Assembly: GCF_016863275.1 (NCBI RefSeq)
Contig: NZ_BOOO01000034.1
Location: forward strand, 62,001-126,000
Direction: 5' to 3'
Origin: Planotetraspora mira
GTDB taxonomy: Bacteria > Actinomycetota > Actinomycetes > Streptosporangiales > Streptosporangiaceae
DNA length: 64,000 bases
Under the pieces are notes generated by a model. It made no database searches, had not been told where the DNA came from, and worked only from the letters and a program-made list of their open reading frames with translations. Position 1 is the first letter of the stretch; each line of letters begins with the position of its first letter. The translations under genes and the position numbers were made by a program. Positions 1 through 64,000 of the stretch are shown here, piece after piece.

Positions 1-17
1 CTCGCCTTTCTTCCGCC

Positions 18-578
18 TCAACCCGCGGGGGCGTCGACCAATTCCAGGGCGACGTCCAGGGCGGCCTCGATGCGCTCTTCGTCGGTCACCTTCTGGTCGA
101 TCAGGACGAACCAGACGGCGTGCATCGCGAAGACGGCCATCGACCGCCTGAGCCGTACGGCGGGGCTGTCGCCGGGGTCGCAGAGCACGTCGATCAGGCC
201 GGTCATGCGCTCGCGCATCTCCTCGACCTTGCCGTGCCCGCGCAGCGCGGTCTGGTTGCGCTCCATGAACCGCATGACCTCGTGATGGCGGCCGCGGGTC
301 ATGTCCTCGGAGTACCGCCTGACGATCTCCCGCCGGGTCTCCGGCGTGCGGGGTTGCTCCTTCGCCCACGTGACCAGCGCCTGGATGGCCTCGGCCCGGT
401 CCTCGGTGAGGCTGGCGACGATGTCTTCCTTGGTCTTGAAGTGGTAGTACAGCGCGGCCTTGGTCACTCCAAGGGCCTCGGCGATCTCCCGCAAGGAGGT
501 GGCCTCGTAGCCCTGTTCGGTGAAGAGCTTGATGGCGACTTCCTGGATGCGGGTCCGTGTGTTGGTATGTGCACCCAT
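18..578 (-). CDS. TetR/AcrR family transcriptional repressor
   Basis: A 186-residue regulator with an N-terminal TetR helix-turn-helix (about residues 7-52, including the conserved stretch TKAALYYHFKTKEDI) and a divergent ligand-binding C-terminal half, the usual family size. The ATG at 578 is preferred to the longer frame starting at 677, because the extra residues would run across the operator sequences and have no family resemblance. It is divergent from a DHA2 exporter at 680, and two inverted repeats lie in the 101-bp gap. Inferred role: represses itself and the exporter until a drug-like ligand binds. The ligand cannot be read from the sequence. Confidence 0.9.
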   Translation of the reverse strand: MGAHTNTRTRIQEVAIKLFTEQGYEATSLREIAEALGVTKAALYYHFKTKEDIVASLTEDRAEAIQALVTWAKEQPRTPETRREIVRRYSEDMTRGRHHEVMRFMERNQTALRGHGKVEEMRERMTGLIDVLCDPGDSPAVRLRRSMAVFAMHAVWFVLIDQKVTDEERIEAALDVALELVDAPAG

Positions 579-597
579 GTCCGATTGTCCCTTATTA

Positions 598-615
598 ACT
601 TGACGGCCGGCAAGT
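598..615. promoter_or_regulatory. TetR operator, copy 1
   Basis: An 18-bp near-perfect inverted repeat, ACTTGACGGCCGGCAAGT, with one mismatched pair. It lies just upstream of the repressor start and matches copy 2 in half-site sequence (ACTTGCCG-N2-CGGCAAGT). Binding by the adjacent repressor is inferred from position and symmetry. Confidence 0.75.
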
Positions 616-638
616 AAAAAGAATACCGTAGATCCATA

Positions 639-656
639 ACTTGCCGGACGGCAAGT
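639..656. promoter_or_regulatory. TetR operator, copy 2
   Basis: A perfect inverted repeat with 8-bp arms and 2-bp spacer, ACTTGCCGGACGGCAAGT, 23 bp upstream of the exporter start codon. Its centre is 41 bp (about four helical turns) from copy 1, so two repressor dimers could bind the same DNA face and shut both divergent promoters. Confidence 0.8.
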
Positions 657-679
657 AAGCCGCAAGGGGGGCTCCACTG

Positions 680-2266
680 ATGACGGAAACCGCGGCCGCG
701 CCGGCGCGGTCCAGAGAAGTAATGATCGTGCTCCCGGGTCTGGTGCTGGCGATCATGCTGGCGATGCTCGACAACATGATCGTCGGCACGGCGATGCCGA
801 GGATCGTGGCCGAGCTTAACGGCCTGGAATATTTCACCTGGGTGACCACGGCTTATGTGCTGGGCACCACGGTATCGACCCCGATCTGGGGCAAGCTCGG
901 CGACCTCTACGGCCGTAAGAACATCTTCCTCGGTTCCATCGTCCTGTTCCTCATCGGCTCCGCCCTTTGTGGAATGGCCGGGTCGGCGATGTTCGGCGGC
1001 ACCGGCGACGGCATGACCGAGCTCATCGCGTTCCGGGCCCTCCAGGGCCTCGGCGCCGGCGGCCTCATGGTCAACGTGATGGCGATCATCGGCGACCTGG
1101 TGCCTCCGCGTGAGCGGGGTCAGTACCAGGGCATCATGGCCGCGATGATGTCGCTGGCCATGATCGCGGGCCCGCTCGTCGGCGGTTTCATCACCGACCA
1201 CCTGAACTGGCGCTGGGCGTTCTACGTCAACCTGCCGCTGGGCGGCGTCGCCCTGCTGTGGTTGATAGCCAAGCTGCACCTGCCCAAGCGCAGGACCGAG
1301 CACCGGATCGACTGGCTGGGCGCGGGCGTCCTCACCGTCGGCATCACCGCGCTCGTGCTGATCACCTCCTGGGGTGGTCAGGCACACGGCTACGCCTGGG
1401 GTTCCTGGCAGATCATCCTGCTGGCGGTCCTCGCGGTCATCTCACTCGCGATCTTCCTGCCGATCGAGAAGCGTGCGGCCGAGCCCATCATGCCGCTGCA
1501 TGTGTTCCGCAACCGCAACTTCTCGCTGACCTCGCTGATCGGCTTCCTGCTCGGGTTCGCCATGTTCGGCGCGATCAGCTTCATGCCGCTGTTCCAGCAG
1601 ACCGTCCAGGGCGCCTCGGCGACCAACTCCGGTCTGCTCCTGCTGCCGATGATGGGCGCGATGATGGTCGTGTCCCTCTTCGTCGGACGGGCGATCACCA
1701 AGACCGGCAAGTACAAGGTCTACCCGGTGATCGGCGGCGCCATCATGGCGGTCGGCATGTGGCTGCTGTCACTGCAGGACGTCAACACCACCACGTTCCA
1801 GACCGGCGTGTTCATCGCGGTCCTGGGCCTCGGCATGGGCTTCCTCATGCAGACCAGCATGCTGATCGCGCAGAACAGCGTCGAGCAGCGCGACCTGGGC
1901 GTGGCGAGCAGCGCCTCGACGTTCTTCCGCTCCATCGGCGGTTCGTTCGGCATCTCGCTGTTCGGTGCGATCTTCAACAACCACCTGACGGCGAGCCTGA
2001 CCGAGAAGATCGGCCCGCAGGCCGCTGCGGCGGTCACCGCGAGTGGCGGGCAGATGAACACGGCCGCGCTCGACCAGTTGCCTCCGCAGATCAAGGGGGG
2101 GTTCCTGGAGTCGCTCGCCGGCTCGATCAGCTCGGTCTTCGGCTGGGCGGTCCTGTTCGCGGTTCTGGTTCCCGTCCTCGCCCTGTTCATCAAGGAGATC
2201 CCGCTCAGGGGCGGTCCCACCGCCTCGAGCGAGGAGCGCGAGCCGATGCCCGTCGCCTTCGAGTGA
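680..2266 (+). CDS. DHA2-family (14-TMS) MFS drug exporter
   Basis: A 528-residue membrane protein of the EmrB/QacA type, predicted to exchange protons for hydrophobic drugs. Motif D1 (LDNMIVGTAMPRI, residues 30-42) and motif A (GKLGDLYGRK, 71-80) are present, followed by hydrophobic segments consistent with 14 helices. The region around RALQGLGAGGLMV is the conserved motif B. The ATG at 680 has an AAGGGGGG ribosome-binding site. It is transcribed divergently from the TetR gene and is very likely controlled by it. Substrate unknown. Confidence 0.92.
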   Translation: MTETAAAPARSREVMIVLPGLVLAIMLAMLDNMIVGTAMPRIVAELNGLEYFTWVTTAYVLGTTVSTPIWGKLGDLYGRKNIFLGSIVLFLIGSALCGMAGSAMFGGTGDGMTELIAFRALQGLGAGGLMVNVMAIIGDLVPPRERGQYQGIMAAMMSLAMIAGPLVGGFITDHLNWRWAFYVNLPLGGVALLWLIAKLHLPKRRTEHRIDWLGAGVLTVGITALVLITSWGGQAHGYAWGSWQIILLAVLAVISLAIFLPIEKRAAEPIMPLHVFRNRNFSLTSLIGFLLGFAMFGAISFMPLFQQTVQGASATNSGLLLLPMMGAMMVVSLFVGRAITKTGKYKVYPVIGGAIMAVGMWLLSLQDVNTTTFQTGVFIAVLGLGMGFLMQTSMLIAQNSVEQRDLGVASSASTFFRSIGGSFGISLFGAIFNNHLTASLTEKIGPQAAAAVTASGGQMNTAALDQLPPQIKGGFLESLAGSISSVFGWAVLFAVLVPVLALFIKEIPLRGGPTASSEEREPMPVAFE

Positions 2267-2304
2267 TCCGGCTCGGGTGACTTCGCGGAGAAGACTCCCT
2301 TGAG

Positions 2305-2353
2305 AAAAGACGTACGGCCTGTGCCCCCTTGGGCGCAGGCCGTACGTCCTTTC
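2305..2353. terminator. Bidirectional terminator
   Basis: A long inverted repeat whose arms (2305-2326 and 2332-2353) pair over about 20 bp, core ACGTACGGCCTG/CAGGCCGTACGT, with A-run on the left and T-run on the right. It sits between the convergent exporter and gnd genes and can stop transcription from both sides. Confidence 0.85.
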
Positions 2354-2388
2354 CGCTGATTCTCCGCGTGCTCAGCCGTCCGGCGTGA

Positions 2389-3810
2389 TCAGGCGGGGCT
2401 CTCCGAGCGGTCGGCGGACCAGTCGGTGTGGAAGGAGCCGTCGCGGTCGACGCGGCGGTAGGTGTGGGCGCCGAAGAAGTCCCGCAGGCCCTGGACGAGC
2501 GAAGCGGGCAGGCGGTCCCTGCGGAGGGCGTCGTAGTAGGCGAGCGCCGAGGAGAAGCCCGGCGTCGGGACGCCGATCGTCGCCGCCGTCGCCACCACGC
2601 GGCGCCAGGAGTCCTGGGCGGCGGTGAGCGCCTCGGCGAAGGTCGGGTCGACCAGCAGGCTGGGCAGCCGGCGGTCGGCGTCGTAGGCCTCGCGGATCCG
2701 GTCGAGGAAGCGGGCCCGGATGATGCAGCCTCCGCGCCAGATCGTGGCCATGGCCCCGAGGTCGATGTCCCAGCCGTACTCCTCGCTGGCCGCCACCATC
2801 TGGTCGAAGCCCTGGGCGTAGGCGACGATCTTGGAGGCGTAGAGCGCCCGGCGCACGTCCTCGACGAGGTTCGCGTGCGCCGCCGTCCCGTTCGGGCCCG
2901 CCAGCGCGCGTGCGGCGGCGCGCTGCTCGGGGTGGCCCGACAGGGCGCGGGAGAACACCGCCTCCGCGATGCCGGTCACCGGGACGCCGAGGTCGAGGGC
3001 GCTCTGCACGGTCCAGCGGCCGGTGCCCTTCTGCTCGGCCTGGTCCACCACGACGTCGACGAACGGCTTGCCGGTCTCGGCGTCGACGTGGCCCAGGACC
3101 TCGGCGGTGATCTCGATGAGGTACGACTCGAGCTCTCCCTGGTTCCACTCGCGGAAGACGTCGGCGAGCTCCGCGGGGGACAGGCCCTGAGCCTGCCGCA
3201 GCAGGTCGTAGGACTCGGCGATCAGCTGCATGTCGGCGTACTCGATGCCGTTGTGCACCATCTTCACGAAGTGCCCGGCGCCGTCGGGGCCCACGTGCAC
3301 GCAGCACGGCGTCCCGTCGACCTTCGCCGAGATGTCCTCGAGCAGCGGTCCGAGCGTCTTGTACGCCTCGGCGTCCCCGCCGGGCATGATGCTCGGCCCG
3401 TTGAGGGCGCCCTCCTCGCCGCCGGAGATCCCGGAACCGACGAAAAGGAGGCCGCGCTCCTTCAGCGCCGCCTCCCTGCGACGGGTGTCCGCGAAGTTCG
3501 CGTTGCCGCCGTCGATGATCATGTCGCCCGGTTCCATGTGGGCGGCCAGCTCTTCGATCACCGCGTCGGTGGGGCCTCCCGCCTTCACCATGATGATCGC
3601 CTTGCGGGGACGGTTCAGCGACGCGACGAACTCCTGGACCGAGCCCGAGGGGAGGAAGGAGCCCTCGTCCCGGTAGTCGTCCATGAACTGGTTCGTGCGC
3701 TCCTCGGTGCGGTTGTGCACCGCGACCACATATCCGTGATGGGCGAAGTTCCTGGCCAGGTTGCGGCCCATGACGGCCAGCCCGGTCACTCCGATGTCTG
3801 CCTTGTCCAT
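2389..3810 (-). CDS. gnd: 6-phosphogluconate dehydrogenase (decarboxylating)
   Basis: Oxidises 6-phosphogluconate to ribulose 5-phosphate and CO2 in the pentose phosphate pathway, in the cytoplasm. The N-terminal Rossmann motif TGLAVMGRNLARN (residues 9-21), the SGISGGEEGALNGPSIMPGG substrate loop, the catalytic-lysine region HFVKMVHNGIEY and the KGTGRWTVQSALDLGVPVT signature are all present. Length from 3810 is 473 residues, as usual for the family. The frame is open to 3885. ATG 3810 or 3822 could both be used, and neither has a strong ribosome-binding site. The gene stands alone between convergent and divergent neighbours. Confidence 0.93.
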   Translation of the reverse strand: MDKADIGVTGLAVMGRNLARNFAHHGYVVAVHNRTEERTNQFMDDYRDEGSFLPSGSVQEFVASLNRPRKAIIMVKAGGPTDAVIEELAAHMEPGDMIIDGGNANFADTRRREAALKERGLLFVGSGISGGEEGALNGPSIMPGGDAEAYKTLGPLLEDISAKVDGTPCCVHVGPDGAGHFVKMVHNGIEYADMQLIAESYDLLRQAQGLSPAELADVFREWNQGELESYLIEITAEVLGHVDAETGKPFVDVVVDQAEQKGTGRWTVQSALDLGVPVTGIAEAVFSRALSGHPEQRAAARALAGPNGTAAHANLVEDVRRALYASKIVAYAQGFDQMVAASEEYGWDIDLGAMATIWRGGCIIRARFLDRIREAYDADRRLPSLLVDPTFAEALTAAQDSWRRVVATAATIGVPTPGFSSALAYYDALRRDRLPASLVQGLRDFFGAHTYRRVDRDGSFHTDWSADRSESPA

Positions 3811-4034
3811 GACACCAGTCATATACCGTTCGAGTGGCTCGGGCGCGACGGGGGGAGCCGGGGAATCGCCGCTCTCGCCTATCATGACAAAACCCGGCTA
3901 ATCCGACGGGTTTTATATAGAGATGGCAGCCGGAGGCGAGAAATGCTTGGCAGTCGCCTTGATCCTCTGTTAAGAGGAGGGATGCCCGAGGCCGGGCTGA
4001 CCATCGTCATCATGTGATCAACGGAGAGTCCGAC

Positions 4035-4910
4035 GTGTTCATACCGAAGCCGGAACGGTCAGTCGTCGCGGTGCCCCCGCCCGGAGACGGGGCCGGATTC
4101 TGGGCGGGCGCGCCCAGCGCCGTCAGCAGGGACGGGTGGATCTACCTCGCCTACCGGTTGCGCCGGCCCCTCGGCGCCGGCCGCGGATACGCGATCGAGG
4201 TGGCGAGGTCGGCGGACGGCGAGAAATTCGAGACGCTGCTCACCATCTCGAAGGAGCAGATGAACACCGAGTCCCTGGAGCGTCCCACTCTCGTGGTGAC
4301 CCCCGAGGGCAGGTGGCGCCTCTACCTCAGCTGCGCCACGTACGGCACCAAGCACTGGCGGGTGGAGGTCCTCGAAGCCGACGACCCCGCGGGCTTCGAC
4401 CCCGCCGACGCCCGGGTCGTGCTCCCCGGCGACCTGAAGACCGGGGTCAAGGACCCCGTGATCGTGCACCACGGCGACATGTGGCACCTGTGGGCGTCCT
4501 GCCACCCGCTGGAGGACCCGCAGGAGGCCGACCAGATGGTCACCGACTACGCGACCAGCGTCAACGGGCTCGACTGGGCCTGGCAGGGGACCGCCCTCGA
4601 CCGGCGGCCGGGTGCCTGGGACTCCCGCGGCGTGCGTGTCAGCGCGGTGACCTTCACGGGGGAGACCGTCATCGCCTACTACGACGGCAGGGCGTCGGCG
4701 GAGGAGAACTACGAGGAGCGCACCGGCGTCGCGATCGGCCCCGACCCGTCGACGCTGACGGCGACGGGGAACGGCCCCGCCGCGCAGTCGGCCCACGCCG
4801 GCGGAGGGCTGCGTTACCTGGACATCGTGCCCGTCGACGGAGGCCACCGGCTCTACTACGAGCTGACCCGCGCGGACGGCGGCCACGAGTTGCGCACCGA
4901 ACTGCGCTGA
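4035..4910 (+). CDS. Beta-propeller glycoside-hydrolase-like protein
   Basis: A 291-residue cytoplasmic-looking protein with no signal peptide. Repeated units that read as propeller blades (SRDGWIYLAYRLRR, EGRWRLYLSCATYG, KDPVIVHHGDMWHLWASC, GGLRYLDIVPVDGGHRLYYE) resemble the five-bladed fold of GH43/GH32-type enzymes. I cannot place the catalytic acids with confidence, so the substrate is open. GTG at 4035 is chosen because ACGGAGAG lies 7 bp upstream; GTG 4014 would be an alternative. An 11-codon reading frame (3982-4017) preceded by AAGAGGAGG ends by overlapping GTG 4014 and might be a leader peptide. Confidence 0.6.
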   Translation: MFIPKPERSVVAVPPPGDGAGFWAGAPSAVSRDGWIYLAYRLRRPLGAGRGYAIEVARSADGEKFETLLTISKEQMNTESLERPTLVVTPEGRWRLYLSCATYGTKHWRVEVLEADDPAGFDPADARVVLPGDLKTGVKDPVIVHHGDMWHLWASCHPLEDPQEADQMVTDYATSVNGLDWAWQGTALDRRPGAWDSRGVRVSAVTFTGETVIAYYDGRASAEENYEERTGVAIGPDPSTLTATGNGPAAQSAHAGGGLRYLDIVPVDGGHRLYYELTRADGGHELRTELR

Positions 4911-4922
4911 CCCCGCCCGGGG

Positions 4923-5897
4923 CTACGCCGTCCCGCGCCTCGGCCGTCCGTTGCGCGCCTGCCGCTGTCCCGAGGGCCGGGTGCCCACGAGGCCGCCCGA
5001 CCTCTCGCGGGGGCGTAGCCAGTCGCTGTAGTCCTCCTCCGTGACCTCTTGGAGGAGGGCGATGTCCGCGGCGAAGTAGGACAGCAGTTCCTGACGTTGC
5101 GCCCAGGTCAGGGGCCGCCGGGCCCGGCCGCCCCGCTGGAGGACCCTCTCCATGGGCGCCGTCAGCCGTTGCCCCAGATACCGGTCGCCCAGCCGTACGA
5201 GCTGGGAGAGCATCTCGTGGCGCCGGGTCTCCGGCGGGTGGGCGGTGACGTTCTCCCGGGGGATCTCGGTGATCAGCCCCTGCTCCACCCCGAGGAACGC
5301 GCAGATGCGGTCCAGGGTGTCGGCCGGCCGGTCGACCACGTCCCGGTAGCGGAAGAGCAGCACCTGCTCGCGCGGGAACAGCGTGAACAGGTGCCTGAGC
5401 TGCTCGCCGTACCTGCCGATCGCGACGTAGTGCCAGAACGGCGCCCAGCCCGCCTCGATCCTGCCCCGTTCCCGCGCGCACGCGTCGATCACGTCGCCGA
5501 TCGGCTCCAGCCCGGCGGACCAGAGGTGGGTCCAGTTGGAGTGCGCGCGCTCGACGGGGTCGCGCAGCGAGACGATCAGCTTGGTTCCCGGCGCCGCGTC
5601 CCGGATCCGCCGCTGGGCGGCCAGGTCGTAGAGGTAGAACGGGGTCGCCTCGCCGCGAAGCGCTCCGGGGGGAGCCCCGTCGAAGAGCGCCTCGTAGTCG
5701 GCCCGCCGCCACACGTGCTCGCGGTAGGTCTCGGCGTCTCCCGGGCCCACGCCCGGCGGTGGCGGGCCGTCGGTGAGGAAGAACTTCGGCTCCTTGACGG
5801 CCGACATGAACAGCCCCGGATGCCGGGCCAGGGCGGTGTGCAGGGCGGTCGTCCCGGCCTTCGGGACTCCGATCACCAGGAAGTCAGGCAAAGCCAT
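4923..5897 (-). CDS. Sulfotransferase family protein
   Basis: A 324-residue PAPS-dependent sulfotransferase. The 5'-phosphosulfate loop is GVPKAGTTALH (about residues 10-20) and the 3'-phosphate-binding region is SLRDPVERAHSNW. The early segment KEPKFFL is also typical of bacterial sulfotransferases acting on carbohydrates or small metabolites. ATG 5897 has AGGGAGG 6 bp upstream. The gene is convergent with the propeller gene and divergent from the calpain operon; no sulfation partner (PAPS synthesis) is nearby, so the acceptor is unknown. Confidence 0.85.
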   Translation of the reverse strand: MALPDFLVIGVPKAGTTALHTALARHPGLFMSAVKEPKFFLTDGPPPPGVGPGDAETYREHVWRRADYEALFDGAPPGALRGEATPFYLYDLAAQRRIRDAAPGTKLIVSLRDPVERAHSNWTHLWSAGLEPIGDVIDACARERGRIEAGWAPFWHYVAIGRYGEQLRHLFTLFPREQVLLFRYRDVVDRPADTLDRICAFLGVEQGLITEIPRENVTAHPPETRRHEMLSQLVRLGDRYLGQRLTAPMERVLQRGGRARRPLTWAQRQELLSYFAADIALLQEVTEEDYSDWLRPRERSGGLVGTRPSGQRQARNGRPRRGTA

Positions 5898-6040
5898 GCG
5901 TATCCTCCCTATTTCCCTACAAATTTAGTTGGAAATATCACCTCCTGTGAAGCGTCCTTTGTGGGTTGGTGTACCACCCTGGCGGCCGTCCTATCGCGGA
6001 TCCTCAGAGTCGCCCCCAGGGCGGGGTGATCGTCGTTAGC

Positions 6041-6361
6041 ATGACGTCCATGATCCCCACGGATCCGGAGGAAAGCCCCGAATCACTGCGCAGGCGGGCC
6101 CACGAGCTCCGGGAGTGCGCGCGGCGTGCGAGGACCATGGCCGAGACGCTCGGCCCCTTCCTCGACCAGGCCGTGGCGGCCGCGACCGAGAAGGACGCCT
6201 GGCAGGGCTGGTACGCCCGGGAGACGACCAGCCGCCTCCAGGATCACAAACGGCATCTGAACGGGATGGCCGACCGGCTCGTCCTGGACGCCGGCGCCTG
6301 GATCAGGGAGGCCGAGAGCCTCGAACGGCAGGCCGACGCGGTGAAGAAGGCGGCCAAATGA
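6041..6361 (+). CDS. Small helical protein, WXG100-like in size
   Basis: A 106-residue, strongly helical, charged protein (two long heptad-like stretches, LRRRAHELRECARRARTMA and YARETTSRLQDHKRHLNGM, separated by WQGWYA). Size, helicity and the central tryptophans recall ESX/WXG100-type helical hairpins, but a strict WxG motif is absent. Its stop overlaps the protease start by 4 bp (ATGA), so the two are translationally coupled. Inferred role: secretion partner, chaperone or N-terminal adaptor of the calpain-like protein. The family itself is not recognised. Confidence 0.65.
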   Translation: MTSMIPTDPEESPESLRRRAHELRECARRARTMAETLGPFLDQAVAAATEKDAWQGWYARETTSRLQDHKRHLNGMADRLVLDAGAWIREAESLERQADAVKKAAK

Positions 6362-7836
6362 CCTACGCCGGGTTCGACGTCGACAAGATCCGCCTGCTGG
6401 CCAGGGAGCTCAGGAAGGCGGGAGGCGGGGCCGGCGGGCTCCAGCGCGACCTCGCCAAACTGCTCGGCGACGCGGAGTCCGCCCTGAACGGCGTGCACCC
6501 GACGTCGTACCAGCCGCTGCTGGACACGATGCGCGGCGGGGAGCCCAGGGGTGTGCCCGGTCTGCTGGCGACCGCCCTGCCGGAGACGGCGGGGGAGATC
6601 GACCGGCGCTGCGACCGGATCTCGCCCGCCAACGGCGCCTTCCCCCCCGGCACGGTCGTCGATCCGATGATCGTCTTCGACCGGGGCGAGCCGGACCAGG
6701 GCAAGGTCAACCAGGCGCTCGACGCGATGAAGGGTCTCGGCGGCAAGGACTTCGGGATGAACGGCGACCGCGACGATCTGCGCGCGCTCGCCAAGCGCCT
6801 GGAGGAGCTCACCCCCGCCGAACTCGACCTGTTCCTGTCGAAGGTGAGCGACGAGGACCTCAAGCGGTACGGCAGGCTCATCTCCGACACGGGGGGCAAC
6901 TGGCTCAACCCGTTCGACCACAACGGCCTGCCCGACGGGGAGCGGCGCGAGCATCTCAGCCACCTCCTCGAGCGTGCCGGGCCCGGACTGTGGGCCAAGC
7001 TCGCCGCGGACCTGCCCGGCGTGCAGCCCGGGTTCGACTCCACCGACGTCTTCCTCGACGGCGCCAACAGCCAGAGCGGTGTGAGCACCGCGGGGCTCCA
7101 TTACGGCACGCCGAACGTCCCGATGTTCGTCGACGGCGTCCAAGCGGACGAGGTGGCCCAGGGAACGCTGGGCGACTGCTGGTACATCGCCTCGCTGAAG
7201 GCCACCGCCGCCGCCGACCCGAAGTTCATCCAGGACGGCATCCGGCAGAACGCCAACGGGACCGTCTCCGTGCGAGTGTGGGACAAGGACGGAAAACTGC
7301 ACTGGGTGACGATGACGCCCGACCTGCCGTTGGACGCCGGCGGCGACATCGCGTTCGCGCGGAGCGTCAGCGGCAACACGACCACGGAAAGCTGGCCCGG
7401 GTACTACGAGAAGGCGTTCGCCCTGCTGTACGCCGAGGACAAGGGCGGCGCCCCGGACGGCAAGGACGGCGACGACCGGTACGACCGCGAGGAACACGGC
7501 AGCTACGGTGCCATCGAGTGGGACTACAACGAGCAGGCCCCGCCGTACGTCACGGGCGACGACGCGGACGGCATCGACCTCGACTACGACGATGTGAAGA
7601 AGACCTTCGACTCGGGACATCCCGTGATCGTCTCGAGCCGTTCCTCGAGCGACGGGCTGCCCGACCACCTGAAGGCCTCCTACGTGACCCGGCACGTCTT
7701 CTACGTGAAGGGGTTCCAGGACGGGAAGATCGTTCTGGGGAACCCCTGGGGTCCGGGCTCGCCCGACGCCGTGGTCACGCCGGACGAGTTCAAGAAGTGG
7801 TTCGACGATCCGCAGAAGCTGAGCGTGGGGGACTGA
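6358..7836 (+). CDS. C2 (calpain)-family cysteine protease
   Basis: A 492-residue protein. The C-terminal half is a calpain catalytic domain: Cys274 in GTLGDCWYIASL, His446 in VTRHVFYVKG and Asn462 in GNPWGPGSP form the expected Cys-His-Asn triad. The N-terminal ~130 residues are helical and lack a Sec signal, and the middle is a linker with helices resembling the preceding gene. ATG 6358 overlaps the previous stop. Bacterial calpain domains are often effectors or toxins attached to specialised secretion, so an exported effector is plausible but inferred. The next gene starts 1 bp after its stop. Confidence 0.85.
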   Translation: MTYAGFDVDKIRLLARELRKAGGGAGGLQRDLAKLLGDAESALNGVHPTSYQPLLDTMRGGEPRGVPGLLATALPETAGEIDRRCDRISPANGAFPPGTVVDPMIVFDRGEPDQGKVNQALDAMKGLGGKDFGMNGDRDDLRALAKRLEELTPAELDLFLSKVSDEDLKRYGRLISDTGGNWLNPFDHNGLPDGERREHLSHLLERAGPGLWAKLAADLPGVQPGFDSTDVFLDGANSQSGVSTAGLHYGTPNVPMFVDGVQADEVAQGTLGDCWYIASLKATAAADPKFIQDGIRQNANGTVSVRVWDKDGKLHWVTMTPDLPLDAGGDIAFARSVSGNTTTESWPGYYEKAFALLYAEDKGGAPDGKDGDDRYDREEHGSYGAIEWDYNEQAPPYVTGDDADGIDLDYDDVKKTFDSGHPVIVSSRSSSDGLPDHLKASYVTRHVFYVKGFQDGKIVLGNPWGPGSPDAVVTPDEFKKWFDDPQKLSVGD

Positions 7837-7837
7837 C

Positions 7838-8083
7838 ATGGAAGAGTGGCGGCTGCGCCGCGGCATCCCGTACCGACTGGAGCACGACGGGGCGTCCCTG
7901 CTCGTGGGGATCAACGACCTGAGCGCCGGGCAGGTCGTCGTCACCGTGAACGTCGACGGCGTGCCGAGCGGCACCTACGAACTGGGCGTGGGCGACACCG
8001 TCGACATCGCCGACCGGTCGTACACCGTGACCGCGATCGAGGCGGCCGGGCGGGGATACGCCGACCTGGAGGCCGGGTCGTGA
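7838..8083 (+). CDS. Small beta-rich protein in calpain operon
   Basis: An 81-residue acidic protein without signal peptide. The pattern GINDLSAGQVVVTVNVDG, then YELGVGDTVDI, then YTVTAIE suggests a small beta-barrel. The next gene has the same pattern behind a lipoprotein signal, so the two look like cytoplasmic and surface-anchored versions of one fold. It starts 1 bp after the protease stop and its own stop overlaps the next start. An immunity or inhibitor role for the calpain protein is a reasonable guess, not shown. Confidence 0.7.
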   Translation: MEEWRLRRGIPYRLEHDGASLLVGINDLSAGQVVVTVNVDGVPSGTYELGVGDTVDIADRSYTVTAIEAAGRGYADLEAGS

Positions 8084-8835
8084 GGCGGGCGCCGATCCTT
8101 CTCGCCGCGCTGGTCATGGTCGCGGGCTGCCAGTCCACCGGCCAGGAGACCAAGGAGACCAAGGAGCGGTGTTCCGGGACGGACAGTCCCGACGCCGTCC
8201 ACATCATCAGGGGCGGAACGACCCCCCTGCCCGGAGGTGCCCGCGCCGGGATCAACACGATCGGGGACGACCACGAGGCGACGCTTACGCTGATGGGGGG
8301 CGCGCCGGGCGATCCGGGCCCGCTGACCGTCAAGGTGGGCGATCAGTTCACCGTCACCGGTCATCGGTTCGAGGTGATAAAGGTCTGCGGCTCCCTCGTC
8401 TCCGTCCTCGAGGGCTCCTGAGGCCTCCCGCGCGGCCTCGTTCCCGACCTCGAACCACACGTCGTTCCTGCCGTCCTCGCGGATGATCCCCCAGCGGTCG
8501 GACAGCGCGTCCAGCAGGGGCAACCCTCGTCCGCTCGAGCCGTTCGGCACCGCGTGCCCCGCGCACGGGGGGCCCGCCGATCCGTCGTCCTCCACGCGGA
8601 TCCGCACCCGGTCGGGGAGTCGCGAGACGGTGACGACGAACGTGCCGCCCTGGCCCGATCGTGAGTGGATGACCGCGTTGGTGACGATCTCACTGGTCAG
8701 CAGCACGCAGTCGTCGTGTCGTGGGTGGTCGCGCCCCAGGACGGCCGACACCAGCCGGCGTGCCTGCCTGACCTGCTCGCGCGCACCGGCGAGCCGCGCC
8801 ACCCGGTTTCCCGCGCCGTCCCCCGAGATCTCCAT
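7975..8835 (-). CDS. ATP-binding protein, anti-sigma/RsbW-type HATPase
   Basis: From ATG 8835 (AGGAGG 6 bp upstream) the first ~140 residues form a complete histidine-kinase-like ATPase of the anti-sigma type: N-box LLTSEIVTNAVIHS, G1 box VEDDGSAGPP and G2 region GSSGRGLPLLDALSDRWG. Such proteins bind sigma factors or anti-anti-sigma partners. The frame then stays open for about 145 further residues of low-complexity sequence to 7975, antisense to the calpain-operon lipoprotein. Normal family length is about 140-150 residues, so the tail is probably an unselected extension or the result of a lost stop. Confidence 0.75.
   Translation of the reverse strand: MEISGDGAGNRVARLAGAREQVRQARRLVSAVLGRDHPRHDDCVLLTSEIVTNAVIHSRSGQGGTFVVTVSRLPDRVRIRVEDDGSAGPPCAGHAVPNGSSGRGLPLLDALSDRWGIIREDGRNDVWFEVGNEAAREASGALEDGDEGAADLYHLEPMTGDGELIAHLDGQRARIARRAPHQRKRRLVVVPDRVDPGAGTSGQGGRSAPDDVDGVGTVRPGTPLLGLLGLLAGGLAARDHDQRGEKDRRPPHDPASRSAYPRPAASIAVTVYDRSAMSTVSPTPSS
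8080..8421 (+). CDS. Lipoprotein paralogous to the preceding gene
   Basis: A 113-residue protein starting at GTG 8080, overlapping the previous stop (GTGA). The signal peptide RRAPILLAALVMVAGC ends in a lipobox with the cysteine at residue 17. The mature part has AGINTIGDDHEATLTLMGG, VKVGDQFTVTGHRFEVIKV, which follows the same GIN-beta-VGD-beta plan as the upstream 81-residue protein. The gene lies wholly opposite the 3' part of a minus-strand frame (7975-8835). Lipobox, coding bias and operon overlap favour it as real. Last gene of the calpain operon. Confidence 0.7.
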   Translation: MRRAPILLAALVMVAGCQSTGQETKETKERCSGTDSPDAVHIIRGGTTPLPGGARAGINTIGDDHEATLTLMGGAPGDPGPLTVKVGDQFTVTGHRFEVIKVCGSLVSVLEGS

Positions 8836-8993
8836 CGAGCCTCCTCTGTGGTCCCACAGATTGGACGCCCGTAAGTCAGGTGGAGATGTCACAAGAAGGT
8901 AGGAGTGTAGTTGCCTGAGGCGTATGTCCCAGTGGGCCGTACATCTGTTGTCATTTCGATGACTTTTGCGAACTCGGTCGCCGGTCCGGGAAT

Positions 8994-10913
8994 GTGTCGC
9001 CGCCGATATATGTCACAGGAGACGTGACGGAACCGCGCGAAGCCTCCACCACGTTCTCGGGACGGACCACCTGGGTCAGGCAACTCGAGACGCCGTTGCG
9101 CGAATTCCTGCGCACGGAGACCGGCAGTGCCGCCATCCTGCTGGCGGCCACCGTGGCGGCCCTCGTCTGGGCCAACGTCGATCTCCGGTCCTACGAGGCC
9201 CTGTGGGGCACGAACCTGTCCGTACGGCTCGGCGACGCGGCCGTCGCCCAGGACCTGAGGCACTGGGTCAACGCCGGTCTGATGACCTTCTTCTTCTTCG
9301 TGGTGGGCCTGGAGGCGCGCCGCGAGTTCGACATGGGGGAGCTGCGCGACCGACGCAGGCTCGCACTGCCGGTCATCGCGGGCATCGGCGGGATGGTCGT
9401 GCCCATCGTGATCTACCTGCTGTTCAACCACGGCCTGCCGTCCGCGAACGGCTGGGGCGCCGCGATGTCGACGGACACGGCCTTCGCTCTGGGGATGCTG
9501 GCCCTGGTCGCCTCCCGCTTCCCCTCCCGCGCGCACACCTACATGCTGACCGTCACCGTCGTCGACGACCTGATCGCCCTCTGCGTCATCGCGATCTTCT
9601 ACAGCGAGCACGTGTCGGCGTTCCCGCTCCTGATCGCGATCGCGATCTTCGCGGTCACCGTGGTGCTCAAGTCCCGCTCGGTGCGGGGGGGATTCCTCTA
9701 CGCCGCACTCGGGATCGCGACCTGGGTCGCGCTGTTCGAGTCGGGCGTCGAACCCGTCGTCGTCGGCCTGGCGATGGGGCTGCTGACGAACGCGTCGCCC
9801 GCGGCCCGCACCGACCTGGAGCGGGCGAGCGACCTGTTCCGGCTGTTCCGTGAGCAGCCGACGGCCGAACTCGCCCGGTCGGCGAGCGCGGGTGTGGTGA
9901 ACGCCGTCTCGCGGAACCACCGGCTCCAGCAGCTCTATCACCCGTGGACGAGCTATGTGATCGTCCCGCTGTTCGCGCTGTCGAACGCGGGCATCCCGCT
10001 CAGCGGGGAGTTCCTGGTGCGCGCGGTCACCTCGCCGATCACACTGGGCATCCTGATCGCCTACGTGGTGGGCAAGCCCGTCGGCATCATCGGCTCGACC
10101 TGGCTGGTCAGCCGGCTCAGCGGCGGGCGGGTGCGTCCTCCGGTGGGGTGGGCGGCGGTCGCCGGCGTCGGCACCATCGCGGGGATCGGGTTCACCGTCT
10201 CGCTGCTGATCGCCACGCTCGCCTTCAGCGGCACGGAGCTGGAAGAGGCCAAGTTCGGCATCCTCGCCGCCGCCCTGTGCGCCTCGGTCATCACGTGGAT
10301 CGTGTCGCGTGCGACCGCCATGTTGCCGAAGAAGGCCCGGGCCAGGGCGCTGCTCGGCACCGCCGAGAGCATCGTCGACCTCGTCGACCCGGTCGACCCG
10401 GACCGCGACCACCTGCGTGGCCCGGAGGACGCGCAGGTGACCCTGGTGGAATACGGCGACTTCGAGTGCCCCTACTGCGGCCTGGCCGAGCCGGTGGTGC
10501 GCGAGATCCTCGCCGACTTCGGGGACGTCCGGTACGTCTGGCGGCACCTCCCGCTGCGCGACGTCCACCCGTCCGCCCAGCTCGCCGCGGAGGCGGCCGA
10601 GGCGGCGGCCGAACAGGGGGCCTTCTGGGAGATGCACGACCTGCTGCTCGTCCACCAGGGCGACCTGCTGCTGCCCGACCTCGTCACCTACGCCGAGCAG
10701 ATCGGTCTCGACACCGAGCGGTTCAGGGACGACCTCGACAACCGTGCCGGGGCCGAAAGGATCGAGGAGGACATGGACTCCGCCGACCTGAGCGGCGTGT
10801 CCGGCACTCCCACGTTCTTCATCAACGGGCGGCGCCACCACGGCGCCTACGACATCGCGACTCTCTCCGCCGCCGTCAAGGCCGCGCGGGTGCGCGAGGC
10901 TCTGAGGTCGTAG
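8994..10913 (+). CDS. nhaA: Na+/H+ antiporter NhaA fused to a thioredoxin-like domain
   Basis: A 639-residue inner-membrane protein. Residues ~30-420 are NhaA: segments WVNAGLMTFFFFVVGLE, GWGAAMSTDTAFALGML and TVTVVDDLIALCVIAIFY carry the conserved aspartates of the ion-binding site (the VDDL pair). Residues ~470-635 form a DsbA/thioredoxin-4 domain with a CPYC motif (Cys492, Cys495) and SGVSGTPTFFINGRRH. This fusion is known in actinomycetes. GTG 8994 gives the longest frame; GTG 9024, just after ACAGGAGAC, is a possible alternative. Confidence 0.9.
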   Translation: MSPPIYVTGDVTEPREASTTFSGRTTWVRQLETPLREFLRTETGSAAILLAATVAALVWANVDLRSYEALWGTNLSVRLGDAAVAQDLRHWVNAGLMTFFFFVVGLEARREFDMGELRDRRRLALPVIAGIGGMVVPIVIYLLFNHGLPSANGWGAAMSTDTAFALGMLALVASRFPSRAHTYMLTVTVVDDLIALCVIAIFYSEHVSAFPLLIAIAIFAVTVVLKSRSVRGGFLYAALGIATWVALFESGVEPVVVGLAMGLLTNASPAARTDLERASDLFRLFREQPTAELARSASAGVVNAVSRNHRLQQLYHPWTSYVIVPLFALSNAGIPLSGEFLVRAVTSPITLGILIAYVVGKPVGIIGSTWLVSRLSGGRVRPPVGWAAVAGVGTIAGIGFTVSLLIATLAFSGTELEEAKFGILAAALCASVITWIVSRATAMLPKKARARALLGTAESIVDLVDPVDPDRDHLRGPEDAQVTLVEYGDFECPYCGLAEPVVREILADFGDVRYVWRHLPLRDVHPSAQLAAEAAEAAAEQGAFWEMHDLLLVHQGDLLLPDLVTYAEQIGLDTERFRDDLDNRAGAERIEEDMDSADLSGVSGTPTFFINGRRHHGAYDIATLSAAVKAARVREALRS

Positions 10914-10944
10914 GCGCCGGGGTCCGGCGGGCCCAGGCGACTCG

Positions 10945-12243
10945 TCACCGGCCGGGCGAGGCCCCGTTGGCCGATGAGCCGTTCACCGGTGAACCGTTGG
11001 ACGGCGATCCGCCGGCCGAGGTGGCCGACAGGACCGGCTCGTCGACCTCGATGGCGGGGAACGTCCCGGTGTCGAGGATGCCGTGCTCGTTGTAGGCGGC
11101 CTCGATCAGGGCGTGCGCCTTCGCCTCGAGCTTCCACAACGAGCGGTACTCGCGGGCGGTGTCGAGCGGGATGCCGATCTCCAGCGCGATGTCGGCCGCC
11201 CGCGGCACGAACTTGCGCTCGATCTGGTGGTCCCAGTACTCCCTGGCGGCCCGGATCCCGGCGGCGCGCTGCGCGGTGTCGATGATCGGGGGGCCGCTCT
11301 CGGCCCGGCGGATCTCGTCCTCGTCGTCGACCCCGGTGGTCCCGGCGACCAGGGCCGGGCGGGCGGGAGGCTCCTCCGGCTCGGGCGCCCACGGGACGGG
11401 CGGGTTCAGGTCGATGAGGGCGGCCGTGTTGTAGAGCGCTCCAATCTGGGACAACAGCGCCTCCTGGCGCTCCGCGTCGATCGCCAGGCCTGTGTACTCC
11501 ACGGCCCGGTCCATCTCCCTGTCGAGCCGGGTGAGGGCGGCGCGCATCCTGCGGTCGGAGGCGCCCGCCTCGCGCAGGGCACGGGCGCGCTTGGCGGCCA
11601 GGGCGACGCGGGTGAGCCTGCGGTGGGCGTCCACCTCGCTCGCGGTCCTGTCGCTCGCCTCGGCCAGCCCGATCCTGACCAGAACGCGCTCGGGGGTGAG
11701 CCGCCAGTTGATGCGGGCGCGGCCCGTGATGCGGTGCCGTTCGATCGCCATGCCGCGCTCCCACAACCACGCGGCGACCAGCGGCGCGGCGAGCCGGAAC
11801 AGCGCCTCGGCGAGGCTCCTGGCGTCCAGGCTGGACAACACCGCGGACAGGCCGGTGAGGGCCCACACGGCGATTCCGTCGATGCCCGCGGAGTAGTTCT
11901 CCCGCATGTTGCGGCGGGCCCGGACGGCGCTGGTGATCACGGCGACTTCGATGAACGCGAACAGCAGCAGTCGCAGCGGCCCGTCGAACCCGAGGACGTC
12001 GCCGGAGAAGCGCCACATGCCCTGAGCGGAGACGCCGGTGGCGATGCTGGCGGCGACGATGGTGAGGATGTCCTCCGCCGGGCGGCCGGCGGCGTGGCGG
12101 CGCAGGAGCCTCGTCACGGCGCGGAAGGCGGCGCGCAGGACGAAGAAGACCAGGGCCAGCACGGCAAGGGATAACACACAGATCACGACGGTGCCGACCG
12201 GATGGGCCGACGTGAAGGCGGTTATTTCATCTATAGGTGGCAT
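10945..12243 (-). CDS. Membrane protein with long cytoplasmic tail, function unknown
   Basis: A 432-residue protein. Four hydrophobic segments lie in the first ~175 residues (VVICVLSLAVLALVFFVL, ILTIVAASIATGVSAQG, LRLLLFAFIEVAVITSAV, IAVWALTGLSAVLSS). The remainder is soluble and charged, ending in a repetitive SNGSPVNGSSANG tail. The segment LFAFIEVAVITSAVRARR recalls actinomycete proteins of the DUF2637/Spd type associated with mobile elements, but I am not sure of that. The C-terminal part EYRSLWKLEAKAHALI could be helix-turn-helix-like. It is convergent with nhaA. Confidence 0.7.
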   Translation of the reverse strand: MPPIDEITAFTSAHPVGTVVICVLSLAVLALVFFVLRAAFRAVTRLLRRHAAGRPAEDILTIVAASIATGVSAQGMWRFSGDVLGFDGPLRLLLFAFIEVAVITSAVRARRNMRENYSAGIDGIAVWALTGLSAVLSSLDARSLAEALFRLAAPLVAAWLWERGMAIERHRITGRARINWRLTPERVLVRIGLAEASDRTASEVDAHRRLTRVALAAKRARALREAGASDRRMRAALTRLDREMDRAVEYTGLAIDAERQEALLSQIGALYNTAALIDLNPPVPWAPEPEEPPARPALVAGTTGVDDEDEIRRAESGPPIIDTAQRAAGIRAAREYWDHQIERKFVPRAADIALEIGIPLDTAREYRSLWKLEAKAHALIEAAYNEHGILDTGTFPAIEVDEPVLSATSAGGSPSNGSPVNGSSANGASPGR

Positions 12244-12384
12244 CGGTCACTGTCTTTCGATCTCCGACACGATATCCAGGAGATCATTCCAGAATGTGGC
12301 CATGTCTCGTGAGTAAACCATTGCTCACGGTCGGGAACGAAGTGATTACGGAGGACCGATACGCCACACGAGCCGCCGCGACAC

Positions 12385-13383
12385 TCAGGCGTCCGGGGCG
12401 GCCAGCCAGGCGTCCGCCTGAGCGATCAGCCGCTCCTTCGTCCCGGCGGACGCGAACGAGGCCTCGATCGAGGCCCGTGCGAACTCGGCCATGACCTCGT
12501 CGCCGTACCCGAAGGCCTCCCGGACGCGGGCGTACTCCTGCGACAACGTCGTTCCGGCGATCGACGGGATGTCGGTGTTCAACGTGACGACGAGACCGGC
12601 GTCGCGCAGCCGGGGCAGGGGATGGGCGGCGAGGGAGCCCGCGATCCCCAGGGTGACGTTCGACGAGGGGCACACCTCGAGCGGGATCGCCCGGTCCCGC
12701 ACCTCGGCCACGAGTTCCGGGTCGTCCAGCACCCGGATCCCGTGCCCCAGCCGCTCGGTGCCGCCGGGGCCGATCGCCTCGCGGATGCTCGCCGCGCCGC
12801 AGGTCTCCCCGGCGTGGTGGACCACGTGGAGGCCCGCGTCTCTGGCGGCCGCGAAGACCTCGGAGAACGGGGCCAGCGGATAGGACTCCTCCCCGGCCAC
12901 GCCCACGCCGACGACGGCCGCGTGACGGGCGGCCAGTTTCACCGTGCGCCAGGCCCGGTCCGTCGACCGGCGCCGCGAATGGTCGAGCACCACCCGGCAC
13001 TCCACGCCGTACGCCGCCTGGCCCTCCGCGAGCCCGTGCAGCACGGCCTCCAGCGGCATCTCCAGGTCGTCCAGCCGTTCGCCGTGGGAGGCCGCGGTGA
13101 ACGTCACCTCCGCGTAGCCGGTGCCCTGGGCCGCCTCGTCCTCGCAGAACTCCACCGCGATCCGGTGGAAGTCCTCCGGCCTGCGCAGGCAACTCCGCAC
13201 GAGAGAGTTGTGGTCGGCGAACTGCCGGAAGCCGTCGAAGGCGAGCGGCGCCCCGTCGTCGCCGCCGTGCGAGGGGACGTCCACCCCGTTCGCCGCGCCG
13301 ATCTCCCGGAGCGTCGCCCATCGGATCGTGCTCTCCAGGTGGACGTGCAGATGAGCCTTCGGCAGCAGCCTGATGTCCCGCAT
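12385..13383 (-). CDS. Adenosine-deaminase-family amidohydrolase
   Basis: A 332-residue metal-dependent deaminase. Zinc-ligand and catalytic motifs are visible: HLHVHLE (residues 11-17), HHAGE, RLGHGIRVLDD and LEVCPSSNVTLG. Two departures from classical adenosine deaminase are clear. The HLEG glycine is serine (HLES), and the NTDDP motif is NTDIP, so the zinc-binding aspartate remains but the neighbouring substrate-binding aspartate is isoleucine. The substrate may therefore differ from adenosine (another purine, or a futalosine-type nucleoside). No operon partner is evident. Confidence 0.8.
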   Translation of the reverse strand: MRDIRLLPKAHLHVHLESTIRWATLREIGAANGVDVPSHGGDDGAPLAFDGFRQFADHNSLVRSCLRRPEDFHRIAVEFCEDEAAQGTGYAEVTFTAASHGERLDDLEMPLEAVLHGLAEGQAAYGVECRVVLDHSRRRSTDRAWRTVKLAARHAAVVGVGVAGEESYPLAPFSEVFAAARDAGLHVVHHAGETCGAASIREAIGPGGTERLGHGIRVLDDPELVAEVRDRAIPLEVCPSSNVTLGIAGSLAAHPLPRLRDAGLVVTLNTDIPSIAGTTLSQEYARVREAFGYGDEVMAEFARASIEASFASAGTKERLIAQADAWLAAPDA

Positions 13384-13441
13384 GGTCCGGAGGATAGGAA
13401 GCCGGGGTCCTCCGCCGCATCCGAATTTCGTGGCCGCGACC

Positions 13442-14941
13442 TCAGATGTCGAGGTCGAGCCGTGCGAGCGGCTCCACCAGTTCCTCCTCCTCGTAACCGA
13501 GGTGCGACAGCAGGGCGTCGGCGAGCAGGTCGACCTGCAGGCGCACGCCGTCGAGCTTCTCCGGGTCCTCGATCATCGCCACGAGGGCCACGTCGAGGCC
13601 GGTCAGCACGGCGGCGATGACCTCGTGCTCCTGCTCGAGCCGCTCGACCACCGGAGCGAGGGACGGCTCCGCCCCGGTCAGCATCGGGAACATGTGCTCG
13701 TCCTCGATGGTGTGGTGGGTGGTGAGCAGGCGGCAGTAGGACGCGCAGAACGTCCCGAGCGTCCAGTAGTTCTGCCGCATGGTCAGCTGGTTGATCATCG
13801 ACCGGAGGGAGGCGGCGTCGCCCTGCCCGTCCGCGACCTGCTCCAGGGCGTCCCTGATCTGCGTGAGCTCCTGCCGGAGGTGGTCGTGGATGAGCACCAG
13901 GCGCTGCCCGTTCGCCCGCTTCGCCGGGGGAAGGGCGTTGATGTCGCGCTTGACGGACCGCGGCCGGGTCGCCTCGTCGAGGACGCTCACCGACCCGCGC
14001 CCCGCTGTCGCCATGACGGCGGGGGGAGCGGCCGGGGCCGGCTCTCCGCGGGGGGAGGGGCGCTCGCGCGTCACCGCGTCGCGGACCGCGGGCGCTACCT
14101 CTTCGGCGAACGTCCTGAGGCTCCGCTCGTCGTTGGAGGCGAGCACGAACACGCTCATGCCGTAGAGGAGCGTGAGCTCGGTGAGCTGCTCGGCCCAGAG
14201 CGGAGGCGGGCCGTCGAGGAAGCCGCCGCCTGAGAGGCCGGAGAACCGCCCGGAGATGTTGTAGACGCGCCGCACGTCGGCGGGTTCGCGCCCCGTCTGC
14301 TCGGCGGCGGCGTCGATGATCGCCGACATGCCCGCCAGCTCGGACGGCGCCGCGTAGGCGGACGACGGGACCCATCCGTCGCCGAGCCGCCCGGTCAGCT
14401 CCAGCATCCTCCGCTTGTAGGAGCCGATCCACAGGCCGATGGGGTGCGCGGGGAACGGCCCGGGCTGGGCGCCGTCGAGCCGGTAGTGCCGGCCGTCCAG
14501 GCGCACGCCGTCACCGGGGGTCCACAACGCCCGCATGACCTCGATGGCCTCCTCCAGCGCCTCGACCGACTCCGCCGGGGTGCGGCGCGGCCCGCCCATG
14601 GCCGTCACGCCGGCGGGGAAGGCTCCTGAGCCGAGGCCCAGCTCGATCCGGCCGCCGCTCAGCAGGTCGAGTGAGGCGGCGCTGCGCGCGAGCACGGCGG
14701 GCGGGCGCAGCGGCAGGTTGATCACATCGGGGAACAGCCGGATCCGTGACGTGCGCGCGGCGAGCACGGACAGCAGTGTCCAGGTGTCGAGGAACGACGG
14801 CTGGTAGGGGTGGTCCTGTATGCCGAGGATGTCCAGCCCGAGATCCTCGGCCAGCACGGCCTGCCGTTCCAGCCGGTGGCGTCCGGCCGCGTCCGGCGTG
14901 AGGAACGCGCCGAACCACAGCTCGTGCCCGAAATCAGCCAT
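13442..14941 (-). CDS. LLM-class flavin/F420 oxidoreductase fused to hemerythrin domain
   Basis: A 499-residue protein. Residues 1-~310 are a luciferase-like monooxygenase-fold enzyme (GIQDHPYQPSFLDTWTLLS, LDLLSGGRIELGLGSGAF, IGLWIGSYKRRMLELTGRLGDGW). After a proline/alanine linker, residues ~345-495 form an HHE-type hemerythrin domain (LVLIHDHLRQELTQI, LTTHHTIEDEHMFPML, LEQEHEVIAAVL, LLSHLGYEEEELVEPL) with the histidine and acidic ligands of a di-iron site. ATG 14941 overlaps the end of the HxlR gene by 8 bp, so the regulator and enzyme form one operon. Substrate unknown; the hemerythrin part may supply oxygen or iron sensing. Confidence 0.87.
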   Translation of the reverse strand: MADFGHELWFGAFLTPDAAGRHRLERQAVLAEDLGLDILGIQDHPYQPSFLDTWTLLSVLAARTSRIRLFPDVINLPLRPPAVLARSAASLDLLSGGRIELGLGSGAFPAGVTAMGGPRRTPAESVEALEEAIEVMRALWTPGDGVRLDGRHYRLDGAQPGPFPAHPIGLWIGSYKRRMLELTGRLGDGWVPSSAYAAPSELAGMSAIIDAAAEQTGREPADVRRVYNISGRFSGLSGGGFLDGPPPLWAEQLTELTLLYGMSVFVLASNDERSLRTFAEEVAPAVRDAVTRERPSPRGEPAPAAPPAVMATAGRGSVSVLDEATRPRSVKRDINALPPAKRANGQRLVLIHDHLRQELTQIRDALEQVADGQGDAASLRSMINQLTMRQNYWTLGTFCASYCRLLTTHHTIEDEHMFPMLTGAEPSLAPVVERLEQEHEVIAAVLTGLDVALVAMIEDPEKLDGVRLQVDLLADALLSHLGYEEEELVEPLARLDLDI

Positions 14942-15278
14942 CGTCTTCCGTACCTCTCCCGAGCCAGCGTTCCCCCCACGCGACCAGCGGCTGCACGGCG
15001 AGGGCCAGCTCCTTGCCTCTATCAGTGAGTGAGTAGGTGATCTGGACGGGTGTCGTCGGCTGGACCTCCCGGACCAGCACCTGGGCGGCGTCCAGCTCCC
15101 TGAGCCGCTGGGCGAGCACCCGGTCGGAGATGCCGGGCACCGCGGCGAGGTACTCGCTGTAGCGCCGGGCCCCGTCCTGGGCGGCCATGAGGATCGCGCC
15201 GTTCCAGCGCCGTCCGACCAGCTCGATCGCGGCCTGGAACGACGGACACCGAGCCTCGAAATCATCTTTTGTCGTCAT
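14934..15278 (-). CDS. HxlR-family winged-helix regulator
   Basis: A 114-residue regulator with the HxlR pattern CPSFQAAIELVGRRWNGAILMAA, YSEYLAAVPGISDRVLAQRLRELDAAQVL and a wing ITYSLTDRG. The N-terminal cysteine (Cys11) is the conserved redox- or electrophile-sensing position in many HxlR proteins. Its gene precedes and overlaps the LLM-hemerythrin gene and probably autoregulates that operon in response to reactive species. Confidence 0.9.
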   Translation of the reverse strand: MTTKDDFEARCPSFQAAIELVGRRWNGAILMAAQDGARRYSEYLAAVPGISDRVLAQRLRELDAAQVLVREVQPTTPVQITYSLTDRGKELALAVQPLVAWGERWLGRGTEDDG

Positions 15279-15322
15279 AAGTCAAATCACCTGCCAGCAG
15301 ATTAGCTTACTTTTGAGAAGGA

Positions 15323-15339
15323 ACTTCCACAAAGGAAGT
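15323..15339. promoter_or_regulatory. Inverted repeat upstream of hxlR-type gene
   Basis: ACTTCC-N5-GGAAGT, perfect 6-bp arms, in the 86-bp gap between the HxlR gene and the nucleotidyltransferase gene. It could be the HxlR operator for the divergent promoters; short arms leave this uncertain. Confidence 0.35.
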
Positions 15340-15364
15340 CGGATGGCCATGGCATGATCCCCGC

Positions 15365-16057
15365 ATGGTGCTCCAACTCCCCGGGCAGACCGTGTTGTCG
15401 GTGGTGACCGGCTCACGCGCGTACGGGCTGGAGACGGAAGGGTCGGACACCGACAGACGGGGCGTCTTCGTGACCCCGACCCCGCTGTTCTGGCGCCTGG
15501 ACAAGCCGCCGACCCACGTCGAGGGCCCGATGCCCGAGCAGTTCTCCTGGGAGGTCGAGCGCTTCTGTGTGCTCGCTCTGGGCGCCAACCCGACCGTCCT
15601 CGAATGCCTGTGGTCCCCGATCGTCGAGCACTCGACCCGGATCGGCGACGACCTGCTGGCGATCAGGAGGGCCTTCCTGTCCCGCCGGGCCGTGGAGACG
15701 TTCGCCTCCGCCGCGGACGACCAGTTCCGCCGCCTCGATCCGGACGGGTCGAGAAGGCCGGGTTCTCCGATGGGCGAGGCCAGGCGGGCGAAGATGGCCA
15801 TGCACGTGATCCGGCTGTTGCTGGGCGCGCTCAATCTCGCGGTCGACGGTGAGCCCCTCGTCCGCGTGGACGCCCATCGAGACCGGCTCCTGGCCGTACG
15901 GCACGGCCGGGCGGACTGGCCGGAGGTGCGACGCTGGCGCGACGAACTGGTGACCGAGATCGCCGCGCGGACGGCGGCGGGGACGGCGCTTCCCGAGCGG
16001 CCGGACCGTGGGGTGGTCGAGGAGTTCGTGGTCGCCGTGCGGCGGTCGTCTCTCTGA
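15365..16057 (+). CDS. DNA polymerase beta-superfamily nucleotidyltransferase
   Basis: A 230-residue protein whose N-terminus VTGSRAYGLETEGSDTDRRG (from about residue 15) is the GS-x(n)-D-x-D nucleotidyltransferase active site. It belongs to the YcgL-like branch of this superfamily, which also has conserved helices around NPTVLECLWSP and KMAMHVIRLLLGAL. No HEPN partner or toxin-antitoxin mate is adjacent, so this is not a MNT-HEPN pair. The substrate nucleotide and acceptor are unknown. Confidence 0.75.
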   Translation: MVLQLPGQTVLSVVTGSRAYGLETEGSDTDRRGVFVTPTPLFWRLDKPPTHVEGPMPEQFSWEVERFCVLALGANPTVLECLWSPIVEHSTRIGDDLLAIRRAFLSRRAVETFASAADDQFRRLDPDGSRRPGSPMGEARRAKMAMHVIRLLLGALNLAVDGEPLVRVDAHRDRLLAVRHGRADWPEVRRWRDELVTEIAARTAAGTALPERPDRGVVEEFVVAVRRSSL

Positions 16058-16156
16058 GAACGTGCCCCGGATTGTCCGCCCCCGATGCCGACATTCCCGA
16101 CAAGCTGGATATGCTGATCACCGTCGAGATCATGAACACGCACGGGGGAGTGCTCC

Positions 16157-16960
16157 TTGGGGCAAGATCGCCGATCCTGGGGCTTCGATCCGACCACGCC
16201 CAACATCGCGCGGTTGTACGACTACTACCTGGGTGGCAAGGACAACTTCGCCGCCGACCGTGAGGCCGCCGAGCGGATCCTCGCCGTCGCGCCGGAGTTG
16301 CGGCTCGCCGCCCGTGAGAACAGGGCGTTCCTCGGCCGGGCCGTACGGTTCCTGGCCGAATCCGGTATCACCCAGTTCCTGGATATCGGTACCGGTCTGC
16401 CCACCCAGGGCAACGTCCACGAGGTGGCCGCCGAGGTCATCGATGACGCCCGGGTCGTCTACGTGGACAAGGACCCCGTCGTGCTCGGTCACGCGCGGGC
16501 CCTGCTGGCGGGTGCGGGCGGGACGACCACCGTCGTCGAGGGCGACCTGCGGCGCCCCGAGGAGATCCTCAACCACGAGGACGTGGTCAAGGCCATCGAC
16601 TTCGGCAAGCCCGTCGGCCTGCTCCTCGTCGCGATCATGCACTTCATCCCGGACGGCGACGATCCCGCGCGCATCCTCACCACTCTGCGGGACGCGCTGC
16701 CGCCGGGCAGCTTCCTCGTCCTGTCGCACGGCACGCGCGACGCCCGCCCCGCGGCCGTGACGGCCGGCACCCAGGTCTACCAGGGCGCCACCTCGCCGCT
16801 GGTGCTGCGTACCCGCGACGAGATCGGGACCCTGTTCGACGGATTCGACCTGGTGGAGCCGGGCCTGGTCTGGTTGCCGGAATGGCGGCCGGACATCTCC
16901 GTCCAGTTCGACCCGCCGGAGACGTCACTCATCCTCTGCGGTGTGGGCCGCAAGATCTGA
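16157..16960 (+). CDS. SAM-dependent methyltransferase, DUF574 family
   Basis: A 267-residue protein opening with the family hallmark FDPTTPNIARLYDYYLGGKD, then a Rossmann SAM site FLDIGTGLPTQGNVHEVA and the acidic ribose-binding VVYVDKDPVV. These proteins are abundant in actinomycetes, and their acceptors are mostly unknown. TTG 16157 is the start, six bases after GGGGGAG. It lies 14 bp upstream of the LLM gene and is likely co-transcribed with it. Confidence 0.88.
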   Translation: MGQDRRSWGFDPTTPNIARLYDYYLGGKDNFAADREAAERILAVAPELRLAARENRAFLGRAVRFLAESGITQFLDIGTGLPTQGNVHEVAAEVIDDARVVYVDKDPVVLGHARALLAGAGGTTTVVEGDLRRPEEILNHEDVVKAIDFGKPVGLLLVAIMHFIPDGDDPARILTTLRDALPPGSFLVLSHGTRDARPAAVTAGTQVYQGATSPLVLRTRDEIGTLFDGFDLVEPGLVWLPEWRPDISVQFDPPETSLILCGVGRKI

Positions 16961-16974
16961 CAGCGAGGTCCAGC

Positions 16975-17877
16975 GTGGAGATCGGTCTAGCGCTCGCCCA
17001 GTACGGGCGGTTCGCGTCGCTGGAGAGCGTCCGCCTGGTGGCGCGGGAGGCCGAGTCTCTCGGCTTCTCGAGCCTGTGGGCCGGTGACCGGCTGATGACT
17101 CCGCTCAAGCCCAGGGACCCCTATCCCGGCGGGGACGGGACCATCCCGGAGGCTCACCGGGTCTTCCTCGACCCCGTCGCGGTGTTGTCGGTCGCCGCGG
17201 CGAGCACCACGCGGGTACGGCTCGGCACCAGCGTGCTCAACGCCTGCTGGTACCCGCCCGTGCTGCTGGCCCGTTCGCTCGCCACCGTCGACCAGTTGAG
17301 CGGCGGGCGCCTCCTCGTGGGCCTGGGGCTGGGCTGGTCCTCCGACGAGTACGCCGCGGTGGGCGTGCCCTGGAAGTCCCGCGGGTCGCGGTTCGACGCC
17401 GTCCTCGATCTGCTGGACGCCGTCTGGACCACCGATCCGGTCTCCTACGAGGACGAGCGCTGGGCGGTCTCCGCCAGCCACATCTTCCCCAAGCCGGTCG
17501 CCAGGCCGCCGCTCTACCTGTCCGGGTTCGCCCCGGCGGCCCTGGAGCGCGTCGGGCGCAGGGCGGACGGCTGGCTGCCCGCCGCGCTCCCGATCCCCGC
17601 TCTCACCTCCATGTGGGAGGCCATCCGCAGGAGCGCGGAGGAGGCGGGCCGGGACCCCGACGCGCTGCGCATGGCCCTGCGCAGCAACCCGATCATCACC
17701 GACGAGCCCGTCCCGCAAGCGCGTGTCCCGAGAGCCGGCACGGTGGCGCAGATCGCCGGCTACCTGTCCGCCGCCGCGGACGCGGGCGCACACGAGATCT
17801 TCGTGGATCTCCAGCTCACCGCCCGCGACGACCACCACCTCCTTGAACTCGCCGAGGCCGTGCGCGCCGCGCTCTGA
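16975..17877 (+). CDS. LLM-class F420-dependent oxidoreductase
   Basis: A 300-residue TIM-barrel enzyme of the luciferase-like family. Seen motifs are SLWAGDRLMTPLKPRDPYPG, RVRLGTSVLNACWYPPVLLA, LATVDQLSGGRLLVGLGLGW and a C-terminal ARDDHHLLELAEAVRAAL. Such proteins usually use coenzyme F420H2 as hydride donor. GTG 16975 follows CAGCGAGGTCCAGC; the frame extends upstream into the methyltransferase gene but without family similarity. Probably transcribed with the DUF574 methyltransferase. Confidence 0.85.
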   Translation: MEIGLALAQYGRFASLESVRLVAREAESLGFSSLWAGDRLMTPLKPRDPYPGGDGTIPEAHRVFLDPVAVLSVAAASTTRVRLGTSVLNACWYPPVLLARSLATVDQLSGGRLLVGLGLGWSSDEYAAVGVPWKSRGSRFDAVLDLLDAVWTTDPVSYEDERWAVSASHIFPKPVARPPLYLSGFAPAALERVGRRADGWLPAALPIPALTSMWEAIRRSAEEAGRDPDALRMALRSNPIITDEPVPQARVPRAGTVAQIAGYLSAAADAGAHEIFVDLQLTARDDHHLLELAEAVRAAL

Positions 17878-17989
17878 GCTGTTCCCCCACCGCCGGCGCC
17901 CGGGGCATGTGGGCCGCCCACATTGATCCGGCCGCCTCCATCGGGCGAACTGGTGTCTGTCACGGGGGTGGAGCGTCAAGGGAGATGTG

Positions 17990-19240
17990 ATGAGACGACG
18001 TCCTTGGGGCCGGTTGCCGGCCGCCCTGGGGCTGGTGGCCGCCATCGTGCTCGCGGCCCCGGCCGCGCCCGCCTCTGCCACCGGTTCCGTGACACTGGAG
18101 GCCACGTACGCGTCCGGGCTGCAGAACGGCTGGGCGCAGGTCGAGCGGTACAAGGACAACTCCACCGCCTTCGTGGCCGAGACGTACCCGTCGGACGGGC
18201 GGGGCGACCAGACGGGCCAGACGAAGCACCTGTTCGGTGACGTGGCCCGCCCGCACTCCTCGCGCTTCCTGCTCTACTCGGCGCCGGGATGGCAGACCGG
18301 GGCCAAGCCCGTCCCCGTGCTGCTCGTCCACGGCGCCAACCAGACGGCCGACCAGGCCTGGGCGAACCCCAACGCCGCCGGCGCGTACGGCTGCGGCCAG
18401 GCGAGCTGCCCCACGACCGGTCTCATGCAGAGCCTGAGCGGCAAGGGCTACAAGGTCTTCGCGATCGGGTTCCCGCACACCACCGGCGACGGGTACTACT
18501 GGTCGGAGCAGATCGCCGACGCCGTCTCCCTGATCAGGGCCAAGACGGGCGCGTCCCAGGTCGACGTGGTCGGCTGGTCCAAGGGCGCGTTCAACGCCCG
18601 CATGTACGTCTCGTCGCTGCGCAAGTCGTGGGGCACCGCGTACAGGGGCGACGTCAGGAAGCTGATCCTGCTCGGCGGTCCCAACAAGGGCTTCGACTGG
18701 GGCTACCGGCACGGCTGGACCCACGATTTCGCGATATTTCCGGAATGTGGGGGCACGCTCAACGCGCCCGCACCGCACACGAAGATGGTCTGCTACGGCC
18801 TCTGGCGCACCCACACCGACCTGAGCTATGAGGGCGACGCCTACCCGGGCTCCGACGACATGCTCTACCGGTGGGACGACGTCTACCCCCTGCCCGCCAC
18901 CGAGCAGGACTGGTACACCACGTACTACGGCGGCACGGGCTTCTACACCGCGGGCCGCGGCATCCAGTACGCCATCGACCGGGGCTCGCTGGTCGTGCCC
19001 CTGATCAACGCGGGCACCCCGGCGAGCGTGCCGGTCTACCAACTCTGCGGCAACACCCCGGACATGGCGCTCCTGCACAACGAGCACACGGGCCCGTCCG
19101 ACGGGGCGGTCTTCGTCGCCAGTTGCTCCGCGCCCGACGGGATCGCCAACCGTGCGGCCACCGCCGTCCTCGGCCTGAACCACCTCAAGCTCGGCTGGGC
19201 CTCCAGCTCCATGAGCCAGGTCGCCACCTGGCTCGGCTGA
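17990..19240 (+). CDS. Secreted lipase/esterase-like alpha/beta hydrolase
   Basis: A 416-residue exported protein. An arginine-rich N-terminus and hydrophobic core (LPAALGLVAAIVLAAPA) end in an AxA cleavage site near residue 31 (ASA). The mature enzyme has the oxyanion-hole strand VPVLLVHGANQ and nucleophile elbow GWSKG (Ser in VVGWSKGAFNAR), followed by GGPNKG. The final His is probably in GLNHLKLGW. Start ATG 17990 follows AAGGGAGATGTG. Likely an extracellular triacylglycerol lipase or esterase. Confidence 0.85.
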   Translation: MRRRPWGRLPAALGLVAAIVLAAPAAPASATGSVTLEATYASGLQNGWAQVERYKDNSTAFVAETYPSDGRGDQTGQTKHLFGDVARPHSSRFLLYSAPGWQTGAKPVPVLLVHGANQTADQAWANPNAAGAYGCGQASCPTTGLMQSLSGKGYKVFAIGFPHTTGDGYYWSEQIADAVSLIRAKTGASQVDVVGWSKGAFNARMYVSSLRKSWGTAYRGDVRKLILLGGPNKGFDWGYRHGWTHDFAIFPECGGTLNAPAPHTKMVCYGLWRTHTDLSYEGDAYPGSDDMLYRWDDVYPLPATEQDWYTTYYGGTGFYTAGRGIQYAIDRGSLVVPLINAGTPASVPVYQLCGNTPDMALLHNEHTGPSDGAVFVASCSAPDGIANRAATAVLGLNHLKLGWASSSMSQVATWLG

Positions 19241-19338
19241 CCGGGCCCGAATCAGGTCCGACCCAGGCCCGAACCCCGGCCTGACCACGTCTGACCATGT
19301 CTGACCTGGTTCGACGGCGCCCTCGCCCCGCATGACCG

Positions 19339-19374
19339 CCGGCCCCGGATCCCGTACGGAGGATCCGGGGCCGG
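19339..19374. terminator. Terminator after secreted hydrolase
   Basis: A perfect 14-bp stem (CCGGCCCCGGATCC and its complement) with an 8-base loop, about 100 bp downstream of the hydrolase stop. Strong hairpin but only a weak T-run, as is common in high-GC actinomycetes. Confidence 0.75.
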
Positions 19375-19475
19375 TTCCATGCCGCGACCAGTCAGGCGAT
19401 ACGGGTGGGCGATGGTCGCACGCGGGCAGGGATGACTAATAATGGCTGCAATCACGAACACTCCAGGAGACCTCG

Positions 19476-19709
19476 GTGACCAGCCCACTCAGCAGGGACA
19501 ACCTCGATCTCGCCACGAGCGCCCAGGAAATGGCGGACAACGCGCCCGCCGGGTCGCTTCGTCACGCGGCCGCCGCCTCGGTCGCCATCACGTGCGCCAC
19601 CACGCGTGACAACGACCACGCCCGCAGCACCCTGGACGGCATCGCCCCCGATGAGGTGCGCCTGGCCGCTCTCGCTCTGTTCGACCAGCTGTCCGGCCGG
19701 GCCGGATGA
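19476..19709 (+). CDS. Small helical hypothetical protein
   Basis: A 77-residue alanine-rich protein (LDLATSAQEMADNAPAG, LRHAAAASVAITCATTRDN, EVRLAALALFDQLSG) with no signal or membrane segment. GTG 19476 is preceded by CCAGGAG. Third-codon G/C bias supports it as a true gene. No family recognised and no operon partner on its strand. Confidence 0.6.
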   Translation: MTSPLSRDNLDLATSAQEMADNAPAGSLRHAAAASVAITCATTRDNDHARSTLDGIAPDEVRLAALALFDQLSGRAG

Positions 19710-19775
19710 CCCACGCCGCTCAGCGCCGCTGAGACGGGCGCGGGCCTCCGGCCGCCACGGGGAAGGGGGAGGGTC

Positions 19776-20063
19776 TCAGGAGGCGGCGCGTGCGTGCGCG
19801 CCCGACGCGAGCCCGGGCGGTGCCGCGGCCAGCGCCTTCTGGATGGCCTCGACCAGCGCCAGCGCGGCCTCCTCCGTGAGCTCGACCGCGACCCGCGCCG
19901 ACGGGCCCTCGCCGGGGTTGGTGAAGTCGATGTTCAGCGTGTGTTCGTGCGTCGCGTGGTACGGGTGGTCGACGTAGACGGCGCCGTCGCTGAGCGTGAA
20001 CCAGCCGGCCGCCCCCTTGGCGGCGCCGTCAAGCTCGATCTTCTGGGTGAGATAGGTGCACAT
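19776..20063 (-). CDS. DUF6295-like small protein
   Basis: A 95-residue protein beginning MCTYLTQKIELDGAAKGAAG and continuing GAVYVDHPYHATHEHTLNID, a pattern I recognise from a conserved actinobacterial small-protein family often listed as DUF6295. The histidine-rich HPYHATHEH stretch could bind a metal. It lies 11 bp downstream of the dienelactone hydrolase and is almost certainly in the same transcript, which hints at a role tied to that enzyme. Confidence 0.75.
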   Translation of the reverse strand: MCTYLTQKIELDGAAKGAAGWFTLSDGAVYVDHPYHATHEHTLNIDFTNPGEGPSARVAVELTEEAALALVEAIQKALAAAPPGLASGAHARAAS

Positions 20064-20074
20064 CGTGGCTCCTG

Positions 20075-20818
20075 TCAGGCGCTGAGGTGGCGGCCGTAGA
20101 AGTCGAAGATCTTCTTCCAGCCGTCCACGGCGGCGGCGGGACGGTAGGAGGGCCTGTCGACGGCGAAGAACGCGTGGCCGGCGTCGGGGTAGGTGTGGAA
20201 CTCGTGTTCCTTGCCCAGCTTCTCGAGCTCCGCGGCCAGGACTGCGACCTCCTCGGGGCCGGGGAAGGAGTCGTCGGCGCCGAACAGGCCGAGCAGCGGG
20301 CTGGACAGGTCGGGCGCCTTGGACAGCAGCGAAGTGACCTTCATGCCGGATTCCGCGGGCGGCTGGTTGACCACGAAGGCTCCGTAGCAGTCCACCGCCG
20401 CGTCGATCTGGAGCGAGCAGGCGGCCAGGAACGTCTGACGGCCGCCTGAGCAGAAGCCGATCACGCCGATCTTGCCGTTGGCGTGGTCGAGCCCGTTCAG
20501 ATGAGCGGCGGCTCCGGCCACGTCGCCGACGAGCTGCTCGTCGGGGATGCCACCCTTGGCCCGCGCGGCCGCGGCCTGGTCGTCCGGGCTGACGCCCGCG
20601 CCCTCCCGCGAGTACAGGTTCGGGCAGACGGCGGCGTAGCCGTGGGCCGCGAACTTGCGGACGATCTCCTTGGAGGCCTCGTCGTAGCCGGGCATGTGGT
20701 GGATCACCACCACACCGCCGCGGGGCTCCTCACCGAGCGGCCGGGCCAGGTAGGCCTCGAGTTCGGCGTTCTCGTGTCCGGCGACAGAGATCGTGCCGGC
20801 CCAGATGGCATCGTTCAT
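20075..20818 (-). CDS. Dienelactone hydrolase family protein
   Basis: A 247-residue alpha/beta hydrolase. The nucleophile elbow is GFCSGG (cysteine nucleophile), the early loop is VVVIHHMPGYDE, the acid is likely LFGADDSF and the histidine is in YPDAGHAFF. This is the classic dienelactone hydrolase arrangement, acting on lactones or esters in the cytoplasm. ATG 20818 follows AAGAGGATCAGCG. It leads a two-gene operon with the DUF6295-like gene and is followed on the same strand by nothing else in the first 12 bp. Confidence 0.88.
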   Translation of the reverse strand: MNDAIWAGTISVAGHENAELEAYLARPLGEEPRGGVVVIHHMPGYDEASKEIVRKFAAHGYAAVCPNLYSREGAGVSPDDQAAAARAKGGIPDEQLVGDVAGAAAHLNGLDHANGKIGVIGFCSGGRQTFLAACSLQIDAAVDCYGAFVVNQPPAESGMKVTSLLSKAPDLSSPLLGLFGADDSFPGPEEVAVLAAELEKLGKEHEFHTYPDAGHAFFAVDRPSYRPAAAVDGWKKIFDFYGRHLSA

Positions 20819-20884
20819 CGCTGATCCTCTTACTCGTATGTTCTGCGGAGACCCGTCCGGGCCGCAGGTGGTGGAAAGGTCCGG

Positions 20885-22648
20885 TCAGATGGTGGTGGTC
20901 GTCCGTCGCCGGCCGTCCAGCAGCGAGGCGATCGCCCCGATGACCATCATGACGGCGGCCGCGGAGAAGACCACAACGAGGCCCTGGTGGACGGGCGCGG
21001 AGATCAGATCAGGGAAGAACTCGTTCCCGGTCAGCCGCGCCTGCGTGTCGGGCGGCAGCGAACGCAGCACGTCCGGCGGCAGGATCGTCCGGATGGGGTT
21101 GTAGCCCAGGAAGGCGGCGAACAGGCTGCCGACGGGCGGCAGGTGGCCGACCGACTGGGCGACGGCCACAGGGACCCCGGATCTCTCCAGGCCCGAGGTG
21201 AGGGCGTTCGGCAGCCCGGAAGCGAGGCCGATGATGAGCAGCGAGAAGAAGACGCCGATGGACAGGGCCTGCCCGGAGTTCTGGAAGGTGCCGCGCATCC
21301 CGGCGGCGGCCCCCCGCTGGTGGGCGGGCACGCTGCTCATCACCCGGGAGGTGTTGGGTGAGGAGAAGACGCCCGAGCCGATCCCGCTGACCGCCAGCAG
21401 CGCCGCGAACACCCAGTAGGGGAAGTCGACCGGCAGCGCCATCAGCCCGAGGAAGGCGGCGGCCACGATGATCAGGCCGCCGGAGGCGAACAGCCGCTGC
21501 CCGTACCTGTCCGACAGGTAGCCCGACACCGGGCCCGCGGCCAGGAAGCCCACCGTCAGCGGCAACATGTAGATGCCCGCCCACAGCGGGGTCTCCTCGA
21601 AGGCGAAGCCGTGCAACGGCAGCCAGATGCCCTGCAGCCAGATGATCAGCATGAACTGCAGGCCGCCCCGCCCGATCGCCGACAGCAGCACGGCCAGGCT
21701 GCCCGCGGAGAACTGCGGGATCCGGAACAGGCTCAGCTGGAACATGGGTTCCGCGACCCTGCTCTCGATCACACAGAACGCGATCAGCAGCAGGACGCCG
21801 CCGCCGATCCCGCCGAGGACCCACGGGTTCGCCCAGCCCGTGCTGTGCCCGCCGTACGGCTGGATGCCGTAGGTGATGGCGGCCAGCACCACACCGAGCC
21901 CCAGCGCGAAGGTGATGTTGCCGGCCAGGTCGAGCCGGGCGGGACGGCGCTCGCCCAATTCGTGCAGGGAGGCGTAGGACCAGATGGTGCCGACCAGGCC
22001 GATCGGGACGCTGACCAGGAACACGACCCGCCAGTCCCACTCCGCGAGGAGACCGCCGATGATCAGGCCGAGGAACGAGCCGGCGATGGCGGCGACCTGG
22101 TTGACGCCCAGTGCCGTGCCGCGCTGCTCCACGGGGAACGCGTCGGTGAGGATCGCCGTGGAGTTGGCGAAGAGCATGGCGCCGCCGACGCCCTGCACGA
22201 CCCGCCAGCCGATCAGCCAGAGCGCGCCCGATCCGCCGTGCAGCGGATCGAGTGACAGCGCGATCGAGGCGACGGTGAACACCGCGAACCCGCTGTTGTA
22301 GATCCGCACCCGGCCGAACATGTCTCCGAGCCGGCCGGCCGGGACGACCAGCACGGCGGACACGAGCAGGAACCCCATGATCATCCACAGCAGGAAGCTC
22401 ACGTTGCCGGGCTCCAGCGGGTTGAGCCCGATGCCCCTGAAGATCGCTGGAAGCGAGATGATGACGATCGACGAGTTCACGGTGGCCAGCAACATGCCGA
22501 CCGTCGTGTTCGACAGCGCCACCCACTTGTAGCGGGGATGGTCCCGATCGAGCCGACCGGCCCGGTGGGCCGTGTCCGGTGGCCTGCCCGCCGTCCCCGT
22601 TCCGGCCGGAGCCTTCGGGGCGTTCATGGAGTTTCCCGCATCACGCAT
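20885..22648 (-). CDS. DHA2-family (14-TMS) MFS drug exporter
   Basis: A 587-residue 14-helix exporter. Motif D1 is VNSSIVIISLPAIF, motif A-like region is AGRLGDMFGRVRIYN, and the QGVGGAMLFANSTAILTD segment is motif B/C of DHA2 proteins. ATG 22648 is used because GGAGGAGG lies 8 bp upstream; the frame extends two codons further to GTG 22654. No regulator gene is next to it, but a symmetric site sits in its promoter region. It lies 66 bp upstream of the dienelactone hydrolase gene and may drive that operon too. Confidence 0.9.
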   Translation of the reverse strand: MRDAGNSMNAPKAPAGTGTAGRPPDTAHRAGRLDRDHPRYKWVALSNTTVGMLLATVNSSIVIISLPAIFRGIGLNPLEPGNVSFLLWMIMGFLLVSAVLVVPAGRLGDMFGRVRIYNSGFAVFTVASIALSLDPLHGGSGALWLIGWRVVQGVGGAMLFANSTAILTDAFPVEQRGTALGVNQVAAIAGSFLGLIIGGLLAEWDWRVVFLVSVPIGLVGTIWSYASLHELGERRPARLDLAGNITFALGLGVVLAAITYGIQPYGGHSTGWANPWVLGGIGGGVLLLIAFCVIESRVAEPMFQLSLFRIPQFSAGSLAVLLSAIGRGGLQFMLIIWLQGIWLPLHGFAFEETPLWAGIYMLPLTVGFLAAGPVSGYLSDRYGQRLFASGGLIIVAAAFLGLMALPVDFPYWVFAALLAVSGIGSGVFSSPNTSRVMSSVPAHQRGAAAGMRGTFQNSGQALSIGVFFSLLIIGLASGLPNALTSGLERSGVPVAVAQSVGHLPPVGSLFAAFLGYNPIRTILPPDVLRSLPPDTQARLTGNEFFPDLISAPVHQGLVVVFSAAAVMMVIGAIASLLDGRRRTTTTI

Positions 22649-22675
22649 GCGCACGTCCTCCTCCTTCGTCCCGAT

Positions 22676-22702
22676 AGTAGTTGCTTTGCCTAACTAACTA
22701 CT
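22676..22702. promoter_or_regulatory. Candidate MarR-type operator
   Basis: AGTAGTT-N13-AACTACT, perfect 7-bp arms, located 28 bp upstream of the exporter start. The internal TTGC/GCC spacing and AT-rich flanks (TAACTAACTA) recall operators of MarR proteins that control DHA2 exporters. The cognate regulator is not in the window. Confidence 0.45.
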
Positions 22703-22800
22703 CTCGGGGTGGTGGCTCGGCGGAGAGGGGTGAAAGCGCTGGTGGCGGGGGGATCCACGCGGACCGCGGAAGGGTGTCATCGGATCCGGGAAACGCGAAA

Positions 22801-22822
22801 AGCCGCCGGAGATCCGGCGGCT
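22801..22822 (-). terminator. Terminator of the tRNA cluster
   Basis: A perfect 9-bp stem, AGCCGCCGG and CCGGCGGCT with loop AGAT, 30 bp downstream of tRNA-Val on the minus strand and followed in that direction by TTTTCGCG. Confidence 0.85.
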
Positions 22823-22851
22823 TCGAACAGGCCGTCAAGGCCGGGAAAAGA

Positions 22852-22926
22852 TGGTGGGCGATACTGGGATTGAACCAGTGACCTCTTCCGTGTCAGGGAA
22901 GCGCTCTCCCGCTGAGCTAATCGCCC
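22852..22926 (-). tRNA. tRNA-Val (GAC)
   Basis: A complete cloverleaf. The acceptor stem GGGCGAT pairs with ATCGCCC, the T-arm has GGTTCAATCC, and the anticodon loop CTGACAC gives GAC. CCA is encoded at the 3' end. Last gene of a Gly-Cys-Val cluster. Its sequence is close to tRNA-Val(CAC) at 33135 except in the anticodon arm. Confidence 0.96.
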
Positions 22927-22938
22927 GTGTCGGACCAG

Positions 22939-23009
22939 AGGTGGAGACGGGATTTGAACCCGTGTAGACGGCTTTGCAGGCCGTTGCCTCGCCTCTCGGC
23001 CACTCCACC
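22939..23009 (-). tRNA. tRNA-Cys (GCA)
   Basis: Acceptor GGTGGAG pairs with CTCCACC, discriminator U73 as expected for cysteine tRNA, anticodon loop CTGCAAA gives GCA, T-loop GGTTCAAATCC. CCA is not encoded. Confidence 0.96.
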
Positions 23010-23022
23010 AGGTGCAACTCCG

Positions 23023-23094
23023 AGCGGAAGACGGGATTCGAACCCGCGACCCTCACCTTGGCAAGGTGATGCTCTACCACTGAGCCACTTCCGC
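23023..23094 (-). tRNA. tRNA-Gly (GCC)
   Basis: Acceptor GCGGAAG pairs with CTTCCGC, anticodon loop TTGCCAA gives GCC, T-loop GGTTCGAATCC. First gene of the Gly-Cys-Val cluster; CCA not encoded. Confidence 0.96.
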
Positions 23095-23223
23095 ATGCCG
23101 TCCGCCGGGGCGGACTCACGCGTTGCACTTTATCGAATCACCGCCCACACCCCAAATCAGCGCGAGCCGTCAGGAGGGGATGCTTCGGCGACCGACGAAC
23201 AATGGGTGGGTTAGCGTCGAAAC

Positions 23224-24048
23224 ATGCCCGCCGAATACATCACTCAGGACGCGGAGATCGCCCCGGTCGCGGCGCTGATCGCCGATGCCACGCGCGCCGC
23301 CATGCTCACCGCCCTCCTGGACGGCCGGGCACTCGCCGCGGGTGAACTCGCCCGGATGGCCGGGGTGACCCCGCAGACCGCCAGCGCCCACCTGGCCCGG
23401 CTGCGGGATGGCGGCCTGATCACCATGATCAGCCAGGGGCGGCACCGCTACTTCCGGCTCTCCGGGCCCGACGTGGCCCAGGTCCTCGAGGTGCTCGCGA
23501 CGATCAGCGAGCGGCCCGCCGTGCGTTCGCTGAGGCAGTCACGGCAGGCCCGGCTGCTCCAGGAGGCGCGGACCTGCTACGACCACCTCGCGGGCAGGGT
23601 CGGCGTCGAGGTCTACGACGCCCTGCTGCGAGAGGGCCACCTCGTGGAGTCCGACGAGGGTTCCTGCGAGGTCACCTCCAGCGGCCGGGACGCCGTCACC
23701 GCGTTCGGGGTCGACCTCGACGCCGTACGACTCAGCCGCCGCAAGTTCGCCCCCGCGTGTCTCGACTGGCTGGAACGCCGCCCCCACCTCGGCGGCGCGC
23801 TCGGCGCGGCGATGTTCGAGCGGATGGTGGCCCTGGAGTGGCTGGCGCGGGGGACCACCCGGCGGGCGATCGAGGTGACCGCGGCCGGGCGGGCCGGTCT
23901 GGAGTCGACGTTCGGATGTAAGGAGCTAACATGCAATACGCTGGTTACCTCCGCGGTCGCCGGCGGGCCTGCAAGCGCACGAAGAGCCACTGAGGCTCCG
24001 GGAGAGTGGGACGATGCACGACAGCGAGGCAACGGCGGTCGGGCCTGA
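23224..24048 (+). CDS. ArsR-family winged-helix regulator
   Basis: A 274-residue protein with an ArsR-type N-terminal winged helix (AAMLTALLDGRALAAGELAR, GVTPQTASAHLARLRDGGLI, QGRHRYFRLS) and a longer C-terminal region (YDHLAGRVGVEVYDALLREG, ERRPHLGGALGAAMFERMVA) typical of the ~220-residue subgroup. The last ~40 residues look less conserved and the frame overlaps hutH by 35 bp, so the natural end may be blurred. No metal-binding CxC motif of the SmtB type is seen. Probably controls hutH or itself. Confidence 0.8.
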   Translation: MPAEYITQDAEIAPVAALIADATRAAMLTALLDGRALAAGELARMAGVTPQTASAHLARLRDGGLITMISQGRHRYFRLSGPDVAQVLEVLATISERPAVRSLRQSRQARLLQEARTCYDHLAGRVGVEVYDALLREGHLVESDEGSCEVTSSGRDAVTAFGVDLDAVRLSRRKFAPACLDWLERRPHLGGALGAAMFERMVALEWLARGTTRRAIEVTAAGRAGLESTFGCKELTCNTLVTSAVAGGPASARRATEAPGEWDDARQRGNGGRA

Positions 24049-25561
24049 ACCGCTGACCTTCGACGACGTCATCCAGGTCGCCAGGCACGGCGGGTCCGTG
24101 CGGCTGACGGACGACGCGCTGGCGGAGATGGCCGCCTCCCGTGGACGGATCGAGGACCTCGCCGAGGCCGACACCCCGGCCTACGGCGTCTCCACGGGCT
24201 TCGGCGCCCTGGCCACGCGGCACATCGACCCCGCGCTGCGGGCACAACTCCAGCGCAGCCTCATCCGCTCGCACGCCGCCGGATCCGGCCCCGAGGTGGA
24301 GACCGAGGTGACGCGGGCGATGATGCTGCTGCGCCTGCACACGCTCGCCACCGGGCACACCGGGGTGCGCCAGAAGACGGCCCGCGTCCTGGAGTCCCTG
24401 CTCAACGCGGGGATCACGCCCGTGGTCCACGAGTACGGCAGCCTCGGCTGCTCGGGTGACCTCGCCCCGCTCTCCCACGTCGCGCTGACGCTCATGGGCG
24501 AAGGAGTCGTCCGTACGGCGGACGGCCAGGTGAAGCCGGCCGAGGAGGCGCTGAAGCAGAGCGGCATCGAGCCGGTCGAGCTCGCCGCCAAGGAGGGGCT
24601 CGCCCTCGTCAACGGCACGGACGGCATGCTGGGCATGCTGGTCCTGGCCATCGACGACCTGATCAAGCTGCTCAAGACCGCCGACATCAGCGCCGCGATG
24701 AGCGTCGAGGCGCTGCTCGGCACCGACGCCGTCTTCGCCGCCGACCTGCAGGCGCTGCGCCCGCACCCCGGCCAGGCGGCGGCCGCGGCCAACATGCGAG
24801 GCCTCCTCGAGGGCTCGGGGATCATGGAGTCGCACCGTGACGGTTCCTGCACCCGGGTCCAGGACGCCTACTCCCTGCGCTGCGCGCCGCAGGTCGCCGG
24901 CGCGGCCAGGGACACGGTCGCCCACGCCGCCACCGTCGCCGCGCGCGAACTGGCCAGCGCGATCGACAACCCGGTGGTCCTCGCCGACGGCCGGGTCGAG
25001 TCCAACGGCAACTTCCACGGCGCCCCCGTGGCGTACGTCCTGGACTTCCTGGCGATCGCGGTCGCCGACCTCGCGTCGATCGCGGAACGGCGGACCGACC
25101 GGATGCTCGACGTGGCGCGCAGCCACGGGCTTCCCGCGTTCCTGGCCGGCGACCCCGGCGTGGACTCCGGCCACATGATCGCCCAGTACACGCAGGCCGC
25201 CATCGTCTCCGAGCTCAAGCGGCTGGCCGTGCCGGCGAGCGTCGACTCGATCCCGAGCTCCGCGATGCAGGAGGACCACGTCTCCATGGGCTGGTCGGCC
25301 GGCCGCAAGCTGCGGCGGGCGATCGACGGGCTCACCCGCGTGCTGGCCATCGAGGTGCTGACGGCCGCCAGGGCGCTCGACCTGCGCGCGCCGCACCTGC
25401 CCGCCGCCGGGACGGGCGCGGTGGTCGCGCTGCTGCGCGAGTCGGTCGCCGGGCCGGGGCCCGACCGGTTCCTCGCCCCCGAGATCGAGGCCGTCGTCGA
25501 TCTCGTCGCGAGCGGCGCGGTGGTCTCCGCCGCGGAGTCCGTCACCGGCCCGCTGTCCTGA
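24014..25561 (+). CDS. hutH: Histidine ammonia-lyase
   Basis: A 515-residue aromatic amino acid lyase that removes ammonia from histidine to give urocanate, the first step of histidine breakdown. The self-made MIO cofactor comes from Cys146-Ser147-Gly148 in GSLGCSGDLAPLS; the CSG variant is also found in Streptomyces HutH. Further family motifs are YGVSTGFGALA, RSLIRSHAAG, GTDGMLGMLV, RVQDAYSLRCAPQV and SIPSSAMQEDHVSMG. ATG 24014 follows GGGAGAG. No hutU, hutI or hutF is in the window. Confidence 0.93.
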   Translation: MHDSEATAVGPEPLTFDDVIQVARHGGSVRLTDDALAEMAASRGRIEDLAEADTPAYGVSTGFGALATRHIDPALRAQLQRSLIRSHAAGSGPEVETEVTRAMMLLRLHTLATGHTGVRQKTARVLESLLNAGITPVVHEYGSLGCSGDLAPLSHVALTLMGEGVVRTADGQVKPAEEALKQSGIEPVELAAKEGLALVNGTDGMLGMLVLAIDDLIKLLKTADISAAMSVEALLGTDAVFAADLQALRPHPGQAAAAANMRGLLEGSGIMESHRDGSCTRVQDAYSLRCAPQVAGAARDTVAHAATVAARELASAIDNPVVLADGRVESNGNFHGAPVAYVLDFLAIAVADLASIAERRTDRMLDVARSHGLPAFLAGDPGVDSGHMIAQYTQAAIVSELKRLAVPASVDSIPSSAMQEDHVSMGWSAGRKLRRAIDGLTRVLAIEVLTAARALDLRAPHLPAAGTGAVVALLRESVAGPGPDRFLAPEIEAVVDLVASGAVVSAAESVTGPLS

Positions 25562-25571
25562 GACCCTCCGG

Positions 25572-25799
25572 TCAGCGCCAGTAGTTGTTGGCCGCGGCGA
25601 TGGTGGCGAACTCGATCGAGATCACGTGCGCGGCGGAGGTCCGCGTGTCGGGGTCCGCGGCGTTCTCGCCGCGGCCCCGCCGGAGGATCTCGGCCTCCGG
25701 CTGGATCGCGTGAATCGTGTTCCTGGCGATCAGGACGGCCAGGGCCCGCCCGTCCTCAGGGCTCGCGGTGATCAGGGAGTTGCCTGGTACGAGTTCCAT
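25572..25799 (-). CDS. Small hypothetical protein
   Basis: About 75 residues (MELVPGNSLITASPEDGRAL onward) ending in SIEFATIAAANNYWR. ATG 25799 is preferred because GGGGGCG precedes it; the frame is open from 25832. It is convergent with hutH, 10 bp away. No domain recognised; the sequence is compositionally normal for this chromosome. Confidence 0.5.
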   Translation of the reverse strand: MELVPGNSLITASPEDGRALAVLIARNTIHAIQPEAEILRRGRGENAADPDTRTSAAHVISIEFATIAAANNYWR

Positions 25800-25923
25800 C
25801 ACGCCCCCGGGCATATCGCAGAGTGTCACCATATGAAGGCGTATGGTAACCGATCTGCAAGAGGGGCACGGCCGGTGGGGATGCCGGCCGTACCTCTTCT
25901 CGTGCCGTCGCGGGTGAAAGGGG

Positions 25924-27147
25924 TCAGCCGGCCGCGGCGACCACCTCGACCTCGATGAGCAGACCCGGCTGGAACAGGCGGGACACCTCCACGGTGGTGC
26001 TGGCCGGGGGCTCGCCGGTGAAGTACCGGCTCCGGACGTCGCCGTACTCGCGCAGCAGCGACATGTCGGTCAGGAACGTCCGCACGTGCAGCACCCGGTC
26101 GAACGACGAGCCCTGGTCCTCGAGGATGCGCTCGAGGTTGCCGAGGATGAACTCGCTCTGGCGTGCCATGTCGCCCTCGCCCACGACCTCGCCCTTCTCG
26201 TCCAGGGCGACCTGGCCGGACACGAAGAGGAGATCACCCGTCCGGGTGGCGTGCGAGTAGTACCCGTTGGTGGCGGGGACGGCCGGCGGGTTGATCTTCA
26301 GCACCGCCGGGGCCGCCGCTTCGGGCGAGGGACCCTCCAACGGCGCGGTGAAGATCGCGGTGATGTCCTGGCCGCCGAGCCCGGCCCCGGCGGCCTGGGC
26401 CAGCCGGTCCCTGGCCGACGACGTCACGGTCTGCACGGCGCCCGGTCCTTCGGTGGCCAGCCGCAGATCCTTGGCCGCCAACCCGAGCGAGTAGCCGGTC
26501 GCCGGCGGTCCCGACTCGATCGCGGGACGGAGGCGCTCGACGAGCGCCGCGAGAGCGGTGCCCGACAGCGTGTCGAGGAAGACCGAACGATCCAGTTCCA
26601 GGGCCTCCGCGTAGGCCAGGTTCTCCGCCAGCATGACCTGGGCCGACACGGAAGCGCTCATCACGGCGAGCTTCAGCGCCGCCCCCGCGCCGAGGGGACC
26701 GGCCTCCCTGATCGTCCCGAAGATCGTCAGCACGTCGCGGACGCGGGCGAGATCCTCCGGCGCGCCTCCCGCGAGGACCGCCAGCGTGCCCGCGGCCGCC
26801 GGTTGCAGGCTGCCGAGAACGGGAGCGTCGACGAGCCGTACGGACTCGGGGAGCAGGTCGCGCAGCCGCGCCACCGCCTCCGGCCCGATGGTGGACATCT
26901 CCACGAACACCGTCCCGGGCCGCAGCCCCGGCAGCGCGGCCCTGGCCACCTCGTCCACGGCCGCGGGATCGCTGAGCATCGTCACGACCAGGTCGGCGTC
27001 CGCCACGGCCTCGGCGGGGGAGGAGGCCGTCTGCGCGCCGGGAAGCTCTTTCCGCGTCCGGTTCCACACGGTCACCTTGTGGCCGGCGTCCACGAGCCGC
27101 CCGGCCATGAGGGCGCCCATGCGCCCCAATCCAAGGAAAGCAATCAT
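25924..27147 (-). CDS. NAD(P)-dependent beta-hydroxyacid dehydrogenase fused to RidA
   Basis: A 407-residue two-domain protein. Residues 1-~275 are a 3-hydroxyisobutyrate-dehydrogenase-type reductase: Rossmann motif FLGLGRMGALMAGRLVDAGH, the loop FVEMSTIGPEA, substrate region VDAPVLGS and catalytic lysine in GAGAALKLAVMSAS. Residues ~285-407 are a complete RidA/YjgF domain (GYYSHATRTGDLLFVSGQVA, LEDQGSSFDRVLHVRTFLTD, PASTTVEVSRL) with the conserved arginine and glutamate. Such a fusion suggests a reductase and enamine/imine deaminase working on the same reactive intermediate. It is divergent from a LysR gene, the probable regulator. No clear ribosome-binding site precedes ATG 27147. Confidence 0.85.
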   Translation of the reverse strand: MIAFLGLGRMGALMAGRLVDAGHKVTVWNRTRKELPGAQTASSPAEAVADADLVVTMLSDPAAVDEVARAALPGLRPGTVFVEMSTIGPEAVARLRDLLPESVRLVDAPVLGSLQPAAAGTLAVLAGGAPEDLARVRDVLTIFGTIREAGPLGAGAALKLAVMSASVSAQVMLAENLAYAEALELDRSVFLDTLSGTALAALVERLRPAIESGPPATGYSLGLAAKDLRLATEGPGAVQTVTSSARDRLAQAAGAGLGGQDITAIFTAPLEGPSPEAAAPAVLKINPPAVPATNGYYSHATRTGDLLFVSGQVALDEKGEVVGEGDMARQSEFILGNLERILEDQGSSFDRVLHVRTFLTDMSLLREYGDVRSRYFTGEPPASTTVEVSRLFQPGLLIEVEVVAAAG

Positions 27148-27194
27148 GCGTAGACGCTATGTGCGAACCCTCCCATTCCACCAACGAGTAGATT

Positions 27195-27209
27195 GCATGC
27201 GGCGCATGC
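27195..27209. promoter_or_regulatory. Candidate LysR operator
   Basis: GCATGC-GGC-GCATGC, a perfect inverted repeat in the 71-bp gap between the dehydrogenase-RidA gene and the LysR gene. The wider sequence TTGCATGC...GCATGCC approximates a T-N11-A box. Likely site for autoregulation and divergent control. Confidence 0.5.
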
Positions 27210-27218
27210 CTCCCACTC

Positions 27219-28181
27219 ATGGATGGACCGATGCTCGAAACGGACATGCTCCGGCTGCTCGATGTGGTGGCTCGCACGGGCTCCTTCACGGCGGCGGCGC
27301 TGGAGCTCAGCTACACCCAGTCGGCCGTCTCCCGGCGCGTGGCGACGCTGGAGGCCGAGGCGGGCGGCCCGCTCTTCGATCGGCTCCCTCGTGGCGTACG
27401 GCTCACGCCCGCCGGCCACGCTCTGCACCGGCACGCCTGTGACGTGCTCAAACGTCTCGCGATGGCGGAGGAGGAGTTGGCCGCGATCCAGCGGGGCACG
27501 GGTGGCCGCCTGAGGGTGGGCGCGTTCGCGACGGCCAACGCCGCGCTGGTGCCCGGCGCGCTCCGCGACTTCCGGGCGGCCTTCCCCGGCGTCGACGTCA
27601 GCCTGGTCGAGGGCCTGAGCGGGGAGCTCGTGGAGGGCGTCAGGGACGGCATGATCGACATCGCGGTGGTCAGCGACTACTTCTCGGGCGTGCCGCTCGG
27701 GGAGGAGACCGAGATAACGCCGCTGCTGGAGGACGAACTGCTGATCGCGCTGCCCGCCGACCACCCGCTGGCCGGGGCCGACGTGGTCGACCTGCGCGAT
27801 CTGCGGGACGAGAGCTGGATCGCCGGTGCCCAGCCGGACGGCGCCACGACGCTCGGCGAGGCGTGCGCCCGGGCGGGATTCACCCCCCGCGTCGAGGTCC
27901 GGATCGGCGAATGGACGGGCAAGCTCGGATACGTGGCCGCCGGGCTCGGGATCACGATGGTGCCCGCCATCGCGGCGCCGGCCGTACGGGCCGATCTGGC
28001 GCTGCGACCGCTCGGCGACTTCGCGCCGCGCCGGACCGTATACGCGGCGCTGCCGCGCCCCGCGACGGCATCGGCCCGGGCGCTCCTGGACTTCCTCCGG
28101 CATGGCCTTCCACACCTGGCGGGCTCACCTCCGCCGGAGCCGGTGGACCCGCCCGACGCGGCCGCCGGGCGTTTCGCCTGA
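27219..28181 (+). CDS. LysR-family transcriptional regulator
   Basis: A 320-residue regulator with N-terminal helix-turn-helix (LLDVVARTGSFTAAALELSY, TQSAVSRRVATLEAEAGGPL) and a periplasmic-binding-protein-like effector domain (GRLRVGAFATANAALVPGAL, GYVAAGLGITMVPAIAAP). ATG 27219 is the first start; ATG 27231 is possible. It is divergent from the dehydrogenase-RidA fusion and most likely controls it. Confidence 0.9.
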   Translation: MDGPMLETDMLRLLDVVARTGSFTAAALELSYTQSAVSRRVATLEAEAGGPLFDRLPRGVRLTPAGHALHRHACDVLKRLAMAEEELAAIQRGTGGRLRVGAFATANAALVPGALRDFRAAFPGVDVSLVEGLSGELVEGVRDGMIDIAVVSDYFSGVPLGEETEITPLLEDELLIALPADHPLAGADVVDLRDLRDESWIAGAQPDGATTLGEACARAGFTPRVEVRIGEWTGKLGYVAAGLGITMVPAIAAPAVRADLALRPLGDFAPRRTVYAALPRPATASARALLDFLRHGLPHLAGSPPPEPVDPPDAAAGRFA

Positions 28182-28208
28182 TTGTCCGCTGGTTGGGAGA
28201 ATGAATCC

Positions 28209-29225
28209 GTGTACGACGCCTTCGCTCATATCGGCGGATATCTGGCCACGGGACTCCGCGACGTGACCACCGACCTGGCCGCGCTGGACGGCTCCGGCTG
28301 GTGGGCCGTCGTGGTGTCCTACGAGGGCAAGGTCACCTGCGCGCGGTTCGACGATGTACGGCGCGCTCCGCTGCCGGCCTCGCCGTACCCCTGGCGCGGG
28401 CCGGCCAGGGACACCTGGCGGAGCTCGCTGGATCAGGCCGGTTACGAGCAGGGGGTCCGGCGGATCAGGGACTACATCGAGCAGGGCGAGGTCTACCAGG
28501 CGAACCTCTGCCGGATCCTGTCCGCGCCGCTTCCGCGCCCCGGTGGCCCCGCCGATCCGCTCGCCCTGGCCGTACGGCTGGCGGAGGGCAACCCCGCGCC
28601 CTACGCCGCGGTGATCGACGTCCCTGGCCTCGCGGTGGTGTCCGCCTCGCCGGAGCTGTTCCTCTCGCGCAGGGACGACGTGGTCGAGTCGCGGCCGATC
28701 AAGGGCACCGGGGCGACCGCGGGCGACCTTCTCGAAAAGGACTATCCCGAGAACCTCATGATCGTGGATCTCGTCCGGAACGACCTCGGCCGGGTGGCCG
28801 AGGTAGGCTCTGTGTCGGTGCCCTCACTCTTCGAGATCGAGGAGCACCCCGGGCTGGTGCACCTGGTGTCGACGGTGCGGGCGAGACCGGCGGACGGGAT
28901 CGGCTGGCCCGAGCTGTTCGCCGCGACCTTCCCTCCCGGTTCGGTGACGGGAGCGCCGAAATCTTCGGCGCTGCGCATCATCAACGAGCTCGAACCCGAG
29001 CCCCGGGGCCCATACTGTGGGGCGGTGGGCTGGGTCGACGCCGACCGCCGCGAGGCGGCGCTGGCCGTCGGAATCCGGACCTTCTGGATCGAGCACGACA
29101 CGATCCGGTTCGGCACGGGGGCGGGGATCACGTGGGGCTCCGATCCCCGGCTGGAGTGGAACGAGACCGAGCTCAAGGCCGCCCGGCTCATCGGACTCGC
29201 CTCACGGAACGATCCGGAACCATAG
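28209..29225 (+). CDS. pabB: Aminodeoxychorismate synthase component I (chorismate-binding)
   Basis: A 338-residue chorismate-binding enzyme. The active-site segments IEQGEVYQANLCR, SASPELFLSR, SRPIKGTGATAGD, NLMIVDLVRNDLGRVAEVGS and FPPGSVTGAPKSSAL match the pabB/trpE family. The PIKGT lysine motif points to PabB rather than TrpE. It makes 4-amino-4-deoxychorismate from chorismate with ammonia from a glutaminase subunit (not in the window). GTG 28209 follows GGGAGA. The next gene encodes the PabC lyase, confirming a role in p-aminobenzoate and folate synthesis. Confidence 0.88.
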   Translation: MYDAFAHIGGYLATGLRDVTTDLAALDGSGWWAVVVSYEGKVTCARFDDVRRAPLPASPYPWRGPARDTWRSSLDQAGYEQGVRRIRDYIEQGEVYQANLCRILSAPLPRPGGPADPLALAVRLAEGNPAPYAAVIDVPGLAVVSASPELFLSRRDDVVESRPIKGTGATAGDLLEKDYPENLMIVDLVRNDLGRVAEVGSVSVPSLFEIEEHPGLVHLVSTVRARPADGIGWPELFAATFPPGSVTGAPKSSALRIINELEPEPRGPYCGAVGWVDADRREAALAVGIRTFWIEHDTIRFGTGAGITWGSDPRLEWNETELKAARLIGLASRNDPEP

Positions 29226-29239
29226 AGATGGAGTTGGAG

Positions 29240-30070
29240 ATGGCTGTACCCATCTGGGTGAACGGGGACCTCGTGGACCCCGAGAAGGCTGTGGTCTCGG
29301 TGTTCGACCACGGGCTCATGGTCGGCGACGGCGTGTTCGAGACGATCAAGAGCGTCGAGGGCGTGGCCTTCGCGCTCACCCGCCACCTCGACCGGCTGGC
29401 GCTGTCGGCCAAGCGGATGGACCTCCCCGAACCGGACGTGGCCTCGATCGCCGACGGCGTGCGCCGCTGTCTCGCCGCCGCCCCCAAGTGGCCGCTGGCC
29501 AGGATCAGGATCACCTACACGAGCGGGCCGGGCCCGCTGGGGTCGGACCGGGGCTCGGACGGGCCCAGTGTGATCATCATCGTCGGCGAGCAGAAGCCGT
29601 TCCCGGCGACCGGGGACGTCACCGTCGTGCCGTGGCCCCGCAACGAGCGCGGCGCGCTCGCGGGCGTCAAGAGCACGTCCTACGGCGACAACGCCAAGGC
29701 GCTCGCGTACGCCAAGGAGCGCGGCGGCGGCGAGGCGATCTTCGAGAACCTGGCCGGCGACCTGTGCGAGGGCACCGGAAGCAACATCTTCATCGTGACC
29801 GGCGGACGGCTGATCACGCCGACGCTGGCCTCCGGCTGCCTGGCCGGGGTCACCCGCGCGCTCACGCTGGAGTGGTACGGCGGCGAGGAGGCCGACGTGC
29901 CGATCTCGGCGTTGTACGAGGCCGAGGAGGCGTTCCTGACCTCCACCACGCGGGACGTCCAGCCGATCCACCTCGTGAACGGCACCGCGCTGCCGCAGGC
30001 GCCCGGCCCGATCACGCTGGCGGCCATGAAGGCGTTCGCCGAGCGGTCCGCCGCAGACATCGACCCCTGA
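29240..30070 (+). CDS. pabC: Aminodeoxychorismate lyase (class IV aminotransferase fold)
   Basis: A 276-residue PLP enzyme. The N-terminus IWVNGDLVD, the segment DHGLMVGDGVFETIK, the catalytic lysine Lys144 in GVKSTSYGDNAKAL and the cofactor-binding EGTGSNIFIV are family hallmarks. Position 14 bp after pabB favours 4-amino-4-deoxychorismate lyase (giving p-aminobenzoate) over D-amino acid transaminase. ATG 29240 is chosen for its spacing to GGAG; ATG 29228 is in frame. Confidence 0.87.
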   Translation: MAVPIWVNGDLVDPEKAVVSVFDHGLMVGDGVFETIKSVEGVAFALTRHLDRLALSAKRMDLPEPDVASIADGVRRCLAAAPKWPLARIRITYTSGPGPLGSDRGSDGPSVIIIVGEQKPFPATGDVTVVPWPRNERGALAGVKSTSYGDNAKALAYAKERGGGEAIFENLAGDLCEGTGSNIFIVTGGRLITPTLASGCLAGVTRALTLEWYGGEEADVPISALYEAEEAFLTSTTRDVQPIHLVNGTALPQAPGPITLAAMKAFAERSAADIDP

Positions 30071-30085
30071 GGCCGATCTCCTCGA

Positions 30086-31516
30086 TCAGGCCCCGCCGTA
30101 CGAGTGCTGGGTCTGCGCGTTGAGCTCCGTCATCCGGACCGACTTCGCGGGATCGGTGAGAGGGTCGTCGACGCGCAGGACGTCGAGGCCCTTGGTGATG
30201 TCGCTCGAGTAGATGTAGCCGTTGTAGTAGTACGCCGACCAGGAGCCGCCGAGGTGGAGGCCGGGCTTCAGCGGCCCCCGCTCGAAGTAGGCGATCTCCT
30301 CCGGATGGTCGGAGTCGGTGAAGTCGAAGACCGAGACGCCGCCCATGTACCAGGCCTGGACCATGATGTCCCGGCCTGGGACCGGGATCAGCGACCCGTT
30401 GTGGGCCACGCAGTTCTCCTCCGCCGTCTGGATGCGGGGGATCTTGAAGTAGCCGCGCCGTACGAGCTCGTGATCGGGCGTGATCTCGTAGACCGCGTCG
30501 GCGCCCTTGGTGGGCTCGCCTGACGCGCCGCACGTGGCGGCGATCCCGCCGCCGAGCTCGTCGCTGAAGACGAGCTTGGTCCCGGCGTCGTTGAACGTCG
30601 CGGAGTGCCAGATGGAGAAGTTCTCCTTGTCGCTCACCGACTGGAGCAGACGAGGCTTCACCGGGTCGGAGATGTCCAGCAGGATGCCGTCGCCGAAGCA
30701 CGCGCCGGCCGCCAGGCCCTTCTCCGGGTAGACCGTGATGTCGTGGCATCCGGCCGACGGGAAGTCCGAGTCCTCGTCGATCACCCGGTCCTTGAGGATC
30801 TCGGGCTTGGCCACGACCCGCGCGCTCGCGGGTTCGCCGACCGGGACCTCGACGATGGAGATGTTCTCGTGCGGGGGAGGGCAGCCCTTGGAACCCGGCA
30901 TCGGACCGGGAGAGGACACGTAGAGGTAGAGCGTGCCGGCGTCCTTCCCGGGGACGATCGCGTGGGTGTGCGAGCCGCATTCGGTCTGGACGGCGGAGAC
31001 GTACCTGGGATGGGTCTTGTCCGAGATGTCGAAGATCCGGATGCCCTCCCATTCGGCGTCGTCCAAGGGGTCGGCCGGCGTGCTCGCGCAGGTGTCATCG
31101 GACCGGGGCTCGTCGACCGAGAGGAACAGCAGGTCTCCGGATACGGAGATGTCGTTCTGCCCGCCCGGGCACTCGACCTGGGCCACCGCCTTGGGACGAG
31201 TGGGGTCGCCGATGTCGTGGACGGTGAACCCCTCGTAGTTGCCGACGAAGGCGTAGTTCCCCTGGAACGCCAGGTCGGTTCCCCATGCCTCAGGCCCGTT
31301 GAAGGGCGCGTGCAGGGGCACGTTGGCGATCACCTTCATGTTGGGGCTGTGGCCGATCTCGTCCTCGCCGAGATCGGACACCGTCGTGGCCGCAGGCGTG
31401 CCCGTCGGCCTCGCGGACAGCGCGGACCGCGTCGGCGACGGGGATTCGGCCGTCGTGCACCCGGCGGCCGGGATGAGGACGGCGGCCAGAACGGCCGCGG
31501 CGATCGGTCGTTTCAC
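30086..31516 (-). CDS. LVIVD-repeat secreted lipoprotein
   Basis: A 476-residue lipoprotein: signal KRPIAAAVLAAVLIPAAGC with lipobox cysteine near residue 20, then a Ser/Thr/Pro linker, then a propeller of repeats of the LVIVD type (GFTVHDIGDPTRPKAVAQV, IRIFDISDKTHPRYVSAV, GILLDISDPVKPRLLQSV, VSVFDFTDSDHPEEIAYF). Many cysteines and His-rich CGSHTHAIV, FSIWHSA and LHLGGSW segments may bind ligands or metal. GTG 31516 follows GGGGGCACC. It lies divergent from a DUF305 lipoprotein gene, 31 bp away, and the two probably share a promoter region and surface function. Confidence 0.85.
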   Translation of the reverse strand: MKRPIAAAVLAAVLIPAAGCTTAESPSPTRSALSARPTGTPAATTVSDLGEDEIGHSPNMKVIANVPLHAPFNGPEAWGTDLAFQGNYAFVGNYEGFTVHDIGDPTRPKAVAQVECPGGQNDISVSGDLLFLSVDEPRSDDTCASTPADPLDDAEWEGIRIFDISDKTHPRYVSAVQTECGSHTHAIVPGKDAGTLYLYVSSPGPMPGSKGCPPPHENISIVEVPVGEPASARVVAKPEILKDRVIDEDSDFPSAGCHDITVYPEKGLAAGACFGDGILLDISDPVKPRLLQSVSDKENFSIWHSATFNDAGTKLVFSDELGGGIAATCGASGEPTKGADAVYEITPDHELVRRGYFKIPRIQTAEENCVAHNGSLIPVPGRDIMVQAWYMGGVSVFDFTDSDHPEEIAYFERGPLKPGLHLGGSWSAYYYNGYIYSSDITKGLDVLRVDDPLTDPAKSVRMTELNAQTQHSYGGA

Positions 31517-31547
31517 GGTGCCCCCATGCAGATGAATTTGGTTCAGT

Positions 31548-32207
31548 ATGGAACCTATGTTGGGGAGGCGGGCAGCGTGCGGTGCTTTCGTAACGCTTGC
31601 GCTGATATCGGACGCCGTGCTCGCCGGCTGCTCGTCGGCCGAGCAGTCGACCCCGCTGGTCGCCGGCTCACAGGTGCCGGTCGTCGTTCCCGGCGGGCCG
31701 GGAGAGCCTGGCCGTACGGCAGGGCCGGGGGAGCGCATCGGGGAGTCGGAGGCCAGGGCGGGCGCGGGCGACGTGCGGTTCGCCGAGCTGATGATCCCGC
31801 ACCACCGGCAGGCGCTGGAGATGGCGGCGCTGGCCGCGGACAGGGCCGCCGAGCCTCTCGTCCGGGCCATCGCCGAGCGGATCACCACAGGCCAGGGGCC
31901 GGAGATCGCCGTCATGACGTCGTGGCTCGAGTCGCTCGGCCGCGCGGCTCCCGATGGTCATGATCATGACGAGGCCGGTTACGGCATGGCCACACTGGAG
32001 GAGCTGAACCGTCTGCGGTCGGCCAGGGGCGCGGCCTTCGACGGCTTGTTCCTCCGGCTGATGATCAGGCACCACGAGGGCGCGATCACGATGGCGGCGG
32101 AGGAACTGGGCAAGGGCACCGACCGGGCGATGCGGAAGATGGCGCAGGACGTGCTGTCCGGCCAGCAGATCGAGATCGCCCGGATGCGGGAGATGCAGGC
32201 TCCCTGA
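31548..32207 (+). CDS. DUF305-family lipoprotein
   Basis: A 219-residue exported lipoprotein with signal ending LAGC (Cys28). Two DUF305/ferritin-like helical units follow, marked by MIPHHRQALEMAALA and MIRHHEGAITMAAEEL. The paired histidines in each unit are likely metal ligands, and an HDHDE loop lies between them. Homologues are secreted proteins tied to copper or other metals. Divergent from the LVIVD lipoprotein. ATG 31548 is the first start; ATG 31557 is also possible. Confidence 0.87.
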   Translation: MEPMLGRRAACGAFVTLALISDAVLAGCSSAEQSTPLVAGSQVPVVVPGGPGEPGRTAGPGERIGESEARAGAGDVRFAELMIPHHRQALEMAALAADRAAEPLVRAIAERITTGQGPEIAVMTSWLESLGRAAPDGHDHDEAGYGMATLEELNRLRSARGAAFDGLFLRLMIRHHEGAITMAAEELGKGTDRAMRKMAQDVLSGQQIEIARMREMQAP

Positions 32208-32272
32208 GCCTCGATCATCCGATCAGGAGCTCCCGTCGGCTCGGGTTGCTCCAGTCGGGACCGTCGGCTCGG

Positions 32273-32689
32273 TCAGGAGCTCCAGAGCATGTTGATGAGC
32301 TCTTCGTCGAGATCCATGAAGTCGGTCTCACGACCGGCTGGAACAAGCTCGTAGGTGCGATGGAGGAATTCGGTGAGTGGGGCCAGCGGGACCTCGAAGA
32401 GGGCCTGGCCGAAGGGCGACGTGAGACTGATGTTGAGCGTTCGCTCGCCATCGGCGCGGGCCGGCCAGACCTGAACGTCGCCGTCGCCCACACGCCGGAC
32501 GATGCCGACGGTCAGCAGCTCACGGGCGAAGATCCACTCCACGGGCTCGTCGTTGCCCACGTGGAACGCCATTCTGATGGCGTACGGATCCTCGGCGGTG
32601 TAGCTGAGTCCCGCAAGGAGAGGGACGGTAGCTCGGTCGGGGACCACAAGCCGAAGGCCCAGCTCGGCAGAGACGGTGGTGCTGTGCAT
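32273..32689 (-). CDS. ssgB: SsgA-like sporulation/cell-division protein, probably SsgB
   Basis: A 138-residue protein. TTVSAELGLRLVVPD, YTAEDPYAIRMAFHVG, VEWIFARELLTVGI, GDVQVWPA and DLDEELINMLWSS match the SsgA-like family of sporulating actinomycetes. Length and the full set of motifs fit SsgB, which places FtsZ at sporulation septa. ATG 32689 is chosen because it gives the usual length; the frame extends to GTG 32737. Its presence argues for a spore-forming host. Confidence 0.85.
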   Translation of the reverse strand: MHSTTVSAELGLRLVVPDRATVPLLAGLSYTAEDPYAIRMAFHVGNDEPVEWIFARELLTVGIVRRVGDGDVQVWPARADGERTLNISLTSPFGQALFEVPLAPLTEFLHRTYELVPAGRETDFMDLDEELINMLWSS

Positions 32690-33134
32690 CGTCAGCCAAA
32701 CCTTTTCGTCGTCGGGTCCCCGTATAGGGGCTATCACTGCTTTGTCGGGTTTCGTTCGCCGCTCTTGCTAACGAGGCGAACGAGGAGACCCGTAAGAAAG
32801 ATTCCGCCTCCAGGCCCTTCTGTAACGCAGATCACAGCTTGACATTCGGTCACCTACCTGCGCAAACATCACCATCGGGCGCATCTTTTCTCGGGCTTTA
32901 CCTATCCTTGAACTCTTCCTGGCGGAGCTATTGTGGGCAAATGATCTTACGTCGTGCGTATCGGTCGAGCACGATGCTATGACACCACACCGTCACGCCG
33001 TGGACTCTCCAGGGAACCTTTCGGCGCCTTTGGTGAACATCGGACGATCGGGTCAGCCCGGCCTGCTTTTCGCCAGCACCCCGTAGGTTGCGGTATGGTT
33101 TTCCCCGTCGGCGTCGTGAGGGGCCGGCCATCCC
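32690..33134. other. Intergenic region upstream of ssgB-like gene and tRNA-Val
   Basis: No gene is supported here. It must hold the ssgB promoter (a minus-strand TATACG lies near 32720) and the plus-strand tRNA promoter (a TATGGT hexamer lies near 33100), both weak guesses. A TTGACA at about 32840 has no convincing partner. Confidence 0.4.
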
Positions 33135-33206
33135 GGGCGATTAGCTCAGCGGGAGAGCGCTTCGTTCACACCGAAGAGGTCACTGGTTCGATCCCAGTAT
33201 CGCCCA
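33135..33206 (+). tRNA. tRNA-Val (CAC), integration target
   Basis: A complete cloverleaf: acceptor GGGCGAT with ATCGCCC, D-arm TAGCTCAGCGGGAGAGC, anticodon loop TTCACAC giving CAC, T-arm GGTTCGATCC. CCA is not encoded. The 3' 43 bp from the anticodon loop onward are repeated three more times downstream as attachment sites, so the gene is the insertion target of integrative elements and stays intact at their left end. Confidence 0.96.
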
Positions 33207-33207
33207 C
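33165..33207. repeat. att copy 1 (attL, within tRNA-Val)
   Basis: A 43-bp core from the anticodon loop to one base past the discriminator (TTCACACCGAAGAGG...ATCGCCCAC). Identical copies start at 47731, 48940 and 53356. Being next to the integrase 3' end, it is the left junction of the first element. Confidence 0.93.
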
Positions 33208-33217
33208 GCAGGTCAGA

Positions 33218-33248
33218 GGCCATTTGCGGCAACGCAGGTGGCCTTTTT
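33218..33248 (+). terminator. Terminator downstream of tRNA-Val
   Basis: An 11-bp stem with G-U pairs (GGCCATTTGCG with CGCAGGTGGCC, loop GCAA) followed by TTTTT. It lies inside the element, between the tRNA and the integrase 3' end, and supplies termination for the tRNA transcript after integration. Confidence 0.8.
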
Positions 33249-33275
33249 CGATCTTCTGGGTGACTAACTGAGTGA

Positions 33276-34442
33276 CTATCGCTCCGAGTCGTCCAGGGGG
33301 AAGATCCGGTCCATGGCCTGGGCGCCTTCGAGCATTACGGGCCGGAGCTGCTTTCGGTAGACGGTCTCGGTGACCATCGTGTTGCCGTGGCCGACGAGCC
33401 GGGAGATGTGCTCCAGGGGAACGCCGTCGTCGGACAGCAGCGAGACGAAGCTGTGCCGCATCTCCCGAGGCGTCCAGTCGTCCGGGTTGATGTCCGTCTT
33501 CTTGAGAACGGTGCGGAAGGCCCGCCGGACGTTGCCCGCGTCGAGCTCAGTGCCGTGGCGTGTGGCGAAGACGAGATCGAGATCGTGCCAGTCGTCTCCC
33601 GCCCTCTTACGGGCGATCTCCTGCTGTGACCGGTGACGCCGTAACGCTTCTACGCAGCGCTTGGGAAGCGCGAGCGTCCGCCGGCTCTTGCGGGTCTTGG
33701 TGTCCCCGCCCTCCCGTACGGACCGCCAGACCATGATGGACGGCGGCACCGGGGGAGTGGCGTCCCGCTTGCCGTCCATGTCGACGTGCGACCACGTGAG
33801 CGCCCGCAGTTCCTCCGTACGAGCACCTAGAAGCAGCGAGAGCACGATGTAAGCGTTCATGTGCGTCTTCTCCGCGGCGTCGAGGATGGCCGCCGCCTGG
33901 TCGTAGTCGAGCGACTTGGACGGGCGGCCCTCCTGACCCTTAGGGATCTCGCTCAGCAGGACCACGTTCCTTTTGACCTTGTCCCGAGCCTGCGCGCGGT
34001 CCACGGCCCGCTTGAGGACCGACCGCACGTCGCGGACCGAGCGTGTGCTGAGGACCTTGGCCCTGTCGACGAGCCAGCGGTCGACGTCTTCCGCCGACAG
34101 CTCGCGGAGCTTGCGCGCGCCCAGGCACGGGATCACGTGCTTGTTGGCCAGGTGCGTGCAGGTGGTGACGGTGGCCTGGTCGCGCCCATGGAGACCGAAC
34201 GCGAGCCAGTCTTGTACGGCGTCCGCCACGGTGTAATTCGCCGGCCCGACCGAGACGCCGTCGTCGTAGTCGCGGATGATCTCCTTGAGCTTCTCCCTGG
34301 CTTCGGTCTTGGATTTGCCGCTCGCCTTGCGGACGATGCGCTTGCCTGCAGGGGTGTAGCCGACGGTCACCGAGGCGATCCAGCGCTCCCGCTGCTCGTC
34401 CCAGTGCAGGCCGCCGTCTCCTCTGCTTCGTCGTGTGGTCAA
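33276..34442 (-). CDS. int: Tyrosine site-specific integrase
   Basis: A 388-residue recombinase that inserts the element into the tRNA-Val 3' end. An N-terminal arm-binding motif (GGLHWDEQRERWIASVTVGY), a SAM-like core-binding domain (TVADAVQDWLAFGLHGRDQA) and the catalytic domain are present. Active-site residues seen are Arg in LLLGARTEELRALTW, Arg329 in REMRHSF, His352 in LVGHGN and nucleophile Tyr362 in TETVYRKQL. The usual HxLR histidine is replaced (PREMR), as in several actinomycete integrases. TTG 34442 overlaps the xis stop (TTGA). Intact, unlike the copy at 49 kb. Confidence 0.92.
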   Translation of the reverse strand: MTTRRSRGDGGLHWDEQRERWIASVTVGYTPAGKRIVRKASGKSKTEAREKLKEIIRDYDDGVSVGPANYTVADAVQDWLAFGLHGRDQATVTTCTHLANKHVIPCLGARKLRELSAEDVDRWLVDRAKVLSTRSVRDVRSVLKRAVDRAQARDKVKRNVVLLSEIPKGQEGRPSKSLDYDQAAAILDAAEKTHMNAYIVLSLLLGARTEELRALTWSHVDMDGKRDATPPVPPSIMVWRSVREGGDTKTRKSRRTLALPKRCVEALRRHRSQQEIARKRAGDDWHDLDLVFATRHGTELDAGNVRRAFRTVLKKTDINPDDWTPREMRHSFVSLLSDDGVPLEHISRLVGHGNTMVTETVYRKQLRPVMLEGAQAMDRIFPLDDSER

Positions 34443-34642
34443 TGCTGTGCCTCCTGTTCGAGTAGGGCGATGTAGTCGGTGATGGCCGAGGCGGGGATGA
34501 GCCGAGTCCGGCCCTGGGTGACGGAGCGCAGACGGCCGGATCGGATCTGTTCGTAGATCACGCTGCGGCTCAGGCTGAGCAGGTGCATGGCATCGGTGAT
34601 GCGGTAGAGCCGCCGGTCGCCGGGTGGTCCGGCTCGGCTCAT
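34439..34642 (-). CDS. xis: Excisionase-type helix-turn-helix protein
   Basis: A 67-residue MerR-like DNA-binding protein: YRITDAMHLLSLSRSVIYEQ, then IRSGRLRSVTQGRTRLIPAS and a C-terminal helix. This is the standard excisionase fold placed between rep and int in pSAM2-like elements, where it steers the integrase toward excision. Start overlaps the rep stop and stop overlaps the int start, so the three genes are translationally coupled. Confidence 0.88.
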   Translation of the reverse strand: MSRAGPPGDRRLYRITDAMHLLSLSRSVIYEQIRSGRLRSVTQGRTRLIPASAITDYIALLEQEAQH

Positions 34643-36126
34643 TCGTCCTCCCGCTCAGCGGCGATGAGGCGGGCGGTGGCGACGCGTTGCCGGATGTGTT
34701 CCGCCATGATCGCCTCGCCGGGGGAGTAGCCGGTTCCGGCGAACCGCCAGTGGCCGAGTACGAGGGTGGTCGCGTCGCCGAGGGTGGGAAGGCCGTGGCG
34801 CTGTCGTGCTTCCGCCGCGCGGTGGTCGGTTCGGGCCTGGCGGATATCGCCAAGTGTGGTGGAGAAGCGGCGGCTCTTGGTGGAGAAGTGGCCGCGAAAG
34901 CCGAGCATGTGCGCCCATGGCCGCAGCCGTAAGTCCACGAACTCAGGGCGTGCGCCCAACTCCCAGCAGGTGCGGATCATCCGCCGGGCGTGCTCGGTGA
35001 CGGGCAGCGCGTCGAGGTGAAGGCCCGGCTTGAGGCCGGTCCCGTGGCAGCGTCCGCAGGCGGCGAGAAGGGTCAGCCGTCCCCGTCCGCCGCAGTTAGG
35101 GCAGGACAGGCGATGGTCGACCGTCCCGGAGGCTTCGGCGCCCTTGGTGGCGTACTTGGCGATGTAGCCGGCCACCGCGCGTTCACTGAGTCCGTCGGCC
35201 GCCTGGTCGAGCAGGATGGGCCGGATATCGAGCTGATCACCCCAGGTGAGTGCCTGTCGGCCGAGATCGCTTGCCGGAGAGGTGATGGTGACCCGCTGGA
35301 CCGCCGAGGGGATGGCCCGCACGAGCAGGTCATGATCTGCCCAGTCCGGAGGTGTCTGGGTGCTGCCCTCCGGGCCGTCGAGGCGGACGACGGCGTGGAA
35401 GTGCACGAGCCCGCGTCGTTGGTACTCGGCGACCTTGGCGAAGGACACCCGGACGTGGCGGTTGAAAGTGCGGCGGCTCATGCCTGACTCGCTCGCGAGG
35501 GTGCGGCGGACTTCGAGGGTGAAGCGGTGCCAGAGAGCGCCCGCATGCGCCTGCCACAGGACCGCGCCCGTGTAGTCGTAGCAGTCCGGGCAGATCGGTT
35601 GGCCGAGCCGGTCATCGTTGCGTTCGTGCCGGGCGTGGCAGCCTGCCGGGAGATCATGCGCGCAACGCTTGTCCCGGTTGCGGGGACGGCAAGCCCGGAC
35701 CGTCCCGTCCTTGCCGCGCCGGGTGTGGACCGGCCCGAAGGACGGCGCCGTGAGGGTGAGGAAGACCCGAGGATGCCCGCTCACCGTCTCCGGAGTGCCC
35801 TTTCCGCCGGACAGCCCCGCGCGGATGAGGTGGAAGGTGTCGGCCTGATAGACCTGGGAGCAGGCCGGGCAAACTGAGGCCCGCCGGTTGCCGCAGGCGA
35901 CCAGGAGATGCCCAGATGGTTCGTCTGCCGTGCGGTAGCTGTGCAGAATTTCGCCCGTGCCCGCGTCGACGATGGCTGATTCGCCGGTCAGGTGGACCGG
36001 GTGGGCGCATCCCCCAGTTGCGGCGACCATCGATCGCCATCGTTCGTAGCCAGGGTCGTTGATCACTCTTGCGAGATCGAGCAGCCACCGCGGGTGCTCG
36101 TCGTGTTGTTCCTCCTTGCTGTTCAT
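34639..36126 (-). CDS. repSA: RepSA-like replication initiator
   Basis: A 495-residue initiator of the type used by pSAM2-like elements for rolling-circle replication after excision. It has zinc-binding cysteine pairs (CGNRRASVCPACSQVY, CPDC, CPNCGGRG, CGRCHG) and the segment RRGLVHFHAVVRLDGPEG, which carries the His-x-His metal site of rolling-circle initiators. KVAEY and YIAKYATKGAE are near the expected nicking tyrosines. ATG 36126 follows GAAGGAGGTGG. First gene of rep-xis-int; divergent from the GntR gene. Confidence 0.87.
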   Translation of the reverse strand: MNSKEEQHDEHPRWLLDLARVINDPGYERWRSMVAATGGCAHPVHLTGESAIVDAGTGEILHSYRTADEPSGHLLVACGNRRASVCPACSQVYQADTFHLIRAGLSGGKGTPETVSGHPRVFLTLTAPSFGPVHTRRGKDGTVRACRPRNRDKRCAHDLPAGCHARHERNDDRLGQPICPDCYDYTGAVLWQAHAGALWHRFTLEVRRTLASESGMSRRTFNRHVRVSFAKVAEYQRRGLVHFHAVVRLDGPEGSTQTPPDWADHDLLVRAIPSAVQRVTITSPASDLGRQALTWGDQLDIRPILLDQAADGLSERAVAGYIAKYATKGAEASGTVDHRLSCPNCGGRGRLTLLAACGRCHGTGLKPGLHLDALPVTEHARRMIRTCWELGARPEFVDLRLRPWAHMLGFRGHFSTKSRRFSTTLGDIRQARTDHRAAEARQRHGLPTLGDATTLVLGHWRFAGTGYSPGEAIMAEHIRQRVATARLIAAEREDE

Positions 36127-36162
36127 GACCACCTCCTTCACTTGTCGCCAACATGTAGTCCG

Positions 36163-36212
36163 AGACGTGCTACGTGTTCGCTCATATGGACATGATAGCC
36201 AAGACGTGCTAC
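36163..36212. promoter_or_regulatory. Direct repeats between rep and gntR-type gene
   Basis: AGACGTGCTAC occurs at 36163-36173 and 36202-36212, 39 bp apart (near four helical turns), in the divergent promoter region. By analogy with KorSA of pSAM2 these may be binding sites of the element's own GntR protein. Inferred from position. Confidence 0.55.
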
Positions 36213-36255
36213 CTCTTGTAAAGACATCGCTGACGAGAAGAAGGTGCATGGCGAC

Positions 36256-37095
36256 ATGGCAGAGGAGAAGGAAGCCGCCCGCTGGCGGATCATCGCCGAT
36301 CTCTTGCGCAACGACGTGCTGGAAGACCAGTACCAGCCCGGACAGGCGCTCCCCGGAGAGGCGTTCCTAGCCTCGGAGTACGCCACCTCTCGCCCCACCA
36401 TCCGCAAGGCCATCGCCCAGCTCGCCGGCGAGGGACTGCTGACCGTCGCCCACGGCCGCGGCACGTTCGTCCGCCCCAACCCCGATCGCCGGCTGATTCT
36501 CACCGGGTGGCCGGATCACGAGGACCTGCTCAGCCCGGCTTACGACCCGGGCAAGCAGTTGTGGGAACACGCCACCGTTGCCAGCGAAGCCGAACGCACC
36601 GAGAACAGGGTCACGCCCAACTCGGCCCTGTTCACGACCGCCGAAGGCAGGACAGCCGACGTCTTGGCCGTACGGCGCGGGACCATGGTGGTCTACCGCT
36701 ACGCCTACTGGCAGCACACGAAGACCCGCGCCCGGATCCAACTGTCGTCGTATCTACTGGCCGACCAGGTCGCCACGATCACGGGCGAGTCACACCGGGA
36801 GATCGACTCCTTCGTCGAGCCCGAGGACTACTACGCCCACATGGAGCGTGAGCACGGCCCGCTCCGCTGGACCACATCCGTCTACACGCGGATGCCCTAC
36901 GGCCAGACCTACGAGGACCTCGGGATGGAACCCATCGGAACACCGCTGCTGGTCGTCCGCAGGATCATGCTCAGTCACCACGGCCGCCCGCTGGAGTTCA
37001 CCGAGATCGAAGCCCCAGGCGACCGTTTCGAGGCGGCTGCCGTCAGCGATCACGATCCGGCCGAGCCGCGAGGACTTGCCGCAATGCGCGTGTAG
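36256..37095 (+). CDS. GntR-family regulator with UTRA domain (KorSA-like)
   Basis: A 279-residue regulator with N-terminal winged helix (RIIADLLRNDVLEDQYQPGQ, TSRPTIRKAIAQLAGEGLLT, GRGTFVRPNP) and a C-terminal UTRA ligand-binding domain (TSVYTRMPYGQTYEDLGM, PLLVVRRIMLSHHGRPLEFT). In pSAM2 a similar protein represses replication and transfer functions. ATG 36256 is chosen, with GAGAAGAAGG upstream; GTG 36244 is in frame. Probably keeps the element quiescent by repressing rep-xis-int. Confidence 0.85.
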   Translation: MAEEKEAARWRIIADLLRNDVLEDQYQPGQALPGEAFLASEYATSRPTIRKAIAQLAGEGLLTVAHGRGTFVRPNPDRRLILTGWPDHEDLLSPAYDPGKQLWEHATVASEAERTENRVTPNSALFTTAEGRTADVLAVRRGTMVVYRYAYWQHTKTRARIQLSSYLLADQVATITGESHREIDSFVEPEDYYAHMEREHGPLRWTTSVYTRMPYGQTYEDLGMEPIGTPLLVVRRIMLSHHGRPLEFTEIEAPGDRFEAAAVSDHDPAEPRGLAAMRV

Positions 37096-37249
37096 TGGGC
37101 TCAGAGTTTCTCTACTGGTTCAAGCGGCCCGCCTGCGGCAGCCCGCACGCGCGCCGGGCGGCCAGCGGGCCGGGCATGCGGCTCTCCGGCCGGTCCCGGC
37201 CCTCGCCATCCCGCGCGCCAAGGCGGCCTTGGTCTGGCATCCTGATCGA

Positions 37250-37855
37250 ATGGCAACTGAGGCGAACGTCACAAAACATGATGCTGATCTCTCGCAGGAT
37301 GTGTCTCGCCGACTAGAGGATCTTGGGCCGGATCTGGCGGGACACCAGGTGCTCCTGCTCCCAACCGAAATGCGCGAGGGGGTAACTTATTACAAGCCTG
37401 AAGAGGTAAATTCCGGGCGCATGGCTCGTCAGGTCTTCCTGGACGCCGCCTATCTGGATGCAGGCCAAGATCGAAGATTCCTGCATGAATATTCGGCCGG
37501 ATGGGTTCTCGATTTTGCCCTGGCTGTCGGTCAAAATCTTTCGGCCGACGGTCTTATCGCGATTGGTCGATATATTCTAGCGCGTGCAGGTTACGCTATT
37601 TCGAACAAGCGACACGATGGGCCATTGGAGGCTGTCCCAACACGCGTTACTATCGGACGTGTCGACCGGAAGAGCGACGGAACTGTTGTTGTGAGAAACG
37701 TATGCTTTGAAGGCCACTCCGAGGGTGTATCGATGGCAGTCAAGGAGTTTCTGCAGCCACTTCTCGGTTCTTCGCTGCCGCGCTCTCTAGCGATAGAGGG
37801 TGACATTGATGGTGGTGGTCAGGAAAAGGATAGGAGTGATGGCGTATCTCCGTGA
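37250..37855 (+). CDS. Hypothetical protein (cargo of element 1)
   Basis: About 201 residues beginning MATEANVTKHDADLSQDVSR. Mixed alpha/beta, soluble, with GWVLDFALAVGQNLSADGLIA and a C-terminal DIDGGGQEKDRSDGVSP tail. Base composition is clearly lower in G/C than the chromosome, a sign of foreign origin. No domain recognised. The segment on variants of NLSADGLIAIGRYILARAG might be a membrane-associated helix but is short of a clear TM. Confidence 0.6.
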   Translation: MATEANVTKHDADLSQDVSRRLEDLGPDLAGHQVLLLPTEMREGVTYYKPEEVNSGRMARQVFLDAAYLDAGQDRRFLHEYSAGWVLDFALAVGQNLSADGLIAIGRYILARAGYAISNKRHDGPLEAVPTRVTIGRVDRKSDGTVVVRNVCFEGHSEGVSMAVKEFLQPLLGSSLPRSLAIEGDIDGGGQEKDRSDGVSP

Positions 37856-38004
37856 GAAGGCGGCGAGGATCGCATACATATTCCGCTCTAGCTCTCCGGA
37901 CTGGAATTCCCATTCCTCCGCCAGGAGGGCCTGCGCGATGGCAACGCTGTCTTGTAGAAGGTCTAGAAGCTTCGACTTTAGGGAAGCGTAAGTACGGCCA
38001 ATCT

Positions 38005-38898
38005 ATGGCGACGCTTGGTGCGTTGCTTCCTTCTGGGCTTCGCGATCTGCCACCTATATTTCCACTGCATCAGCAGTTGCCAGTAAGTCTCGCGCAGAGG
38101 TTTGGTCAATCTCGTGTGCGTCAGTGGTTTCGGCAGAGAAGGAAGTTGGATGGCCTGAATTACGACACAGGAGGGCTATATCTAGGTCCGCTCTGGGAGT
38201 GTGCAGAAGATGATGCACGCATCGCACTTAAGTCTTGCATTGACGCTTTCAACTGGTTCGAGGATCTACTCTGGGATCTTTCTCCAGATCATCGAATAGA
38301 CTTTATGTCTAAGGAACGCTCAGTCGATCCAATTTCAGTTGTTACTCTCGGCCGGCTTGTTGACGATGCGCATGCATGGGCTCACCGGGCGGGGGAGCTA
38401 GTTGGAGGTATCTTCGGATGCCGCATGACTCACGATGGCCAAGATTGGCAGGATGAATGTGCGCTGTCGCTGATGCACGTGCGTCTGGGGAACAGCGTGG
38501 GCATGACGACGAACTACGTATGTAGCATATGTGGAGTAGTGTGCTGGGACTGCGATCATGAACCCGGAAATAACTACTTCATTATCGCAACGCGCGATGA
38601 AGAGGTATGTAACATCTGTCGAGATGCCCAAGAGGTGTGCACCCACACGGTCGGATCAACCTACGACAAGCGCGCAGAGCCGACCATGCAAGTTCTTGAG
38701 TTGCGTGAAATCTCGCTCGTCCCGCGTCCACGAGATCCGCTGGCGCGAATCAAAGGGCGAGGCATCGACGAAACCGACCTTATTGACTATTTCGGATTCG
38801 CACCCCCATCCGATGCAAACCTGCTTTGCCACAAATGTATGTACACATGTGAAGGTTTCCGGGCGGGGCGATATGACGAAGCGTCTGAATTGGTTTAG
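38005..38898 (+). CDS. Cysteine-cluster hypothetical protein (cargo of element 1)
   Basis: A 297-residue protein with three cysteine groups in its C-terminal half: C173-x2-C176-x3-C180-x2-C183, C202-x2-C205-x6-C212 and C275-x2-C278-x3-C282, probably zinc sites. The N-terminal half is helical (ARIALKSCIDAFNWFEDLLW). It is A/T-rich for this host. ATG 38005 is the first start in frame after the previous gene. No known family is recognised. Cysteine clusters of this kind are frequent in nucleic-acid-binding or restriction-like proteins, but no nuclease motif is visible. Confidence 0.6.
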   Translation: MATLGALLPSGLRDLPPIFPLHQQLPVSLAQRFGQSRVRQWFRQRRKLDGLNYDTGGLYLGPLWECAEDDARIALKSCIDAFNWFEDLLWDLSPDHRIDFMSKERSVDPISVVTLGRLVDDAHAWAHRAGELVGGIFGCRMTHDGQDWQDECALSLMHVRLGNSVGMTTNYVCSICGVVCWDCDHEPGNNYFIIATRDEEVCNICRDAQEVCTHTVGSTYDKRAEPTMQVLELREISLVPRPRDPLARIKGRGIDETDLIDYFGFAPPSDANLLCHKCMYTCEGFRAGRYDEASELV

Positions 38899-39241
38899 AT
38901 GGGCAATAAAAAGTATTTGATTTGCCCTTATTTGTCTTGTCGGCTAATTAGTCGACAACTGTTGTCGCACTTCCCCTCCCCCGCTGTTTCAGCGTCCGTG
39001 ACCCTCGGTCGGTGTCAACGCCGTCTGTGCCAGTTGCGTGGATGGAGCGGTGTACGTCGTTGGCGGACGGACACGCGAAGACGGCATTGACACCTCGGTC
39101 GGCTCACTGGTTCGGCAGCTATCGGGGGGGCGGGGGAGAAGTGGCGCGGGGCCATAGCCCCCAGGTGGGCCCGACGACAAAGGACGGGAAGGAACCCTCG
39201 GTCCCAAAGAAGGGGTGGTTGACCACGCCTCCGAGCCGACC
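38899..39241. other. Intergenic region with inverted repeats (343 bp)
   Basis: No gene supported. Contains CGACAA-CTG-TTGTCG at 38953-38967, and an 80-bp segment with terminal inverted repeats and flanking direct repeats at 39003-39102 (listed separately). It lies between convergent gene sets. Confidence 0.45.
39003..39102. repeat. MITE-like 80-bp segment with 10-bp flanking repeats
   Basis: The sequence 39013-39092 begins TGTCAACGCCGTCT and ends AGACGGCATTGACA (14-bp terminal inverted repeats, one mismatch) and is flanked on both sides by CCTCGGTCGG (39003-39012, 39093-39102). This is the outline of a miniature transposable element with a target duplication, or of an origin/transfer hairpin. 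Only one copy is in the window. Confidence 0.4.
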
Positions 39242-39589
39242 CTAGGCAGGGCCACTGATCATCACGGGATGTCCAGCGTCTGGGCTATCGGTCTGGCGAA
39301 TCTCCGCCATGTGGCTGGGTGGGTAGGGATGCTCGGTGCGAGCCTGGAGATAGTGCTCGCTGATCCGTTTGGCCGCCGTCTGCGGAGCGAACGCGTAGGT
39401 GATTAGTGCTCGGCCCCGCCGGCTCGGATGGGGACTGGTCCACCAGATGATCTGTCCGTCGGTGCGAGCTACCAGGCCCTGCCAGGCCGACACAGCTACC
39501 AGCGCCTCGCTCAGCGGATAGAGGTAGGTGGGCACGTTGTGGCGGGCAAGCTCGGACCGAAGATGTTGGGCGACTTCAAGCGCGCTCAT
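39242..39589 (-). CDS. Hypothetical protein
   Basis: About 115 residues (MSALEVAQHLRSELARHNVP, QGLVARTDGQIIWWTSPHP). ATG 39589 overlaps the upstream stop (ATGA), so it is coupled to the gene at 39586. Small soluble proteins like this are often paired and set opposite XRE-TPR regulators in actinomycetes; function unknown. Confidence 0.65.
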   Translation of the reverse strand: MSALEVAQHLRSELARHNVPTYLYPLSEALVAVSAWQGLVARTDGQIIWWTSPHPSRRGRALITYAFAPQTAAKRISEHYLQARTEHPYPPSHMAEIRQTDSPDAGHPVMISGPA

Positions 39590-39927
39590 AGCCACACCGC
39601 GCTCTTTGGGTGTGAATCGGTGTGTGTAGCTCCAATCAGCTCGGCCTCGCGCATGAGTTCTTGCAGTTCACCGACGTCGGTCGCTTCCACGATGAGCGGG
39701 TCCGCCACGTTCCAAGCGGCGATGGCGAAGAAGAGGCGGCTGCCGGTGCCGTAGTAGATGGCCCAGCATGGTTCGACCATGTCGAGCAAGGCGGCGGCTT
39801 GGCGCTTGTCGGCATCCCAGTCCCGGCGGTACACGCCCACCGAAGGCCGCCCATTCGTGTGCTGAGTGGCTGCCGGCTGTCCGGATTCTCCGACTGCGTC
39901 CATCGGGATGGTCTTAGGGTGTGCCAC
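39586..39927 (-). CDS. Hypothetical protein
   Basis: About 113 residues ending ATHTDSHPKSAVWL. GTG 39927 is chosen because GGAGG lies 8 bp upstream. Contains RQAAALLDMVEPCWAIYYGTGSRLFFAI. First of a two-gene operon with 39242-39589, divergent from the XRE-TPR gene. No domain recognised. Confidence 0.65.
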   Translation of the reverse strand: MAHPKTIPMDAVGESGQPAATQHTNGRPSVGVYRRDWDADKRQAAALLDMVEPCWAIYYGTGSRLFFAIAAWNVADPLIVEATDVGELQELMREAELIGATHTDSHPKSAVWL

Positions 39928-39952
39928 AGATCGCACCTCCAGTGTGCGGTTC

Positions 39953-39990
39953 CGGGACCCGTATGGCGCTGTGATCGCCTGCGGGTCCCG
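39953..39990. promoter_or_regulatory. Inverted repeat in divergent promoter region
   Basis: CGGGACCCG (39953-39961) and CGGGTCCCG (39982-39990), perfect 9-bp arms with a 20-base spacer, between the small-protein operon and the XRE regulator. Candidate regulator-binding site or hairpin; unproven. Confidence 0.35.
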
Positions 39991-40101
39991 CTGTTCTAGG
40001 CGTCTCGACCATCACATCGCTCCGCACACGCCCGCTGACAGTGCGATTAGGGGAGACTGGGGGAGAAGGCGGACCCCGAGATTCCCCCCGAGGTGTACGC
40101 G

Positions 40102-41379
40102 ATGCAGGAAGTCCCAACCTGGGCGGCTCGGCTACGCGCCGAACGACGAGAACGGCTATGGACACAACGGGACATGGCCAAGCGTCTCGCCGAGGCAGCC
40201 GACGCCCGTACGCGCGACCGCCTGCCTGAACGGGAGTCCTTGGTCCGCATGATCAAGGACTGGGAAGCAGGTCGGCACCAGCCGAAAGATCCCTACCGTG
40301 TGCTCTACTCCCGCGTGTTTACCGTCGACGAGGCGGAGTTGTTCGCCGATCGCCAGGCCGCTCCCGGACGGGCGCCCGCTGATGTGCTGAAGGATCTGCT
40401 GAGCCAGACGCAGCCACTCGTGCCGCCCATCAACCACAGAGGCCGGCGGCTGGGTGTAAACACAGTTGACGATCTGTCGGCGCGCGTCCATGGCTTGCGA
40501 CTCGCTGACGACGTGATCGCGGGGAAGGATCTGATCCGACCTGCGTTCCGGGAACTGGACGCGGCTGTACGCGTCTATCGCTGCAATACCTATACCGAGG
40601 ATGTCGGCCGCTCGCTGTTGGCGGCAATTGGCGAGTTCGCGCAGATCTCGGGATGGGTGGCCAGCGACGCGGGGGAGCACCAGCAGGCAGCCGACACTTA
40701 CCGGCTCGGCATCAGCGCGGCGCACGAAGCCGCAGACAACACGCTGGAGTCGAACCTCATCGGGTCGCTCGCCTACCAGGTGACCAACATCGGAGCGCCG
40801 TATGAGGGTGTCGAACTTGCCCGTGCGGCCGTGGAGAGAGCCGGTCCACATGCCCCCGCACGAGCCCGAGCGCTGTCCTGGGATCGCCTGGCATGGGCGC
40901 ACGCCCGCGCCGGCCAGGCGCAAGAAGCGATGCGTGCTCTCGGCGAAGCAGCGTCGGCGCTCAACGCCCATGGGGTCGAGGAAGAGCCTGGCTACCTCTA
41001 CTGGGTGGATGCGAACGAACTACAGATCATGGAGGCACGTGTCTACACCGAGTTGCGCCGCCCGCTGCGCGCCGTTCCCCTGCTGACCGAAGTCCTGGCA
41101 CGATACGACGCCACGCACACGCGAGAACTTGCGCTCTATCTGTCATGGCTGGCGGTGGCGCTCGCGGATGCCAACGAACCGGAAGAGGCGGCCCGCGCAA
41201 CAGAACGAGTACTCGACCTCTCAGCGGAAGTGGCCAGCGACCGCACGGCCCAACGCGCTTGCGTAGTGCTCGCACGACTGGAGGCATACCGCGATGTACC
41301 GCAGGTGCGAGACCTCCTTGTAGATCATCCTTCGAGCGCGCCGGTCTCGTCCCATGAGAAAGTCCAGGGCGCGGACTGA
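40102..41379 (+). CDS. XRE-family regulator with TPR-like C-terminus
   Basis: A 425-residue protein. N-terminal helix-turn-helix (WAARLRAERRERLWTQRDMA, VRMIKDWEAGRHQP), then helical repeats of TPR type (AADTYRLGISAAHEAADNTL, ARARALSWDRLAWAHARAGQ, ALYLSWLAVALADANEPEEA). Such proteins are common in Streptosporangiales, and some respond to small signals. ATG 40102 is favoured by GAGG 8 bp upstream; GTG 40093 is in frame. Divergent from a pair of small unknown proteins. Confidence 0.82.
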   Translation: MQEVPTWAARLRAERRERLWTQRDMAKRLAEAADARTRDRLPERESLVRMIKDWEAGRHQPKDPYRVLYSRVFTVDEAELFADRQAAPGRAPADVLKDLLSQTQPLVPPINHRGRRLGVNTVDDLSARVHGLRLADDVIAGKDLIRPAFRELDAAVRVYRCNTYTEDVGRSLLAAIGEFAQISGWVASDAGEHQQAADTYRLGISAAHEAADNTLESNLIGSLAYQVTNIGAPYEGVELARAAVERAGPHAPARARALSWDRLAWAHARAGQAQEAMRALGEAASALNAHGVEEEPGYLYWVDANELQIMEARVYTELRRPLRAVPLLTEVLARYDATHTRELALYLSWLAVALADANEPEEAARATERVLDLSAEVASDRTAQRACVVLARLEAYRDVPQVRDLLVDHPSSAPVSSHEKVQGAD

Positions 41380-41454
41380 TCGACATTCCATGGCTAAGTA
41401 ACGAGGGGGGCAAATGCCCTGCTTGGGCGTAGAGGAGCACTGCCCGTGTACTCG

Positions 41455-41488
41455 TGTCACGACTTCTCTTGACACATGTCGCGACTTC
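41455..41488. promoter_or_regulatory. Direct repeats upstream of PVFGQ-motif operon
   Basis: TGTCACGACTTC (41455-41466) and TGTCGCGACTTC (41477-41488) lie 22 bp apart around a TTGACA hexamer (41469-41474), about 70-100 bp upstream of the next gene. Spacing of two helical turns suggests a regulator site at a promoter; the nearby XRE protein is a candidate. Confidence 0.45.
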
Positions 41489-41555
41489 GGTCTCAATCAC
41501 AGATACCGTAACCGTGACCAAGAGAGGTTCCGGCCAGCAGCAGAGCGAGGGATGC

Positions 41556-41876
41556 ATGCAGGTCAACAACAACGGTCCCGTGTTCGGGCAGACAAACATC
41601 GACAACAGCATCACGCTCGCCCAGGCCGATTTACGGGTAGGGCTGGAACAGCTAAAGCTGTTGATTGGGGCAGGCGTCCTTCCCGAATCTGTGGGTAGGG
41701 AAGTCGTCGGCGACATGGAGGCAGGGCTCGCCCAGACTGGCGAACGTGCTAAGAATCGCCTGCAGGTGGCGGGGCGGCGGCTTAGGGAGTGGGTCGCCAT
41801 CGGGGGAGCATCCGCCGACGACGTCAATAAGATCTGGGCGGTGATCGCCGCGATATCGGCCGCCGTCGGCAGCTGA
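41556..41876 (+). CDS. Small protein with N-terminal NNGPVFGQTN motif
   Basis: A 106-residue protein. Residues 4-14 (NNNGPVFGQTN) precede a helical region (LAQADLRVGLEQLKLLIGAG, VVGDMEAGLAQTGERAKNRL). The next gene has nearly the same N-terminal motif, NEAPVFGQIN. ATG 41556 follows GAGCGAGGG. Its C-terminus ADDVNKIWAVIAAISAAVG is hydrophobic and may touch the membrane. Two bases separate it from the next gene. Function unknown; see findings for the motif. Confidence 0.7.
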   Translation: MQVNNNGPVFGQTNIDNSITLAQADLRVGLEQLKLLIGAGVLPESVGREVVGDMEAGLAQTGERAKNRLQVAGRRLREWVAIGGASADDVNKIWAVIAAISAAVGS

Positions 41877-41878
41877 CC

Positions 41879-43417
41879 ATGACAGACTCCGTGAACGGTC
41901 ACGGTCGCGATAAACCGTCCGAAGACGGTACCCGGGTCACCAATGAGGCCCCTGTGTTCGGACAAATTAACGCAGACGAGGCTCACTTCTACGGTGAAGC
42001 CCCCGTCGATCATCTCGACCTCGCCCACCAATACCTCCGACGCAGGCAGTGGGCACTAGCCGTTCGGAGCTTCGAGGAATACCTGAAGCGTGTACATGCG
42101 CTCACAGCCGAAGATTGGGTGGGGTTCGCGCTGGCGTCACTCGGAGGAAAGCGTCCTCGCGCGCACACCCCGGAGGATCTGTTTGCGATCGAATCCTGTT
42201 TGACGACTGCGCAAGAGATTGACGTCGACTGCGCCCCCGCTGCGGCCCTGCTGGCGATCGTTAATGAAGACCTCGATCATGTGTACAACCGGGTACCGGA
42301 CCCCTCTTCCGAAGGTTTCACCAGCGTGAGTGATGGGCTGGACTTGAACTGGGCGGAGAGAATTGCCACGGCGATCTCGGTGCGGGAATCTCGGACATGG
42401 CGCGCCTTGGACGCACGGGTCAACCCCGATGGTGACTCTCCCACCCAGCTTCTAAGTACTCTCACCGAGGAAGAACGGCTGGACCGAGAGAAGCGCATGA
42501 AGATCTTGCTGAATCCGGCGCCAAAGGAACCGGCGAAGCCGGAGATTGTCAACGGTGTTCCCAGTGGGTTGCTAATCGTAGGCGGCGCTTGCGTCTTGTT
42601 GCTCGCGTTATCGCTGCCCAGAGGCCTCGGCTGGGTGTGGTACTCACCGCTGCCATATCTTGTCTTCGCCGGCGCCGTCATGATGATCGTCGGAGGGCTT
42701 CGTCGTACCGGCGTCTGGCATGAGAACCGCCACAGGCGGTTAGGTTACGAGTTTGCATGCGCACAGCACCGAGAGCAGATGGCAAGGTATCGGGTCGATC
42801 TACCTTCTCAGGTTCAGGTGGAGACCTGGATCGAACGCGATGTGCAGACGATCATGGCACGGGCTTTGGACAGGCTGGGCATGGTCCTCGATGATCTGAA
42901 TGAGCGTGGACGGCTCATACGACCACTCATCATTGTGGGCCCCGCGGACCCGCCGCGCACCAAGATCGCACTGCATCCGGACGGCGGGTACTTCGCCTCC
43001 CATTACAGCGTGTTCGTGCTCTACATGACAGACCGGAAACTGGGGGCTTACCGCACCTCCCTTAATGCGACGACAGGCCAGCGGGAACCTGACGAACAGA
43101 CCAGTGAGTACCGCTACCAGGACATCGTTTCGGTGAGCGTGCGGACAAATCGTTTGGACCCGGCCTCCGATAAGAAAGGTGAGTCGTCCGGACAGGAGGC
43201 CGACTTGGCTTACGATTTTGTTGCCGAACAGCCGAAGTCTGCCCTCGCGGAGCGGTTCACTCTTGTGGTACCGGGTGATCGTTTCACTGTGACGACGATG
43301 GTCAAGAACGAGAAGGATGAGCAGCGTTCTGAGATCAGATTCTCTCAGCCCGACGAGGCCCTCGCCGCAATACGGCGGCGGATTCTCGAGACCAGCATGT
43401 CTGGTCGTAAGGTCTAG
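41879..43417 (+). CDS. Two-TM protein with TPR-like N-terminus and PVFGQ motif
   Basis: A 512-residue protein. N-terminal motif NEAPVFGQIN (residues 22-31), helical TPR-like part (DLAHQYLRRRQWALAVRSFE, 47-66), two adjacent membrane helices (about 230-246 and 256-274), then a large soluble C-terminal domain (RPLIIVGPADPPRTKIALHP, ERFTLVVPGDRFTVTTMV). The two helices with N- and C-domains on one side suggest a membrane anchor. It follows the 106-residue gene by 2 bp and shares its N-terminal motif, so the two products probably interact. No known family. Confidence 0.72.
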   Translation: MTDSVNGHGRDKPSEDGTRVTNEAPVFGQINADEAHFYGEAPVDHLDLAHQYLRRRQWALAVRSFEEYLKRVHALTAEDWVGFALASLGGKRPRAHTPEDLFAIESCLTTAQEIDVDCAPAAALLAIVNEDLDHVYNRVPDPSSEGFTSVSDGLDLNWAERIATAISVRESRTWRALDARVNPDGDSPTQLLSTLTEEERLDREKRMKILLNPAPKEPAKPEIVNGVPSGLLIVGGACVLLLALSLPRGLGWVWYSPLPYLVFAGAVMMIVGGLRRTGVWHENRHRRLGYEFACAQHREQMARYRVDLPSQVQVETWIERDVQTIMARALDRLGMVLDDLNERGRLIRPLIIVGPADPPRTKIALHPDGGYFASHYSVFVLYMTDRKLGAYRTSLNATTGQREPDEQTSEYRYQDIVSVSVRTNRLDPASDKKGESSGQEADLAYDFVAEQPKSALAERFTLVVPGDRFTVTTMVKNEKDEQRSEIRFSQPDEALAAIRRRILETSMSGRKV

Positions 43418-43453
43418 CAAGCTTTCATGTCGTCGCAATCTACAGGCAGACTC

Positions 43454-44305
43454 TTACTCTGCTGCCGGTATATCCACTTCAACTATCTGCTCTGCCATGG
43501 TGCGTAAATTAAAAATGGCATCGTCCAGAGCGTGAACATTTATTATTCGTATGTAACAATTGCTAGCGGACTCGTACGGCATTCTGAGCGATAAAGCGGA
43601 CTGAGTGACGCTCCTAGCCTCCACGTCACCGGCGTAATTCACATAACATTCGAATAGTGGACTGTCTGTTACTATGACTGGCATGACAATTCCGATGCCT
43701 GGCCCAAATCCATTGTGGAAGCTTTGGCGATCGTTCAGGACTCCGTATGCCGCCGCGGCTACCTGCCGCACCGCATCGTATGCGCCATCGCGAGCGCCTC
43801 TCTCATTGCGTTTCTGAGTAATTCCATATCCCGCAGGATGTCTTCCGGCCATCACTGGCGAAATATGAGTGTCCCATCTAGAAAACTCTTCTCTGTATTT
43901 CCAGCGATCAACGCCCGCCCAGAGAAGGCTCAAAAGGAAATGCAGGGAGGTGTTCCTGTCCGGCTTTTCGGTCTCTGTAAAAATAATCCAAGGTGCACCA
44001 CCTGATTTGCACTCGATGACCGCGCTAAAGTAGATGGCTCTACCGTCGCTTTTTTCGGTGTCCGTTGACGTCCAATTGGCAACGACGTCTGACTCCCGAA
44101 GTTCGCCAGAGGTGGGATCCGGATAGTAGCGGGATTGTTCCACATAGAACGCTCTTCCCCTGTTCCTTAGTGCATGTGCTACTCTCATCTCCAGCGGATA
44201 TCCGCGATTTTCTAGCCATTGAAGGACTTCGTCGCGCAGCGACTCGGGGTTCTGTAACATATTCCTTATCCTTAGGCTCGAAAGATGGATATTGCGGTCA
44301 ACCAC
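43454..44305 (-). CDS. PD-(D/E)XK-like nuclease candidate
   Basis: A 283-residue protein. The stretch ESDVVANWTS (Asp73) followed by FSAVIECKSGGA (Glu98-Cys-Lys100) fits the D-x(n)-E-x-K catalytic layout of restriction-like nucleases, with a preceding helix EMRVAHALRNRG. The C-terminal part (FGPGIGIVMPVIVTDSPLFE) is of unknown fold. GTG 44305 overlaps the upstream stop by 8 bp, so it is coupled to the membrane protein at 44298. A/T-rich relative to the host. Nuclease activity is an inference from motif layout only. Confidence 0.65.
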   Translation of the reverse strand: MVDRNIHLSSLRIRNMLQNPESLRDEVLQWLENRGYPLEMRVAHALRNRGRAFYVEQSRYYPDPTSGELRESDVVANWTSTDTEKSDGRAIYFSAVIECKSGGAPWIIFTETEKPDRNTSLHFLLSLLWAGVDRWKYREEFSRWDTHISPVMAGRHPAGYGITQKRNERGARDGAYDAVRQVAAAAYGVLNDRQSFHNGFGPGIGIVMPVIVTDSPLFECYVNYAGDVEARSVTQSALSLRMPYESASNCYIRIINVHALDDAIFNLRTMAEQIVEVDIPAAE

Positions 44306-45290
44306 AGTCCACTCTTTCCCCGGCCATCTCCAGGCAGAAGTCGTGTCGAAGCTGCACGATACCTACATCGGCGAGTCCGCTGATGAAACCCGTCTTCGGC
44401 CCAGAATTTGTATACGCGTCGGAAAGAGCGGTCCGCGCCCTGTGCATCGCGTCTGCTTCCCGAGCGTCCGGCTCTTCAGCAGGCGGCGGGTTGTCTTTAC
44501 TCGCCGAGAACAAACCGCCCTGATACCACAGATGGATCAATGCTTCATCGTCGCTCCACTGGATAGTGCACGCTCGATTCGCCTTCCCGTTGGCCTCGCT
44601 TTTGGCACAGTAATCGAGGCCGGGGAATATCGTGAGAACCGAACCTGCGTCCTTCGTGAATGTCGAGGCGCCCCAGGCGAACAGACCGTTGTAGTATTTC
44701 TGTGCGGCGAGGAAGGCGCTGTTATAGGTCGCCACCGCGTTATCGCAACGCACTATCTCGTCAGTTGCGGTCACATTGAACTGAGACCTAATGCTGACTG
44801 GCAGGGGTGGAGCTCCGAAAGCCTTAGTCGTGCATCCCTCAATATCGGCCAGCGCGACCTTCACGTCGAAGACCTTATCTAGGAATTGTGAGTAGAGCTG
44901 GCCCCGCGCTGCGCGAAGCTGTAGTTCGCGCTCTGTTTGAATTTGCGCATTCACCGAATCGGCTTGTGCTCGCACTGTGACCTGGGTAGCGATGGCCGTG
45001 GCGGCGCCACCAACAAGAGCGCCTACAAGCGATGCCACTATCGATGTCACGGCTGTCGAGCCGATAGGCGAGACAACCCATCGACGGAACGGGGAAGCCT
45101 GCCGTTTGGCACGCTTTTGGGGCTTCCTGGCTTCAGTAGCCGAGGCGTCGTCCTGCGCATGGTCTTCCTTTTCTGCCGCCACGGTCGTCACGCTACGGCT
45201 CGACCGGTGTCGTGGGAAGTCCGTAGGTGGCTCAAGGTCATACGGCCCCGCGCACGTGGGGCACCAGCCGGCGAGGCAAGGGGGGCACAA
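44298..45290 (-). CDS. Single-TM protein coupled to nuclease candidate
   Basis: Up to 330 residues. A basic, low-complexity N-terminal region precedes one membrane helix (about residues 79-102, AVTSIVASLVGALVGGAATA), then a coiled-coil-like part (VRAQADSVNAQIQTERELQL) and a C-terminal domain with five cysteines (DIEGCTTKAF, EIVRCDNAV, LDYCAKSE, NRACTIQW, HDFCLEMA). GTG 45290 gives a CxxC-containing start; GTG 45191 is an equally possible shorter start. Its stop overlaps the nuclease candidate, forming a two-gene unit. The domain beyond the helix is probably extracytoplasmic. Confidence 0.65.
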   Translation of the reverse strand: MCPPCLAGWCPTCAGPYDLEPPTDFPRHRSSRSVTTVAAEKEDHAQDDASATEARKPQKRAKRQASPFRRWVVSPIGSTAVTSIVASLVGALVGGAATAIATQVTVRAQADSVNAQIQTERELQLRAARGQLYSQFLDKVFDVKVALADIEGCTTKAFGAPPLPVSIRSQFNVTATDEIVRCDNAVATYNSAFLAAQKYYNGLFAWGASTFTKDAGSVLTIFPGLDYCAKSEANGKANRACTIQWSDDEALIHLWYQGGLFSASKDNPPPAEEPDAREADAMHRARTALSDAYTNSGPKTGFISGLADVGIVQLRHDFCLEMAGERVDCG

Positions 45291-45329
45291 GGTGATCGGT
45301 ATGACGGCTCACCAGGCGCCGGCGGTCCG

Positions 45330-46091
45330 CTAGTGTTTGGGATTCCAGGGGGCAGGCGTCCTGCCCAGTCGATTGCATTGGGCATCGGCCTCTGCCTGCA
45401 GAATGTCATATATTGCGCCCGATAGATGTTCCACAAAAGAAACGTCTAGTCGAACTTCGGCAGAAGAGACCGGAACATGGGCTCCGCTGTGTGCGACAGA
45501 ATTGCGGACGTCCACTATCCTCCGCAGTTCCCGTTGAGGATTTCCTATAACCCTTCTTGTCAATCCAGGGATTTGGGGTGCAGTATAGTTTTGAGAAAAG
45601 TCTTGATTAATCCGATTCCATACATCGTTGACGCCTACCAGTTTTAGAAGTCCACTAACTGTATCTGGCCCGGGATTGCCACCCGTATCGATCGCATAGT
45701 CACTCCATATGCGTTTCGCAACATAGTGGTGGGCCATTCGTAGACTTTCTGAAAGTCTTACAGTTGTAGATCTCTCAACACCATGCCTTCTGCCTTGCAA
45801 TGCGGCGCTCATATTTTGTTGCACAATATGGAGTTGGACATTTTCGGGAAGATCGGTTAACTGAATCGGTGGGCTGGATTTAGAGTACTGATCAAGGGCA
45901 TATGAGATCGCGTCCCTAAGGAACTCTTCAAATCTGGCGCACAATAGCACTATGGCGGCAGACACAAAGGGCTGGTAGGTTAGAGTGTTCGGCAAGTAAG
46001 TAAGAGAAGGGTTCCGGGTCACAACCGCATCGGCCACGTCCAGGAGTTCAACGACGTCGCTTAATTGGCCCACAATCTTTCGGTATGGCAC
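45330..46091 (-). CDS. HEPN-domain RNase candidate (MAE_28990/MAE_18760-like)
   Basis: A 253-residue protein of the HEPN superfamily. The catalytic R-x4-H motif is RNSVAH (Arg196-His201) in IVDVRNSVAHSG, and an N-terminal helix FVSAAIVLLCARFEEFLRDA begins the bundle. HEPN proteins of this branch occur next to DUF262 genes and are suspected RNases. GTG 46091 starts 2 bp after the DUF262 stop, so the pair is co-translated. A/T-rich composition. Likely effector of an abortive-infection type defence, by family analogy. Confidence 0.8.
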   Translation of the reverse strand: MPYRKIVGQLSDVVELLDVADAVVTRNPSLTYLPNTLTYQPFVSAAIVLLCARFEEFLRDAISYALDQYSKSSPPIQLTDLPENVQLHIVQQNMSAALQGRRHGVERSTTVRLSESLRMAHHYVAKRIWSDYAIDTGGNPGPDTVSGLLKLVGVNDVWNRINQDFSQNYTAPQIPGLTRRVIGNPQRELRRIVDVRNSVAHSGAHVPVSSAEVRLDVSFVEHLSGAIYDILQAEADAQCNRLGRTPAPWNPKH

Positions 46092-46093
46092 GT

Positions 46094-47233
46094 TCAGCGT
46101 CCCAAAGCTCGCCGTACCATACTATGTATTAGGTGTACTCGTTCGTGAGTTATACCTGGCCTGTTTACGGTGCCACCTGGTAGAGCAAAGTCTCGATGCA
46201 AAAATAGCTCACGCATTCCTTGCTCTATCTCTCGGGCGTGAGATGCAATCTCGCTTAGGTCGAATTCTTTTATCGCCAACATCTGAGCGTCGTATACAGC
46301 TACCGAGATCATTTGCGGTATCCGATCGGTACGTGGATCCCATCGGCGAAACAGCAGGCTCCCGAAAGCGACCTGAGCTTTGTCTAGGGTGGAAAGAAAG
46401 CTCTCTCGAAGCTTGGTGAGTTCGCCGGCGTCTAGGTGTGCGCTGCGCTGCATGTACTCGTTGAGCATGTCAAAATTCGACATGCGCCTATGCGTATTCG
46501 CTTGCTGCAAGGCGAAGAATCTTAGAACTAGTTCTACGTCTCGCATCTGACGCCAGATGGAAGATTCCCTCTTATCATGTATTCCAAGGGCATTGTGGAA
46601 TTGCGGATGCTCAGAAAGCTCATTCAGGAGGTCGTTAAGCGGCCCGCGATAGGCATTGTTGCGAACCTCCTGTGCATTTAGGGATATGCCACCAGTGTTA
46701 AGTCGATGGAATACATCGTACTGAATCGTTGGATCGGAGATATTTAGAAGTATCACGGCTCGAAGGCTTGCACGGACCGAGAGTGATCGTTGAAGTGTTA
46801 AATCGAGATCATCGAATCTGAGTCCTTCTGCTTCATAAAACACTTCCAGTCCCTGTAGTGGATATTCCCCTTTGATGAACCCGTATATAGCAGACAGACG
46901 TTGCTTGCCATCAATAACGGAGTAGGTCCGATCCGGATTCTCGTTAAGATAGATCGACGGGACTGGAATGTTAAGCAAAAATGACTCGATTAGCCGAGAT
47001 TTGCGGCTCAATTCCCACCTGTCACGCCTCTGGTAGACGGCATTCAGGTCAAGAGTTTCCTCATCTATGAAACGGACGATCGAGTCTATGTTAAAGTCGA
47101 TAACTTGTGTAACCAGATCCCTTTCCGCCCGCTCCCATCGTCTTCTAACTGCTTCCATCTCTTCTTGGGATCGAACATTTTGATCTAGGTCTTCGGATGT
47201 TTCTTCAATGCTCGGCTCATCGCTCAAACTCAA
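46094..47233 (-). CDS. DUF262-domain protein, ParB/Srx-like NTPase fold
   Basis: About 379 residues with a DUF262 domain. TYSVIDGKQRLSAIYGFIKG carries the DGQQR-type motif (DGKQR), preceded by NAVYQRRDRWELSRKSRLIE and followed by FHRLNTGGISLNAQEVRNN. DUF262 domains are ParB-like and occur in GmrSD-type and other anti-phage systems. TTG 47233 is chosen because AGGAG lies 5-9 bp upstream and a promoter sits at 47270-47297; ATG 47254 is in frame but would precede that site. First gene of the pair with the HEPN protein. Confidence 0.82.
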   Translation of the reverse strand: MSLSDEPSIEETSEDLDQNVRSQEEMEAVRRRWERAERDLVTQVIDFNIDSIVRFIDEETLDLNAVYQRRDRWELSRKSRLIESFLLNIPVPSIYLNENPDRTYSVIDGKQRLSAIYGFIKGEYPLQGLEVFYEAEGLRFDDLDLTLQRSLSVRASLRAVILLNISDPTIQYDVFHRLNTGGISLNAQEVRNNAYRGPLNDLLNELSEHPQFHNALGIHDKRESSIWRQMRDVELVLRFFALQQANTHRRMSNFDMLNEYMQRSAHLDAGELTKLRESFLSTLDKAQVAFGSLLFRRWDPRTDRIPQMISVAVYDAQMLAIKEFDLSEIASHAREIEQGMRELFLHRDFALPGGTVNRPGITHERVHLIHSMVRRALGR

Positions 47234-47269
47234 AGCGACTCCTAAAAAGTTCATTTCTTGAGTATTCGT

Positions 47270-47297
47270 ATACTATTTCATAGTGCTGCCGTGTCAA
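47270..47297 (-). promoter_or_regulatory. Promoter of the DUF262-HEPN operon
   Basis: Minus-strand TTGACA (47297-47292), 16-base spacer, TAGTAT (47275-47270) in an A/T-rich stretch. It predicts a transcript starting near 47263, about 30 bases upstream of TTG 47233. Confidence 0.6.
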
Positions 47298-47730
47298 TTG
47301 CTAATTGGCAACGTATGATTCTAGCGGCATTGCTGCTGGACGGCTAGTTTTTGACGGTGCAGCTTCCCATCTTTGTCCTCAGGCTCCCGACCGATAGTCT
47401 CCCGGCCTAGGTGGCTGCGGAGGAGCGTCTCTTGGCGCGGTGGCCGAAATCGTGCAAGAAAGTGGCGCGATGTACCGCTGAGGGAGATCGCGCAGTAGAA
47501 CATCGGGCGGCGTATGGATCTCGGGATCGATGGCCGAGAGAGTGGCACGGCCCGTGTTCAACGCGTTCGCCGGCGACTTCGGCAGCCAGTCGAGTGAGGC
47601 CCGGGAGTCAGCGAGAAGTCAGCAGGACGGTTGACACTCGATCGCGCTAGAGGTCACCCATAGGTATGGTGAGCCGCGGTAGAAGGCCTAGTTGGCAGCC
47701 GTTGAGACTCCTGATCACAACCGTCGGATA
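47298..47730. other. Gene-free right end of element 1
   Basis: After the A/T-rich promoter (to about 47330), the sequence returns to high G/C and shows no frame with convincing coding character. The segment near 47600 (GTCAGCGAGAAGTCAGC) resembles the 3' tail of the degraded integrase at 49120. Probably the element's right arm plus remnant DNA. Confidence 0.45.
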
Positions 47731-47773
47731 TTCACACCGAAGAGGTCACTGGTTCGATCCCAGTATCGCCCAC
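47731..47773. repeat. att copy 2
   Basis: Exact 43-bp copy of the tRNA-Val 3' end without the 5' half, so not a functional tRNA. Right end of element 1 and left end of the next segment. Followed by an imperfect hairpin (AAGACCCGCAGAGA...TCTCTACGGGTCTT) that is nearly repeated after copy 3. Confidence 0.93.
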
Positions 47774-47890
47774 CAATCCGAAGACCCGCAGAGACCTTGA
47801 TCTCTACGGGTCTTACTGCTGTTCAGGGACACTTTCGCGGTGCCGGTCAGCCTTCGGAAGGATCATCCGAGGTGGGCTCGCATGTGGGCT

Positions 47891-48514
47891 TCACGTCGTC
47901 AGCGGGTTCGCCGGCGCTGTACGAAGTGGCTCGCCGTTGAGTTCTGTCGCTCCGGCGAGGCTCCACCACAGTTCATCGCGGACGGTCAGATACGGATGCC
48001 AGACGCCAACGGCTCCGCCGGTCTCGAGGGCGGCCGCAACGTTCGCCAGGTAGGCGCCGAGCGACGGCCAGCCATCCGAGAAGTCGCCAGGGTTGTCGTG
48101 CGGCGCCTCGCCCACTCTGGCGAATCCGGGTCCCGGCCGCTGGTCGATTACCTGCAGATCGCCATCCGAAGCCGCGAACGGTAGCCAGAGCTCGTGCCAC
48201 CACGGCTGAGCATCAGGGCCGTGCGGGGTGAAACCGTCGACGTCCTCAGCGATATCCATGCGCTCTTGGTATTGCTCGACGATGCCAGCCAGAGAAAGGA
48301 GGGGCCCTTTAGGAAGAATGTTTGCCCACTCGATCAAGCCGTTGTGGCAGCTCAGCGACTCGACAAGCTCGGGCGGAAGCGCCAGCCCTAGCGCAGCCTC
48401 AGCAGAGGCAATCCCATCCCGATCAGCCGGTGAGGCAAGCACGGTCGCGCTGATGGGCGCGAACCGGTCCAACCAGTCTTCGATCCGTGCCCATGCCTCG
48501 ATCACCTCGCCCAT
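47891..48514 (-). CDS. SMI1/KNR4-family protein
   Basis: A 207-residue protein. The SMI1/KNR4 core is seen in GIASAEAALGLALPPELVES, CHNGLIEWANILPKGPLLSL and LPFAASDGDLQVIDQRPGPG, with a C-terminal GVWHPYLTVRDELWW. In bacteria this fold is frequent in immunity proteins for polymorphic toxins and in general regulators. No toxin gene adjoins it here. It is orphan cargo of the degraded element 2. ATG 48514 lacks an obvious ribosome-binding site. Confidence 0.8.
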   Translation of the reverse strand: MGEVIEAWARIEDWLDRFAPISATVLASPADRDGIASAEAALGLALPPELVESLSCHNGLIEWANILPKGPLLSLAGIVEQYQERMDIAEDVDGFTPHGPDAQPWWHELWLPFAASDGDLQVIDQRPGPGFARVGEAPHDNPGDFSDGWPSLGAYLANVAAALETGGAVGVWHPYLTVRDELWWSLAGATELNGEPLRTAPANPLTT

Positions 48515-48820
48515 GTGGGCAGCTTAGCCACCGCGCCCGGTTCGACCTGTTACAGATTTCCATCCGTGGTCAAGCCGCATTCGGCGGACAGCCTGCCGCC
48601 AGGGGTCAGGCGGGGGAGAGGGAACTGGAGAAGGCAGCAGGACGACCCAGGAGAGGCGGCCCGCGGCCAGAGCTGCCGTTACGCAGGCCGTCGCCGTGCT
48701 CAAGGAAGCCCTGCACGGCTGAGTCAATCGTCGGTGCCGGGTCGCCATCACCGGCCTGGCACCGATCGATCACGATGAGCTGAAGTTCTGGGCGCGTGGT
48801 ACTCGGGGAGCGGCCCCCTA
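48515..48820. other. Gene-free stretch in element 2
   Basis: No supported gene. A short plus-strand frame ending VAVLKEALHG near 48720 and its antisense frame both lack recognised motifs. Ends where the arm repeat (48821) begins. Confidence 0.4.
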
Positions 48821-48982
48821 CTGAGTGACTATTTGAGTGACAACGGCCACGGACGCCCGCAGATGGAGATGGACGTCCGTGCATGGTTGGCGCAGGTCAC
48901 GGCTGCTTTTGACCCACGTGGGCGATCTGGCCAATATGCTTCACACCGAAGAGGTCACTGGTTCGATCCCAGTATCGCCCAC
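48821..48982. repeat. Element right-arm repeat, copy A (includes att copy 3)
   Basis: 162 bp beginning CTGAGTGACTATTTGAGTGA and ending in att copy 3; it aligns without gaps to 53237-53398, with roughly four of five bases identical outside the att core. The internal GAGTGACTA/GAGTGACAA repeats also occur next to the element-1 integrase stop and look like arm-type integrase-binding sites. Confidence 0.85.
48940..48982. repeat. att copy 3
   Basis: Exact 43-bp copy of the tRNA-Val 3' end, the junction of elements 2 and 3. Confidence 0.93.
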
Positions 48983-49055
48983 CAATCCGAAGACCCGCAG
49001 AGACCTTGATCTCTACGGGTCTTGTTGCTGTTCAGGGCTGGTTTCCGCGGAGCGT

Positions 49056-49510
49056 TCAGTCTGCTGCGGTCTCTCCCGAAGGTGGCTCGTGAGCCGGCTT
49101 GCCCTGCTCCGTGGTGATCGAAGTCAGCGAAAAGTCAGCGAAGGCGGCGCGAGCCCTGCCGTACCGCTCGTCTGTGCCGTGCGTGTAGAGGTTCAGCGTG
49201 GTCGAGATCTGCTCGTGCCCGACGAGCCGCGCGCATCGTTGACGGGAACCCGATCTGAGATCAGCCAGGTGGCGTAGCAGTGCCGAAGATCGTGGAACCG
49301 CAGACCTTCCCCGACATTCGCCGCGACGCACGCAACCGCCTCTGACTCGCTCGGAAAGTCCTTGCCGTGCTCTGATCCCTCCTTGTCCTGCCATACCGCT
49401 ACGAAGGCGTCGGCGCTGGGCATCAGCATGGAGCCGAGCCGACCGGCCCGCACGAACGTCGGGTGCCAGACGCGTGAGCGAAAGAGTGTCCGGCGGACGG
49501 GGCCGCCGGC
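49056..49510 (-). pseudogene. Frameshifted, truncated tyrosine integrase
   Basis: One frame gives RTLFRSRVWHPTFVRAGRLG through FHDLRHCYATWLISDRVPVN, with the catalytic HxLRH motif. Then a one-base loss near 49240 shifts to a second frame reading RLVGHEQISTTLNLYTHGTD to the stop at 49056, including His of the GHEQ box and the nucleophile tyrosine in NLYTHG. The N-terminal half is missing. Different from the element-1 integrase in sequence, so a second integrase lineage used the same tRNA. Confidence 0.85.
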
Positions 49511-49853
49511 CGTGTTGGTGACGATCTCCCCGAGGAGACCAGGCGCCTACATCCCTGTCTCTATCGCCGGTGGCGAGGACATTGCCATCCCCGACACGGG
49601 ACCAACCGGTCTCTACCGGCGTCTCGGTGAGCGCGGGTACCAGGTCGCACGTTTCGTCCAGGAATTGAGGCCCGGCGTCCTTCCGTGTCGAAGAGGCTGA
49701 GTTCCTGAATCTCACCGAAGCTCAGCAAGTCCTTGAGGTCGCTCGAATCGCGTACAGGGTTGATGACCTCGCGATAGAAAACTGTGATCAACATCTTTCC
49801 GAGTCAGCAGCGGCGGCTGTCCTACGAGCGGACAGCGAGGCAGGGGAGCAGCC

Positions 49854-50280
49854 ATGTCAGATCTTCCGCGGCACTCTGTCAGCGTCACCGCAGCTGTCTT
49901 CCATGAAGACGGACGAGTCCTTGCCATCCGCCGCGAAGACGACGGACGCTGGGTTCCGCCCGGGGGAGTGGTTGAGCTCGACGAGACCCCGGAGCACGCG
50001 GTCATCCGCGAAGTGCTCGAAGAGACCGGAGTTCAGGTCGAGCCGGAAAGTGCTGACCGGGGTCTACAAGAACATGAACCTTGGAGTCGTATCTCTCACC
50101 TTCAGGTGCCGTCCCATCGGCGGGGAACCGCGGCCGAGCGATGAAGCCCTGGAATCGACCTGGCTGACACTCGACGAGGTGAAGCAACGCATGCCTGAGG
50201 CGCGAGGTATCCGGATCATGGATGCACTTCGCGAAGACGGCCCGTTCGTGCGAGTCCACGACGGAACGCGACTGCTGTAA
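49854..50280 (+). pseudogene. NUDIX hydrolase, frameshifted
   Basis: Frame 1 starts at ATG 49854 and contains the complete NUDIX box (GGVVELDETPEHAVIREVLE plus ETGV). Near 50047-50049 an extra A in GGAAAG breaks the frame; the second frame continues VLTGVYKNMNLGVVSLTFRC to DGTRLL and stop at 50280. Rejoined, it is a normal ~140-residue NUDIX hydrolase of the small nucleotide/NDP-derivative type. Either a recent mutation or a sequencing error in a short A-run. Confidence 0.85.
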
Positions 50281-50839
50281 GAGTGTCCCGGCCCGCCCCT
50301 TCCGAATGACCAGGACCGGCATAGCTTGGCCGGAGCATCCAAGTCGCGCACGACATCCCGAGCCTGTGACGCCAGCCAAATAGGCGGGTCTCGGTGGAGT
50401 TCGACCTCAGAGGACCTTGACGGGTCGGCCACGGTTAAGGTGCTGGCCGCCGTCATCCGGACGATTCAGCAGAGGGCGCAGGCTCTAGCCCGTCCCTCAG
50501 AAATACGTCTCCATCACCACGTCGTCCGGTGACGGCACCCACGACACGTACGAGCCCGGCCCCGCTTGATATTGGCGAGCGAGAACGAGCCGAGGGCTTG
50601 GACAGTCCCGACTCTCGGGCGTGTTGGGCACGGAAAGATCATTGACATTCGTTAGGGAGGCTTACAAACTATCAACGGCGGCAGTTTCGCTGGGACACAT
50701 CCTCGGTAGTCGCAGACCTGGGAACGGAGGTCGGACCCGCCCATTGACCCGGATCCACGAGCGGCTGGACCAGTGATGGTTACTAACCGATGCAAACCTT
50801 GGCAGCCGGATCAGTCAGATAAAGATGGGAGAACTTCGC
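50281..50839. other. Gene-poor stretch before the deacetylase
   Basis: About 560 bp with no supported gene. Overlapping frames (50064-50456 minus, 50326-50532 plus) have no recognised motifs, and their codon pattern does not favour either strand. The last ~150 bp are lower in G/C and should hold the deacetylase promoter. Confidence 0.45.
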
Positions 50840-52768
50840 ATGAGATGTTTCTCTAGGGCGCGGGGTCGAGGGACACGCTTGGCTTCGCGTCTTAGCCTCC
50901 TAATCGCCACGGTCTTCACGGTTTCGTTTGTGCACGTGCCGGCATCTTCTGCGCTGGCGGCCCCGAGTCTCACGATCTCCGCAACCCACAGCCTCGCCAC
51001 ATTTCTCAAAGGACAGCCCGACAACACAACCGTGTACTCCGGAACGCTTCGGCTGAAGGTCACGAACTCCGGAGATGGCCCGACCCAGAGCGCGGTTACC
51101 GTGTCCGACGTGCTCCCGGTCGGCCTGTCGGCGCTTGTCAACAACGCTGGGTTCGGTGCCGGGCCGGTCGCCGCGTCTGGGAACGGGTGGACCTGCTCCG
51201 GCGCCACGTCCATCACGTGTACGCGCAGCGACCCATTGCGCGCGGGATCCTCCTACCCTCCGATCACGATCACCGTGAAAGTCGCCACCAATACAGCGGC
51301 ATTGCTGACCAACACCCCCACGGTTGCCGGTGGTGGGGACGAGACTCCTGGCTCCGCCACCGATTCCATCCCGGTGACGCGGGACGCCTGTCCCAATGGG
51401 TGGTCGCGGGAGGAGGCGGTGTCGTTCGCGCCGCCGGTACCGGCGATTGACTCGGGCGTCCGCAACCCTGAGCGCGCCGACGGGTGCACGCTGCTCGACG
51501 TCATCTGGAATGCGGAACCTTTCAAGAACCACGGTAGCTTTGTCTCCACCGTGGCCCACGCGACCAATGAGTTCGTCAGGGAAGGGCTCCTGTCGCCGGC
51601 CCAGCAACGCGCGATCCAAAGGGCCGCCTCACGCTCGGACGTGGGGACGAAGAACGACAACCAGATCCCCAACTCCTGCCCCAACCGCCTTGCGATCACC
51701 TTCGACGACGGGCCATCGTTCTACCGACCACAGACCCTACAGATCTTCCGTGACAACCAGGTTCATGGAGTGTTCTTCGATCTTGGCATGAGAGCAGAGG
51801 CCAACCCGCAGATCGAGAGGTTTACACGGAGCGAGGGCCACGTCCTGCTCAACCACACGTATAACCACACCGATATGAACGCGCTCTCCGACGCGGCGAA
51901 GATCGAGGAAGTGCAACACAACGAGGCCGCATTCGATGCGATTGGTGCCCCTTTCACCTTCAAGGGGATCCGAACGCCGTTCGGCAGCGCCAACACCCAT
52001 ACGCAGGAGGTCGTGAGCTCGCAGGGCTACACCTACTTCCTCACCAGAATCGAAACGGGTGCCGACTACGAGCCGGCCACGACCGCGGAGCAGACGCGCG
52101 ACTCGATCCTCAGCCAACTGCATCCTGGAGCCATCATCGGTCTGCACGATGGCCCGATCGACACGCCAGCCGGGGCCGCGACGGTGGATGCCGTGAGACA
52201 GATCCTCCCCGCGGCCCGCGCCATGGGCTACTGCTGGGGCAAGGTCGATCACACCGGCCAGGTCGTGGCCGATCGGTATGTCTCCTCCGGCAAACCCATT
52301 CCGCAGATCACCAACCCCGTGCCGTACAACTTCCTGGAACGCCCCGGCACGCCCCCGGAGCCCTGGTTCGTCGCTCCGGACCCCATAGCAATCTCCGCAA
52401 CCCACGGTCCTTCTACGTTCGTGCCGGGACAGACCGGCACATTGACGCTGACTGTCACGAACACCAGCGGCCAGCCGAGCGATCCCGATCCCATCGGCGG
52501 AAGCACGGTCACGGTACAGGACGTGATCCCAGCCGGCCTCACGGCCACGGCGGCGTCGGGTCCAGGTTGGACCTGCAGTGGATCGCGGACGAGAACGTGC
52601 ACCCGTAGCGACACTTTGGGTCCGCATTCGGACTATCCGCCGATCACGATCACTGTGAACGTAAGCAACAATGCCCCGACGACAATCGTGAACGACCCCA
52701 CGGTCACAGCTCACGGGCAAGCGTGGAAGGACCAGGCCCGTGACACGATCAGCGTTGCTCGGCCATAG
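50840..52768 (+). CDS. Secreted NodB-type polysaccharide deacetylase between DUF11-like domains
   Basis: A 642-residue exported protein. A signal peptide (LASRLSLLIATVFTVSFVHV, cut near ALA-AP) leads to a DUF11-like beta domain (LRLKVTNSGDGPTQSAVTVS, GWTCSGATSITCTRSD). The middle is a NodB deacetylase: metal and catalytic residues Asp289-Asp290 in ITFDDGPS, His339 and His343 in HTYNHTDMN, and RTPFG. The C-terminus repeats the DUF11-like domain (GTLTLTVTNTSGQPSDPDPI, GWTCSGSRTRTCTRSD). Likely removes acetyl groups from peptidoglycan or chitin-like polymers at the surface. ATG 50840 follows GGGAGA. Confidence 0.87.
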   Translation: MRCFSRARGRGTRLASRLSLLIATVFTVSFVHVPASSALAAPSLTISATHSLATFLKGQPDNTTVYSGTLRLKVTNSGDGPTQSAVTVSDVLPVGLSALVNNAGFGAGPVAASGNGWTCSGATSITCTRSDPLRAGSSYPPITITVKVATNTAALLTNTPTVAGGGDETPGSATDSIPVTRDACPNGWSREEAVSFAPPVPAIDSGVRNPERADGCTLLDVIWNAEPFKNHGSFVSTVAHATNEFVREGLLSPAQQRAIQRAASRSDVGTKNDNQIPNSCPNRLAITFDDGPSFYRPQTLQIFRDNQVHGVFFDLGMRAEANPQIERFTRSEGHVLLNHTYNHTDMNALSDAAKIEEVQHNEAAFDAIGAPFTFKGIRTPFGSANTHTQEVVSSQGYTYFLTRIETGADYEPATTAEQTRDSILSQLHPGAIIGLHDGPIDTPAGAATVDAVRQILPAARAMGYCWGKVDHTGQVVADRYVSSGKPIPQITNPVPYNFLERPGTPPEPWFVAPDPIAISATHGPSTFVPGQTGTLTLTVTNTSGQPSDPDPIGGSTVTVQDVIPAGLTATAASGPGWTCSGSRTRTCTRSDTLGPHSDYPPITITVNVSNNAPTTIVNDPTVTAHGQAWKDQARDTISVARP

Positions 52769-53236
52769 CTTCACGGGGCCAGTCCCCGGACCGCTGTAGT
52801 CGGAGCAACTGTGCAAGCGGGGTCGACCCGAAACGGTCGACCCCGCGCGGCAAGCGACGAGTCTCCTCTTCGTCGAGGGAGGCGTGGGTGAGGCGGATGG
52901 CGGGTGCCTTGAGGAAACCGGTCATGCGATGCAGCGTGCGCTATCCGTTGGTGTCTTTTAGTGGCCAGCCGTTCTGCAGGTAGACAGTCCGGTTGGCGTT
53001 GGCGGCGTCCGCACACGCGGTGATGCGCCGTGCGAGGCGGGAGGCCAGGCGATCGGTCCACTCTCGGGGGGAGGTCCAGGCGACGGCGGTTAGGTCGTCG
53101 TCGTGGTGGCGGCCTCGGCCGGGCCGAGGACGCCGCCGTAAGTGGCAAAGGGTGGCCTCGGTCGGGACTGTAGGACAAATGGCTGACAGCGAGGTCGAGG
53201 GGCGGCGCTCTCGGTGATGTCCCGCCTGCTCTTGAT
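52769..53236. other. Region downstream of the deacetylase
   Basis: No complete gene seen. It contains the short minus-strand coding fragment listed at 52941-53160 and ends at the arm repeat. Plus-strand frames here show no coding bias. Confidence 0.4.
52941..53160 (-). pseudogene. Orphan coding fragment
   Basis: A minus-strand frame with strong third-position G/C, reading DDDLTAVAWTSPREWTDRLA, SRLARRITACADAANANRTV and YLQNGWPLKDTNG to a stop at 52941. It has no clear start, so it is probably the 3' remnant of a gene. Family not recognised. Confidence 0.4.
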
Positions 53237-53398
53237 CTGAGTGACTATTTGAGTGACAACGGCGACGGACGCCCGCAGATAAGGGCGGACGCCCGTGGAT
53301 GGTTGAGCCAGGTCAGGGCAGCTTGTGACCTACGTGGGCGGTCTCACTCAGGTGTTTCACACCGAAGAGGTCACTGGTTCGATCCCAGTATCGCCCAC
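53237..53398. repeat. Element right-arm repeat, copy B (includes att copy 4)
   Basis: Partner of 48821-48982, same length and order of features. Begins CTGAGTGACTATTTGAGTGA and ends in the att core. Confidence 0.85.
53356..53398. repeat. att copy 4
   Basis: Exact 43-bp tRNA-Val 3' end, the right boundary of element 3. The following bases (GTTCAGAGGCC...GGCCTTTCGCG, then TCTTCTGAGTGACTACCG) resemble the terminator and integrase 3' end of element 1. Confidence 0.92.
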
Positions 53399-53533
53399 CA
53401 CGTTTTCGCAGTTCAGAGGCCGTTTCCCTCCCGGAGGGCAGCGGCCTTTCGCGTCTTCTGAGTGACTACCGTTCCAAGGTGAGCTGGGGTCTCTGCCAGC
53501 CGTGGTGGCCTAAGCGCTATCCCCGTCGATGCC
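53399..53533. other. Remnant resembling element-1 left end
   Basis: Contains a hairpin near 53420-53450 (GGCCGTTTCC...GGGCAGCGGCC, T-rich after) and TCTTCTGAGTGACTACCGTTCC at about 53455-53476, similar to TCTTCTGGGTGACTAACTGA and GACTATCGCTCCGAG beside the element-1 integrase stop. Minus-strand reading gives LER-stop, like SER-stop of that integrase. Beyond this no integrase frame is left. Confidence 0.5.
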
Positions 53534-53671
53534 ATGCGAGGTAGCGCGGGCGCTGCCGAGGCGTGCGGGCTGCTCATCGATCTTCGGGACAGCGCTCAGG
53601 AGGTGTGGGCGGTCACCTATTTCGGAGCCCAGACTCACCGGCTGCTACGGGTCGCGGTGTGCAGGCAGTAG
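53534..53671 (+). CDS. Short ORF, possible gene fragment
   Basis: A 45-codon frame (MRGSAGAAEACGLLIDLRDS, then AQEVWAVTYFGAQTHRLLRV) with acceptable codon bias but no ribosome-binding site and no recognised family. It may be a fragment left by element decay. Confidence 0.3.
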   Translation: MRGSAGAAEACGLLIDLRDSAQEVWAVTYFGAQTHRLLRVAVCRQ

Positions 53672-53775
53672 GTCGCCAGTTCCTCGGACGGAACGTCGGC
53701 GCGCGCCCGCTCTGCGTGGACGGCTTCGGTCAGTGCCGCGCGTACTTATTTAAGGCGTTTGACCGGGCCACTACG

Positions 53776-53811
53776 CATCCGGCTGTCACGACGACTCGTG
53801 GCAGCCGGATG
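53776..53811. terminator. Terminator after SDR gene
   Basis: CATCCGGCTG...CAGCCGGATG, a 10-bp stem with a 16-base interior that can pair further, 11 bp past the SDR stop on the minus strand. Confidence 0.65.
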
Positions 53812-53821
53812 TCGTTCGGTG

Positions 53822-54550
53822 TTATCCGTCCAGGAGGCCGGCGGGAACGATGGTTTCATGCCGATTCCGCTTGGCGTGCATGTCCCAGAGGATGTCGGCC
53901 AGCTCGCCGGGGTCGGCGGCAGCCATGTCGGGCATGGGTTCGCCCTGGGCCCGGCGCCGCTCGTAATCCGCCTCGAAGGGGGTGCCCACGATGCGGGCGC
54001 CGATGTAGAGCATGCCGACGTAGACGCCCTTGCCGGCGACCTCGGCCGCGAGCGACTGAAGGTAGTTCCGCTGTGCGGCCAGGGCCACGGGCCAGCCACT
54101 CATGTTCGGCCGGCCCCGGACGGCGGCGGCCCCCTGGGCACTGAGGATGGCGCCGTCTCTCCGTTCGACCATGGCGGGCAGGAACTCCCGAACCAGGGCC
54201 AGGAGCGTGTGCAATGTGATCGGCATACGGTCCTGAACCTGCTCCGGGGTGAGGTCGGCGGCGGGAACGAATGCCAGGTTCGAGGGCACCGGGCCGTAGT
54301 AGAGGGCCGTGGGGTCCCCGACGCTCTCGCGGATCCGGTCGGCGAGCGCCGGGACGGCGTCGGTCTGGTCGAGGTCGGCGGTGATCACATGGGCGGTGAT
54401 GCCCTCGGCGGACAGATCCTGGGCGAGCAGATCCAGGGGTGCCTGGCGGCGGGCGACCAGGACGGCGTCGTACCCTTCCCTTCCGTATCGGCGGGCGACG
54501 GCCTGGCCGACACCCGGACCGGTTCCGAACACTGCGATGGATTTCGTCAT
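53822..54550 (-). CDS. SDR-family oxidoreductase, atypical active site
   Basis: A 242-residue Rossmann protein. The cofactor motif FGTGPGVGQAVARRYGREGY is a TGxxxGxG variant (about residues 6-25), followed by ITADLDQTDAV. The usual catalytic Y-x3-K is not present at the expected place (ILSAQGAAAVRGRPNMSGWP is followed by VALAAQRNYLQSL), so it may not be a classical SDR dehydrogenase. ATG 54550 is used. It is divergent from an AraC gene, the likely regulator. Confidence 0.8.
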   Translation of the reverse strand: MTKSIAVFGTGPGVGQAVARRYGREGYDAVLVARRQAPLDLLAQDLSAEGITAHVITADLDQTDAVPALADRIRESVGDPTALYYGPVPSNLAFVPAADLTPEQVQDRMPITLHTLLALVREFLPAMVERRDGAILSAQGAAAVRGRPNMSGWPVALAAQRNYLQSLAAEVAGKGVYVGMLYIGARIVGTPFEADYERRRAQGEPMPDMAAADPGELADILWDMHAKRNRHETIVPAGLLDG

Positions 54551-54632
54551 GCCGTCCAGCCAACCCCATCGGCGCTCAGACGATCCATGGGAGAACATCC
54601 GAAATGCCTTTGCGAACGTCTAAGGTGAGTGT

Positions 54633-55613
54633 GTGGACGTGCTGACAGACCTACTGCACCGAGCCCGCGCGCAGAACGCCCTGGTCAGGCAGCTGATCCA
54701 GCGGCCACCGTGGGGGATGACGTACGCAGACGCGCCGCCGCTCACGGTCGCGGCCACACTCGGCGGCCATGCCACGATCCGGCTCGGGGATCTCGCTCCC
54801 ACGCGTCTTGCCGCAGGTGACATCGCCCTTATTACTGCCCCTTGCGGGTACACGATCGCGGACGACCCGGCAACCGCACCCCAATTCGTGATCCGCGACG
54901 GACGCAAGTACCTCCCCACCGGCGCACCGGCGGACCCACACCCGATGTCGGCCCCCCGCACGTACGGTGCCGGCCTATCCGGAGCCACCGTCATGCTTCG
55001 TGGCGTGTACGAGCTGCATGGCGACGTGGCTTCCCGGCTACTGGACCTGCTTCCGCCGCTGGCGGTCGTGCCCGCGGGGCCACGCACCCAGACGACCCTC
55101 GATCTGCTCTCCGCCGAGGCCGCCCGCGACGAGCCGGGCCAGGACGCGGTCCTCGCCCGGCTTTTGGATCTGGTCCTTGTGATCGCGCTGCGGGCCTGGT
55201 GCACCAGGCCGGAGGCGACGCCGCCCGCTTGGTACCGGGCGCTGACCGACCCGGCGATCGGCGAGGCGCTGCGCTTCCTACACGAGGATCCCACCCACAG
55301 GTGGACGGTCGCCTCGCTGGCCGCCAAGGTCGGCATGTCCCGCGCCGCCTTCGCCCAGCGCTTCGCCGCCCTGGTCGGCCAGCCGCCGCTCGCCTATCTC
55401 ACCGACTGGCGCATGACCCTCGCCGCCGACCTGCTCCGCGACACCCGGCAGACCGTCGCCACCGTGGCCCGCCAGGTCGGCTACCAGGACCCGTTCGCGT
55501 TCAGCGTGGCGTTCAAACGCGCCCGCGGACGCACGCCCTCGGCCTGGCGCGGCTCCTCCTGGCCGGCCTTACGGTCAGCGGGCACTGCTCGCCCTCGCGC
55601 GACGGGGGGTTGA
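54633..55613 (+). CDS. AraC-family regulator with cupin-type N-terminus
   Basis: A 326-residue regulator. The N-terminal half is a cupin-6 ligand domain (LTVAATLGGHATIRLGDLAP, LAAGDIALITAPCGYTIADD). The C-terminal half has two helix-turn-helix units (WTVASLAAKVGMSRAAFAQR, TVATVARQVGYQDPFAFSVA, FKRARGRTPSAWR). GTG 54633 is the start, 82 bp from the divergent SDR gene, which it probably activates. Its 3' end overlaps the decayed YjbR gene on the other strand. Confidence 0.88.
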   Translation: MDVLTDLLHRARAQNALVRQLIQRPPWGMTYADAPPLTVAATLGGHATIRLGDLAPTRLAAGDIALITAPCGYTIADDPATAPQFVIRDGRKYLPTGAPADPHPMSAPRTYGAGLSGATVMLRGVYELHGDVASRLLDLLPPLAVVPAGPRTQTTLDLLSAEAARDEPGQDAVLARLLDLVLVIALRAWCTRPEATPPAWYRALTDPAIGEALRFLHEDPTHRWTVASLAAKVGMSRAAFAQRFAALVGQPPLAYLTDWRMTLAADLLRDTRQTVATVARQVGYQDPFAFSVAFKRARGRTPSAWRGSSWPALRSAGTARPRATGG

Positions 55614-55819
55614 TCACGTGTTGCAGCAGCCGCCCGTACTCCGGTTCTGCCTTGAGGGTGACGATGCGTCCGTCCGGGTCGTCCGTGACGATCAGGAAGA
55701 CCTTGCCCGGGACCTTGTAGACGTCCAGCTGCTGTGAACGGACGCCCGTGGCTGACCCCGGGCAGCGCCAGTGCCGTGTCGCGCGCTCTGTCCTCGAGCT
55801 TCTTGCCGCTGATGGGCAT
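55590..55819 (-). pseudogene. MmcQ/YjbR-family gene, frameshifted
   Basis: ATG 55819 begins MPISGKKLEDRARDTALALP, GVSHGRPF. Near 55735 the frame breaks, and a second frame continues QQLDVYKVPGKVFLIVTDDP, then DGRIVTLKAEPEYGRLLQHV and INPPSREG. The joined product matches the first two thirds of the YjbR fold (compare YKVRGKVFMLMTD in the intact neighbour). Its 3' part runs into the convergent AraC gene. One extra base at the break explains the frame loss. Confidence 0.75.
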
Positions 55820-55827
55820 GACGAAGG

Positions 55828-56211
55828 TCAGGCGCGTCGGCCGTAGGTGCGCGGATCCACGGGCTGCTCGGTCTTGGGAAGCCCGCCGACCACGAGACGG
55901 TAGGAGTCGATCACGAGCTCCTTCACTAGCTTCTCGTCGATGGTGCCCCCGCCTTCCACCGTGATCCAGTGCCTCTTGTTCATGTGATAGCCGGGGGTAA
56001 TGTCTGCGTACCGCTCACGCAGGGCTGCGGCGTCGTCCGGATCAGCTTTCAGGATCACGACGGGGCGCCCCGGCATGTCGGTCATGAGCATGAAGACCTT
56101 GCCGCGCACCTTGTAGAGCTCCCAGTCGGGGCCGAAACGACGCTCCAGGTCGGCGCCGGGCAGTTCCACGGTGCAGTCGCCCGCGATCTTCTGCAGCTCC
56201 TGTCCGTCCAA
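55828..56211 (-). CDS. MmcQ/YjbR-family DNA-binding-fold protein
   Basis: About 127 residues. LYKVRGKVFMLMTDMPGRPV, VILKADPDDAAALRERYADI and PGYHMNKRHWITVEGGGTID are characteristic of the CyaY-like YjbR fold, ending KELVIDSYRLVVGGLPK. TTG 56211 is suggested by GAGGAG 9 bp upstream; no ATG is close. It ends 8 bp before the broken YjbR copy, so the two are tandem paralogues. Role unknown. Confidence 0.75.
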   Translation of the reverse strand: MDGQELQKIAGDCTVELPGADLERRFGPDWELYKVRGKVFMLMTDMPGRPVVILKADPDDAAALRERYADITPGYHMNKRHWITVEGGGTIDEKLVKELVIDSYRLVVGGLPKTEQPVDPRTYGRRA

Positions 56212-56329
56212 GGTGATCAACTCCTCTATCGATTCGAGTGCCCTGACCGCCCGGCCAAGGCCCAAGGTGGCGTCTCCCGCGTGGCCGCCACGAACGGCGG
56301 CGCCCGCACGCCGGCAACAGTGACGGAAG

Positions 56330-56588
56330 CGTCTGATCGCGGCGAAGCTCGTCGGACCGGCCACCACCGCGGCCTGCACCAGTGCCAGGATCACCACCAG
56401 CGAATGACGCCGCCCCGCCGATCCCGCGGATCGGTGATCTGCGCCCACACCTGCCGAAGATCGGCTTCCGGGCCCTGGGCCACAGGGCCGTCCTGCTCGG
56501 CCAGGACAGTGGCGACGGCCGAGACGGCCGCGGGCATGACAGACTGCAACGACAACGAGGCTCCAGCGAACGAGATGATCTTCGACAA
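56330..56588 (-). pseudogene. ISAs1-family transposase N-terminal fragment
   Basis: Minus-strand frames read ADLRQVWAQITDPRDRRGGV, then after a shift SLVVILALVQAAVVAGPTSF and AAIRRF. This corresponds to the N-terminal domain of ISAs1-type DDE transposases (the DPRDRRG and AGARSFAAI region). The catalytic DDE part is absent. Confidence 0.65.
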
Positions 56589-57019
56589 TCACACGTTCTG
56601 TGGGGCCTTGCTGCACGTAAGGGCCGCGACCCCCCTCCGCGATCACTCTGTGACCCAATCCCCGCGTCTCACCATCCGAGAACGCCGTCAGCCCTGGGGC
56701 CTCACTCTGCGGCCCACTTTCCCGAGACCTGGACGCCAACTCGACGTCGCGGCTGGTGTTACGGGGAGAGGGAAGACAGTCCTCTCGCATCGGACAGTGC
56801 AGGTCGAGAACCCGATGTCGGGCGACCGCGGACGGCGCTGGGCATCCTGGCCACCAACGATTTGGGGAGCCGACCGGCGACCCGCGACCGACATCGCGCG
56901 GGCCGTGATGACCGGCGGCGCCTGCCGCCGGGCTGGTTGTCCGGGGTGGGCCGACATCGAGGACCGAGGTGTCCGCGGTCCTCGTACTTTGGCCACAGTC
57001 GTTCCGATGCCGGGGATGT
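56589..57019. other. Gene-free stretch next to transposase fragment
   Basis: No supported gene in about 430 bp. Frames on both strands are short and without motifs. Probably insertion-sequence debris. Confidence 0.45.
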
Positions 57020-57667
57020 TTAGGCGAAGGTGAACAGCTGGTCGGCTTCGAAGCGCGAAATCGGGGTGGTGTACACCTTCGCGGGGTCAGGGTAGCCGAG
57101 GGCCAGCAGCACTGTCGTGGTGTGGCCGGTCTCGCGGATCTTGAAGGCCTTGTCGACACTGGTCGGGTCGAACCCTTCGAGCGGCATGGCTTCGACGTCG
57201 AGCTCAGCAGCCGCCATCATGGTCAGACCCATAGCCAGGTAGGTCTGCTTTTCCATCCAGTGGTTCAGGTCCTTGTAGCCGTAGTTGCGCAGGTTGAGGA
57301 AGTCGCGGGTCATGAACTCCCACAGCTCGTGCTTTGCCGGGTCGGGGAACCGCCCGTCGACCCTCTCCTTGTCGAACACCTCTTCGATGTGGCTCTCGGG
57401 TAGATCTGCCCGGGTGGTGAGGATAATGGTGTGTGAGGCGTTCAGGATCTTCTCGCTGTTGTCCTGGAATCGTTCGCCCAGGTTGGCCGCCAGCCGCTCC
57501 TTGCCTTCGGGCGTGGCGAGGACGTAGAAGTGGTTGGCCTGTACGTTCGTCGACGACGGCGTCGAGCGCAGGAACCTCAGCAGCTGCTGAAGTGTCTCCT
57601 CCGGGATGGTCTTGCTGGCGTCGAAGTACCTGGTGAGGTGCTTGTTCATGAGCTTGTCGAGATCCAT
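57020..57667 (-). CDS. NfsB-type nitroreductase family protein
   Basis: A 215-residue FMN enzyme. LRSTPSSTNVQANHFYVLAT (FMN-binding segment after the LLRFLR helix), DLNHWMEKQTYLAMGLTMMA and AMPLEGFDPTSVDKAFKI match oxygen-insensitive nitroreductase or dihydropteridine reductase. Uses NAD(P)H to reduce nitroaromatics or quinones. ATG 57667 follows GGCAGGTTGACATG context with AGAAGGCAGG. It lies downstream of the PEP-mutase-family gene on the same strand, 60 bp away. Confidence 0.87.
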   Translation of the reverse strand: MDLDKLMNKHLTRYFDASKTIPEETLQQLLRFLRSTPSSTNVQANHFYVLATPEGKERLAANLGERFQDNSEKILNASHTIILTTRADLPESHIEEVFDKERVDGRFPDPAKHELWEFMTRDFLNLRNYGYKDLNHWMEKQTYLAMGLTMMAAAELDVEAMPLEGFDPTSVDKAFKIRETGHTTTVLLALGYPDPAKVYTTPISRFEADQLFTFA

Positions 57668-57727
57668 GTCAACCTGCCTTCTTCTTGCGATCAGTGGGTG
57701 AGGAGCCGGTGAATCGTGGGGTTCGGG

Positions 57728-58555
57728 CTAGTTCGTGGTGCGGGCGAGCAGTTCGTTGATGCGGTCGAAGCTCGTACCACCTGTCGTCGCCGAGGCGAGG
57801 TCGCCCGCGACGAGCGCCTTCGTGGCTTGTTCGAGTGCGCCCATCGCTTGGGTGTAGAGCAATGGGCCCAAGCTGATGCGCTTGACCCCGGCCTTCTGCA
57901 GTTCGGCCACGGTCAGCACCTTGTCCGACGGTGACACGAGGACGTTGACCGGTGTCGGCGCGACCGCGGTGACGATCGCGACGAGGGCGTCGAGGTCGGG
58001 TGGGAATGGGGCGTAGAGCACATCCGCGCCGACCTCAGCGAAGGCCGTCAGACGCCGGATGGTGTCGTCGAGATCGGGCCGCCCCTGGATGAAGTTGTCG
58101 GTGCGGCCGGTGACGACGATGCGCCCCTTGGCCGCGTCGACGGCGCTACGTATGCGATTGACTGCCTCGTCGAAGTCGCGGATCGGTTGATCGGGATTGC
58201 CCGAGGTGTCCTCGACCCCGATACCGGCCAAGCCAGACTCGACGGCGGCCTCAACGGTCGCGGCGACGTCTTCAAGCGTGTCGCCGTAACCGTCCTCGAA
58301 GTCTCCGTTGACGGGCAGCCCGGTGAGTCGGCCGAGCAGTCGTGCATGCTCGAGATGCTCGTCGCGGGTGACTTCGTGACGTCCGTCGGACCGGCCGAGC
58401 GTGGCGGCGAGCGCCGCCGACGATGTCGCGATCGCCTCGAAGCCGGCATCGGCCAGCATCAACGCCGAGAGGCCGTCCCAGGCGTTCGGCATGACGAGGC
58501 CACCGTCGCGGGTGTGCAGCGCCATGAATTTCTCATAGAGTTCGGAGCCCGGCAT
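57728..58555 (-). CDS. Isocitrate lyase/PEP mutase family protein
   Basis: A 275-residue TIM-barrel enzyme. GGLVMPNAWDGLSALMLADA, GLPVNGDFEDGYGD, AGIGVEDTSGNPDQPI, VVTGRTDNFI and LYAPFPPDLDALVAIV match the PEP mutase/ICL superfamily. The KKCGH motif of true isocitrate lyase is absent, so C-C or C-P lyase chemistry on a small oxo-acid is likely. ATG 58555 follows GGAAAGG. The frame stays open upstream into the degraded NTF2-like gene. A C-terminal fragment of a close paralogue lies at 62.1 kb. Confidence 0.87.
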   Translation of the reverse strand: MPGSELYEKFMALHTRDGGLVMPNAWDGLSALMLADAGFEAIATSSAALAATLGRSDGRHEVTRDEHLEHARLLGRLTGLPVNGDFEDGYGDTLEDVAATVEAAVESGLAGIGVEDTSGNPDQPIRDFDEAVNRIRSAVDAAKGRIVVTGRTDNFIQGRPDLDDTIRRLTAFAEVGADVLYAPFPPDLDALVAIVTAVAPTPVNVLVSPSDKVLTVAELQKAGVKRISLGPLLYTQAMGALEQATKALVAGDLASATTGGTSFDRINELLARTTN

Positions 58556-58649
58556 GTCGAGCCTTTCCTGAATGATCGTTGAGTCGGTGAGGGGTTTGCG
58601 GCTGGGTGCGCGGACCGCGTCCAGGTTCCGGCGATCAACCGGTTGGTGG

Positions 58650-58934
58650 GGTGTTGTTGGCGGCTGCGTGGAGCTTCTTAAGCCGACCCGGCCCCAACAG
58701 ACGAGATGACGCGCGATGAGTCCGTCGATGATGTCCATGCGCTCTACGAGGTGGGTCTGTTCGCCCGTCGGTGTCTGGCGCGGATCGACTCGCGGCCCTG
58801 GACCACTCCAGACCCCATGTCTCCCGACAAAAGCACGGCGGTGGGTGTTTCGATGACGCCGTCGGCCGCGTAGAGGTCGGCGATCTTGCCCGCGTCCTGG
58901 GCCAGCACGGCTTCGTGCCAGGCGCGGAACACAT
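58650..58934 (-). pseudogene. NTF2-like/SnoaL-type gene, frameshifted
   Basis: One frame gives FRAWHEAVLAQDAGKIADLY, AADGVIETPTAVLLSGDM, VVQGRESIRA. After a shift near 58775 a second frame gives EQTHLVERMDIIDGLIARHL and VCWGRVGLRSS. Joined, this is a small SnoaL-like fold of about 110-130 residues. The second frame then runs open into the start of the PEP-mutase gene without a stop. Confidence 0.75.
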
Positions 58935-58988
58935 GCTCGATCGGGCTCTCGCTCGCCGCGTCGGGCGCCGTCGGCTCCGGGTGCGGGT

Positions 58989-59591
58989 TTACTGGGCCAC
59001 GACCGTATCGACCGAGCCGATGGCGGGGATGTCGAGGTCGGTCTGGTTGACGTTGTTGATGAAGTTGGTGAGCAGGAACTGCACTGCCAACGCGACGATC
59101 GCCAGGATCTGCGGGTCGGTGTACCCGGCGCCTCGCACACCCGCGAGCTCGGCGTCGCTGACCTGCCCGCGGCTGTCGACCACCCGTTGCGCGAAGCGAG
59201 CGGCCGCGGCGCGCTTGGGATCGACCGAGCTCCCGACGCGGCCGAGCTCGATGTCGTCGCCTGACATGCCGCTGAATTTGGTCGCGACGTGGGTGTGTAT
59301 CGCCAGGCAGTAACTGCAGCCGTTGGCTTGCGACACGGCCAGCGCGATGCTGTGCCGGGTCTTCGCGTCCAGAACTCGGCTCAAGGTGCTTTGCAGAGTC
59401 GTGACGACCTCGAGAACGGTCGGGTTCGACGCGATGATCTTGAACATATTCGGGACGAAGCCGAGCTGCGTACCAACGTTGTCGAGTATCCGCTGCGCGC
59501 CGGCGGGCACATCCTCTGGGGCGGGAACGTTCAGTCGTGACACAGCGAATCGACCTCCGGTCGCGGTGTGAGTAGTCGTCGTCGAGCCCAA
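58989..59591 (-). CDS. AhpD-like/carboxymuconolactone decarboxylase family protein
   Basis: A 200-residue protein. The AhpD-type redox motif is NGCSYCLAIHT (Cys92, Cys95, with His99 nearby), preceded by ALAVSQA and followed by KFSGMSGDDIELGR. It belongs to the peroxidase-related CMD branch that removes alkyl peroxides. ATG 59591 heads the operon-like series AhpD-like, NTF2-like, PEP mutase, nitroreductase, all on the minus strand. Confidence 0.87.
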   Translation of the reverse strand: MGSTTTTHTATGGRFAVSRLNVPAPEDVPAGAQRILDNVGTQLGFVPNMFKIIASNPTVLEVVTTLQSTLSRVLDAKTRHSIALAVSQANGCSYCLAIHTHVATKFSGMSGDDIELGRVGSSVDPKRAAAARFAQRVVDSRGQVSDAELAGVRGAGYTDPQILAIVALAVQFLLTNFINNVNQTDLDIPAIGSVDTVVAQ

Positions 59592-59754
59592 GTCGGGCTC
59601 TTAGTGCTTCAGAGTTCCGCCGCAGGCCTTACCTGCGCTGGCCGCAACCTCGCCGGTGGCGTCGGTTGCGCCAGGCGCCCGGTGACGTGCATTGCGAGGG
59701 GTGACTCGGTCGCGCCGTGTTCCGGATCTCTTCACAACGGGAACCGTGCAAGAA

Positions 59755-59768
59755 GGACTATATAGTCC
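59755..59768. promoter_or_regulatory. Perfect 14-bp palindrome
   Basis: GGACTATATAGTCC, in the gap between the minus-strand AhpD-like operon and the plus-strand XRE regulator. Its A/T core overlaps possible promoter sequence; candidate operator. Confidence 0.5.
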
Positions 59769-60053
59769 AAAAGCTAGGGTTACAACCACTTGTCGTAACG
59801 AAAGCCCCAGCCGCACGGGGCGACGCCATCCGGATCCCCGGCGTGCATCCCGGATGCCGAGTGGCTCAGGAACAGCCATCTGGGAGTTCCTCTTCGGGTG
59901 GCCGCCGTCCCTCTACTGATCGGGCATCACCTGCGGCCGCAGAGCTGCCCGGTGGCCGGTCGTCATCCCGGTTTCGGCGCATGGCGCTGGCAGACCGCAC
60001 GGAATCTCCAGGGCTGCTCGCGCCTGGTCGTGCAGTCGCTAGCACGAGGAGAT

Positions 60054-60083
60054 TTGGACGCTTTCGTCCATCCAATCTATGCT
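60054..60083 (+). promoter_or_regulatory. Promoter with overlapping inverted repeat
   Basis: TTGGAC (60054-60059), 18-base spacer, TATGCT (60078-60083). TGGACG-CTTT-CGTCCA (60055-60070) is an inverted repeat over the -35 box. Likely promoter and self-regulation site of the XRE gene at 60131. Confidence 0.5.
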
Positions 60084-60130
60084 CGTCCAAGTTTGTCGAG
60101 TCTGGATGTCAAGAGAACTTGGAGTTACTT

Positions 60131-60961
60131 ATGGGGGGCATTGGTGAATTCCTCCGCGCTCGGCGCCAGGTCACGGCCCCTGACCAGGTGGGGCTGACGG
60201 GCGTTGGCGACCGCCGCCGGACGCCTGGGTTACGCCGCGATGAGGTGGCCAAGCTGGCCGGCGTCAGCCTCGACTACTACACCCGGCTGGAGCAGGGAAG
60301 AGACCGCAACCCGTCAGATCAAGTGCTCGACGCTTTGGCCCACGCCCTCCAGCTCGACCCGGAGGCTGCCGAGCATCTACACAAACTCGCCCACGCCCGG
60401 GAGACCAGGCGCAGGTCCGTCGATCGAGGTGGGCAGGTCACACCTAGCATGCTTCGACTCCTGGAGGACTGGGATCACGCGCCGGCCTACGTGATCAACC
60501 ATCGGTTGGATGTGCTGGCCAAGAACCGGCGGGCGGCTGCTCTCTTCGCGGGGCTGAGATACAGCGACAACATCATGCGCCTGACCCTTCTCGACCCTGC
60601 GGCGCGCGATTTCTACCTGGACTGGGAGAAGGAGGCTTGTGCGATGGTGGCCCACCTGCGTGCCGTGGCGGGGTTGGACTGCGACGATCCTTCTCTTCTT
60701 GAACTGGTCGAGGAGTTATCGCGGGGAAGCGAAGAGTTTCGTCAGATGTGGGCTCGCTATGAAGTCCGGGCCAGGACCCATGAGTCGGTTGGCATGCGTC
60801 ACCGCGAAGTCGGTGACGTGTTCGTCTCCTTTGAAGCCCTCACCATCGACAGTGCCCCTGGCCAAAAGCTCATCGTCTTCCAGGCCGAGCCCGGCAGCCC
60901 GTCCGAGGAGGCTCTGGCCACGCTGGATCAAACGCAATCAGCACCGCCTAAGGGGTTCTAA
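60131..60961 (+). CDS. XRE-family regulator with MmyB-like ligand domain
   Basis: A 276-residue protein. The N-terminal helix-turn-helix RTPGLRRDEVAKLAGVSLDY, YTRLEQGRDRNPSDQVL is the typical MmyB-family start. The C-terminal PAS-like domain contains YVINHRLDVLAKNRRAAALF and NIMRLTLLDPAARDFYLDWE. These regulate adjacent oxidoreductase genes, often from divergent promoters. ATG 60131 follows GGAGTTACTT. Probable regulator of the AhpD-like/PEP-mutase/nitroreductase set. Confidence 0.88.
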   Translation: MGGIGEFLRARRQVTAPDQVGLTGVGDRRRTPGLRRDEVAKLAGVSLDYYTRLEQGRDRNPSDQVLDALAHALQLDPEAAEHLHKLAHARETRRRSVDRGGQVTPSMLRLLEDWDHAPAYVINHRLDVLAKNRRAAALFAGLRYSDNIMRLTLLDPAARDFYLDWEKEACAMVAHLRAVAGLDCDDPSLLELVEELSRGSEEFRQMWARYEVRARTHESVGMRHREVGDVFVSFEALTIDSAPGQKLIVFQAEPGSPSEEALATLDQTQSAPPKGF

Positions 60962-61114
60962 CCGATCCTGGAGGCGGGGTGCTTTACGAGGTCGAGCCTA
61001 GGGGATTCGAACGCCCGACTTCCGGCTTGCAATGCAACGGCAATACACGTTCGACATGGCATGGAACCGTCACTTGAGCTTGTTGCGCTTTGACGGACAC
61101 CGTTGGTGTGGTGG
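60962..61114. other. Intergenic with tRNA-like fragment
   Basis: Contains the tRNA-Ala-like segment at 61001-61033; otherwise no gene or regulatory element is recognised. Confidence 0.4.
61001..61033 (-). repeat. tRNA-Ala(TGC)-like 3' fragment
   Basis: On the minus strand the sequence contains a T-arm (GGCGTTCGAATCCCC) preceded by GCAAGCCGG, the 3' side of a TGC anticodon arm. Acceptor and D-arm are absent, so it is not a functional tRNA. It could be an old att scar in a tRNA-Ala. Low confidence. Confidence 0.35.
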
Positions 61115-61450
61115 TCATTCGCGCGAGTGGCGGTGAACGTCGCTGATGCGCTCACTCAGCTCCCTGTCCCGGACAGCGCGCGGTCCAGGCGTTGGATTGC
61201 GGCGTGCGTAGAAGGCGGCACGGGAGACTTCCAGCAGTTCACACGCCCGTTTGACGTTGTGGCCGCCCTGCTTCTCCGCCTCGATGAACGGGTGCACGCT
61301 CACCGGGTCTCCTTCGCGAAGAAAGCCGTGGCCCGCTTGAGGATGTCGACGTCCTCGCGCAGCCGGCGGTTCTCCCGCCGCAACGCGGCCAGCTCTACCC
61401 GCTCGCTGCTGGCCCGAGTGGCCCGGACACCACGGGGCACGTGGCTCGAC
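61115..61450 (-). mobile_element. IS3-family insertion sequence remnant
   Basis: The 3' end of orfA (RENRRLREDVDILKRATAFF, AKETR-stop) is followed by the start of orfB (VHPFIEAEKQGGHNVKRACE, LLEVSRAAFYARRNPTPGPR, ELSERISDVHRHSRE). This is the IS3 orfA/orfB junction. Both ends are missing, including the DDE catalytic domain, so the element is inactive. Confidence 0.82.
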
Positions 61451-61790
61451 ATCTCGGGCTCCAGCTCGTGGTTGTTTCTGCCAACCCCAGGTCCCGCCTA
61501 ACCGCGACCGCCGGATGGCCAACGCGATGAGGTCACTCCTCATCCGTCCGGCTGCGCGTTCTCAAGACACGGGTAAGAAGGAGAGCCCTTCCCGATACCA
61601 ACGTCTAGTTGAACGCGCAAGCTGACTCTGACTGCACCAACTCGAGCGCCCGGCTACGGCCCGTCGCCTCCGCCGGTGGTCTCGACTTGGAGAGGCCATC
61701 GAGGAGTGCGGGGTGGGTGCTTCCTGGTGCCCACGCGGCCAGTCGCGAGGTCGAATGCGGCCAGCCAAAGGATCGATGAGGGGAAACGGA
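61451..61790. other. Region between IS remnant and DUF427 gene
   Basis: No gene supported. No matching terminal inverted repeat of the IS remnant could be identified here. The DUF427 promoter should lie in the last ~100 bp. Confidence 0.4.
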
Positions 61791-62096
61791 ATGAAGGCAG
61801 TGGTTGGGGAGACCGTCGTGGCCGAGGCTGCGAACGAGGCGGTAGTCAGGATGGAGGGGAATGCCTACTTCCCGCCGGACTCAGTTGTGACCGGCGTGCT
61901 CCTCGACAGCCCAACGCCCTACACCTGCCCCTGGAAGGGGAGGGCGCAGTATCACGACGTCCTGATCGGCGAGATGGTGCTCAGGGACGGGGCTTGGTCC
62001 TACCCGGACATAAACGAGTCGGCGGCGGTCCGTGTTGGCCGCGACTTCAGTGGCTATGTCGCTTTCGATGGGCGCCAGGTTCGGATCGAGATCTGA
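61791..62096 (+). CDS. DUF427-family protein
   Basis: A 101-residue protein. VRMEGNAYFPPDSVVTGVLL, SPTPYTCPWKGRAQYHDVLI and WSYPDINESAAVRVGRDFSG match the small all-beta DUF427 family, common in actinomycetes; function unknown. ATG 61791 follows GAGGGGAAACGG; the frame is open upstream to 61713 without similarity. The C-terminal fragment of a PEP-mutase gene follows 1 bp after its stop. Confidence 0.88.
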   Translation: MKAVVGETVVAEAANEAVVRMEGNAYFPPDSVVTGVLLDSPTPYTCPWKGRAQYHDVLIGEMVLRDGAWSYPDINESAAVRVGRDFSGYVAFDGRQVRIEI

Positions 62097-62097
62097 C

Positions 62098-62325
62098 CGA
62101 GCTGTCGCCCCCAAGCCGGTCAACGTCCTAGTCAGCCCTCGGGATACGGCTACCCTCGCGGAACTGCAGACGATCGGTGTCCGCCGGATCAGCCTCGGGG
62201 TCGACCCCTACACGCACGCCCTCGCGGCCACACAGGCGGCCGCGGCGAAGCTTGCGAAGGGAGACCTGACGGCACTCGCATCAAATCTCAACTTCGGCCA
62301 CATCATCGACCTCATCGAGGGCTAA
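62098..62325 (+). pseudogene. PEP-mutase-family C-terminal fragment
   Basis: Reads APKPVNVLVSPRDTATLAEL, QTIGVRRISLGVDPYTHALA and LNFGHIIDLIEG, the last ~75 residues of the PEP mutase/ICL family and plainly similar to the end of the intact gene at 57728 (TPVNVLVSPSDKVLTVAELQ, KAGVKRISLG). The barrel and active site are missing, and no start codon fits. Gene remnant. Confidence 0.82.
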
Positions 62326-62470
62326 CACGGCCGCGCAGTCGCGCACTGGGCTCATGGAGCTAGATCGCAACGTGGGCTGTGTTGACTGCCCGCGTGACTC
62401 GCGCAGATACACCCCGGGGTGCTTACAGAGCAGAGCCCGGTCAGGAGCATGCCATGAGTGAAGAGAACAC

Positions 62471-63766
62471 ATGATCGAAAACGAAGAGGCGACGCCGACA
62501 CACCACGCACCGCAGGTGCGCCTGGTCACGGGATCGTCGTGCAGCGCGGCCGTCCCGACCCAGCCTGCAGCCGCCCGCGCTGTCGCCACTGCTGCGGAGC
62601 CCGGTAGCAGGCGGGGCTGGGCGTCCGTCGGCGCGGTCGCGCTCGGCGCGTTCGTCATCGTCATGACGGAGACGCTGCCAGTGGGGCTGCTGCCGCAGAT
62701 CACCGACGGACTGCATGTCTCGCTCAGCCTCGCGGGGCTGATGGTGCTCGTGCCGGGTTTCAGCGCCGCGGTGTCGGCGCCGCTGTTCTTCCGCAGCTCC
62801 GGCCGCTTCAACCGGCGCTCGGTCATCCTCGTCCTGGGTCTAACGGTGCTGGTGTCGAACGCGGTCGTCGCGGTGGCGCCGAACTTCGTCCTGGTGCTGA
62901 TCGCCCGTATGCTCTTCGGCGCCACCCTCGGAGCCTTCTGGACCGTGGTCTCACCGGTCGGACCCAAGCTGGTGGGCCCGGCCGGCGGCACTCGCGCCAT
63001 CACCATCATCGCGGCCGGTATTTCGGGTGGGACGGTGGTGGGGCTGCCTGCGGGACAGTTCCTCGGCGACCTCGTCGGCTGGCGTCTCACTTTCGCCATT
63101 GCGGCGGCGGCGACACTGCTTGTCGTGGTTGTGCAGGCGGTCGTCCTGCCGGGTATTCCGCCGGACGGGCGTACGCACCTGCGTGATCTTTTGGGAGTCG
63201 TGACGCGGCGGGCCGCCCGGTTTGGGATGGCAGCGGGCGCGATGGTGTTCATCGGACAGTTCGCCGCCTGGACCTATGTCACCCCGTTCCTGATGGACCA
63301 CACGCATCTGTCCAGCGGCGTGATCTCCCTGCTGTACGTCATCTACGGCTGTGGTGGCATTGTCGGCTCACTCATCGCCGGATCGCTGTTCAAGCGCGGA
63401 GTGATCGGCAGCTTCGCCGGGGCGGCGGCGGTGGTGGCCGCATTGCTCATCGGGCTGGCGAGCGTGGGCACCTTACTCTGGCTGGCTGGCCTGTTGCTCG
63501 TGCTGTGGGGTTTGTTCTGGGGAATCGTGAACCCGGGAACGCTGGTCTGGATACTCGACGCGGCCCCAGAAACCCCAGAGGCCGCGTCGGCGGTGAATGT
63601 GACGAACCTTCAGATAGCCGTGGCGGCAGGGTCTGGCCTCGGCGCGATCCTTGTTTCGTCGACAACCTTGCAGACGGTGTTCCTCACAGCGGGCTTCATC
63701 GTCCTTGCCTCCGCCGTGCTCGCCGCGGTGGCGGCGCGGTTCGTAACACTCGCCCGGAGGGAATGA
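62471..63766 (+). CDS. DHA1-family MFS transporter
   Basis: A 431-residue 12-helix transporter of the AraJ/YdhP type. VALGAFVIVMTETLPVGLLP (TM1 with the TExLPVGLLP signature), FFRSSGRFNRRSVILVLGLT (motif A position), and GTVVGLPAGQFLGDLVGWRL are diagnostic. A long Thr/Ala-rich N-terminal cytoplasmic part precedes TM1. ATG 62471 is used; a weak GAAGAGAAC precedes it. Substrate unknown, probably sugars or drugs. Stands alone between the gene remnant and the right edge. Confidence 0.88.
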   Translation: MIENEEATPTHHAPQVRLVTGSSCSAAVPTQPAAARAVATAAEPGSRRGWASVGAVALGAFVIVMTETLPVGLLPQITDGLHVSLSLAGLMVLVPGFSAAVSAPLFFRSSGRFNRRSVILVLGLTVLVSNAVVAVAPNFVLVLIARMLFGATLGAFWTVVSPVGPKLVGPAGGTRAITIIAAGISGGTVVGLPAGQFLGDLVGWRLTFAIAAAATLLVVVVQAVVLPGIPPDGRTHLRDLLGVVTRRAARFGMAAGAMVFIGQFAAWTYVTPFLMDHTHLSSGVISLLYVIYGCGGIVGSLIAGSLFKRGVIGSFAGAAAVVAALLIGLASVGTLLWLAGLLLVLWGLFWGIVNPGTLVWILDAAPETPEAASAVNVTNLQIAVAAGSGLGAILVSSTTLQTVFLTAGFIVLASAVLAAVAARFVTLARRE

Positions 63767-63859
63767 GGAGACCGAAGCGAGGCAGGGAGTGGCCGGGCGC
63801 TCAGAGCCCCGGGCGCACTCGGCGCTCTTGGGAGCGACAGTGATCGGGCTCGCTGAGAC

Positions 63860-64000
63860 TTCACGCCCTCCCACAGGGGGTTGCCGAGCAGGGCGTCGAA
63901 GCCCGCGTCGGGCCGCCTTCGGCCGTAGGTGTTGAAGAAGACCTCGGGAAACTCGATCTCCCAGTGGAACGGGCGGATGTGTTCCCGGATCGCCGCCGAC
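63860..64000 (-). pseudogene. Truncated adenine-specific DNA methyltransferase (Eco57I/PglX-type)
   Basis: On the minus strand from the window edge: REHIRPFHWEIEFPEVFFNT, YGRRRPDAGFDALLGNPLWE. The FHWEIEFPEVF and GFDxxxGNPPW pattern is the N6-adenine methyltransferase motif IV region, here NPLW. After EGVK the frame turns into unrelated, low-complexity sequence to a stop at 63610. The gene enters from beyond the window and is cut just after the catalytic motif. Confidence 0.7.

Follow-up and report, generated by a model that had tools for sequence, protein, structure and literature searches.

AICEs and defective AICEs have accreted at a tRNA-Arg gene in Streptomyces where, in the available part of that report, successive elements of several families share one tRNA gene, identical direct repeats and decayed remnants, as they do here; AICEs are described there in a tRNA-Val gene as well, with a 46-nt repeat (PMC9513070). 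Similarly, the available text on Frankia places the tandem AICEs Fean5518 and Fean5534 in one tRNA gene, with single and joint excision seen by PCR, and adds the three-repeat Fean6303 (PMC3218068). A review of CIMEs and ICE/IME accretion (PMC5704250) covers, in the part available, comparable integrase-less remnants that keep att and are mobilisable in cis, and chimeric att junctions between tandem elements, and the Dehalococcoides ssrA islands (PMC3146451, available text) likewise stand in large numbers behind one RNA gene, some lacking an integration module. The Planotetraspora mira locus described here differs from each in turn: the Streptomyces array holds one to three elements and a remnant, whereas here there are five cores with ends from two arm systems; neither arm repeats nor mismatched ends are analysed in the available Frankia text, as they are here; in CIME accretion the junction between two elements is chimeric, whereas here whole intervals (E1 and E3) have one end per system; and the Dehalococcoides islands involve serine recombinases, tmRNA and 20-bp repeats. 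In the accretion and CIME literature searched, of which partial texts were available and which offers no proof of absence, we found no intervals described as combining different arm codes.

We analysed a 64,000-nt window of contig C34, in which an exact 43-nt core, identical to the 3' end of tRNA-Val(CAC) from 2 nt 5' of the anticodon to the tRNA end, occurs on the + strand at 33165, 47731, 48940 and 53356 (Table 1), that is, at spacings of 14,566, 1,209 and 4,416 nt. An earlier note on this DNA had read these four copies, all in the same orientation, as serial insertion at one tRNA gene. Its coordinates and spacings are confirmed, ARAGORN finds a single whole tRNA at the first copy, as it had stated, and serial use of the site is borne out by an array longer than it described, with a fifth exact core at C34:132464 (window coordinate 70464), 6.5 kb beyond the window end. 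Copies scattered widely elsewhere, which the note had named as evidence against its reading, were not found: there is none beyond the five at ≤3 mismatches in the draft genome (100 contigs, 9,025,981 bases), and within the window the nearest further match found, with 4 mismatches, belongs to the related tRNA-Val(GAC) at 22854. A chance repeat is ruled out by 43 exact nucleotides five times at a single locus. The flanks of the cores are also related ends: copies 2 and 3 agree at 81% over 161 nt on their right, and copies 3 and 4 at 86% over 164 nt on their left. With several tandem att cores at one target and an empty site (defined from relatives only), the hallmarks of tandem accretion, the array is, on sequence grounds, an accretion of AICE and integrase-less, att-flanked CIME-like remnants, a known phenomenon. 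Hairpins lie behind all five cores by inspection, and their folding energies of −21 to −30 straddle the mean for the backbone (−24.6, s.d. 6.2); a common terminator as the cause of the element left ends is not claimed.

Table 1. Features of the tRNA-Val(CAC) array in window coordinates.
Feature	Position	Strand	Basis or remark
Whole tRNA-Val(CAC); last 43 nt (33165-33207) = core copy 1	33135..33207	+	ARAGORN, core search
E1 left end, type I arm repeat GGGTGAC / GAGTGAC, 12 nt apart	33255..33276	+	One change in first unit
E1 tyrosine integrase, 388 aa as compared	33276..34442	-	PF00589 E 9.6e-20; ORF extends to 34853, start inferred
E1 excisionase-like HTH_17 protein, 67 aa	34439..34642	-	PF12728 E 3.8e-9
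E1 RepSA (pSAM2-type) replication initiator	34639..36249	-	PF20199 E 6.7e-167
E1 GntR/UTRA regulator	36244..37095	+	PF00392, PF07702
E1 HEPN-domain protein, defence-like cargo	45330..46091	-	PF18735 E 3.4e-13; adjoins GmrSD_N gene
E1 GmrSD_N / NsnA-like protein, defence-like cargo	46094..47254	-	PF03235; PADLOC NsnA E 1.8e-68
E1 right end, type II arm repeat, two AGTCAGC, 11 nt apart	47606..47623	+	
Core copy 2	47731..47773	+	Type II right end on one side, shortened type II left end on other
E2, 1.2 kb, no integrase found	47774..48939		
E2 SMI1/KNR4 (SUKH) gene	47891-48514	-	PF09346 E 7.9e-11; PADLOC PDC-M40A
E2 right end, type I arm repeat	48820..48841	+	
Core copy 3	48940..48982	+	Core search
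E3 integrase remnant, broken, C-terminal part, two frames	49059..49543	-	Comparison with G002 Int
E3 left end, type II arm repeat	49122..49139	+	
E3 polysaccharide deacetylase / DUF11 protein	50825..52768	+	PF01522, PF01345
E3 right end, type I arm repeat	53236..53257	+	
Core copy 4	53356..53398	+	Core search
E4 left segment, SDR and AraC genes	53399..55616		
E4 left end, type I arm unit	53457..53468	+	
E4 core segment; metabolic, transport and regulator genes among ORFs tested	55617..64000		E4 runs on to core copy 5, 70464

The first interval, E1, combines a tyrosine integrase, an att core at a tRNA 3' end, an excisionase-like gene and a replication initiator, features expected of an AICE; its GntR/UTRA regulator we take, by position, to be KorSA-like. 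Among the subset of E1 ORFs tested there was no Pfam match to an FtsK/SpoIIIE-type transfer gene, and tblastn with the FtsK protein of F1, the complete AICE of sister species G002, had no hit at E ≤ 0.01 across the 166,996 bases between the window start and the contig end. As E1 has no recognisable transfer gene, we call it an AICE derivative and not a full AICE. The earlier note's account of the integrases (intact in interval 1, frameshifted and different in interval 3, none in interval 2) agrees with ours: the E1 ORF is uninterrupted, and the E3 remnant is akin to G002 Int (residues 260–421; 77.7% over 103 aa and 93.2% over 59 aa), which is only 23.6% identical to E1 Int. E2, E3 and E4 are each bounded by cores on both sides, and no intact integrase was found in E2–E5 among the ORFs scanned (the sole PF00589 match at E ≤ 0.001 on C34 is E1 Int; tblastn with integrases finds only fragments there, in E3 and E5). 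E4 consists of two segments, fused at 55616/55617, that sister species carry separately; its left segment with core copy 4 is 98.85% identical over 2,261 bp to the integrase-less interval F2 of G002. The stack is untidy on its right: an element end of the right-hand kind lacking part of its sequence lies at ~85227-85309 with no core behind it, the right core of E5 having been lost, and neither a sixth core nor a native right-hand flank was found in this genome.

What is new here is that two arm-repeat systems, type I (GAGTGAC pairs) and type II (AGTCAGC pairs), stand beside the same core, with reciprocal mixed ends: in E1 the left end is type I and the right end type II, and in E3 this is reversed; intervals are therefore not equal to elements. 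The two ends of E1 score 7 against each other, a value matched in 276 of 300 shuffles. The E1 left end scores 13, 13 and 12 with the right ends of E2, E3 and E4 (0, 0 and 4 of 300 shuffles), and the E1 right end scores 15 both with the E3 left end and with the left end of G002-F1, a complete type II AICE (0/300 each). Elements compared with their own ends reach 20 (G002-F1), 17 (G016), 18 (G034) and 17 (G168), each at 0/300. Across 33 kb of backbone the heptamers are scarce, at 0.12 and 0 per kb; they were chosen by eye, and the 17 end pairs scored with 300 shuffles were picked after the motifs were known. A test of own ends covered 38 intervals (200 shuffles; pass, ≤5), of which 37 were usable, G120 copies 1–2 having been dropped afterwards (145 nt between cores, both flanks the same DNA). 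It was passed by 16 of the 37, one of the four intervals from this genome and 15 of the 33 from outside it; the relative of E1 in P. thailandica was borderline (7/200 and 4/300) and the G002 mini-element F3 failed (47/300 and 43/200), and taken alone this test is weak evidence. A similar reversed pairing in array G208 (score 17, 0/200) suggests that arrays of this kind may commonly have mixed ends. Arm sites at both ends are not an invariable requirement of tyrosine integrases, and the mismatch of E1 may thus be tolerated.

The empty tRNA-Val site that the earlier note proposed to seek in relatives is present in sister species G001, G003 and G004, where the whole tRNA directly joins a common flank (G001 84% and G004 82% identical to G003), with no element directly at the gene within contig reach (2.6, 15.7 and 6.4 kb). 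On P. thailandica contig C92, too, a core is followed by a copy of this flank, 445–489 nt long. Whether the flank is an element's left end is not settled: it is common to three species, yet copied on C92. G002 has five exact cores at the same tRNA in a stack headed by F1, which has Int, an HTH_17 (Xis-like) protein, RepSA, FtsK/SpoIIIE, GntR/UTRA and matched ends, as expected of an AICE. Segments of intervals 1 and 3–5 recur in sister species on other contigs or in other order, often well above backbone identity: tile medians for E3, E4 and E5 are 96.3–99.4% (except 91.6 for the sole E5 tile matched in G004), against backbone medians of 91.6 (G001), 92.3 (G002), 97.1 (G003, where the excess is small) and 86.0 (G004), although tiles without a ≥350-nt match were left out, which favours high values, and the subject sets were the fetched stretches only. 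Long E1 matches occur only in P. thailandica (11 of 29 tiles), and neither of the two E2 tiles was matched in any of the four species. Vertical inheritance is rejected as a sufficient explanation of the interior, since most shared segments exceed the backbone in similarity between species; as far as sequence comparison can tell, the array trades segments between species.

The two-system pairing has to be weighed against a simpler reading in which each interval is one independent element, its ends diverged by decay, the mismatch has no function and E1 excises alone. The available texts on other loci document AICEs accreted in tandem that excise both separately and jointly (PMC9513070, PMC3218068), and 18 of the 33 usable intervals outside this genome, many of them decayed, fail the own-end test, that is, show no significant shared repeat. 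Random decay would not, however, leave the E1 right and E3 left ends with a common type II repeat that also recurs in a complete AICE, and we regard this simpler course as possible but doubtful. An artefact in which separate loci were mis-joined at short repeats is highly improbable, even for draft assemblies of ~100 contigs and a 43-nt repeat: the contig that holds the array, 228,996 bp long, extends well beyond it on both sides, its interval sequences are distinct and a five-copy array is independently present in G002.

A further possibility, that what follows E2 is older chromosome, rearranged by homologous recombination or transposition and with cores carried along, gains from the E3 and E4 core segments, which lie on other contigs in sister species. 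Some block edges there are not at att cores, so exchange was not all site-specific. In G001, moreover, where the segment order is E4-E5-E3, the E4 core segment and E5 interior are contiguous with no att core between them, and the earlier note had counted relatives carrying the region without att copies against itself. This holds in part, yet the G001 junction bears an apparent type I right-end scar (read by eye), so a lost att is a better reading than a native region. The DNA beside copies 3, 4 and 5 also consists of related element ends with arm repeats, and in G002:C34 a core copy with one mismatch follows the E3 core segment after 90 nt; we consider the shuffling of older chromosome unlikely.

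We therefore favour, with a probability of roughly 0.72, a scenario in which a single tRNA-Val(CAC) site would be shared by at least two AICE integrase families and shaped by serial entry, decay, end swap and composite excision. Elements would have entered singly at the whole tRNA gene, which would make E1 the latest arrival by position, and earlier ones may have decayed into integrase-less, att-flanked remnants. The right part of E1 (cargo and right end) may then have been swapped for that of a type II element, possibly through one homologous crossover in which a type II element, excised as a circle, recombined with a type I element still in the chromosome, the product of which (I...II-core-II...I) would be the arrangement observed. 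E1 Int, with its type I left arm, would have its best partners in the right ends at copies 3, 4 and 5, which are type I, and would therefore excise composites, not E1 alone (14,566 bp, 1x2); the predicted units are E1+E2 (15,775 bp, 1x3), E1-E3 (20,191 bp) and E1-E4 (37,299 bp), each of which would carry integrase-less neighbours in cis. Given the lack of a recognisable transfer gene in E1, transfer would need a helper AICE, for example F1 of G002 at the same site.

Where accretion is usually pictured as a queue of elements, the arm repeats here predict which att pairs recombine and hence a composite mobile unit, which, if true, would explain the continued movement of integrase-less segments between species and would mean that island annotation should not equate inter-repeat intervals with elements. 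The earlier note's stack of elements of different age thus stands for serial use of the site, but a simple match of every interval to a single element with its own age does not hold, given the mixed E1 and E3 ends, the E4 fusion and the shuffled E3–E5 segments. The decay of the later intervals fits greater age; segments of these intervals were recently exchanged between species, so position is no simple guide to age. More tentatively, many integrase families may share the tRNA core and tell their own elements apart by an arm-repeat code, end exchange may force co-excision of neighbours, and the array may serve as a cassette-exchange station that circulates non-autonomous segments between species. 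Mini-elements of 1.3–1.6 kb occur in two genera, and the tested intervals include further candidate arm-repeat systems besides types I and II.

The four 43-nt copies of the tRNA-Val(CAC) 3' end (the core) claimed in the earlier note are all exact and in the same orientation, and only the first lies in a whole tRNA-Val(CAC), as had also been claimed; a fifth exact copy is the sole further match at ≤3 mismatches in the 9.03-Mb draft genome, where the window corresponds to contig C34:62001-126000, and the successive intervals behind the five copies are termed E1–E5. Among 200 family genomes sampled (whole tRNA genes included), exact copies were present in 88, in 18 of them at least twice, and the highest count, five, was limited to this genome and the same-genus G002. 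A separate collection held at least 124 exact copies on at least 120 stretches; among the 124 listed, 98 lay within a whole tRNA and 26 were partial by our own criterion, and Planotetraspora thailandica NBRC 104271 carries one of those listed. Its genome in the sample, G200, agrees with G004 in match coordinates, and G004 is accordingly taken as P. thailandica.

The core flanks sort into classes, namely left ends alpha, beta and gamma and right ends A and B. Two heptamers (GAGTGAC and AGTCAGC) were picked by eye and then scanned for, and their geometry is fixed across ends: in type I, B ends carry a GAGTGAC pair with 12-nt spacing (about -117/-105) and alpha and gamma ends a pair at +51/+63 or a single unit at +62, and in type II, AGTCAGC pairs with 11-nt spacing occupy A ends (-125/-114) and beta ends (+140/+151). 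Both units are not kept at every end, and one P. thailandica end (C92:17964) is without any exact unit. Given that all four pairings of alpha or beta with A or B were found (alpha-A in E1, alpha-B in the P. thailandica C92 interval, beta-A in G002-F1, the first interval of G002's own stack, and beta-B in E3), recombination has reshuffled left and right ends. The left 4 kb of the C92 interval is 94.9% identical to E1.

In a motif-independent test, the best ungapped match between two ends was compared with 300 dinucleotide shuffles. Own ends matched in G002-F1, G016, G034 and G168 (scores 17–20, 0/300 shuffles), whose left ends share homology with the left end of F1 or of E1 and among which an intact tyrosine integrase was checked for F1 alone; small elements scored more weakly (G227, 12, 3/300; P. 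thailandica C92, 11, 4/300; G002-F3, 9, 47/300). Across intervals, the E1 left end matched the right ends of E2 and E3 (13 each, 0/300) and of E4 (12, 4/300), and the E3 left end matched the E1 right end (15, 0/300). A wider control covered 38 intervals in 24 arrays, one of them unusable (a 145-nt interval in G120), and 16 of the 37 usable intervals passed at ≤5/200 shuffles. A missing shared repeat is thus not unusual by itself, and it is the specific cross-match between the ends of E1 and E3 that constitutes the evidence; similarly reversed pairing occurred in one other array, G208. Further repeats flank the same core in this control (for example, GTACAGCAGCGAAGTACAGC and GGGAGC pairs), and GTACAGC, GGGAGC and ACGAACA pairs are candidate arm-repeat codes in arrays of other actinomycetes (G203, G208, G211, G213, G219 and G220). 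In G120, two exact cores lie just 188 nt apart, the first inside a whole tRNA; the 145-nt interval closes with an element-type right end and is perhaps the last stage of decay.

Accretion and defective actinomycete integrative and conjugative elements (AICEs; PMC9513070), joint excision of tandem AICEs (PMC3218068), and integrase-less, att-flanked remnants (CIMEs) with chimeric att junctions (PMC5704250) are already described. In the literature searched, we found no description of a reciprocal end mismatch of whole intervals with its excision prediction. Which att sites would recombine is here predicted from the end mismatch.

Coordinates, own-end scores and similarity to sister species (median identity in % over 500-nt tiles, tiles matched in brackets; matches <350 nt left out; subjects are the retrieved stretches of G001–G004). 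Coordinates refer to the window unless a contig or genome is named; for E1–E5 they are those of the preceding core.
Feature	Coordinates	Own-end score (shuffles)	G001	G002	G003	G004
Backbone	20-33 kb		91.6 (26/26)	92.3 (26/26)	97.1 (26/26)	86.0 (21/26)
E1	33165	7 (276/300)	72.0 (1/29)	66.0 (1/29)	0/29	94.8 (11/29)
E1, two neighbouring ORFs	41454-43417					
E1, GmrSD_N/NsnA-like and HEPN genes	45330-47254					
E2	47731	8 (143/300)	0/2	0/2	0/2	0/2
E3	48940	8 (183/300)	96.6 (4/9)	98.0 (5/9)	0/9	97.5 (4/9)
E4	53356	12 (1/300)				
E4, left segment			none	98.6 (4/4)	none	none
E4, core segment			98.4 (17/23)	96.3 (15/23)	98.8 (19/23)	97.0 (7/23)
E4, right segment			none	none	none	98.5 (6/7)
E5	70464		98.8 (15/30)	0/30	99.4 (3/30)	91.6 (1/30)
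Truncated right end	about 85227-85309					
G002 decayed core-like sequence	G2:47744					
G002 mini-element	C29:126443-128018 (L023:11444-13019)					
G120 core pair	C82:350319-350549 (L180)					

E1 (14.6 kb) encodes an integrase, an HTH_17 excisionase-like protein, RepSA and GntR/UTRA proteins, and no FtsK-type transfer gene was found in it; G002's first interval contains the gene set of a complete AICE. On the right side of E1, a GmrSD_N/NsnA-like gene adjoins a HEPN gene, likely forming a phage-defence pair. Two neighbouring E1 ORFs, which had no Pfam or PADLOC matches, share a similar stretch near each start (VNNNGPVFGQTNIDN and VTNEAPVFGQINADE), which may be an amyloid-type signalling motif. 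A SUKH gene was identified in E2 (1.2 kb), whereas E3 (4.4 kb) contains a polysaccharide deacetylase gene together with the remnant of a broken integrase. For E4 and E5, gene content rests on part of their ORFs: those tested in E4 (17.1 kb) include metabolic, transport and regulator genes, and at its beginning E5 retains the terminal portion of an E1-type integrase (97% over 67 aa, continued for 25 aa in a different frame).

The empty tRNA-Val site that the earlier note had proposed seeking in relatives exists in G001, G003 and G004, in which the tRNA is directly followed by a common flank as far as the contigs reach (2.6, 15.7 and 6.4 kb, respectively, the extent covered by this reading). This flank is 84% (G001) and 82% (G004) identical to that of G003, and identity to the window left of the tRNA is 96.5% in G003, about 90.5% in G001 and 81–87% in G004. 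P. thailandica, with this native-type flank behind its tRNA, has five other cores (≤1 mismatch), which lie on contigs C92 (three), C100 and C80. In G002, the tRNA is followed by four intervals bounded by exact cores, one of which includes an additional core-like sequence in decay, and beyond them by a flank that is related yet more divergent. In the window's genome, the first 556 nt of this flank had no match (40 of 60 first-look candidates scored) and the stack closes with a truncated right end with no core behind it, which together make a deletion or rearrangement at its right side likely.

The block order E4-E5-E3 in G001 is a circular permutation of E3-E4-E5, as would be expected if a composite circle had re-entered by another core. 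However, the block boundaries do not coincide with cores, and the E3 core of P. thailandica has the opposite orientation with respect to the E4 right end; independent rearrangement may have occurred instead.

G002 also carries a 1,533-nt interval between exact cores in which no integrase was found. This mini-element contains a small ORF (no family match for the 86-aa G002-F4 or the 67-aa version) alongside a DUF6247 gene, and over its full length it aligns colinearly with intervals of G068, G120 and G227 (77–78%) and of G154 (76%). These four genomes belong to a single other genus, within which vertical descent of a single insertion could possibly explain the sharing. Partial versions occur in G193 and G177, and remnants in G001 (C9, 94%) and G003 (C46, 89%) adjoin cores with at least one mismatch, on contigs that do not include the tRNA. 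The query matched 43 of 341 family genomes at E ≤ 1e-20, many through the tRNA end alone. Integrase-less mini-elements of this kind, about 1.5 kb long and core-flanked, are thus colinear across two genera (G002 and loci L180, L181, L183 and L226).

A 31-nt piece of a tRNA-Pro(GGG) 3' end, its identity assigned from the anticodon by reading, is present in 13 copies (≤2 mismatches) spread over ten contigs of the window's genome (C1, C2, C40, C44, C49, C51, C56, C58, C63 and C67; L036-L043), and would represent a second, dispersed att family. The eight occurrences inspected comprise one whole tRNA (C1, by reading) and seven partial copies. In G001, G003 and G004, such a piece follows the empty tRNA-Val at a distance of about 570 nt, and in G002 one follows the last core at about 620 nt.
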